25,786 nucleotides of DNA from a virus. Below the pieces are notes generated by a model that was not told the origin of the DNA, ran no database searches, and saw nothing but the letters and a program-made list of their open reading frames with translations. Where the stretch lies: the IMG/VR virus record IMGVR_UViG_3300002494_000002, positions 1-25,786 of that record; one strand, written 5' to 3'. Shown one piece after another: positions 1 through 25,786 of the stretch; within the stretch, counting starts at the first letter, position 1, and the number at the start of each line of letters is the position of its first letter. Both the position numbers and the translations under genes were made by a program.

Positions 1-234
1 TAAAAACTTTGGTGTAAGCTGAAAATATCCAATCCATCCGTTTTCACCTAAAGATGTTAACCAATGACACTTCGTCTCTTTTTTCGCAAGGGCAAGGTTA
101 TACCAATATGGATAATCGTTAGATAAAAGTCTTTGTGTTGCATCTTTAACTTGGGCTTCAATTTCTAAACAATTATCCAAAGCTAATGACGATTGCCATA
201 TAGATAAGCAAAACAAAAGAATATATTTTGTCAT
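1..234 (-). CDS. Secreted lytic transglycosylase (endolysin), 3' part beyond window
   Basis: The first 78 residues are visible and the gene continues past the left edge. Residues 1-18 form a hydrophobic signal-like segment (MTKYILLFCLSIWQSSLA) that should send the product to the periplasm. Residues 47-75 resemble the start of an SLT (soluble lytic transglycosylase) domain: ALAKKETKCHW holds the likely catalytic Glu53, and GWIGYFQLTP matches the family's G-x-x-Q-x-x-P segment. Such enzymes cleave the glycan strands of peptidoglycan. The start lies inside the end of the small membrane protein gene and the gene is the last one visible in the lysis group, so an endolysin role at the end of infection fits. 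Family identity is fairly safe; the missing C-terminus cannot be judged. Confidence 0.75.
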   Translation of the reverse strand, partial: MTKYILLFCLSIWQSSLALDNCLEIEAQVKDATQRLLSNDYPYWYNLALAKKETKCHWLTSLGENGWIGYFQLTPKFL

Positions 235-442
235 AAGGGTCTTTCCATTCTATATGTCCGATTATAATAAATCTTGTAATGTAGTAATAAAGAAGCCCAA
301 TACTTGCTAAAGCAATCTTACGTGCCATTGCTGAAAGTAAAGCATCGTAATCATACACAAACATAAAAGCAATAGTAGTAAAAGCAACAGCAGAGATAAT
401 ATGAATGTGATAATAAAACAAAAGCCTTTTAATTAGGTTCAT
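173..442 (-). CDS. Small three-helix membrane protein, candidate holin
   Basis: This 89-residue protein has about three hydrophobic segments (roughly residues 9-30, 43-61 and 73-88), with Lys/Arg before the first and charged loops between them. That size and topology suit a phage holin, which forms inner-membrane lesions that trigger lysis. No family signature is recognised, so holin is inferred from neighbours: the o-spanin gene upstream overlaps it by an ATGA junction and the transglycosylase gene starts inside its 3' end. An AGAGGTG ribosome site precedes the ATG. It could instead be an antiholin or another small membrane protein. Confidence 0.6.
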   Translation of the reverse strand: MNLIKRLLFYYHIHIISAVAFTTIAFMFVYDYDALLSAMARKIALASIGLLYYYITRFIIIGHIEWKDPYDKIYSFVLLIYMAIVISFG

Positions 443-672
443 TTACACACCTCTTGCGCTTTTCTTAATAACTCATTCTCTTTTTCTAAATCAAACATAT
501 AATTAAGGAGATATTGAAGTTTAACATTTAACGACATATCTCCTTTTAATACTGGCTTTTGAGTTTTTGGAACTTCAGGAATTTTACATTTTACGTAAAC
601 AGGCTTCTCTACATATTTCACCTGACTACATGAAAGAATAAGAACAGTAGGAACTGCTAATAACTTTTTCAT
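439..672 (-). CDS. Outer-membrane lipoprotein spanin (Rz1-like)
   Basis: From the ATG at 672 this encodes a 77-residue lipoprotein. A short signal peptide, MKKLLAVPTVLILSC, ends in a lipobox (LILSC), so the mature protein would begin at a lipid-modified Cys15. The remainder is polar, with a Pro-rich stretch (EKPVYVKCKIPEVPKTQKP) and a short C-terminal helix, as in o-spanins. It overlaps the upstream Rz-like gene by four bases (ATGA) and the downstream holin candidate in the same way. An in-frame start at 720 exists, but it adds a polar leader ahead of the signal peptide, so 672 is preferred. With its partner it would fuse inner and outer membranes in the last step of lysis. Confidence 0.7.
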   Translation of the reverse strand: MKKLLAVPTVLILSCSQVKYVEKPVYVKCKIPEVPKTQKPVLKGDMSLNVKLQYLLNYMFDLEKENELLRKAQEVCK

Positions 673-1019
673 TTCATCTGCTCCTGTGCTTGGTTTATTA
701 AATCTACAAGTTTTTGACATTCTTCATTTGTAATATAAACAGGCTGTTTTACAACCTGTTTTACATAAACTCTTTTTGCAGGTTTGTTGTAAAGCTCATA
801 CAATTGCTTTTGGGATGCTTCGTATTGCTCTTGCTGTAATTGCAGTTGTTGCATAAGTTGCTGGTTTGTGTTTTTACAATTAAGCAACTGTGATTGGAGT
901 TGCTTAACTTCTTGTCTAAGCTCTGCTATTTTATTTATAGATTGAATAAAAACAATAAAGCAACCAATTAAAAAACCAGCAACTAAAAACACTGCTATAA
1001 ATTTAGCTTTTAAATCCAT
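669..1019 (-). CDS. Inner-membrane spanin (Rz-like)
   Basis: The product is about 116 residues from the ATG at 1019, which has an AGG ribosome site seven bases upstream; an in-frame codon at 1052 is less likely. A single N-terminal membrane segment (about residues 6-25, FIAVFLVAGFLIGCFIVFI) is followed by a Gln-rich coiled coil (about 30-80) and a basic C-terminal part with a VYVKQVVKQPVYIT stretch. This is the classic i-spanin plan: N-terminus in the cytoplasm, coiled coil spanning the periplasm. The o-spanin gene follows with a four-base overlap, which strengthens the call. The assignment rests on architecture and order; spanin sequences are poorly conserved. Confidence 0.7.
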   Translation of the reverse strand: MDLKAKFIAVFLVAGFLIGCFIVFIQSINKIAELRQEVKQLQSQLLNCKNTNQQLMQQLQLQQEQYEASQKQLYELYNKPAKRVYVKQVVKQPVYITNEECQKLVDLINQAQEQMK

Positions 1020-1047
1020 CTTTAACCTGTAAATAAACATAGTTTTA

Positions 1048-1073
1048 AGCATACTCCCGCTCGGGAGTATGCT
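1048..1073 (-). terminator. Strong hairpin ahead of the lysis genes
   Basis: An 11-base-pair perfect inverted repeat (AGCATACTCCC / GGGAGTATGCT) with loop GCTC lies between the small gene ending at 1079 and the Rz-like start at 1019. For leftward transcripts it is followed by TAAAACTATG rather than a T-run, so it is at best a weak intrinsic terminator. It could be an attenuator, an RNA-processing site or a 3'-end stabiliser that separates fibre from lysis expression. Confidence 0.5.
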
Positions 1074-1078
1074 ATAGC

Positions 1079-1357
1079 TTACTCAATGTTTAAATTAATT
1101 CTATTTAGCTCTTCTACAGATTTAGCATTTCTTATAGCTTGCTTAATCTGCTCTACTTTGTCTCTAATTCTTTCTCTTTGCTGTAGCTTTGCAGAATACT
1201 TCTGCTTAAGTGCGTCAGCTTCAGTGTAGTTATTAAGTGCTAAAGCTTCTGCTATTTTGACAACAATATAGTCAGTTTCACTTAGTAAAGGAGATATATT
1301 AGCTTTAAGCTGTGAAAGTTTAATTTGCTTCATTTTCTCTAAATCAATCTTTAACAT
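1079..1357 (-). CDS. Small helical protein between fibre and lysis genes
   Basis: This 92-residue, highly charged protein is almost entirely alpha-helical by composition (LKQKYSAKLQQRERIRDKVEQIKQ and similar), with no membrane segment or cysteine. It ends in a SVEELNRINLNIE motif that recalls small proteins found just downstream of fibre genes in other tailed phages. A strong AAGGAGG ribosome site precedes the ATG. I do not recognise a defined family. Position suggests a fibre-related or assembly role, which is only inference. Confidence 0.6.
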   Translation of the reverse strand: MLKIDLEKMKQIKLSQLKANISPLLSETDYIVVKIAEALALNNYTEADALKQKYSAKLQQRERIRDKVEQIKQAIRNAKSVEELNRINLNIE

Positions 1358-1396
1358 TCGAAAAACCTCCTTAAGTTTTTTAAAAACTGTTTTAGT

Positions 1397-1678
1397 TTAC
1401 TTAACATGGTAAATCTCATTAAATTTTCTTGCAATTTCAGGTGGAAATTCATTACTAACACCTCCATAACCATGTGGTAAATACTCTCTTTCGTCAATAG
1501 TAATTGCTTCAATAGGAACATCAGCAGGTAAAAAGTTAGCATCTACTATCCAGTAAGGTCTGCCTGCTGGAACGTCTTTCTCTGCGATTTGCTCTATTGT
1601 AGCAAATCGCAGTGCTTCTGGGGTTGGAGTAAGAATAGATAAAGAACCGTCTTGGTTTTTAAATAATACTACCTTCAT
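1397..1678 (-). CDS. Conserved phage tail-region protein of unknown function
   Basis: The 93-residue product contains TIEQIAEKDVPAGRPYWIVD followed by a Leu-Pro-Ala-Asp segment. That pattern recurs in small uncharacterised proteins next to tail fibre genes of many tailed phages. It has no membrane segment and looks like a compact alpha/beta protein. An AGGAGG ribosome site lies seven bases upstream of the ATG, and the gene starts three bases after the end of the large fibre gene, so the two are almost certainly co-translated. A role beside the fibre, such as assembly, is inferred from position only. Confidence 0.65.
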   Translation of the reverse strand: MKVVLFKNQDGSLSILTPTPEALRFATIEQIAEKDVPAGRPYWIVDANFLPADVPIEAITIDEREYLPHGYGGVSNEFPPEIARKFNEIYHVK

Positions 1679-1680
1679 GT

Positions 1681-2538
1681 TTAACCTCCTATAATTGATA
1701 CTCTAATATCAGGCGAGTTAAAAGGTTCCCCTGTGTTGCCTCTATTCAAAATAGGTATCGATATTTTTGCATAATTTTTAGTATATGGAGGGTGTTCATG
1801 ACCAACACCATAAGCAACAACTGTGTGGAATGACATATCAAGGACACCACTCGCTACACCGCAAACAGTGTAATTATCTGAAGGCATAGGTAATGAAAAA
1901 TTTATTGTATATTCTCCTGTCCCGTTGTGGATAACAGAACTTACATTACCGCTTGCTATAATGGTAGGAGTAGATTTAGAACCGTCAAATCTTACCCATG
2001 CTCTACTTGCATAAATAGGCGCTTCTCCTTCAGCATTAAGGGCTGTTTTGACTGATTGTGTGTTAGATAAAGCAGTTTTCCAAGATTGCCCGTCGTATAC
2101 TTTTAACACTGGGTCTGATGTTGAAGTATCTAACCATGATGTGCCTACTGCAGGATTAGATGGTGCGTTGGAACCAACATAAACAGCTCTGATAACAGGT
2201 TTAGAAGGGTCTTTGTCTAAGAAAGATGATTTGATAGATTGAACATCTTTATTAAGCTCTTCAAATTGTGCTTCCGAAGCGCCGCTTACAGCTTTCCATG
2301 CATTACCATCATAAAGCTTTAAAGCTTTGTCAGTAGTGTCATACCACAGCATAGAAGCTACAGGATTTGTTGGTGCTACAGAGTTAACATACACAGGTCT
2401 TAAAACAGGCTGTGTTGGGTCATTATTCATAAAAGCTTGACCAAGTGCGGTAAAGTTAGCATTTGCTAACTTTAGCTCAGTGTCAACTTGGTCTTGATAA
2501 GGTTGATTAGGCTTAAAAGGAGTTAAATTATAAGCCAT
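1681..2538 (-). CDS. Tail fibre protein with two repeated modules and a shared tip domain
   Basis: The 285-residue protein has two copies of a roughly 45-residue module: PVLRPVYVNSVAPTNP...KLYDGNAWKA near residues 44-84 and PVIRAVYVGSNAPSNP...KVYDGQSWKT near 114-155. The C-terminal part (about 165-285) begins APIYASRAWVRFDG and continues GNVSSVIHNGTGEYTINF. This type of terminal domain is common in phage fibre proteins, where it probably carries receptor contact. The same domain closes the neighbouring fibre gene (2550-3080). An AAGGAGG ribosome site precedes the ATG. It lies last in a row of three fibre-type genes, so it is probably the distal fibre. Function as a fibre is fairly secure; its receptor is unknown. 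Confidence 0.8.
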   Translation of the reverse strand: MAYNLTPFKPNQPYQDQVDTELKLANANFTALGQAFMNNDPTQPVLRPVYVNSVAPTNPVASMLWYDTTDKALKLYDGNAWKAVSGASEAQFEELNKDVQSIKSSFLDKDPSKPVIRAVYVGSNAPSNPAVGTSWLDTSTSDPVLKVYDGQSWKTALSNTQSVKTALNAEGEAPIYASRAWVRFDGSKSTPTIIASGNVSSVIHNGTGEYTINFSLPMPSDNYTVCGVASGVLDMSFHTVVAYGVGHEHPPYTKNYAKISIPILNRGNTGEPFNSPDIRVSIIGG

Positions 2539-2549
2539 TTTACACCTCC

Positions 2550-3080
2550 TTATCTAAATATAGCTACCATAAATACTCCAATATCAGATGCCCGATGGTT
2601 GCCATCTACATTTCTAACTCTTAATGAAGTAGTTGTCTTACCGCCTTGTGAGTTTTGGTCTCCATATTCACACAACCAAACCCCTTGTCCATCTTCATTA
2701 TTTCTACCACCAAACACTGATACATAATTTGTATCAGGCATAGGAGTAATGAAATTAATCGTATAATCTCCTACTCCGTTTTTAACAATAGAACTTACAT
2801 TACCGCTTGCTCTGATGGTTGGTGGAGAAGTTGTGCCGTCAAAATTTACCCAAGCACGGCAAGCGTATATAGGCGCATCGCCAGAAGCATTAAGCGCTGT
2901 TTTTACTTTCGGGTCATTGGCTACAAAATTAAGCTGACTGTTGGCATTTTGTTTCCATTGCTCCAGTTCGTTAATTTTGTTTTGAACCATAGCGTTCCAA
3001 TTGTCAGCCTGCGTTGCCACGCGGTTGACAAGGTTTGCAACATTTTGACTAAGCTGTGCTACTTGACTTTCTAAAGACAT
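2550..3080 (-). CDS. Short tail fibre with coiled-coil stalk and the same tip domain
   Basis: From the ATG at 3080 (GGAGG eight bases upstream, inside the preceding gene) the product has 176 residues. Residues 1-60 are a likely coiled-coil stalk (SLESQVAQLSQNVANLVNRV...NKINELEQWKQNANSQ). A tip domain follows, starting APIYACRAWVNFDG and GNVSSIVKNGVGDYTINF, clearly homologous to the end of the 1681-2538 fibre. The final roughly 60 residues differ between the two. A second, shorter receptor-binding fibre or a fibre tip is the likely role. An upstream in-frame start at 3095 is possible but lacks a ribosome site of its own. Confidence 0.75.
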   Translation of the reverse strand: MSLESQVAQLSQNVANLVNRVATQADNWNAMVQNKINELEQWKQNANSQLNFVANDPKVKTALNASGDAPIYACRAWVNFDGTTSPPTIRASGNVSSIVKNGVGDYTINFITPMPDTNYVSVFGGRNNEDGQGVWLCEYGDQNSQGGKTTTSLRVRNVDGNHRASDIGVFMVAIFR

Positions 3081-3081
3081 C

Positions 3082-3600
3082 TTAATTGCCTCCATTTAAT
3101 TGATTTAATTTATTTGATACAACTGCATATCCTATTTGCGTTATACTATCTGCAAATCGTACAAACTCTTCAGCATAGAAAAGATTTAAATCTACACCTT
3201 GATTAATTATCTGTATAGAGCTAATTGGGACTGTAGTAATTTTCATTTTGAAACCAATCAGAAACTGACTTATGTCTGTTTTATATCCAAGAATGTAGTT
3301 TGGGTCGCTCCATACGGCAAACAGCGTTCCATCATCCAAGTAAAAACCAACTTCTCTAATCCAGTATTGTTGATTAGACTGCAATATTGCATGAAGTGTT
3401 ATTGATTTTTCATCTGTGTTTACTTCTGCAGATAAGATTGGAACTCTTTCTTTTTCGTTATACAGACTTGTCAAATTGTCGGATGGTGTATATGCTCCAT
3501 CGCCAACTCCCATGCTTGCAATACTAACCTTTAGTCCGTTTTGTTGTGCGTCTAATGCCGCTTTCATTCCAGCTTGTGTTATCGTTGCTGCTAATCCCAT
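3082..3600 (-). CDS. Tail fibre base / collar-type protein (P2 gpH N-terminal-like)
   Basis: The 172-residue protein begins ATITQAGMKAALDAQQNGLKVSIASMGVGDG, the pattern of the N-terminal domain that attaches P2 gpH-type fibres to the baseplate (T-x-x-G x11 G, then hydrophobic residues and VGDG). The central part contains YWIREVGFYLDDGTLFAVW, also typical of that domain. It stops at about the length of this single domain, so the stalk and tip appear to be supplied by the next two genes. A GGAGG ribosome site precedes the ATG. It directly follows the gpI-like gene, the same order as in P2. Confidence 0.8.
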   Translation of the reverse strand: MGLAATITQAGMKAALDAQQNGLKVSIASMGVGDGAYTPSDNLTSLYNEKERVPILSAEVNTDEKSITLHAILQSNQQYWIREVGFYLDDGTLFAVWSDPNYILGYKTDISQFLIGFKMKITTVPISSIQIINQGVDLNLFYAEEFVRFADSITQIGYAVVSNKLNQLNGGN

Positions 3601-3601
3601 T

Positions 3602-4270
3602 TTAAGCCTCCAAATAAACCTGAGTAATGCTAAAACAATTTACTCCTGCCATCATTCCAATATTCCAATCCATTCGATAGTTTGACTGTGTCTCTGCTTC
3701 AAATCTGCTTACTCCACAACCGCTTAGAATAGACGGTGTTGCTATTGTAGTGCTTGGTGTTGCTTCAAATATTATCCCAGCTAAATGGCTTCTTACATTT
3801 TTATATTCATTTATAAGTTCTTTCATATATTCTTGAGTTTGCTCACTAAATAGCTGATTTCCTACTCTTCTATCTATGCTCAGAACAACTGCAAACTCAT
3901 ATGGATTTAGCTGTCTAAATATCTGATTGTATGGAGATGGTATTGGCTTAAACCATTCGTATATTTTTGCATCTGTTGAGAATATCTGTAATACTTTCTT
4001 GATTGCGTATAATGTGCCTTTATATTTATGTAGCTCAATCGCATTTTTAATAAGATTTCTCTTTTCTTGTATATCTTGAGCTTTATCGTATCCTTCAATA
4101 TGAAATTGCCAGCCCAGTAAGTCCAGCAAATTTTCATCTTCTATTTCATCAATGCGTGGCAGTATTAAAACATTGATGATTTTGTTTTTAATATCTTCAA
4201 AGCTAACATCAAACGTATTAACTAAATGCTGTAGTTCTTTTATGCTCGATGGTGTCAACTCTTTAATCAT
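3602..4270 (-). CDS. I: Baseplate/tail protein I (P2 gpI family)
   Basis: The 222-residue protein carries the P2 gpI hallmark region: LILPRIDEIEDENLLDLLGWQFHIEGYD, then KRNLIKNAIELHKYKGTLYAIKKVL (residues about 36-92). In this family the protein is part of the baseplate, between gpJ and the fibre. Gene order J-I-fibre agrees. The start overlaps the end of the gpJ gene by eight bases, which suggests coupled translation; there is no clear ribosome site of its own. Confidence 0.88.
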   Translation of the reverse strand: MIKELTPSSIKELQHLVNTFDVSFEDIKNKIINVLILPRIDEIEDENLLDLLGWQFHIEGYDKAQDIQEKRNLIKNAIELHKYKGTLYAIKKVLQIFSTDAKIYEWFKPIPSPYNQIFRQLNPYEFAVVLSIDRRVGNQLFSEQTQEYMKELINEYKNVRSHLAGIIFEATPSTTIATPSILSGCGVSRFEAETQSNYRMDWNIGMMAGVNCFSITQVYLEA

Positions 4271-5360
4271 TTGTCAAGCCGCCATATATGATATTTATGT
4301 TATTTGCATATGCTATTTGCTCTATAGTTAGCTGTTGTTTGCTTGGAGCTGTTAAATCTATTGCATAAGCTCCAGCTTGTTTCACTCTTGATATTAACTG
4401 TTCTGGCAATACATCTCTTCCGATTTTACTTTTAGTCCAGTTAACAAAATCGTTAACTGCATTTTGAACTGCAGTTTGAATAATTGAGACTTTGGCTTCA
4501 TCTTTTTTGTTTACATAGTAAGTGAAATTAATATCGTAGTTGACAACTTGCGGAGCTGATACTATCACTTGGTCTGTTAGCGGTCTTACTTTTTCAGATG
4601 ATAGATAATTAGCAACTGCATTAATCATATCTGCATTTGGAATAGCGCCGTTTTTAAGAGTAAAAATGACCTTTACTTGCCCTGGATTTGGAGAATATAC
4701 TTCTACATCTTCAATGTCTTGATGTGCTGATAAAGTGTGATAAATGTAAGCTTGCCTGCTTCCTGCGTTGGAAAATCTTTCAATTGATAATCTTATTCGT
4801 TCTCTAAATCTCTCGTCATCTTCTAAATCTGTTCCATACATGCTTGTTGTAATGTTTTCTACTCTTGTGACATATGGCAGTGTATCAACAAGCTTGTTTA
4901 TTTGTCCTATACTAAAATTGTTTCCAGCAGAACCTGCAACATTGCAAACAGCTAAAACATCAACGAACAAACTCCCCGCTGGTATTTTAGCTTCCTGCAA
5001 AGTTGCAAAATAAATATTCCCGTCTGGTGTTGCTCTTGTTCCTGCTGGAATTACTATATCAAAACTAAGCGGCTGGTCTAAATAAAATCTTAAAGTCGTT
5101 TTGGAGGCTTTGGCTTGTAATCTTACAACTCCGTAAAATTCTGCTAATTTGTCTAAGTTTTTATCTGTTGCATAAGCTAATAAATTCTGTTTAGCTGTTT
5201 CATTGATTGCAATTGCAAGTAGAGTGCTTGCGTATGTTTGAAGATTGATTAATAGGCGCTCTGGGTCGGCTGGATATAGAGTCCTGCCTGTTATTTGCTG
5301 ATACGCATCTATCAATAATTTTTCATAATAAATTGCATCAGTATTTACGAATTCAGCCAT
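4263..5360 (-). CDS. J: Baseplate protein J (P2 gpJ / Mu gp47 family)
   Basis: The 365-residue protein matches the baseplate J family: N-terminal helical part with ADPERLLINLQTYASTLLAIAINETAKQNLLAYA, then PAGTRATPDGNIYFAT and the strongly typical DDERFRERIRLSIERFSNAGSRQAYIYH (about 180-210). Length is as expected. Gp47/gpJ forms the wedge that joins the baseplate hub to the fibres. The start overlaps the gpW-like gene by 16 bases and lacks a strong ribosome site, so translational coupling is likely. Confidence 0.92.
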   Translation of the reverse strand: MAEFVNTDAIYYEKLLIDAYQQITGRTLYPADPERLLINLQTYASTLLAIAINETAKQNLLAYATDKNLDKLAEFYGVVRLQAKASKTTLRFYLDQPLSFDIVIPAGTRATPDGNIYFATLQEAKIPAGSLFVDVLAVCNVAGSAGNNFSIGQINKLVDTLPYVTRVENITTSMYGTDLEDDERFRERIRLSIERFSNAGSRQAYIYHTLSAHQDIEDVEVYSPNPGQVKVIFTLKNGAIPNADMINAVANYLSSEKVRPLTDQVIVSAPQVVNYDINFTYYVNKKDEAKVSIIQTAVQNAVNDFVNWTKSKIGRDVLPEQLISRVKQAGAYAIDLTAPSKQQLTIEQIAYANNINIIYGGLTND

Positions 5361-5662
5361 AGCGGTATCTCTATTATTTCTCCAGTTTCTTTAATTACGA
5401 GTTCTATACTAATTAGCAATCTTTCATAGCTTTTATTGAGTGAGAGATTGCTAACTTTTACTCTTGGCTCCCATTTTACTATTGCATCTGCTATTTCTGC
5501 CATAATCTTTCCTCTTGTGATAGTTGTCATTGGTTGGTCTATAAACAGATGCAGATTAGAGCCAAAATCTGGTCTGTGTATATCAGTTCCTCTCGGTGTT
5601 GTCAGAATAATCCTTACGTTTTGCATAATGCTATTAAGCTGATTTGTTTCTACTACTTTCAT
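5345..5662 (-). CDS. W: Baseplate wedge protein W (gp25-like)
   Basis: The product, 105 residues from the ATG at 5662, carries the gpW/gp25 core: VRIILTTPRGTDIHRPDFGSNL, then ITRGKIMAEIADAIVKWEPRV. Proteins of this family start the baseplate wedge in contractile tails. A TTG at 5683 in the same frame would add seven residues, but it lies within the conserved promoter element. The ATG at 5662 sits six bases after a GATAAT -10-like box, so it may be read from a leaderless message; no ribosome site is visible. The gene opens the baseplate-fibre-lysis unit. Confidence 0.9.
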   Translation of the reverse strand: MKVVETNQLNSIMQNVRIILTTPRGTDIHRPDFGSNLHLFIDQPMTTITRGKIMAEIADAIVKWEPRVKVSNLSLNKSYERLLISIELVIKETGEIIEIPLWLNS

Positions 5663-5668
5663 ATTTTC

Positions 5669-5714
5669 ATTATCTATTGACAAACAAGATTAAACAAGCA
5701 ATGATTTCACAAGA
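5669..5714 (-). promoter_or_regulatory. Late-type promoter element S1 (baseplate-fibre-lysis unit)
   Basis: On the minus strand the core GTGAAATCATTGCTTGT (5710 to 5694) is followed 19 bases later by GATAAT (5674-5669) and six bases after that by the ATG of the gpW-like gene. The 37 bases from 5714 to 5678 are identical to 21668-21704 on the other strand. It lies in the only gap between the head gene and the baseplate genes. Confidence 0.75.
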
Positions 5715-7002
5715 CTTTAATTATTGCTGCGTAATGAGAAAGCTGATTTATGAGTTCATTTATTTGATTTTGCAATTTTGCAAACTCTCTTATCTCAAGT
5801 GTGTCATCGCTTGAAATTACGTATTTATTGCCTCTGACGAATATATAATCAGTGCTGCCGTCAAAGTCTCTTCTTATAAGTACCTGTTCTGGATTTTTGA
5901 TAATTTCTTTTGACATTCTTTTGTATTGCTCTATTGTTTCAGCTCCAACTTCATGTGCGTGCTCTTGAAAGTTTCTTAACAGGTTCTCTTTGGAGTATCT
6001 TGTCCAGCTACTGCCAAAATGTGTTTTTATTCTTTCACTAATTTCTTCTGGTTTTAGATTTCTGTATTCATCTTGTAATTGTTGCAATAGTGCAGATTGT
6101 TCTAAGCTTTTTGGCTGTGTTGCTGGGGTTATTGTGACAGGTAAAGGTCTTTCTATCTCTTCTTGATATGCATGTAAAACACATCGGCAATGCGGATGTG
6201 CTGGTGGCATTTTGCTGGGCAGGTTATCTGACGGCATTCTTTTAAGTGTATCTAAGTCAAAATTAGTTAAAAATGGCTTGACATTCGGCAGGCTTTCAGG
6301 GTCTGCTTCTATCAAATCTAATGTTCTTACTGCGTCAGCTGTTTTAAAAATCCTTCCATCCATGCTTCTACAGTAAGGACAGGTCAATCTGTCTCCGATT
6401 GCGTTCCATCTGTAATGGCTTATGCGTGCCTTCTGAAATGCTCTTATTCTTGCTGAGTTCTTTAAATGATTGTATGTAGTATCAATTATTTGTCTTGCTT
6501 TTGTCTGTGTTCTTTGTTGCAGATAGCTACCAAATCTATTCAGAAATTCTTGTATTCCTGATGTATCTTTTCCAATCGGATTTCCTTCTGTGAGATAGTA
6601 ATTATTCATCCAGTTAATGACTTCTTGCCTTAATCTTGCATCTCCTCTGAAAAACCTTCCAAGATAAAAATCTGCAAGACTTTCCGCATAACCGATTGTT
6701 CGAAGGTCTGGAGCTATAAACTCAAACTTAAACACCTTTGGGACTGCTTCTTTCTGTGCTTTTTCGTATGTCTTTTCAAATTCTTTTCTTAAATAGTCTT
6801 TTTCTTTAGTGCTTAATTTAACTTTCTCTTCAAGTTTTGAAATAATAAATCTTTGCAAGTCTTGAAACGATATGAAGTATTTAGTATACTTAAAAGCTTC
6901 TTTTAGTGATTCTTCTACTTTCTGCAAAATTGCAGGTAGTATTACATTAACAATTCTGTCTATATCCTGATTGCCTTCTGTGTCCCAGTCATACTCAGCC
7001 AT
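5707..7002 (-). CDS. F: Head morphogenesis protein (Mu gpF / SPP1 gp7-like)
   Basis: The 431-residue protein has a long helical N-terminal half. A Mu-F-type domain follows (about residues 190-280): FQKARISHYRWNAIGDRLTCPYCRSMDGRIF and PPAHPHCRCVLHAYQ. The Cys and His residues there (CPYC, HPHCRC) are typical of this family and may bind a metal. In Mu-like phages the protein is a minor capsid component next to the portal. The start overlaps the portal gene by eight bases. The last roughly 130 residues extend beyond the core domain and contain TDYIFVRGNKYVISSDDTLEIREF, which I do not recognise. Confidence 0.88.
   Translation of the reverse strand: MAEYDWDTEGNQDIDRIVNVILPAILQKVEESLKEAFKYTKYFISFQDLQRFIISKLEEKVKLSTKEKDYLRKEFEKTYEKAQKEAVPKVFKFEFIAPDLRTIGYAESLADFYLGRFFRGDARLRQEVINWMNNYYLTEGNPIGKDTSGIQEFLNRFGSYLQQRTQTKARQIIDTTYNHLKNSARIRAFQKARISHYRWNAIGDRLTCPYCRSMDGRIFKTADAVRTLDLIEADPESLPNVKPFLTNFDLDTLKRMPSDNLPSKMPPAHPHCRCVLHAYQEEIERPLPVTITPATQPKSLEQSALLQQLQDEYRNLKPEEISERIKTHFGSSWTRYSKENLLRNFQEHAHEVGAETIEQYKRMSKEIIKNPEQVLIRRDFDGSTDYIFVRGNKYVISSDDTLEIREFAKLQNQINELINQLSHYAAIIKVL
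5771..5782 (-). repeat. Dispersed inverted repeat TGCAAAATTGCA
   Basis: Exact copy on the minus strand, near the 3' end of the gpF-like gene, read as codons for AKLQ. Confidence 0.8.
6923..6934 (+). repeat. Dispersed inverted repeat TGCAAAATTGCA
   Basis: Exact copy, with flanks extending the dyad to CTGCAAAATTGCAG. It lies near the 5' end of the gpF-like gene and is read there as AILQ. Confidence 0.8.
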
Positions 7003-8227
7003 CTAATCCAAGCTCCTTTCTTGCTTCTTCTACTGTGATAATTCCAGTCTGCAGCAATTGAATAACTTTCTGCGTTTTGTTAAGCTCTGCCTGCGATGTT
7101 CTGTCTGGGCGAAAATCTGGAAGTGGATTAAACTCAATATCTACGTCATCAATGTTGTAGCCTTTTAATAGTAGATGTAATCTATAAGCATACTCTAAAA
7201 ATCTTTTGACAATTGTCTGAATGCTTGATAATTGAGATACAAATGTATGAAGTGCTACAGTTGACCAAGTCTCTGTGTATCCTGTTGAAAAGCCTAATAA
7301 ACTTGGCTGTGCTTTTGCTCCTTCTATAGTCCATCTCTCAAGTAGTTCTATTATCTCTTTTATCCCTGATGCGTTGCCTGTAATTTCTTCAAATCTTGCC
7401 TCTGTTCCGTCAAAGTGTAAAAATACACCTTTGTTCATATTCTCAGCTACATCTTGACCAAAGCTTTCTAAAAATTGTCTTGCTCTGTCTTGATATTCTT
7501 TTTCTGTTTCGTTTGGCGCTTTTGGCAATTGTGGGAATTTGACATCTAAAAATCCAACCAATCCAAGCTTTTTAGCAAGTCCTTTTAATTCAGATAAAAG
7601 CTCTTCTACCGTTTCAATAGTAGAAAGAGATGCCAAGAATGGTGGTATTGCGTAAGGTGAGCCATCAAGTGTTAAAAGTGGCATGTATTTGTAGGTATAA
7701 GGATTGAGCTTTATTGGGTCTTCTGTCCCAATCCATTGGTATGGCTCGTATTCGTCTGTTTCTGCATTGTAATCAAACCATATGTAATAAGCTGGGACTA
7801 ATGCTATCTTTTTAATTCCTGTTAAATTCCTATCTACGACAATCTCAGCAGACAAAGCTCCAGATATATTTATCTGTGCAATAAGCTGATTTATTAGATG
7901 GTCTGTGTTTAAAACAAATGCTAACTCTTCTAATTCTTGCATTGCTTTTTCTTCATCTTGTCCCTGCACTTTTACAGTGTGCCCTGTATTAGCTAACGTA
8001 ATTATTAAATTGTGAGTTTGAGATAGTATCGGATTGGCTACGACAGCTTTTTCTATTACAGACAGCCACTCTCTCGGGTATCTTGGATTTAAAAATCTAA
8101 ATTTAGCTTCTAAGGTTCTTGGTGTAAAAACTTTAGCTGGTTCTACAGATTTTCTTGTGATTGGTAATTGATTTTTTGGTAGTTCTTCATTATTAAACAG
8201 CTTTTGAATCCATCGCTTTATATCCAT
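6995..8227 (-). CDS. Portal protein (Mu gp29-like, DUF935)
   Basis: The 410-residue protein has features of the Mu gp29 portal family: PREWLSVIEKAVVANPILSQ near the start, a central LIAQINISGALSAEIVVD, and the C-terminal half TGYTETWSTVALHTFVSQLSS ... IEFNPLPDFRPDRTSQAELNKTQKVIQLLQTGIITVEEARKELG. Portals form the ring through which DNA enters the head. It overlaps the large terminase gene by 35 bases and the gpF-like gene by 8, the conserved terminase-portal-F order. A GAGGAG ribosome site lies before the ATG. Confidence 0.88.
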   Translation of the reverse strand: MDIKRWIQKLFNNEELPKNQLPITRKSVEPAKVFTPRTLEAKFRFLNPRYPREWLSVIEKAVVANPILSQTHNLIITLANTGHTVKVQGQDEEKAMQELEELAFVLNTDHLINQLIAQINISGALSAEIVVDRNLTGIKKIALVPAYYIWFDYNAETDEYEPYQWIGTEDPIKLNPYTYKYMPLLTLDGSPYAIPPFLASLSTIETVEELLSELKGLAKKLGLVGFLDVKFPQLPKAPNETEKEYQDRARQFLESFGQDVAENMNKGVFLHFDGTEARFEEITGNASGIKEIIELLERWTIEGAKAQPSLLGFSTGYTETWSTVALHTFVSQLSSIQTIVKRFLEYAYRLHLLLKGYNIDDVDIEFNPLPDFRPDRTSQAELNKTQKVIQLLQTGIITVEEARKELGLDG

Positions 8228-9524
8228 ATTTAAGCTCCTCTTTATGCTGATTTGCGAAAAAGATTGGTGTAATCTCTTTTATATCTTCTTGATTTGCTGC
8301 ATGAAGTGCTAAAGCCAAACTCCAAAAACGGTCTGCGTGAGAATCTTCAGTTTCTCCTTCATATCTGATATTCCCAGCCTTTGTTAGTGTTTTTTTGACT
8401 GAGTGCAAGTCTTCTATTAAATCTCTATCAGCTGGAATGCTTACAATCTTGTCTTGAAAAACTGCTTTAACTCTGCTTGCTAATTCATCTTTAACTTTAT
8501 TTGTGAAGTAAACGGGAATGACTTTAACATCTCCCCATTTTTTGACAAGTTCTTCAGCTATCTGCATTCCTATACCTGTCTCATCTATTGCTACTTTTCT
8601 TGCAAAATGACAGAGATAATCAATGATTTTAAACTGCTCTGAAAATGGCAGTTTTCTAAGTATCTCTTGCTTTCTTAAGTAATATCTACCAGCTACTTTC
8701 TCAAGAATAGATATAACTGTCAAATCATGTCTTCTTGCAATATCAACGCCCAGATAAATGTCTCCAGTTAAGTCTTTTATATCAGCTTCTATACCTTCCA
8801 CAGTGCAAGAATGCAAAATTTCGTATGACAGTAAAACACTTTCTTCATCCATAAACTCACACATATATTCCTGTTGCCAGATGTCCTGATTTGGAACGCC
8901 TTTCTGTAATTCTTCAATATCTATGTTTAAGCCCTGCTCTACTGCATCATAAATTGTTAACTTTTGCCTAAACCATAAATCGTTGTTCTCTGACATTTGC
9001 CAAAGATGTCCGAAGATATCAGATTTTGCTCTTGGAGTTGATATTACAACAAGCTTAAAGTCTTTGTTTCTTGTGATAGATGGAAATATAGCTTGATAGA
9101 CTTTATAGCCATCTTTAAAAAATGCTGCTTCTTCAAGTATTACATCACCAGTAAGACCTCTAACACCATCGGGGTTCGCTGGAAGTCCGATAATACGACT
9201 TCGATTTGGGAATTTAACCTCTAACACATTCGTTGTTGTATCTTCAAAAAAGCTAACATCTCCTTTGATTTTGCCAAGCTCTTTCAAAAAATCAACGTGT
9301 TTTTTGACCTTTTCCATAAGTTCTTTGGATTGCCTTTCCGTTGGTGATATGATAGCTACTAAGTGATTTTTTCTTTCGATAGCTCTCAAGACTGCAAAAA
9401 GAGAAACTACAAACGATTTACCTGTTTGTCTGCTCCACATAATGATTGAATACTTTTTTTCAAACATTTGAGCTAAAGCATATTGCTGATAAGACAAAAG
9501 GAGTTTGTTAATATTTAAGCTCAA
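8193..9524 (-). CDS. Large terminase subunit (Mu gp28-like)
   Basis: The 443-residue protein has both terminase domains. The ATPase has Walker A WSRQTGKS (about residues 30-37) and Walker B GDVILEEAAFF (around 130). The nuclease part has acidic residues in YLGVDIARRHD, VAIDETGIG and EDSHADRFWSLALA, as expected for an RNase H-fold nuclease. It packages DNA into the head. Translation probably begins at TTG 9524, which has AAGGAG seven bases upstream; that start lies inside the methylase gene by 17 bases. Confidence 0.92.
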   Translation of the reverse strand: MSLNINKLLLSYQQYALAQMFEKKYSIIMWSRQTGKSFVVSLFAVLRAIERKNHLVAIISPTERQSKELMEKVKKHVDFLKELGKIKGDVSFFEDTTTNVLEVKFPNRSRIIGLPANPDGVRGLTGDVILEEAAFFKDGYKVYQAIFPSITRNKDFKLVVISTPRAKSDIFGHLWQMSENNDLWFRQKLTIYDAVEQGLNIDIEELQKGVPNQDIWQQEYMCEFMDEESVLLSYEILHSCTVEGIEADIKDLTGDIYLGVDIARRHDLTVISILEKVAGRYYLRKQEILRKLPFSEQFKIIDYLCHFARKVAIDETGIGMQIAEELVKKWGDVKVIPVYFTNKVKDELASRVKAVFQDKIVSIPADRDLIEDLHSVKKTLTKAGNIRYEGETEDSHADRFWSLALALHAANQEDIKEITPIFFANQHKEELKYGYKAMDSKAV

Positions 9525-10359
9525 GTTTTAGCTCCTTTAATACTGTAGGGTCTGGCTCATAGTTAAACCATAATGCTTCTGTTGCTTGTGGTCTTGTTCT
9601 TGTTTTATTTTTATTATTCCTTGTTATTGCATATGAGCTTTTAGTAATTTGCCTCTCAACATAAGGATATCCCTTCAAAGTTTCATCGTAGAGTTCATTA
9701 TGATACCCTGAAAGCATCCATTTACCTTTTGTTTGTTTCAGAGTTCTTAGAAGTCTTTCGTGGTCTTCTTTTTTAAACGGAACATCGTAGTAATGTTCTG
9801 CTTTATAGTAAGGCGGATCACAATAGAAAAAAGTGTCCTCCGTATCCCAAGTTTTTATAATCTCTTCAAAATCTTTGCACTCTATGGTGACATACTTCAG
9901 TCTTTTTCTTATTGCTCGTAAATTTAAAATCTTTCTGGTTATCATGCGTGACCAAGGCTGTTTTATCGAATACCCAAAGCCACCCACACCGCTAAAATTA
10001 CCGTTGAGCACGTAATAAGTAGCTACTGCAAGGTCTACGTCTCCAAGCTCTGGAGATGTCGATGTTCTCAATTTTGCTTTTAGCTCCCTATAAATTTCTC
10101 TTGAATGAAGTAACCATTTAACCCTATTCCAGAACTCTTGAAAATGAAAGGATACGCAGTAATAAAGATTAGCTATTTTTTTATCTGCGTCGTTGATAAC
10201 TTCTATCTTGCTCAGCTCTTTAGCAAACAGTATTTTCCCAGACCCCACAAACGGCTCAACATATATTTTGTGAGGTGGTATAAGTTTTACAATTGTTTTA
10301 GACATAACATATTTACCCACAATATAAGTAAAGAAAGTAATCGGTTTTTTATACTCCAT
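9508..10359 (-). CDS. D12-class DNA adenine methyltransferase
   Basis: The 283-residue protein has the S-adenosylmethionine motif VEPFVGSGKILF (residues 34-45) and the catalytic motif DPPY (181-184, in FFYCDPPYY), in the order of Dam-like D12 N6-adenine methylases. The C-terminal part has WMLSGYHNE and a basic segment (RNNKNKTRTRPQATEALWFN) seen in phage members. It would methylate phage DNA, perhaps to evade host restriction, a job Mu gives to the unrelated mom. The gene sits between the terminase subunits, overlapping the small one by 11 bases and the large one by 17, so it is expressed with packaging. No partner restriction gene is seen. Target sequence unknown. Confidence 0.9.
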   Translation of the reverse strand: MEYKKPITFFTYIVGKYVMSKTIVKLIPPHKIYVEPFVGSGKILFAKELSKIEVINDADKKIANLYYCVSFHFQEFWNRVKWLLHSREIYRELKAKLRTSTSPELGDVDLAVATYYVLNGNFSGVGGFGYSIKQPWSRMITRKILNLRAIRKRLKYVTIECKDFEEIIKTWDTEDTFFYCDPPYYKAEHYYDVPFKKEDHERLLRTLKQTKGKWMLSGYHNELYDETLKGYPYVERQITKSSYAITRNNKNKTRTRPQATEALWFNYEPDPTVLKELKLELKY

Positions 10360-10846
10360 AGATTTCCTCTTTTATAAGTTTCAAGAATTCAGGGTCAATA
10401 TTTCTTTTCTTGCCTTCTTCTTCTATCTTTTCAGCTGCTTTCTGCAATTTTTCAGTAATGTGTTTTTCAAGAGACTGGCTCATTTGTGAAAGTTTATGGA
10501 CTGCTGTTATTAGCTGTTCTGGTTCTTCAAACTCAAAGCTGTCTACGTCTTTAGTGAATTCTAAGACTTTTTGAGTAAGCATTGCAACAAGAGAAGAGAG
10601 CATAAAAGAAGCTGGTTTATTTTGTGTTTGTTGAACTAAGATTTCTATCTTATCCCACCATTCATTGTACAGTTTTGCTGCTTCTGAATAATCCTTATAG
10701 GCTCTATGAATTGCAGATTTACTTATATCATATCCTTCTGTTCTCAAAATACTTTCTATGGTCTTAAAGTCTTTCTTTTCATTTTCATACAAATAGACAA
10801 TCTTTTGAATAATATCGTAAAGTTGTGCTTTCTTTCTTCTTGCCAT
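10349..10846 (-). CDS. Small terminase subunit (Mu gp27-like, DUF3486)
   Basis: The 165-residue protein begins MARRKKAQLYDIIQKIVYLYENEKKDFKTIESILRTEGYDISKSAIHRAYKDY. This is a helix-turn-helix opening typical of Mu gp27-type proteins (RRK...basic start, ISKSAIHR recognition region). Long helices follow. The small terminase recognises phage DNA for packaging. The ATG overlaps the stop of the gp26-like gene (TAATG) after a GGGAGG ribosome site, and the terminase-portal block follows after the methylase gene. Confidence 0.8.
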   Translation of the reverse strand: MARRKKAQLYDIIQKIVYLYENEKKDFKTIESILRTEGYDISKSAIHRAYKDYSEAAKLYNEWWDKIEILVQQTQNKPASFMLSSLVAMLTQKVLEFTKDVDSFEFEEPEQLITAVHKLSQMSQSLEKHITEKLQKAAEKIEEEGKKRNIDPEFLKLIKEEIYGV

Positions 10847-11139
10847 TAGTCCTCCCTTTTTGGAACAACAATGCCGTTATCCTGTTTCGTTAAATCCAAG
10901 ATGTCAATGCCGTCCGCCGTGATTACGTAAAATCTCATTTTTTCCCTTGGCTTATACATATGAGGTTCTTCAATCATTTTTACATATCCACGATCAACTA
11001 AATAGTACAATGCGTTAATAATATCTTTGTCTTTATAGTATTGATAAAAAACGCTTATGATTGTCAATTCATCAATTGGTCTTGGTGAAACTCTATGTAA
11101 AAAGTCTAAGATTTCTCCTCTTAGTGCTTTCATACTCAT
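10846..11139 (-). CDS. Winged-helix protein, Mu gp26-like
   Basis: The 97-residue protein reads as a winged helix: ALRGEILDFLHRVSPRPIDELTIISVFYQY...DIINALYYLVDRGYVKMIEE, ending with FYVITADGIDILD. That ending matches the ITAxGxDL motif of small Mu gp26-type proteins found just before the small terminase in Mu-like phages. Role not established; DNA binding is likely. GGAG precedes the ATG by six bases. It sits between gp25-like and gp27-like genes, the Mu order. Confidence 0.72.
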   Translation of the reverse strand: MSMKALRGEILDFLHRVSPRPIDELTIISVFYQYYKDKDIINALYYLVDRGYVKMIEEPHMYKPREKMRFYVITADGIDILDLTKQDNGIVVPKRED

Positions 11140-11447
11140 CTATCTCTCCTTATTTCTATAAACTTTTCTATAAATCTGTCAAGTTTTGCATCAAGCTTTT
11201 GTAATTCTCCTCTCCAACCACTGACATCTCTGTAATGCTCTTCTTTTGTTATCAAGTCTTTCATTTGACTTTCTATTTCTGCGATTTTGTCATCAATCTT
11301 TTCTTCCCTCTCTTTTAGCATTTTAGATAAGCTGTCTATTTTCTCTTCCTGCCTTCGTATTAAGAAAACCATAGCAACCAGTGTTATTATTGCAGAGATT
11401 TCCGGAGTAATTAATTTTTCTAACCCAATTGAGATAAAATCCATCAT
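11136..11447 (-). CDS. Membrane-anchored coiled-coil protein, Mu gp25-like (DUF2730-type)
   Basis: The 103-residue protein has one membrane segment (about residues 14-30, PEISAIITLVAMVFLI) followed by RR and a long charged coiled coil ending WRGELQKLDAKLDRFIEKFIE. This layout matches DUF2730 / Mu gp25-type proteins that occupy the same slot upstream of gp26 and gp27. Function unknown. It overlaps the nuclease gene upstream by four bases (ATGA). The family call is by architecture and position, not by strong motifs. Confidence 0.65.
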   Translation of the reverse strand: MMDFISIGLEKLITPEISAIITLVAMVFLIRRQEEKIDSLSKMLKEREEKIDDKIAEIESQMKDLITKEEHYRDVSGWRGELQKLDAKLDRFIEKFIEIRRDR

Positions 11448-11707
11448 AGAACCTCTAAGAATCTTTGAAGTGGAAGAATAATCAACGGCTCTTGTCTATC
11501 GGCTTTTATAACTACCGCATCATTGCCTTCAAGCCATTTGTAAATAGACATCTCTTTTCTTGCTTTAACTTGAACGTGTCCGATTAGTTCTACATGCAAA
11601 TCTGCAGAACCAAATGAACCTGCAGAACGAACCACTTTTAAGCCTCTTTCTTCAAAGATTTTTTTTATTTCTCTTTCTACTCTGCTTCCTTTCCTTTTCG
11701 CATTCAT
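11444..11707 (-). CDS. Holliday-junction-resolvase-like PD-(D/E)xK nuclease
   Basis: The 87-residue protein has the compact resolvase-type nuclease layout: KRKGSRVEREIKKIFEERGLKVVRSAGSFGSADLHV, then GHVQVKARK, then VVIKADRQEPLIILPLQRFLEVL. Glu13 (VERE), the Asp in SADL and the Lys in QVK would form the active site. The usual Glu of the ExK motif is replaced by Gln, a variation seen in some phage members as I recall them. It could resolve branched DNA before packaging, which fits its position heading the packaging operon. Activity with the Gln substitution is uncertain. Confidence 0.75.
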   Translation of the reverse strand: MNAKRKGSRVEREIKKIFEERGLKVVRSAGSFGSADLHVELIGHVQVKARKEMSIYKWLEGNDAVVIKADRQEPLIILPLQRFLEVL

Positions 11708-11739
11708 ACTTAGACCGTTGAAAATGTGATTGTGATTTT

Positions 11740-11781
11740 ATGATAAAGAGATGATGACGCTTAGACAAGCAATGATTTCAC
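11740..11781 (-). promoter_or_regulatory. Late-type promoter element S4 (packaging unit)
   Basis: On the minus strand the core GTGAAATCATTGCTTGT (11781 to 11765) is followed after 19 bases by TATCAT (11745-11740), a five-of-six match to the -10 consensus. The nuclease gene begins at 11707. No other promoter is evident in the 94-base gap, so this should drive the packaging operon. Confidence 0.72.
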
Positions 11782-11801
11782 GAAGAGTGAAAAATGAAAT
11801 A

Positions 11802-12032
11802 TTAGAATCTGCTTCTGATGTTTTGTTTTCTTTTCTCTGAAAGTGGTTTTGGTGGTATTTCTAAAGCTTCGTTTATAATTCTTTTAATTTCTAACATTGG
11901 TATTCTGACTACTGATTTGTCATGTAATTTGACAGCTCTGATGACCCCCTCGTCAATCCAGGTGTAAACTGTTCTTCTGTTAACTCTGAGCAGTTCTGCT
12001 ACTTCTTGGACTGTTAGAAATTGTTTAACCAC
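11802..12032 (-). CDS. Excisionase/MerR-type helix-turn-helix protein
   Basis: The 76-residue protein is a single DNA-binding domain: LTVQEVAELLRVNRRTVYTWIDEGVIRAVKLHDKSVVRIPMLEIKRII, the helix-turn-helix_17 pattern of excisionases and small regulators, plus a basic tail. It probably starts at GTG 12032, with GAGAGG upstream. It is alone between the early terminator and the packaging operon, with promoter element S2 upstream and S4 downstream. That position makes it a candidate regulator of the late promoters, taking the place of Mu Mor or C; this is inference. An accessory role in transposition is also possible. Confidence 0.82.
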   Translation of the reverse strand: MVKQFLTVQEVAELLRVNRRTVYTWIDEGVIRAVKLHDKSVVRIPMLEIKRIINEALEIPPKPLSEKRKQNIRSRF

Positions 12033-12062
12033 CTCTAACCTCTCTTATGAGATTACAACAAT

Positions 12063-12102
12063 ATTATAAGTCATAACTAAATATAACAAGCAAAGATTTC
12101 AC
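12063..12102 (-). promoter_or_regulatory. Late-type promoter element S2 (HTH gene)
   Basis: The core, here GTGAAATCTTTGCTTGT (one base off consensus, 12102 to 12086), is followed after 17 bases by a perfect TATAAT (12068-12063). The HTH gene starts 30 bases farther on at 12032. A copy of the dispersed inverted repeat lies just upstream (12113-12124). Confidence 0.72.
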
Positions 12103-12112
12103 AGTGAGAAAT

Positions 12113-12124
12113 TGCAATTTTGCA
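12113..12124 (-). repeat. Dispersed inverted repeat TGCAAAATTGCA
   Basis: Exact copy in non-coding DNA, ten bases upstream of promoter element S2. Confidence 0.8.
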
Positions 12125-12142
12125 GATTTTTTTAAGAGATGA

Positions 12143-12169
12143 TAAAAATGCTCCGGGATTGCCCCGGAG
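12143..12169 (-). terminator. Intrinsic terminator of the early operon
   Basis: Reading leftward, a GC-rich hairpin (CTCCGGG / CCCGGAG, loop GCAAT, 12169-12151) is followed by CATTTTTATC. It lies 52 bases beyond the stop of the helicase-loader gene and before the next promoter, exactly where early transcription should stop. Confidence 0.8.
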
Positions 12170-12220
12170 AAAGTACAGGAGGAGAAAGAAGGGGGGAAGA
12201 AAACCCCTAAATTGATATCA

Positions 12221-12865
12221 CTATAACTTTTTCAATCTCAAATCTTTTTTGCTCTCAATCTTTATATATTCACAATAACTTCTTAATCTTGACAGTAATG
12301 GTTCAGGAAACTGACTAAAGCTCTCTTTACTGTTTGTTGTTATAAACAATGGAATGTTTTTGCTTTCTGCATAATAGACAATCTGAGTTATTAAATCAAC
12401 TTTTATGTCTTTCAAGTTTGGCAATAGGTCATCAATCAAATAAGCATCATATTCTTGAAACGTTTCAAATGCTTTGCTATCAAATAGAACTGTGCTAATA
12501 TATAAGGGGTTGTTTATTTTCCACCAATACAGCAATTTAGCAACCTTCCAAGTGCAGGCTGTGGACTTCCCTACGCCTGCCATTCCTTCCATTATTACGC
12601 TTCTTTTAATCTCTTTAATCTTTTTAATGCTTTCCGTTTCTTTTACCTGAAAAATTGCAGTCTCTATTAACTTCTCTGGAAATTTACCAGCAAGTAAGAT
12701 GTCTTTTATATGTTCTTTTGTTCTTGGTTTTAAATATCTTTTTACATTTGATATTGTATATTTTTGATATCCATCTGGATATACCCAGAAGCCACTGTCA
12801 TCTTCTATTATCCAGGCTTCTGGGAAATCTTTTTTTATATTTTCTAATGTTTTGTATACTCTCAT
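12221..12865 (-). CDS. DnaC/IstB-like AAA+ ATPase, likely helicase loader
   Basis: The 214-residue protein has Walker A GMAGVGKST (residues 94-102), Walker B YDAYLIDD (about 139-146), a sensor-1 strand IPLFITTNSKESF and an arginine-finger region LLSRLRSYCEYIKIE, in the order of DnaC/IstB ATPases. Residues 1-50 form a small separate domain that may contact the replicative helicase. It would load helicase on DNA left by transposition; Mu relies on host PriA and DnaC for this. It is the last gene of the early operon, directly after the SSB-tailed protein. The ATG has AAGGGGG upstream. Confidence 0.85.
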   Translation of the reverse strand: MRVYKTLENIKKDFPEAWIIEDDSGFWVYPDGYQKYTISNVKRYLKPRTKEHIKDILLAGKFPEKLIETAIFQVKETESIKKIKEIKRSVIMEGMAGVGKSTACTWKVAKLLYWWKINNPLYISTVLFDSKAFETFQEYDAYLIDDLLPNLKDIKVDLITQIVYYAESKNIPLFITTNSKESFSQFPEPLLSRLRSYCEYIKIESKKDLRLKKL

Positions 12866-12876
12866 GATTTGCCCCC

Positions 12877-13377
12877 TTAAAACGGAATATCTTCATCATC
12901 ATCTTCTTTAGCCCAGTTTTTAAGATAGTAATCCTTGCCTCTGCTGTTTTCTGGGCTTGCCCATTCTCTATTGTTTTGCTTGTTTTTTATGTTTGGTAGC
13001 TGATTTCTGAAGTTTAATAGTCCGTTCCAATCTTTTCTTTGCTCTTTGAAGCTTTTATAATCTTTCTTTAGCTGCTCGACATCTTCATTGTTTCTTTTGT
13101 ATATGTGTATTAGCTCTTTTAGATGCCTGGCTATTATTGCTTTATATTCAGTAGAGAATTTAAACATTTCAGGTGGCTTTTCATCCCACAGCTGTAAATA
13201 CCAGCCCATGAGATGCTGCAACTCTTTCCCGTTTTCTTTTTTGCTTTCTTCTTTTTCCATTTCCTCTTTCAGCTTTGCATCTATCTCAAGTAGAACATAT
13301 AAAGCATCTCTTTTCTTCTCTGCTAAAAGAAAAGAGATAGCCTTTTCGATCTTTCTTAAAAGCTGTTTGTTATTCAT
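12877..13377 (-). CDS. Helical protein with an SSB-type acidic C-terminal tail
   Basis: This 166-residue protein is not a recognised family. The first 60 residues are charged helices (KIEKAISFLLAEKKRDALYVLLEIDAKL). The middle has a tryptophan-rich segment (HLMGWYLQLWDEKPPEMFKF). The final residues, DDDEDIPF, reproduce the acidic D-x-I-P-F tip by which bacterial SSB recruits repair and replication proteins. No OB-fold is apparent, so it is probably not SSB itself. Placed between the zinc-finger protein and the helicase loader, with an ATGA overlap to the former, it may be a replisome organiser or restart factor. That role is inference. Confidence 0.75.
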   Translation of the reverse strand: MNNKQLLRKIEKAISFLLAEKKRDALYVLLEIDAKLKEEMEKEESKKENGKELQHLMGWYLQLWDEKPPEMFKFSTEYKAIIARHLKELIHIYKRNNEDVEQLKKDYKSFKEQRKDWNGLLNFRNQLPNIKNKQNNREWASPENSRGKDYYLKNWAKEDDDEDIPF

Positions 13378-13886
13378 AATGCTACACCTCCCATCTTTTT
13401 CATATGTTTATATTTGGATTTTATGCTCTCTGGATGTCTTCCAAGTTTTTCTGAAAGTTCCTGCAAAATTGCAGTAGCTAATCCGTGTTTTGAGATTGTA
13501 TCTAATATTAGTTTTTCTTCTTCTTTTGAGTATCTTCTTTTTACAGCCATTCCTTGTTGTCTTCTTTTCTCTTCTAAATATTTCTTCCTATACTGCTCAC
13601 ATTCTTTGCTACAATATTGGTCGCTATCCTTTGGAATAAATCTATTTCCACATACTTCGCAGGTTCTTTTAATGCTTTCAATGTCCTGTTCTGGCAGTCC
13701 AAAAACTGGTGGGTCTTGGTTATACTCTACTAAAATTCCATTTTTGAGCTGTCCAGCTATAATACTTCTGATTTTTCCTTTATAGATATTCTTCAAATAG
13801 GTTGGTGCTTTCAACTCTTTTAACACCATCCAAGGTGTGAAAATTTTAAGCTTCAACATTGCTTGCCAGATTTGTCCATCTGTCAT
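13374..13886 (-). CDS. Zinc-finger plus Myb/SANT-like DNA-binding protein
   Basis: The 170-residue protein has three parts. Residues 1-60 may be a winged-helix-like domain (IWQAMLKLKIFTPWMVLKELKA). Residues about 75-97 are a four-cysteine finger, CEVCGNRFIPKDSDQYCSKEC. Residues about 118-165 form a tri-helical, Myb/SANT-like segment (RYSKEEEKLILDTISKHGLATAILQELSEKLGRHPESIKSKYKHM). It follows the MuB-like gene in the early operon, after GGGAGG. It could act in replication or as a transcription factor that turns on the late promoters. No exact family is recognised. Confidence 0.75.
   Translation of the reverse strand: MTDGQIWQAMLKLKIFTPWMVLKELKAPTYLKNIYKGKIRSIIAGQLKNGILVEYNQDPPVFGLPEQDIESIKRTCEVCGNRFIPKDSDQYCSKECEQYRKKYLEEKRRQQGMAVKRRYSKEEEKLILDTISKHGLATAILQELSEKLGRHPESIKSKYKHMKKMGGVAL
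13462..13473 (+). repeat. Dispersed inverted repeat TGCAAAATTGCA
   Basis: Exact copy with C/G flanks, inside the zinc-finger gene and read as AILQ. A variant, TGCAAGTTTGCA, lies at 13958-13969 in the MuB-like gene. Confidence 0.8.
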
Positions 13887-13892
13887 TTCTTC

Positions 13893-14582
13893 TTACCTCC
13901 CTAATGCTTTTGCTACTTTTTCTAAAAATTCTATATGTGCTGGCTGCTTTGCTTCTTTGCAAGTTTGCAGAATGAAAGCCACATCAATAGTTGTCCAACC
14001 TTTTTTCTTTGCCAGATTATAGACTTCTTTTACATCTGCTTCTACTTTTAGCTCTTTTGCTAATGTGTCTATCGTTTTTTCTGTGATTGGCTGGAGTTCT
14101 CTCTTAATAACTATTCTTTTATGAATTGAATGGGGATGTGCTGCTAATATTCTTGGTATTGTATGGTCTCCTAAAAAGAGATATGAAAAATTGAGCTCTA
14201 AATCTTCTGACAAGTCTTTTAATTCGTTTAAGATGTGATATTTTGAAAGTATTCTTTGACTTTCGTCTAATATGAATATTGGTCTTAGTTTGAGATAGTC
14301 TAAGTGATATTTAATCATGTTAAGTGTTCCTTCCCAAGTATGCCTTACTCCAGAGCGTAGAGCCAAACCAATAAGTCTATAAAGTCTTCCTTTAGATATT
14401 TCCCCGTCTGGGACTTTGATATAAAACACATCGTCATAATGTGGTATAATTTTCTGTGATGAAAATGTCTTTCCAGTCCCCCATGAACCATATAAAATGG
14501 CGTGGACTGGGGTCTTTTGCTCTTCTCTAATTCTTTTCAATGCTGAAATTGTGTTGATAATTGTTTCTTCTGTGTGTATCAT
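13893..14582 (-). CDS. B: MuB-like AAA+ ATPase, transposition target selector
   Basis: From the ATG at 14582 the product has 229 residues. Walker A is GSWGTGKT (32-39) and Walker B is PIFILDE (100-106), followed by a sensor-like YLFLGDHT. The C-terminal part (TIDTLAKELKVEADVKEVYNLAKKKGWTTIDVAFI) is helical. In Mu and relatives, B binds target DNA, delivers it to the transposase and gives target immunity. The transposase gene lies immediately upstream: its final codons GGA GGT also form the ribosome site for this start. An in-frame codon at 14597 lies inside the transposase gene and is less likely. Confidence 0.88.
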   Translation of the reverse strand: MIHTEETIINTISALKRIREEQKTPVHAILYGSWGTGKTFSSQKIIPHYDDVFYIKVPDGEISKGRLYRLIGLALRSGVRHTWEGTLNMIKYHLDYLKLRPIFILDESQRILSKYHILNELKDLSEDLELNFSYLFLGDHTIPRILAAHPHSIHKRIVIKRELQPITEKTIDTLAKELKVEADVKEVYNLAKKKGWTTIDVAFILQTCKEAKQPAHIEFLEKVAKALGR

Positions 14583-14583
14583 C

Positions 14584-16017
14584 TTACATACCTCCAAATA
14601 TTTTTAAAATATCAATTTCTTCTTCTTGCTTTGTTTCTTCTGGTTTTTCTTCTGCTGGTGCTTGTAAGATACTTGTAATGTCTAATATCTCTCTGTTTTC
14701 CTTTACCTCTTCCTGTCTCATCTTTTCTATCTCTTCTGTTAGCTTTGCTTTTCTTCTTTCTATTCTTTTCTCTTTGTTTTTAGCTTGTTTTATTTCTATT
14801 GTTTCTAAGCTTGGAACGTCTTTTGAAATTAGCCGAGCGTATCCAAGCTTAATTTTTTCCTTCTCATCCCAAACCTCTAATTTTGTTGCATCTTCTATGT
14901 CTCTGTAGCATATGACAGTTGGAGCTTTTGCCTTTCTTCCATATTCTCCGTAGCGCTGTTCGAAGGGATAGTAGAACTCATAAACAAGATTATCTATTGT
15001 TATGCTATTGTTTCTAACAGTTCTAATATGTCTTTCTCTAAAAGCAAGTCTAATATCGTCAATGCTTGCTTGTCTGTATTTTATGTTAAAGTGCAAAATT
15101 TCAGGAACTACTGGCTCGTTGAAGTGCTCAAATTTGTGTTCTGAACGGTTGTATGTTTCAATAGCTGTTTTTAGAGCATCTTCAAAGCTTTGATGTGTTC
15201 TTATATAATACCTTAAGATGTCCTTTAAGTCCCTGAAGGCTCTTTCAATTAGTTTTTGATTGGGCTTACCAGGGACTGTTTTTCTGTGTTTGATGTTTAG
15301 CTTTGTCAATCCTGTTGTTATCAACTCTGTTTTAAGTATTGCTTCGTTGTCAGTTATAATTTTTTCAGGTAAGCCGTATTTTTCAAATAGGTTCATTAGG
15401 TATAAAGCTATATCAAGCGTGCTAAATGCTCTGTTATAGTATCCAGTATTGGTATCTTCTTTTACTTCTTTATAAAAGGCATCTAAAAAACAGCCTGAAT
15501 ATCTTTCTCTTGCTATAAATATGTGATAATGCTTACCATTCACAGAATATCCAGTAGCGTCAATCTCCCATTCTGCTTTATTTCTTGACAATTTGCCTTT
15601 ACTGACTATATTTTTAGATAGTTCCTTTTTATCTAATCTTTTCCTCTGTAATCCTTCGTAGTTTCCAAATTCTTGTTGTATGAAGTCTTTAATAAATCTA
15701 TACCAGCTTTGGTATGTTATGCCTGCAAATTGCAAATCTACTTCCAGCAACTTATAAATCTGTCTAAATGATAAAAACCTTGATTTTCCTTTTTCTTTGT
15801 TTTTCAGAAGTAATAAATCCTTGATTTTCTGTTTTAGTTCTTCTGATATTTGTATGTTTTTGCGACTTTGCAGTTTTAACTCTGCATCTATCCATCTTTT
15901 GATGGTAGAAAAGTGGACTTTTATACCCACTTTGTTGAATATGGTTTGAATTTGTCTTAGAGAATAGCCTTGTAGGAATAGTTCATAAGCTTTTTTTCTA
16001 ACTTCTGTATTCTTCAT
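14584..16017 (-). CDS. A: MuA-like DDE transposase
   Basis: The 477-residue protein has N-terminal helix-turn-helix segments (GYSLRQIQTIFNKVGIKVHFSTIKRWI, 18-43), a linker, and an rve catalytic core: Asp153 in WEIDATGY, Asp223 in IITDNEAI and Glu258 in NQKLIERAFRDLK, with 34 residues between the second and third. A beta-barrel-like part follows (YEFYYPFEQRYGEYGRKAKAPTVICY), then a charged tail (about 400-477) that probably contacts the B-like ATPase. It would join phage ends to target DNA for integration and replicative transposition. It is shorter than Mu A (663 residues) because it lacks part of the N-terminal DNA-binding region. B follows directly. Confidence 0.9.
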   Translation of the reverse strand: MKNTEVRKKAYELFLQGYSLRQIQTIFNKVGIKVHFSTIKRWIDAELKLQSRKNIQISEELKQKIKDLLLLKNKEKGKSRFLSFRQIYKLLEVDLQFAGITYQSWYRFIKDFIQQEFGNYEGLQRKRLDKKELSKNIVSKGKLSRNKAEWEIDATGYSVNGKHYHIFIARERYSGCFLDAFYKEVKEDTNTGYYNRAFSTLDIALYLMNLFEKYGLPEKIITDNEAILKTELITTGLTKLNIKHRKTVPGKPNQKLIERAFRDLKDILRYYIRTHQSFEDALKTAIETYNRSEHKFEHFNEPVVPEILHFNIKYRQASIDDIRLAFRERHIRTVRNNSITIDNLVYEFYYPFEQRYGEYGRKAKAPTVICYRDIEDATKLEVWDEKEKIKLGYARLISKDVPSLETIEIKQAKNKEKRIERRKAKLTEEIEKMRQEEVKENREILDITSILQAPAEEKPEETKQEEEIDILKIFGGM

Positions 16018-16018
16018 A

Positions 16019-17008
16019 TTACCAGCCTCTTTTTGCTGTTTTAGATACCTCTATTGCTCTTTCTCTTGCTTCATCAAGCATTTTTAAAGTTTTTTCCCAA
16101 CCAATTTTTGTAACTGTTTGATATATCCATGTAAGAAGAGTATTTTTTAACTCTTCGTATAGCTCTTCCTCTGTTGCTGGTGGTGGTTCCTTTGGTGGTC
16201 TCCCACCGTGGAAACGTCCATTGTAGAAACCGTGTTTTTTAGCTATTTCTCTCAATTCTTCTAATTCTTCTTCAGTATCTTCTTTAAGAATATTCTCTAT
16301 ATAATTTTTTCTTGCAACATCGTCTGGTATTCCTCTGCTTCTTGACCATTCAAGGAATTTAATAAAAACGGGGTCATTTTCCAGTGAGGGATCGGGGGAA
16401 CCCGCATAATCTGCAATTTTTGCAGGTTGTGCGGGTTTTTCATCACTTTCCCATTTTTGAATTGTTCTTAGACCTATATTTAAAGCTTCAGCCACTTGCT
16501 CCTGTGTATACCCTTGCCTTCTCATTTCTATTGCCTTTTCTTTTATTTCATCAGGCTTTTCTCTTCTTTTCAATCCATCAACCCAGTAATACACGGTTCT
16601 TTCGCTTACACCAAAGATTTTTATAAGCTCTTGAATTTCCAGTCCTTCCATATATAGGTTTTGGCACAGAACTCTTTTCTCTTGCTTGGTTAGTGGTAGT
16701 CCGTGTCTATTTTTAATAATTGCTACTACTTTAGCCTCTAACATATCCTTAAGCTCTACTACTTCAGCTTTTATAGTTGTTCTGCCAAGTCTCTTCGTAG
16801 CCATTAGCCTATGCATCCCATCGATAAGCCAATACTCCTCATTATCTTTCTGCCATACTGTAATAGGCGGGAATTCAGAACCAAGTTCCATAGCTTCTTT
16901 GTATTCCTCCACCTTTTCTTCTACCGTGTGAGTTTCTACACGGGGAAGTAATCCTTGAATAGTTTCAATCTTGTTGACTTGCACTTCCTTAATTCCTAAC
17001 ACTTTCAT
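16019..17008 (-). CDS. ParB-like (ParB/Srx fold) DNA-binding protein
   Basis: The 329-residue protein begins with a ParB N-terminal-type domain: LGSEFPPITVWQKDNEEYWLIDGMHRLMATKRLG (about 42-75), where DGMHRLMA corresponds to the G-x-x-R nucleotide-binding box. Two helix-turn-helix segments follow, LIKIFGVSERTVYYWVDGL (near 130) and GYTQEQVAEALNIGLRTIQKW (near 165), then a helical C-terminal part. ParB-like proteins bind or spread on DNA from specific sites; some phage members act in transposition or regulation. It lies one base from the transposase gene in the same operon. Whether it reads the scattered TGCAA-NN-TTGCA repeat is a hypothesis. Confidence 0.82.
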   Translation of the reverse strand: MKVLGIKEVQVNKIETIQGLLPRVETHTVEEKVEEYKEAMELGSEFPPITVWQKDNEEYWLIDGMHRLMATKRLGRTTIKAEVVELKDMLEAKVVAIIKNRHGLPLTKQEKRVLCQNLYMEGLEIQELIKIFGVSERTVYYWVDGLKRREKPDEIKEKAIEMRRQGYTQEQVAEALNIGLRTIQKWESDEKPAQPAKIADYAGSPDPSLENDPVFIKFLEWSRSRGIPDDVARKNYIENILKEDTEEELEELREIAKKHGFYNGRFHGGRPPKEPPPATEEELYEELKNTLLTWIYQTVTKIGWEKTLKMLDEARERAIEVSKTAKRGW

Positions 17009-17014
17009 TCCTCA

Positions 17015-17278
17015 TTACCTCCTTAAATATTCTTCTAAGTCAACGATGATGTATTTCCCTGTGTCAAGGTCTAACCCTACAACCTCAACGATTTTTCCAT
17101 CTTTAAGCTCTTCAAAATATACGGTGTTGTTTTTGAATGTAAAGTCATAATCTATTTGATTTAATACAAGCATCTTTGTTATTTTTTCTGCCATCATAAA
17201 AATCCCGCGTTGAGGAATTTTTGAGCGTGCCATACTTTGTAAAGTAATATGCATGTTTGCGAATATTTGGGATATCAT
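17015..17278 (-). CDS. Small early protein of unknown function
   Basis: The 87-residue product is unrecognised. Its second half reads as a small beta-rich domain (YDFTFKNNTVYFEELKDGKIVEVVGLDLDTGKYIIVDLEEYLRR). The ATG at 17278 overlaps the annealase stop in an ATGA junction and has GAGG upstream. A start at 17197 or 17194 would drop the 27 residues before the beta-rich part, but has no good ribosome site. It lies between the RecT-like and ParB-like genes in the early operon. Confidence 0.6.
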   Translation of the reverse strand: MISQIFANMHITLQSMARSKIPQRGIFMMAEKITKMLVLNQIDYDFTFKNNTVYFEELKDGKIVEVVGLDLDTGKYIIVDLEEYLRR

Positions 17279-18030
17279 TCCTCATTACCTCCTTCTCTTG
17301 CTATTTCTTCAATTTCAGTTTCTATTTTTTCTATAATTTTGTCGTAGTCTTTTTTTAAAATTTCTGAAGTGTGTTTTAAGTTATACTCTGCCAACACACT
17401 TCTTATAATTGTTTCTATAGCTTCATTAGACAATCCTTTCTCTTTTCCTTTATTACTCGCAATAGCCCAGAGCCTTTTTCTCTGAGCTTCTGAGATTACA
17501 TCACTTTGAGTTTCTACTGGAGTTTTTACTGCTGGAGTTTCTACTTCATTATTTGATAATTCATCCTCTGTATATGGAAGAGTTGCTATCTCTTCTGGAA
17601 AAGCTAATCTAAAAGCCTGTGCTATACAGACTTTTTTTAACATAAATATTGGCATGCTTTTCCAAGATGGAGTATCTTTTTTAGCTTCTGATAAATAGAC
17701 CCTCCATTTCAGCGGGAATTGCCAATCTTTTCGATAAATAACTACTTCAGCAAAGACATCAATCTCATCCTCACCGACTACTACATCCCAGCCGTTCAGT
17801 TTGCCGCTTTTCTCGGCTCTTTTGATATACTCCATGTAAGACACTACCAATTGAAGGCTTCCCTTAAACGGAATGAAATGGCATTCTCTTTTTGCGGGGT
17901 CTAATCCGAGATGCTTTGCAAGGCTTATTGCTTTTCTAATTTCCGTATCGCTAACTGATGCCAGATGTGGAAATAAAACCTTTACCATTTCCACGATATT
18001 TCCTTCTGTTGTTTTTACTAATGCTGTCAT
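17275..18030 (-). CDS. RecT/Bet-family single-strand annealing protein
   Basis: The 251-residue protein matches the Bet/RecT pattern. Helical entry AISLAKHLGLDPAKRECHFIPFKGSLQLVVSYMEYIKRAEKSGKLNGWDVV (33-82) is followed by EVVIYRKDWQFPLKWRVYLSEAKKDTPSWKSMPIFMLKKVCIAQAFRLAFPEEI (about 95-148). These are the YMgYi, Y+kD and p-W...p..ML+k...qa-RlaFPee segments of the family. A linker and a helical C-terminal domain (SEAQRKRLWAIA...DYDKIIEKI) end it. It anneals complementary single strands. No partner exonuclease is seen. AGGAGG precedes the ATG. Such an annealase is unexpected in a Mu-type replicator. Confidence 0.87.
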   Translation of the reverse strand: MTALVKTTEGNIVEMVKVLFPHLASVSDTEIRKAISLAKHLGLDPAKRECHFIPFKGSLQLVVSYMEYIKRAEKSGKLNGWDVVVGEDEIDVFAEVVIYRKDWQFPLKWRVYLSEAKKDTPSWKSMPIFMLKKVCIAQAFRLAFPEEIATLPYTEDELSNNEVETPAVKTPVETQSDVISEAQRKRLWAIASNKGKEKGLSNEAIETIIRSVLAEYNLKHTSEILKKDYDKIIEKIETEIEEIAREGGNEE

Positions 18031-18031
18031 T

Positions 18032-18322
18032 TTACTTACCTCCTATGCTATAATCTATTTGTCTTAACAGCTCTATCATTTTTTTGTTTTTCTCAATATA
18101 AGCTTGGAGTTCTTTATACTCTCCAAGCTCTTTTTTAAGTATTAAATTTTCTACTTCTAATTGAGCCTTTTCTGCTTCAAGCTTAGCTATTTCTTTGTTT
18201 ATTCTGTAATTCCCATACTGCCAAGCACTTAAAACTATTCCAACGCCAAGCATAACAGCAAGAGTTTTCTTTGCCATTCTTTTGTTTTTCTCATAAGTTT
18301 CATCATACTTAGTTTTGTACAT
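18032..18322 (-). CDS. Early membrane protein with coiled coil
   Basis: The 96-residue protein has a basic N-terminus, one membrane segment (about residues 20-37, TLAVMLGVGIVLSAWQYG) and a long coiled coil (42-90, EIAKLEAEKAQLEVENLILKKEL and onward). The plan resembles an i-spanin, but the gene is in the early operon, far from the lysis genes. It may instead be an early membrane-linked factor such as a superinfection or host-takeover protein. AGGAGG precedes the ATG, and the gene overlaps the previous one by 14 bases. Confidence 0.65.
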   Translation of the reverse strand: MYKTKYDETYEKNKRMAKKTLAVMLGVGIVLSAWQYGNYRINKEIAKLEAEKAQLEVENLILKKELGEYKELQAYIEKNKKMIELLRQIDYSIGGK

Positions 18323-18491
18323 GTCTCTCTACCTCCTTTTTAGTGAATTCTAAAAACTTTACAACCTTCTTAATGCTGTCAAATTCAAATGTTCTGCCGT
18401 GAAGATAAACAATAAATTTTCCGTCTTGGGAATAAACCTTAGCTCTTAAATCCCATGCTAACTTTTCAGCTGTGTAATACATGTCTTCCAT
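18309..18491 (-). CDS. Small early protein of unknown function
   Basis: From the ATG at 18491, preceded by GGAGGAAGG, the product has 60 residues: a mixed alpha/beta protein (YYTAEKLAWDLRAKVYSQDG...FIVYLHGRTFEFDSIKKVVKFLEFTKKEVERH). An in-frame codon at 18524 would add 11 residues but lies before the ribosome site. It is co-transcribed between HU and the membrane coiled-coil protein. No family recognised. Confidence 0.55.
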   Translation of the reverse strand: MEDMYYTAEKLAWDLRAKVYSQDGKFIVYLHGRTFEFDSIKKVVKFLEFTKKEVERHVQN

Positions 18492-18532
18492 CTTTCCTTC
18501 CTCCATAACTCCCACCCACACCACCCTTTTTA

Positions 18533-18811
18533 TTACTTTTTGTTTACTGCTTCTTTTAAAGATTTAGCTGCTCTAAAAACAACAACCTTTCTTTTTGGAA
18601 TTTGAACTTCTTCACCAGTTCTTGGATTTCTTGCTTTCTTTGCTTTTCTTTCTTTTACACCAAAAACACCAAGACCTGGGATAATTACTCTTTCACCTTT
18701 GCGGATTGAAGATATTATTGACCCATACACAAAATCAATAATATCCTCAGCTTGCACTTGTGTGATTTTAAATTTTTTAGCTGTTGCTTGGACTAAGTCA
18801 AACTTTGTCAT
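18533..18811 (-). CDS. HU-family histone-like DNA-binding protein
   Basis: The 92-residue protein is a full-length HU/IHF-type protein: an N-terminal helical pair (KFDLVQATAKKFKITQVQAEDIIDFVYGSIISSIRKGERVIIPGLGVFGVKER), then the beta-arm with KARNPRTGEEVQIPKRKVVVF and the end AKSLKEAVN. HU bends DNA and in Mu is needed to assemble the transposase complex, so this phage may bring its own. A strong AAAGGAGG site precedes the ATG and the gene follows the first early gene by two bases. It could also compact DNA or regulate promoters. Confidence 0.93.
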   Translation of the reverse strand: MTKFDLVQATAKKFKITQVQAEDIIDFVYGSIISSIRKGERVIIPGLGVFGVKERKAKKARNPRTGEEVQIPKRKVVVFRAAKSLKEAVNKK

Positions 18812-18813
18812 GA

Positions 18814-19077
18814 TTACACCTCCTTTTTAGAATTAGATTTAGATTTTGATTTTCTTTTATTTTCTTTATGTGATAAATTCTCAATTACATATAGATAGAT
18901 AAGATAAGGATCGTTGAGATACTCAGAGATTTTGTGTATAGTAGGAAGAGATACGCGCCTGCCAGCCAAAACATCTCTTAAATAAAGCTCTCTTACTTTA
19001 ATCTCTTTTGAGAGCTTGTTTATTGATACCCCCTTTTCTTCAATTTTTTTCTTTACATATTTTCTGAACTCTTCCAT
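18814..19077 (-). CDS. XRE-type HTH regulator (Cro/Ner-like or repressor)
   Basis: From the ATG at 19077 (GGGAG seven bases upstream) the product has 87 residues: an XRE helix-turn-helix (KGVSINKLSKEIKVRELYLRDVLAGRRVSLPTIHKISEYLN) and a Lys/Ser-rich tail (HKENKRKSKSKSNSKKEV). In-frame codons at 19098 and 19095 have no ribosome site. It is the first gene of the early operon, directly after a consensus promoter carrying two dyads, so it very probably binds these and controls its own operon. Because it is transcribed with the early genes, it resembles Cro or Ner more than a divergent lysogenic repressor; which of the two is unclear. Confidence 0.82.
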   Translation of the reverse strand: MEEFRKYVKKKIEEKGVSINKLSKEIKVRELYLRDVLAGRRVSLPTIHKISEYLNDPYLIYLYVIENLSHKENKRKSKSKSNSKKEV

Positions 19078-19126
19078 ATTCAATCTCCCTGCCATCATTA
19101 AATGGTTTAACTTTTTAGGTATAAAT

Positions 19127-19156
19127 ATTATAATTAGATTTCTGACTTTTTGTCAA
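19127..19156 (-). promoter_or_regulatory. Early promoter, consensus sigma70 type
   Basis: On the minus strand TTGACA (19156-19151) is followed by 18 bases and TATAAT (19132-19127). Both hexamers match consensus fully. It points at the early operon whose first gene starts at 19077. A dyad fills most of the spacer, so the promoter is strong but repressible. Confidence 0.85.
19133..19146. promoter_or_regulatory. Operator-like dyad O1 in the early promoter spacer
   Basis: ATTAGATTTCTGAC is an imperfect dyad related to O2 (12 of 14 bases identical). It fills most of the spacer between -35 and -10 of the early promoter. Bound protein would block RNA polymerase. The HTH product of the first early gene is the likely ligand. 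Confidence 0.65.
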
Positions 19157-19164
19157 TAGGTAAA

Positions 19165-19178
19165 GTTAGATTTCTAAC
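19165..19178. promoter_or_regulatory. Operator-like dyad O2 between divergent promoters
   Basis: GTTAGATTTCTAAC is an inverted repeat (GTTAGA / TCTAAC, two-base centre). Its centre is 32 bases, about three helical turns, from O1. It lies upstream of the early -35 and 11 bases before the S3 core, so it could affect both divergent units. Confidence 0.7.
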
Positions 19179-19189
19179 AAAGATATACT

Positions 19190-19232
19190 GTGAAATCATC
19201 GCTTGTTTAAAGCTTGCGTATGAAAATAAAAT
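19190..19232 (+). promoter_or_regulatory. Late-type promoter element S3 (tail-hub unit)
   Basis: The core, here GTGAAATCATCGCTTGT (one base off consensus, 19190-19206), is followed after 20 bases by TAAAAT (19227-19232). The ATG of the gpU-like gene begins six bases later, so its message may be leaderless. It points rightward, away from the early promoter. Confidence 0.72.
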
Positions 19233-19238
19233 TAGTAT

Positions 19239-19739
19239 ATGAAATATGCAAGCTTTGGCGATATTATCTTTCAAATATTTTCATATAGAGAACACAAAGA
19301 GAGTAATCAGTATGCAGTTGCAAAATTGCAGACAATAATCGCACCGAGTAGTATTCAATTTCTCGGCAATGAATTAATATCATTAGAACTTGCTGTTAAC
19401 TTTCATAATGCATTTTGTAATCCACTTGAAGAATATCAAAAACTCAAAGATATAGCCAAGCAAGGAGAACCACAAAAGCTTATTATTGCTGAAAAAATCA
19501 TCGGCGATTTTGTAATAGAAAGCATAGATGCAGAATATCAGCAAATAGACGCATACGGTCAGCCTGTTAACATAACGTTAAATGTCAAATTTACTGAATA
19601 CATCAAAAAAGAAATTCAGAAACGAAAAACAGCATCAAAATCAAAGAAAAAAGGTAAAGCTGTCAAAAAGAAAAATACTGGGCAACAAAATCAAAGCTTA
19701 CAGCAAAAAAACAAATACATAAACATGCTTGATAAGTGA
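19239..19739 (+). CDS. U: Tail protein U (P2 gpU family) with a basic tail
   Basis: The 166-residue protein resembles P2 gpU: GDIIFQIFSYREHKESNQYAVAKLQ near the start, then SIQFLGNELISLELAVNF, EEYQKLKDIAKQGEPQKLI and GDFVIESIDAEYQQIDAYGQPVNITLNVKFTEY (about 108-127 onward). gpU caps the tail tube in P2. The last roughly 40 residues are unusually Lys/Gln-rich (KRKTASKSKKKGKAVKKK and beyond) and lie outside the domain. The ATG follows element S3 with no visible ribosome site. The family call is good; the tail is of unknown purpose. Confidence 0.83.
   Translation: MKYASFGDIIFQIFSYREHKESNQYAVAKLQTIIAPSSIQFLGNELISLELAVNFHNAFCNPLEEYQKLKDIAKQGEPQKLIIAEKIIGDFVIESIDAEYQQIDAYGQPVNITLNVKFTEYIKKEIQKRKTASKSKKKGKAVKKKNTGQQNQSLQQKNKYINMLDK
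19319..19330 (+). repeat. Dispersed inverted repeat TGCAAAATTGCA
   Basis: Exact copy within the gpU-like gene, read as AKLQ. Confidence 0.8.
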
Positions 19740-19747
19740 GGTGCAAG

Positions 19748-19969
19748 ATGAATTACATTAACTACGTAGTCAAAGAAGGCGATAGATGGGATACGATCTC
19801 ATATGAAATGTATAATGACCCATACTTATACGAAATCATTATTCAAGCAAACCCGCAATTTTTAGCACATGCTTACCCACCAGCTGGAGTTGTTTTAAAA
19901 ATTCCAGTTCTGGAAATAGAAGACGTTGACAATCAAGAAGTAATAAACCCACCATGGCAGACAGACTAA
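19748..19969 (+). CDS. X: Tail protein X (P2 gpX, LysM-like)
   Basis: From the ATG at 19748 (GAGG six bases upstream) the product has 73 residues: YVVKEGDRWDTISYEMYNDPYLYEIIIQANPQFLAHAYPPAGVVLKIPVLE. This is the gpX signature: a LysM-like fold with GDRWDTIS, NP and a closing LKIP. gpX is an essential tail protein in P2, of uncertain place. The gene begins nine bases after gpU and its last 16 bases overlap gpD, the compact U-X-D order of P2-like tails. Confidence 0.88.
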   Translation: MNYINYVVKEGDRWDTISYEMYNDPYLYEIIIQANPQFLAHAYPPAGVVLKIPVLEIEDVDNQEVINPPWQTD

Positions 19970-20970
19970 GCTTTTATAAACCTTATCTATACATTGAAAT
20001 CAATAATAACAACGTATCGGCTTATATAACACCTTATCTAATTAGTTTTAGATATGTAGACAACGATGGACTTGATAAAGACGAAAGCGATGATGTAGAA
20101 ATTGAAGTTGAAGATAGCACTTACTTTTTTAGAGACAATCCACCATCCAGAGGCTCAAGTCTTAAAGTCCGTTTTGGATATGAAGAGACTGTCAGAGATG
20201 CTGGAACTTTCTTTATAGACAGCTACAACTTTAATTATAATCGTTCTGGAGCAACTTTCACGATTAAAGCTTTAGCTAAAGATGTAAAAGCATCATTTAG
20301 AACTCTTAAAACAACAGCATTTGAAAATACAACATTAAAGAAAATAGCTGAAGATATAGCAAATAGAAACGGTTATAAGTTATTTTTCGATGGTAATGAT
20401 ATAAACTTTCAAAGAATAGACCAGTACAAACAAAGAGATTTAGAATTTCTACAAAAGCTATGTAAAAGATACGGCTATAACTGCAAAATTGCAGATAAAA
20501 AGATTGTAATTAGAGATTTAGAAAAAAGCTTAAGCAGTTCTGGCATATATGTAATTACTCCTGACATAACAACAGATTTAGATATAGAAGTAAGCAGTCT
20601 TTATGCTGCCGATGTTGATGTTGTTTATTTAGACCCAAACAAAAAAGACAGCATATCAGATAACAAAAAGACAAAAATCAAAGCAAGCAATGACAAGCAA
20701 GTAGAACGTGTAAGAGTTGAAAACAAAAAACAAGCTGAAAAAGTAGCATCAGCACAGAAGACTTTAAATGAGATGAAAGAGTTAAAAGGCAGAATAGCAA
20801 CCATCGGAATTCCAAGCATATATGCATCTTCTCAAATAGAGCTAAAAGGTTTTGGAAAGTTTGACGGTCTTTATTATTGTTCTACTGTAATTCATGAAAT
20901 AAAAAGAGATGGCTATACAACAGAAATTGAATTTTTGAAAAATCCAAACCAAGCAGGTAAGAAGAAATGA
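19954..20970 (+). CDS. D: Baseplate hub protein D (P2 gpD / gp27-like)
   Basis: The 338-residue protein belongs to the gpD "late control" family, structurally the baseplate hub: N-terminal part SFRYVDNDGLDKDESDDVEIEVED, then GSSLKVRFGYEE, LKKIAEDIANRNGYKLFFDG and QRDLEFLQKLCKRYGYNCKIADKKIVI. A Lys-rich segment (230-270) and the closing ...STVIHEIKRDGYTTEIEFLKNP are also typical. In P2 the name refers to a genetic effect; the protein is structural. The 5' end overlaps gpX, and the 3' end overlaps the gpV-like gene by four bases (ATGA). Confidence 0.88.
   Translation: MADRLSFYKPYLYIEINNNNVSAYITPYLISFRYVDNDGLDKDESDDVEIEVEDSTYFFRDNPPSRGSSLKVRFGYEETVRDAGTFFIDSYNFNYNRSGATFTIKALAKDVKASFRTLKTTAFENTTLKKIAEDIANRNGYKLFFDGNDINFQRIDQYKQRDLEFLQKLCKRYGYNCKIADKKIVIRDLEKSLSSSGIYVITPDITTDLDIEVSSLYAADVDVVYLDPNKKDSISDNKKTKIKASNDKQVERVRVENKKQAEKVASAQKTLNEMKELKGRIATIGIPSIYASSQIELKGFGKFDGLYYCSTVIHEIKRDGYTTEIEFLKNPNQAGKKK
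20482..20493 (+). repeat. Dispersed inverted repeat TGCAAAATTGCA
   Basis: Exact copy with C/G flanks within the gpD gene, read as CKIA, a different codon frame from the other right-arm copies. Confidence 0.8.
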
Positions 20971-21371
20971 TTAGAAGAGGCATTGTCGTAGCAGTAGATG
21001 AGAAAACAGCAAGAGTTAGAGTCCAAATGCCAGATTTAGACGGCATAGTGTCAAATTGGCTTCCAGTTCTAAATCACAAAACACATAATGATAAATCCTA
21101 TTGGATGCCAGACATCGGCGAATATGTGATCGTAGCTTTTGACGAAGAAGGAGAGCATTCAGACGGATATGTGCTTGGAGCCATCTACAATGAAGCAGAT
21201 AAACCGCCTGTAATAAGTAAAGATAAATACTTTGTTCGTTTCAGCGATGGAACAGAAATTGAATATGACAGGAAATCACACAATCTAAGAATTAGTGTTA
21301 ATGGTAATATTACGATAGAAGCTACTGAAAATATAGTCATTAAAGGCTCAAGAATAGATTTAAATCCATAG
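20967..21371 (+). CDS. V: Baseplate spike protein (gpV / Mu gp45-like)
   Basis: The 134-residue protein has an OB-fold opening (RRGIVVAVDEKTARVRVQMPDLDGIVSNWLPVL), then SYWMPDIGEYVIVAFDEEGEHSDGYVLGAIYNEADKPP, diagnostic of gpV-type spikes. It ends in a short beta-helix-like run (GTEIEYDRKSHNLRISVNGNITIEATENIVIKGSRIDL). The spike sits under the hub and pierces the host outer membrane. It is followed by a PAAR gene that would sharpen its tip. Length is short for the family, so the needle is short. Confidence 0.9.
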   Translation: MIRRGIVVAVDEKTARVRVQMPDLDGIVSNWLPVLNHKTHNDKSYWMPDIGEYVIVAFDEEGEHSDGYVLGAIYNEADKPPVISKDKYFVRFSDGTEIEYDRKSHNLRISVNGNITIEATENIVIKGSRIDLNP

Positions 21372-21380
21372 GAGCAAGTG

Positions 21381-21665
21381 ATGCCAGCAGTTGTTAGGCT
21401 TGGAGATAATTGTTCTGGGCATGGTTGCTATCCTGCAAGAGCAAACACGGAAGCATCCAGTAATGTCTTTGTAAATGGAAGAGGAGTTCATAGAGTTGGT
21501 GATGCTTGGGCTACTCATTGTTGTGGTCCTTCTTGCCATGATGGAACGGCTGCATCAGGCTCTTCAACTGTATTTGTGAATGGTAAGCCAATCTGTAGAG
21601 TTGGAGATAGTGTATCCTGCGGCTCTACAATGGCAGAAGGCAGTTCTAACGTTTTTGCAGGCTAA
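21381..21665 (+). CDS. PAAR-repeat spike tip protein
   Basis: The 94-residue protein has repeated PAAR features: PAVVRLGDNCSGHGC at the start, then ASSNVFVNGRGVHRVGDAW and SSTVFVNGKPICRVGDSVSC, with His and Cys residues (HCC, SCH) suited to binding a metal. PAAR proteins form the conical tip of spikes. GGAG lies six bases before the ATG at 21381; a GTG one codon earlier is less likely. It is the last gene of the tail-hub unit. Confidence 0.92.
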   Translation: MPAVVRLGDNCSGHGCYPARANTEASSNVFVNGRGVHRVGDAWATHCCGPSCHDGTAASGSSTVFVNGKPICRVGDSVSCGSTMAEGSSNVFAG

Positions 21666-21667
21666 AC

Positions 21668-21713
21668 TCTTGTGAAATCATTGCTTGTTTAATCTTGTTT
21701 GTCATTTCAAAAT
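21668..21713 (+). promoter_or_regulatory. Late-type promoter element S5 (head unit)
   Basis: The core GTGAAATCATTGCTTGT (21672-21688) is followed after 19 bases by CAAAAT (21708-21713), the weakest -10 of the set. Positions 21668-21704 are identical to element S1. The protease gene starts at 21743 with its own AAGGAA ribosome site. Confidence 0.7.
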
Positions 21714-21742
21714 ATTAACATCACTACACTCAAGGAATTTGT

Positions 21743-22450
21743 ATGATTACACTTAACACATTATTGACAACTGACAACTTACAAGAAGAACAAGACCATA
21801 TAGAAGTAAACGTAGTAGCTCTGTCTTCTACGTGTATTGCAAGAAGATACGGCAATCTCTGTTTTCCAGATGAGTTATTACAACAAAAAGCAGAAGATTT
21901 GATTGGTAAACCTGTTCTGTTGGATCATAAATGGGAAGTTGGGAGTGTGGTCGGTGTAGTTAAAGAGGCTTTTTATCAAGAAGGAAAAATAATTGCAAAA
22001 TTGCAGATAATTAGAGCTGGAAATGAAAAGCTGATAAATCTATTAAAAATGAACCCAAGACCAATTACAGACGTATCGGTTGGCATCACATTAGAGACTG
22101 AAAAATTAGAAGACAACAAATACATCGTTAAAAATATGTCATTCAAAGAGATTAGCTTTGTTTTCGAAGGAGCTGATAAGAACGCAAAAGTGTTATTTGA
22201 AGCTGACACAAAAGATTACAAAAACTGGTGGGATGACCCAGAGCTTAGAGATAAAGCACCAAGAGATTATTTCTTAGACCCATCAAACAGAACGTATCCT
22301 TACCGCACCTGGGAAGGCGAAATATCTTGCGATAGATTGCAAGCTGCAATGAGTTTAGCAAGTCTTCACGGACACAGCAGAGTATATACAAGAGCTAAAA
22401 ATATTTATGAAAATTACTGTCAAGGAGGTAAAAATGTTAGAAAAAATTGA
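21743..22450 (+). CDS. Prohead protease with C-terminal extension
   Basis: The 235-residue protein has a prohead-protease-type domain (about 20-155): LIGKPVLLDHKWEVGSVVGVV with the likely catalytic His, DVSVGITLE with the likely Ser, and NMSFKEISFVFEGADKNAKV. The C-terminal part (about 170-230, DPELRDKAPRDYFLDPSNRTYPYRTW...AAMSLASLHGHSRVYTRAKNIYEN) is a separate domain found in various phage proteins; its function is unknown. Position just before the scaffold and capsid genes supports the call. Its 3' end overlaps the scaffold gene by 17 bases. Confidence 0.8.
   Translation: MITLNTLLTTDNLQEEQDHIEVNVVALSSTCIARRYGNLCFPDELLQQKAEDLIGKPVLLDHKWEVGSVVGVVKEAFYQEGKIIAKLQIIRAGNEKLINLLKMNPRPITDVSVGITLETEKLEDNKYIVKNMSFKEISFVFEGADKNAKVLFEADTKDYKNWWDDPELRDKAPRDYFLDPSNRTYPYRTWEGEISCDRLQAAMSLASLHGHSRVYTRAKNIYENYCQGGKNVRKN
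21994..22005 (+). repeat. Dispersed inverted repeat TGCAAAATTGCA
   Basis: Exact copy within the protease gene, read as AKLQ. Confidence 0.8.
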
Positions 22451-22823
22451 GATGCTGTCAAAAGAAGAGTTAATTGATGCTGTGAGAGCATTAGAAGTAA
22501 AACTATCAGCGTTAGAAAAAGAGAATGAAGAACTAAAAGCACTTGCTGAGATTGGAAAGAAATATGAAGAGCATTTAAGAGCAGAAGCAACTAAGCTTGT
22601 GAAAATTGTTGAAGGTGAAAAGTCAGCTTATCTGAAATTGATTGAAAAAGCAGATGTAGATACTCTTGCTGAGATTTTAGAAGAATACAAAGCAAAAGCA
22701 ACTGAAAAATTGCAGCCTTCAAGCGTTCAAGCAAAAGTAGAAGAAGAAAGAATTGACTTAGAAAAAATGAGCTATAAAGATTTGGTTAAATTAGCTGAAA
22801 AATTCAAGAAGGAGGTCTTATAA
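22434..22823 (+). CDS. Probable capsid scaffolding protein
   Basis: From the ATG at 22434 (AAGGAGG upstream) the product has 129 residues, almost all charged helix: MLSKEELIDAVRALEVKLSALEKENEELKALAEIGKKYEEHL and more, ending YKDLVKLAEKFKKEVL. The coiled-coil character and location between protease and major capsid genes fit a scaffold that directs head assembly and is later cleaved. No sequence family is recognised. A farther upstream in-frame codon at 22407 would sit before the ribosome site. Confidence 0.72.
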   Translation: MLEKIEMLSKEELIDAVRALEVKLSALEKENEELKALAEIGKKYEEHLRAEATKLVKIVEGEKSAYLKLIEKADVDTLAEILEEYKAKATEKLQPSSVQAKVEEERIDLEKMSYKDLVKLAEKFKKEVL

Positions 22824-23723
22824 ATGGCTACAATCACAGGAACAACTAACCCAGAGTTATTTCCACAGTATTACGAACGCAAGCTTTTGCAGTATGTAAA
22901 ACAAAACTTGCCTGCGTTGGACTACGGACAAAAGTTCACCATGCCACAAAACAGCGGTAGAGTAGCAGTATTTACAAGATTTGCACCGCTTTCAGTTACA
23001 ACAACACCTATTACATTCCAACCAACACCTACATCAGGAGCAAGCTTATCAGCTCAACAAGTAAGCGTTTCAATAGAAGAGTATGGAAACTACATTGATT
23101 TAGATGATTTCACAAACATAACATCATTTACTCCGCTGATGGATGTCGCAATTGATAGATTAGCTTATAACGCTAAACAATCATTACACGCTGTAGCAAT
23201 GAACGAGCTTACAGCTGGAACGAACGTTATTTATGCTGGCGGAGCAACAGCCAGAAGCGGATTAATTGGAACTCAAAAACTAACAAAAGCAGAAATCAGA
23301 AAAGCTGCAACACTCTTAAAAAGAAATGATATACCACCGTTCCAGGACGGTTATTATGTTTGCTTTATTCACCCAGATAAAGTTGCTGACTTATTCACAG
23401 ACCAAGAATTAATCTCGTTATCAATGACAAGAAAAGAGCCAATTGCACAAGGCTACCTTGGAGAATTATATGGAGTTAGATTTATTGAGACTACAGCAAT
23501 GCCAATTGTTTCAAACGGAAGCACTACTACACCAGCTGATGTATATCAAACTCTTGTAGTTGGCAATAATGCTTATGGAGTTGTTGACTTAGACGGCAAC
23601 ACATTACAAACCATTTACAGCAATGTTGACAAGATGGGAAGAGTTAAAACGGTTGGTTGGAAAGCTTACTTTGCAGTTAAAAGATTGTATGAACCAGCTA
23701 TCGTAAGAATTGAATCTAACTAA
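22824..23723 (+). CDS. Major capsid protein, N4-gp56 family
   Basis: The 299-residue protein fits the N4-gp56 capsid family: FPQYYERKLLQYVKQNLPALDYGQKFTMPQNSGRVAVFTRFAPLS, then LSAQQVSVSIEEYGNYIDLDDFTNIT, RLAYNAKQSLHAVAMNELTAGTNVIYAGG and a conserved end VGWKAYFAVKRLYEPAIVRIES. This is an HK97-fold shell protein, different at sequence level from Mu gpT. GGAGG lies upstream. It follows the scaffold gene directly. Confidence 0.87.
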   Translation: MATITGTTNPELFPQYYERKLLQYVKQNLPALDYGQKFTMPQNSGRVAVFTRFAPLSVTTTPITFQPTPTSGASLSAQQVSVSIEEYGNYIDLDDFTNITSFTPLMDVAIDRLAYNAKQSLHAVAMNELTAGTNVIYAGGATARSGLIGTQKLTKAEIRKAATLLKRNDIPPFQDGYYVCFIHPDKVADLFTDQELISLSMTRKEPIAQGYLGELYGVRFIETTAMPIVSNGSTTTPADVYQTLVVGNNAYGVVDLDGNTLQTIYSNVDKMGRVKTVGWKAYFAVKRLYEPAIVRIESN

Positions 23724-23736
23724 TAAGGAGTGGAGC

Positions 23737-23892
23737 ATGAAAGTATTTGTTAAAGAAGCTACTCAAGTGTGGATAAACGGAAAAGAGTATGCAGTAGAAG
23801 CTGGAGTTCAAGAAGTTGATGATAACATCGCACTAATTCTTATTGAAGCAAAATTAGCTGAAAAGGTAGAAGAAGATAAGAAGAAGAAATAA
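23737..23892 (+). CDS. Small protein next to the capsid gene
   Basis: From the ATG at 23737 (AAGGAG upstream) the product has 51 residues: KVFVKEATQVWINGKEYAVEAGVQEVDDNIALILIEAKLAEKVEEDKKKK. It is one small beta/helix unit with a basic tail. Its plan resembles the 25049-25246 product. Position after the capsid gene suggests a minor head or connector part; unproven. Its stop overlaps the next ATG (TAATG). Confidence 0.6.
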   Translation: MKVFVKEATQVWINGKEYAVEAGVQEVDDNIALILIEAKLAEKVEEDKKKK

Positions 23893-24200
23893 TGATCACG
23901 ATTGATGATTTAAAAGCTTTTGTAAATGATAGCTCTTTTCCCGACAACATTCTGCAAAATTGCATAGATATAGCTATTAATAGAGCTAAAAAGTTATTAA
24001 ACACAGACACACTACCAGCAACGCCAGAAGTGAGAAAAGCTCTACTACTTCTGGCTGCATCTGAACTTGCGACAAATGTCAATATGTACTGGAAAAGAGC
24101 TGAAAATCATCAAACAATGAACGTTAAAAATATGATTGCAGAAGCTGAAAGGCTTTTAAATCTGGTTCCAAGGGCAAGTGTAATATGGCAAAAGATTTAA
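23892..24200 (+). CDS. Head-tail connector-type protein
   Basis: The 102-residue protein is mostly helical: TIDDLKAFVNDSSFPDNILQNCIDIAINRAKKLLNTD...VRKALLLLAASELATNV. The opening pattern (DDLKAFVND...ILQNCIDIAINRAKKLL) is that of gp6-like/DUF4054-like connectors, which sit under the portal. The ATG overlaps the previous stop. Function follows from pattern and position after the capsid gene and before the gpG-like gene. Confidence 0.72.
   Translation: MITIDDLKAFVNDSSFPDNILQNCIDIAINRAKKLLNTDTLPATPEVRKALLLLAASELATNVNMYWKRAENHQTMNVKNMIAEAERLLNLVPRASVIWQKI
23953..23964 (+). repeat. Dispersed inverted repeat TGCAAAATTGCA
   Basis: Exact copy within the connector gene, read as LQNC, a third codon frame. 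Confidence 0.8.
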
Positions 24201-24625
24201 AAGATTTGGAAAGATTTTTAGAAAGCCTGCCCGCAAAATTGCAAGAAGCTACCGAGTTAACACTGCAGAAATCAGCTTTAGAGATTGAGCAGAGATTAAA
24301 ACAACAGTTTAAAAGCGCAGGTGGAGCGTACGGAGAAGGATGGCAACCTGTCAAACAAAAATATCTGCAATGGAAAAGAAGAAAAGGATACTCAGAGAAG
24401 ACATTACACAAAACCACTACATTATCTCAATCATTTTCAAGTGTAGTTATGCCGTTTGAAGCACGAATTGGGACTGAAATACCATATGCAATCTTTCATG
24501 AAATTGGAACAAGAAAAATGCCAGCCAGACCATTTGCAAAGCCAGTAGCTGAAAAATTTCAAGAGCAAAGAGTGACTGAAAAATTCTTTATATCAGCTTT
24601 AGATATGGTGTTTAGAAATGTTTGA
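24185..24625 (+). CDS. G: Virion morphogenesis protein G (Mu gpG-like)
   Basis: The 146-residue protein has a helical start (LKDLERFLESLPAKLQEATELTLQKSALEIEQRLKQQF), then GWQPVKQKYLQWKRRKGYSEKTLHKTTTLSQSF and IPYAIFHEIGTRKMPARPFAKPVAEK. The YA-x-x-H-E-x-GT-x-x-x-PARPF motif marks the gpG/tail-completion family. Such proteins help join head and tail. The gene overlaps its two neighbours by 16 and 8 bases. Confidence 0.87.
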   Translation: MAKDLKDLERFLESLPAKLQEATELTLQKSALEIEQRLKQQFKSAGGAYGEGWQPVKQKYLQWKRRKGYSEKTLHKTTTLSQSFSSVVMPFEARIGTEIPYAIFHEIGTRKMPARPFAKPVAEKFQEQRVTEKFFISALDMVFRNV

Positions 24626-25049
24626 TGTATTAGAAAATCAGATATTGCAAGCTTTAGAAACAAATGGGATAAAAGCTCAAGGCTGGAGTGGTAAACCTGA
24701 AGAACTATTTGACAAGCCACGATATACTCCTGCTGCAAAAGTAATTATTGAAAATGCAAGCTTTGAGCCAGTCTCTTCTTACTCTTTTTATGTAGATTAC
24801 AGCTTTAGCGTGATTTTATTCTTCAAATCTCTAAGAGAGGAAGGGCAAGGAGCATATCCACTGATTACAAGCATCATTAACACGCTTGTCAAACAAACAC
24901 AGTATAACGCACTACCAACCAGAATTGAGCTTTTAGCCCATGAGAGTGGGGATTTTGTATATAGAATTAGTTTCAAAGCTAACGGTAGATATGTAGTTCC
25001 ACACCAAGAAGAGCCATTAACAACCTTAACAAATATGGAGGAAGTGTAA
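24618..25049 (+). CDS. Tail terminator-like protein (Mu gp37-like)
   Basis: The 143-residue protein (FDVLENQILQALETNGIKAQGWSGKPEELF...PAAKVIIENASFEP...DYSFSVILFFKSLREEGQGAYPLITSIINTLVKQ) fits the gp37/DUF1834 pattern. It stands between gpG and the sheath genes as in Mu. These proteins are thought to cap the tail near the head. Assignment is by order and general pattern. Confidence 0.72.
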   Translation: MFDVLENQILQALETNGIKAQGWSGKPEELFDKPRYTPAAKVIIENASFEPVSSYSFYVDYSFSVILFFKSLREEGQGAYPLITSIINTLVKQTQYNALPTRIELLAHESGDFVYRISFKANGRYVVPHQEEPLTTLTNMEEV

Positions 25050-25246
25050 TGAAGTTTAAAGTAAAAACAAGCTATCCAACAATCATTTTTATTGGCGGAA
25101 TTGATTACACACTTTACCCAGACCAAGAAATTGATTTACCAACAAACGACCATGAGCATATTCAAACGTTAATAGCTTTAAATTACTTAGAGCCAATTCA
25201 AGAAGTTAGAAAATCCAAAAAGGAGGTAAACGATAATGCCAGCTAA
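25049..25246 (+). CDS. Small protein before the tail sheath
   Basis: The 65-residue product (KFKVKTSYPTIIFIGGIDYTLYPDQEIDLPTNDHEHIQTLIALNYLEPI plus a charged tail) occupies the slot of Mu gp38. It looks like a small beta domain with a helix, similar in plan to the protein at 23737. Its ATG overlaps the stop of the previous gene and its end overlaps the sheath gene by 11 bases. Function unknown. Confidence 0.62.
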   Translation: MKFKVKTSYPTIIFIGGIDYTLYPDQEIDLPTNDHEHIQTLIALNYLEPIQEVRKSKKEVNDNAS

Positions 25247-25786
25247 TTACTTGCACGGCGTAGAAACAATTGAAATTTTGCAGGGACCCGTTCCAGTTAG
25301 AGAAGTTAAATCTGCTGTTGTTTTTTTGGTTGGAACAGCACCAGTTCATACAACAATTCCAAACGGAATGTCAGCTAACGATTGGTATAATCAAGTTGTT
25401 AATCAGCCAATCTTGATTTTAAGCAAAGATGATGCAGTTAAATATTTCGGAAATCCTACACCTAATTACACAATACCGTATGCACTGGACGCAATTTTTG
25501 ACCATGGCGGGACTACTTGCATAGTTGTTAACGTGTTTGACCCAAGAGTACACGCAACCACAGGCACACCAGACCCGACAAAAGTCCAAGCAAGCGACAT
25601 TATCGGCGGAGTTAATGCAACCACAGGACAAAGAACAGGATTAGAAATCATAGATGAGCTATATTCAAGATTTGGCTTTACAGCTAAGTTAATCCTTGCA
25701 CCTGTCTTTTGTGAATCTCCAAGCGTTATGTCTGCGATGATTTCAAAAGCAGAGACAAAAAGAGCAATAGCGCTTATTGATGCACC
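25236..25786 (+). CDS. L: Tail sheath protein, 3' part beyond window
   Basis: The first 183 residues are visible and the gene runs off the right edge. It opens YLHGVETIEILQGPVPVREVKSAVVFLVGTAP, the typical start of contractile sheath proteins (GVxxxE...G.rpi..v..av.gl.GtAp), and continues with LSKDDAVKYFG, YALDAIFDHGGTTCIVVNV and LILAPVF, all characteristic. Its presence proves a contractile (myovirus) tail. AGGAGG precedes the ATG at 25236. Confidence 0.92.
   Translation, partial: MPANYLHGVETIEILQGPVPVREVKSAVVFLVGTAPVHTTIPNGMSANDWYNQVVNQPILILSKDDAVKYFGNPTPNYTIPYALDAIFDHGGTTCIVVNVFDPRVHATTGTPDPTKVQASDIIGGVNATTGQRTGLEIIDELYSRFGFTAKLILAPVFCESPSVMSAMISKAETKRAIALIDA

Follow-up and report, generated by a model that had tools for sequence, protein, structure and literature searches.

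Known systems of dispersed binding sites

Plasmid RK2 carries several OB operators per element, and a copy of parS lies within the Bacillus parB/spo0J gene. From the OB operators of RK2, the ParB-family protein KorB brings about long-range silencing (PMC11790492), and Noc nucleates on NBS sites and then associates with neighbouring DNA (PMC8429893). Repeated sites are also described from temperate phages: stoperators, found in Cluster A mycobacteriophages, are asymmetric sites that follow the direction of transcription and whose sequence coevolves with the immunity repressor (PMC6550527, PMC9283540), and SPBRE, an element repeated across the Bacillus prophage SPbeta and read by MrpR, is intergenic and located at promoters (PMC10516654). 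Phage Mu combines a left end–enhancer–right end organisation with a prophage-wide Mu domain and genome self-immunity (PMC3820752, PMC7350765). According to a 2020 paper, no virus of the Aquificota had been isolated (PMC7689252).

The DNA analysed here (the window; 25,786 nt, IMG/VR record IMGVR_UViG_3300002494_000002) is a Mu-like phage of Aquificota, which are hot-spring bacteria, and across its phage family the CTGCAANNTTGCAG palindrome recurs within genes about once per 2 kb. The phage resembles the KorB/OB system in encoding a protein with a ParB fold and HTH and in having palindromic sites of comparable length (the OB oligonucleotide has the core TTTAGCGGCTAAA); it differs in that its sites are mostly intragenic (roughly two per 5 kb) and belong to a transposable phage, and in that two HTHs stand in tandem in the protein, whose gene includes a nested double palindrome. 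Noc is the best structural match of the ParB-like model (7ng0, 7nfu, and 7ol9), although in comparison with Noc/NBS and the spo0J parS, this is a phage element with another motif and without chromosomal sites. As in Cluster A phages, many short sites extend across a temperate phage, most of them away from promoters and in similar numbers per relative, but the motif is palindromic and stays constant as CI operators change, and neither of the two stoperator hallmarks is found. Like SPBRE, the element is repeated prophage-wide, although about 92% of its copies are coding. Like Mu, the phage is transposable, and among phages of its family full ParB-like sites occupy the two ends and the vicinity of the early operator, in the manner of the Mu transposase and repressor sites; neither a ParB-like protein nor a dispersed palindrome was found in the described Mu system.

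A palindrome in excess and confined to a phage family

The exact 12-mer TGCAAAATTGCA occurs eight times in the window, in every case where the first-pass annotation had placed it, against a shuffle mean of 0.01 (0 of 100 shuffles reach eight). Markov models of orders 1 to 5 predict 0.03 to 0.07 copies, and the excess survives this Markov correction, which had been named as a possible refutation. With four further copies, likewise as first reported, TGCAANNTTGCA totals 12 sites (Table 1), and this N2 palindrome ranks top among all palindromes (Markov-corrected P = 6e-20). Forms with one mismatch number 23, versus 2.8 expected; those listed earlier at 12648, 15092, and 22703 are present, but several were overlooked, including 6083 and 10443. 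The commonest variant half-site in the phage family is TGAAA (60 of 159 one-mismatch forms). Among 17 phage records, half-sites are separated by N2 in 155 cases and N3 in 37, as opposed to N0 in 2, N1 in 1, and any other gap in at most 2; the spacer variants first noted at 5208 (N0), 15724 (N1), and 16412 (N3) all exist, but only N3 exceeds chance in these records. The centre of N2 sites is AT-rich (AA/TT, 64% in the phage family), and the flanks have nothing in common beyond C/G, the fully flanked form CTGCAAAATTGCAG occurring three times in the window, as had been noticed. A test of site spacing for regularity gave no departure from random.

Table 1. Coordinates of sites and genes in the window
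Feature	Position	Strand	Remarks
Dispersed site TGCAATATTGCA	3380..3391	.	coding (HAILQ)
Dispersed site TGCAACATTGCA	4935..4946	.	coding (CNVA)
Dispersed site TGCAAAGTTGCA	4996..5007	.	coding (FATLQ); FATLQ-encoding site recurs in several records, both phage groups
Dispersed site, exact 12-mer (minus strand)	5771..5782	.	coding (FAKLQ)
Dispersed site CTGCAAAATTGCAG	6923..6934	.	coding (PAILQ)
One-mismatch form TGCAATTTTTCA (reverse complement, TGAAAAATTGCA)	10443..10454	.	absent from first-pass list
Dispersed site, exact 12-mer	12113..12124	.	intergenic; adjoins terminator-like hairpin and repeated promoter-like element (12086-12102)
One-mismatch form TGAAAAATTGCA	12648..12659	.	
Dispersed site CTGCAAAATTGCAG	13462..13473	.	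coding (TAILQ)
AAA ATPase (AAA_22/MuB-like)	13893..14597	-	adjoins transposase, MuB-like position
Dispersed site TGCAAGTTTGCA	13958..13969	.	coding (LQTCK)
DDE transposase, Mu-like phage	14584..16017	-	
One-mismatch form TGCAAAATTTCA	15092..15103	.	
ParB/KorB/Noc-like protein, tandem HTH	16019..17008	-	HTH1 SERTVYYW; proposed binder of TGCAA half-sites
Double palindrome in ParB-like gene	16399..16437	.	arms AACCCGCA/TGCGGGTT; core TGCAA-N3-TTGCA at 16412-16424
Cro/Ner-like small XRE regulator	18814..19098	-	
Early-promoter operator pair, window CI type (GTTAGANNTCTAAC)	19133..19178	.	motif distinct from dispersed one; not dispersed
Dispersed site, exact 12-mer	19319..19330	.	coding (VAKLQ)
Dispersed site CTGCAAAATTGCAG	20482..20493	.	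coding (CKIA)
Dispersed site, exact 12-mer	21994..22005	.	coding (IAKLQ)
One-mismatch form TGAAAAATTGCA	22703..22714	.	
Dispersed site, exact 12-mer	23953..23964	.	coding (LQNC)

At least 17 related records bear the motif, a 14-mer scan of viral contigs setting a lower bound on their number; these 17 have 155 copies of TGCAANNTTGCA at 0.27 to 0.58 per kb. Of 136 Aquificota genomes scanned, 135 have 0 to 3 exact copies each, and the exception is G036, in whose closed chromosome 15 of 16 TGCAANNTTGCA copies fall within one 31-kb prophage; the motif is thus the phage's and not the host's, contrary to the host-wide genome motif that the annotation had entertained. A host-wide iterated palindrome of the HIP1 kind and a DNA uptake sequence were also rejected, there being no strong excess in host chromosomes.

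A ParB-like protein as the candidate reader

Reading from its N terminus, the product of 16019-17008 has the CTPase/sulfiredoxin-like fold of ParB N-terminal domains and then an HTH DNA-binding domain, which places it in the ParB/KorB/Noc superfamily. The best Foldseek matches of its model are Noc, ParB, and KorB (E = 2e-07 for Noc to 5e-05), and the model aligns with KorB (8qa8/8qa9) over 136 residues at 3.5 A (VIA Z 12.3). Its sequence matches the ParB-like PHROG 1033 (3e-17) and scores 23.5 bits against Pfam ParB_N, under the cut-off of 26.3; the invariant D63-G64-x-H66-R67-xx-A70 retains the G and R positions of the canonical CTP-binding motif and not its full GERR.

This gene itself holds a second class of site. 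Exactly one TGCAA-N3-TTGCA occurs in the ParB-like gene of 10 of 11 motif phages, where it forms the core of a 39-bp double palindrome, and the eleventh phage has a one-mismatch version; depending on the phage, this copy encodes PAKIAD or LQKLQ. N3-class sites also lie just inside the phage ends (G003, 259/322/368 and 35067/35108; G004; G036) and in the CI-cro region (G003, 25267; G146, 8750). Sites in the gene and at the ends are N3 with arms, and dispersed sites are N2 and armless. In G036 and G004, the arms of the end sites are unlike those in the phage's own ParB gene.

Relatives have a double palindrome at the same position of the ParB-like gene, with a core that follows HTH1: TGCAA with [SA][EQ]RTxY[YN]W, TGACA with SERTIYR(W/Y), GGACA with SDRTIRRW, TGAAA with SLRTVYNW, and TTACY with xxxYVxKV. 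In Mantel tests, HTH1 correlates with the core (r = 0.82, a covariation that to a large extent follows the phylogeny of the ParB N-domain, r = 0.81) and not with the arms (r = -0.09); within class 1, HTH2 correlates with the arms (r = 0.64) and not with the core (r = -0.05). HTH2 and the site copy in the ParB gene are physically linked. The class-1 phages that were tested have dispersed sites, and 0 of 7 phages of other HTH classes do; since the latter possess full sites and no dispersed core-only sites, dispersal is not general to the ParB-like family. One such phage without the dispersed motif, L036, has a ParB closer to that of G036 (55%) than the window ParB is (50%), with R at helix position 7 and a TGACA core, and its ParB-like gene contains zero TGCAA-N3-TTGCA. 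The cro-to-transposase operon is depleted of sites (4 versus 20.1 expected).

Judging from these sequence patterns, the dispersed sites are probably binding sites for the phage's own tandem-HTH ParB-like protein, and of the roles suggested by the annotation, this one is best supported, by the second site class in the gene and by the covariation of HTH and site. Counting against it are the restriction of dispersal to one HTH class, the different spacing and arms of the two site classes, the unlike end-site arms of G036 and G004, the linkage of HTH2 to the gene copy, the parallel with N-domain phylogeny, the low ParB_N score, and the CI-type operators of four phages described below. HTH1 would read the TGCAA half-site, and HTH2 may read the outer arms of full N3 sites, which lie in the ParB-like gene, immediately within the phage ends, and, for some phages, at the early promoter. 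The core-only N2 sites scattered over late, structural, and replication genes would most likely let the protein, perhaps acting as a clamp, cover the entire prophage, in the way that KorB occupies RK2 from its OB sites and Noc the Bacillus chromosome. Bound protein might repress or block transcription outside the early operon, keep the element together in a single domain shielded from self-integration, or do both. More tentatively, the protein could be an architectural and self-recognition factor of a Mu-like phage, with HTH1 reading the core and HTH2 the variable arms of nested sites located at the two ends, at the early operator, and in the protein's gene. Phages of one HTH class would in addition have spread core-only sites through their genes, labelling the whole element as self so that it forms a domain, is silenced, and is spared self-integration.

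Selection as DNA and alternative readers

That protein function cannot explain the copies, as the annotation held, is borne out by their distribution: 11 of the 12 N2 sites in the window are coding and occupy three frames, and one is intergenic. The peptide xA[K/I/T/N]LQ, which proteins tolerate easily, is specified by two-thirds of the coding copies, but it is extremely improbable that the copies are side effects of protein sequence, codon usage, or expansion of a repeat, given that synonymous-codon shuffles yield a mean of 0.61 and a maximum of 3 (n = 300) against 11 observed, that three frames are used, and that common flanks do not go beyond C/G. Where two diverged phage groups encode identical residues, motif bases are retained in 60 of 63 comparisons (~95%) versus 7.8% of background windows. 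The annotation had reasoned that loss of the motif in relatives with conserved residues would count against selection on DNA, and the opposite is seen; strong selection at the DNA level is strongly supported, and we ruled out a protein or codon artefact. A host nucleoid, defence, or repair protein whose motif the phage exploits or mimics would fit the apparent limitation of motif phages to certain Aquificota hosts, yet we regard it as very unlikely: beyond its prophage, the G036 chromosome has one site in ~1.7 Mb (near chance by a rough estimate), and no unrelated viral locus is dense in sites, all 32 listed loci with ≥3 sites belonging to the Mu-like phage family. Nothing points to HU, previously proposed as a reader: a search of G036, which has the motif, did not find it, and the motif is missing from some relatives that do encode HU. 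Sites for a MuA-type transposase were rejected in view of the terminal repeats of G036 (TTTGACAAAAAAATGGGACAC) and G003 (TTTTTCAAAAAAATGCAACA), which differ from the motif.

The sites could instead be stoperator-like CI/Cro operators, from which intragenic repressor blocks transcription in the lysogen. Four phages (G036, L024, L079, and L140), whose CI helix is SLRTIQYW, have at the early promoter a pair of TGCAANNTTGCR operators, which match the dispersed motif and stand exactly where other family phages have other CI operators; apparently, then, the motif can be read by a CI-like protein. The avoidance of the early operon also suits this account, as do the AT-rich centre and 14-bp length of the sites, which we take to resemble 434-type operators; the CI N-terminus weakly matches 434 repressor. 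However, six or more further CI operator types (GTTAGA, ATCCCA, GGGA, ACAC, ACGAT, and others) occur in one or two copies each at the early promoter, the dispersed motif persists unchanged and at the same density across at least seven operator types, and Cro helix 3 is not conserved; the sites, moreover, are palindromes with no orientation, which sets them apart from Cluster A stoperators (PMC6550527). Because operators vary and the motif does not, we set CI operators aside as a general explanation and consider this one unlikely. Less likely still is another phage DNA-binding protein, most plausibly g13374-13886 (zinc finger plus Myb-like HTH) of the replication/transposition module: it is present in motif phages whose early module is covered, was not found in the L036 stretch examined, and has a Myb-like helix conserved between the window and G036, but its recognition helix is strongly altered in G150, which keeps the motif, and homologues exist in non-motif prophages (G044, G054, G096, G087, G089, and G140).

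It is unusual for dispersed intragenic protein-binding sites to be kept despite large synonymous divergence; in this family such sites are countable and can be linked to a candidate protein. If the ParB-like protein is indeed their reader, a chromosome-partition fold is used by a transposable Aquificota phage, and the family supplies about twenty HTH/site pairs as a natural panel, together with a model, open to testing, of the genome organisation, silencing, and protection of transposable phages, matters partly open for Mu; should the self-marking reading also be true, natural family variation would amount to a readable HTH-to-site specificity code.

Other enriched motifs and site pairs

A pair of sites in G037, considered as a host regulon, apparently belongs instead to a degenerate prophage remnant beside tRNA-Ser. 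The excess of GAGCTTGA in G044 and G054 looks like codon usage and is also present outside the prophage. Another motif, GGAGCTCC, is enriched in prophage G140, yet it is raised in the G140 host too.

Phage identity and relatives

Judged by its gene content, the window (G000, a complete IMG/VR record of 25,786 bases) encodes a Mu-like temperate phage, with a DDE transposase (PHROG transposase match), an AAA ATPase in the MuB position, a ParB-like protein with tandem helix-turn-helix domains (HTH1 and HTH2), RecT, HU, a Cro-like regulator, a terminase related to those of transposable phages (e.g., B3), and head and tail genes. Its close relatives come from viral contigs and the more distant ones from Aquificota prophages, such as that in the closed chromosome G036 (1,743,135 bp), which we take to be Hydrogenobacter thermophilus TK-6. 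Within the window group, G003 (L175/L176) is an apparently complete 35.4-kb phage; its terminal repeats are TAATTTTTCAAAAAAATGCAACA, and its CI has an S24-type C terminus. The window phage possesses a DNA adenine methyltransferase (PHROG 56) that is missing from most close relatives, as well as a conserved 166-aa protein whose C-terminal end, DDDEDIPF, resembles the SSB C-terminal tip. The gene for the latter adjoins that of an apparently DnaC-like ATPase, for which no match was found in Pfam or PHROG; host replication proteins may be recruited here.

A palindrome restricted to one phage family

The first-pass annotation listed eight exact 12-mers and four further forms of the palindrome TGCAA-N2-TTGCA (TGCAANNTTGCA) in the window, and our counts confirmed all of them. 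Their excess remains after Markov correction (orders 1 to 5), which had been named as a refuting check, and survives dinucleotide shuffles; among all palindromes of half-length 4 to 6 and gaps 0 to 12 in the window, the motif has p=6e-20, versus ~1e-3 for the next unrelated palindrome. Synonymous-codon shuffling of the window, which leaves every protein intact, yielded a mean of 0.61 and a maximum of 3 coding copies in 300 shuffles, versus 11 observed.

Across 17 related records there are 155 copies (142 coding, 13 noncoding), at 0.27 to 0.58 per kb and at similar densities regardless of G+C (about 0.34 to 0.46). The suggestion of a host-wide genome motif did not hold: all but one of 136 Aquificota genomes have 0 to 3 copies of the exact 12-mer, the exception being G036, whose nine exact copies all lie inside 27 kb. 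On this chromosome, 15 of 16 TGCAANNTTGCA copies fall inside one 31-kb prophage with transposase-type terminal repeats at its limits. Among the matches listed for viral loci retrieved via terminase homology or a 14-mer, all 32 with at least three sites are members of this Mu-like family. The motif is a property of this phage family.

Sites differ in the gap between half-sites: N2 accounts for 155, N3 for 37, and every other gap for at most 2. Of 154 distinct sites, 64% have AA/TT at the center and 66% are flanked by C (with G on the opposite side), beyond which no further symmetry was found in N2 sites; the commonest one-mismatch form has TGAAA as one half-site. N3 sites are a distinct class, forming the cores of bigger palindromes with variable outer arms, and occur as small clusters just inside phage ends and also in the CI-cro regions of two phage records, G003 and G146. 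Of 11 motif-bearing phages, 10 have exactly one such site within the ParB-like gene and the 11th has a one-mismatch form; this gene copy directly follows the HTH2 codons and encodes either PAKIAD or LQKLQ, depending on the phage.

Selection at the DNA level

That the motif is selected as DNA, as initially suggested, is borne out by codon-aligned orthologues from the window-like and G036/G006-like phage groups. In the 60 to 75% identity bin, the ten specified bases are kept in 60 of 63 comparisons in which all site-spanning residues are identical, versus 7.8% of composition-matched background windows with identical residues, and in 49% versus 2.2% without that condition; these comparisons are not independent of each other, but the contrast is large. 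Site positions differ between the two groups while density stays similar, and no regular spacing along the genome was found. The cro-to-transposase early operon is poor in sites (4 versus 20.1 expected in nine phages, by a statistic that ignores kinship).

Candidate readers of the sites

Relatives lacking the dispersed motif have a double palindrome at the equivalent place in their ParB-like gene, whose core varies with the HTH1 recognition helix: TGCAA pairs with [SA][EQ]RTxY[YN]W, TGACA with SERTIYR(W/Y), GGACA with SDRTIRRW, TGAAA with SLRTVYNW, and TTACC/TTACT with xxxYVxKV (no clear palindrome was found in the ParB-like gene of G015). In Mantel tests, HTH1 correlates with the core (r=0.82, p=0.0002) and not with the arms (r=-0.09); within the TGCAA class, HTH2 correlates with the arms (r=0.64, p=0.0002; r=-0.05 for the core), a value to be read with caution because HTH2 and the N3 gene copy are physically linked. 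End-site arms in the phages of G036 and G004 differ from those of the gene copy. HTH1-core covariation runs parallel to N-domain phylogeny (r=0.81), but pure phylogeny is made a less persuasive account by locus L036: its ParB-like protein is nearer to that of G036 (55% identity) than is the window's (50%), yet position 7 of its HTH1 helix is arginine, the core is TGACA, and the dispersed motif is missing. Dispersed sites occur in tested phages with a TGCAA-type HTH1 and in 0 of 7 others, and the predicted ParB-like structure (mean pLDDT, 75.6) best matches Noc, ParB, and KorB. Overall, we lean toward the ParB-like protein as the reader of the sites.

A role as transposase end sites was rejected, the terminal repeats being different (TTTGACAAAAAAATGGGACAC in G036, TTTTTCAAAAAAATGCAACA in G003). 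Nor are the dispersed sites simply CI operators. Each phage has a CI-type operator pair at its early promoter, of at least seven types, including GTTAGANNTCTAAC (window and G003), ATCCCANNTGGGAT (L017/L025), ACGATNATCGT (L012), and ACAC-N6-GTGT (L023); these nonmotif types occur once or twice per phage, whereas TGCAANNTTGCA remains dispersed whatever the operator type. In one type, however (G036, L024, L079, and L140; CI helix SLRTIQYW), the operators themselves are TGCAANNTTGCR, a match unlikely to be due to chance. This CI may have taken over preexisting sites, in which case any member of the family could be its target.

If the ParB-like protein is the reader, it would bind N2 sites via HTH1 and, like KorB (PMC11790492) and Noc (PMC8429893), could extend its action from its loading sites to the element as a whole. 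It would then silence genes other than those of the early operon or serve in prophage domain formation or self-immunity; a Mu domain (PMC3820752) and Mu genome immunity (PMC7350765) have both been described for transposable phage Mu. Fitting poorly with a ParB-like reader are the 1-bp difference between N2 and N3 spacing, the motif shared with one CI type, and the relatives of other HTH1 classes, which have the nested site and no dispersed core-only copies, so that dispersal would be an extra step in one HTH1 class.

Integration sites and other repeats

In this Mu-like family, prophages start immediately next to tRNA genes, which suggests that a DDE-transposase phage integrates in a targeted, tRNA-adjacent manner. 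tRNA-Ser(tga) lies directly beside the prophage start in G036 and G004 and beside remnants in G037 and G062; tRNA-Leu lies beside the G054 prophage and near that of G044, and in G096 and G087 some 4 kb separate tRNA-Trp from the outermost copy of the dispersed motif.

The 17-bp element GTGAAATCNNNGCTTGT has five copies in the window, at or near gene starts and oriented with transcription, and recurs in window-like relatives; it probably serves as a promoter or activator site of the phage. Related prophages contain 6 to 8 copies of another dispersed sequence, TAGGACAGGTTGGAC, an asymmetric 15-mer repeated exactly, mostly intergenic and mostly on the opposite strand to the following gene; these are possible activator, promoter, or stoperator-like sites. 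The palindrome GGAGCTCC is approximately sevenfold enriched in a 27-kb prophage over its host (~34 copies, versus 327 in the 1.8-Mb G140 genome). Just outside the G044 prophage, TCCAC-N3-GTGGA forms about ten CRISPR-like repeats with 66-bp spacing.

Coordinates of features in the window and related records
Feature	Record	Position	Remark
N3 nested palindrome	Window	16399-16437	AACCCGCATAATCTGCAATTTTTGCAGGTTGTGCGGGTT; arms 18 nt, 89% complementary
DNA adenine methyltransferase	Window	9508-10359	
166-aa protein	Window	12877-13377	
DnaC-like ATPase	Window	12221-12865	
GTGAAATCNNNGCTTGT copies	Window	5694-5710(-), 11765-11781(-), 12086-12102(-), 19190-19206(+), 21672-21688(+)	
Phage ends	G003	78 and 35332	
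CI	G003	25316-25975	
tRNA/prophage start	G036	C1:818405-818503	L042 tRNA-Ser 4406-4493
tRNA/prophage start		L177:12-98; L045:9650-9739; L046:9572-9663	
tRNA/prophage start, relatives		L232:15464-15547; L229:9984-10070	
TAGGACAGGTTGGAC prophages	G096, G087, G089		L234/L235, L236/L237, L240/L241, respectively
GGAGCTCC prophage	G140	C2:19000-46300	L238/L239
TCCAC-N3-GTGGA repeats	G044	around C1:74900-75500	L231
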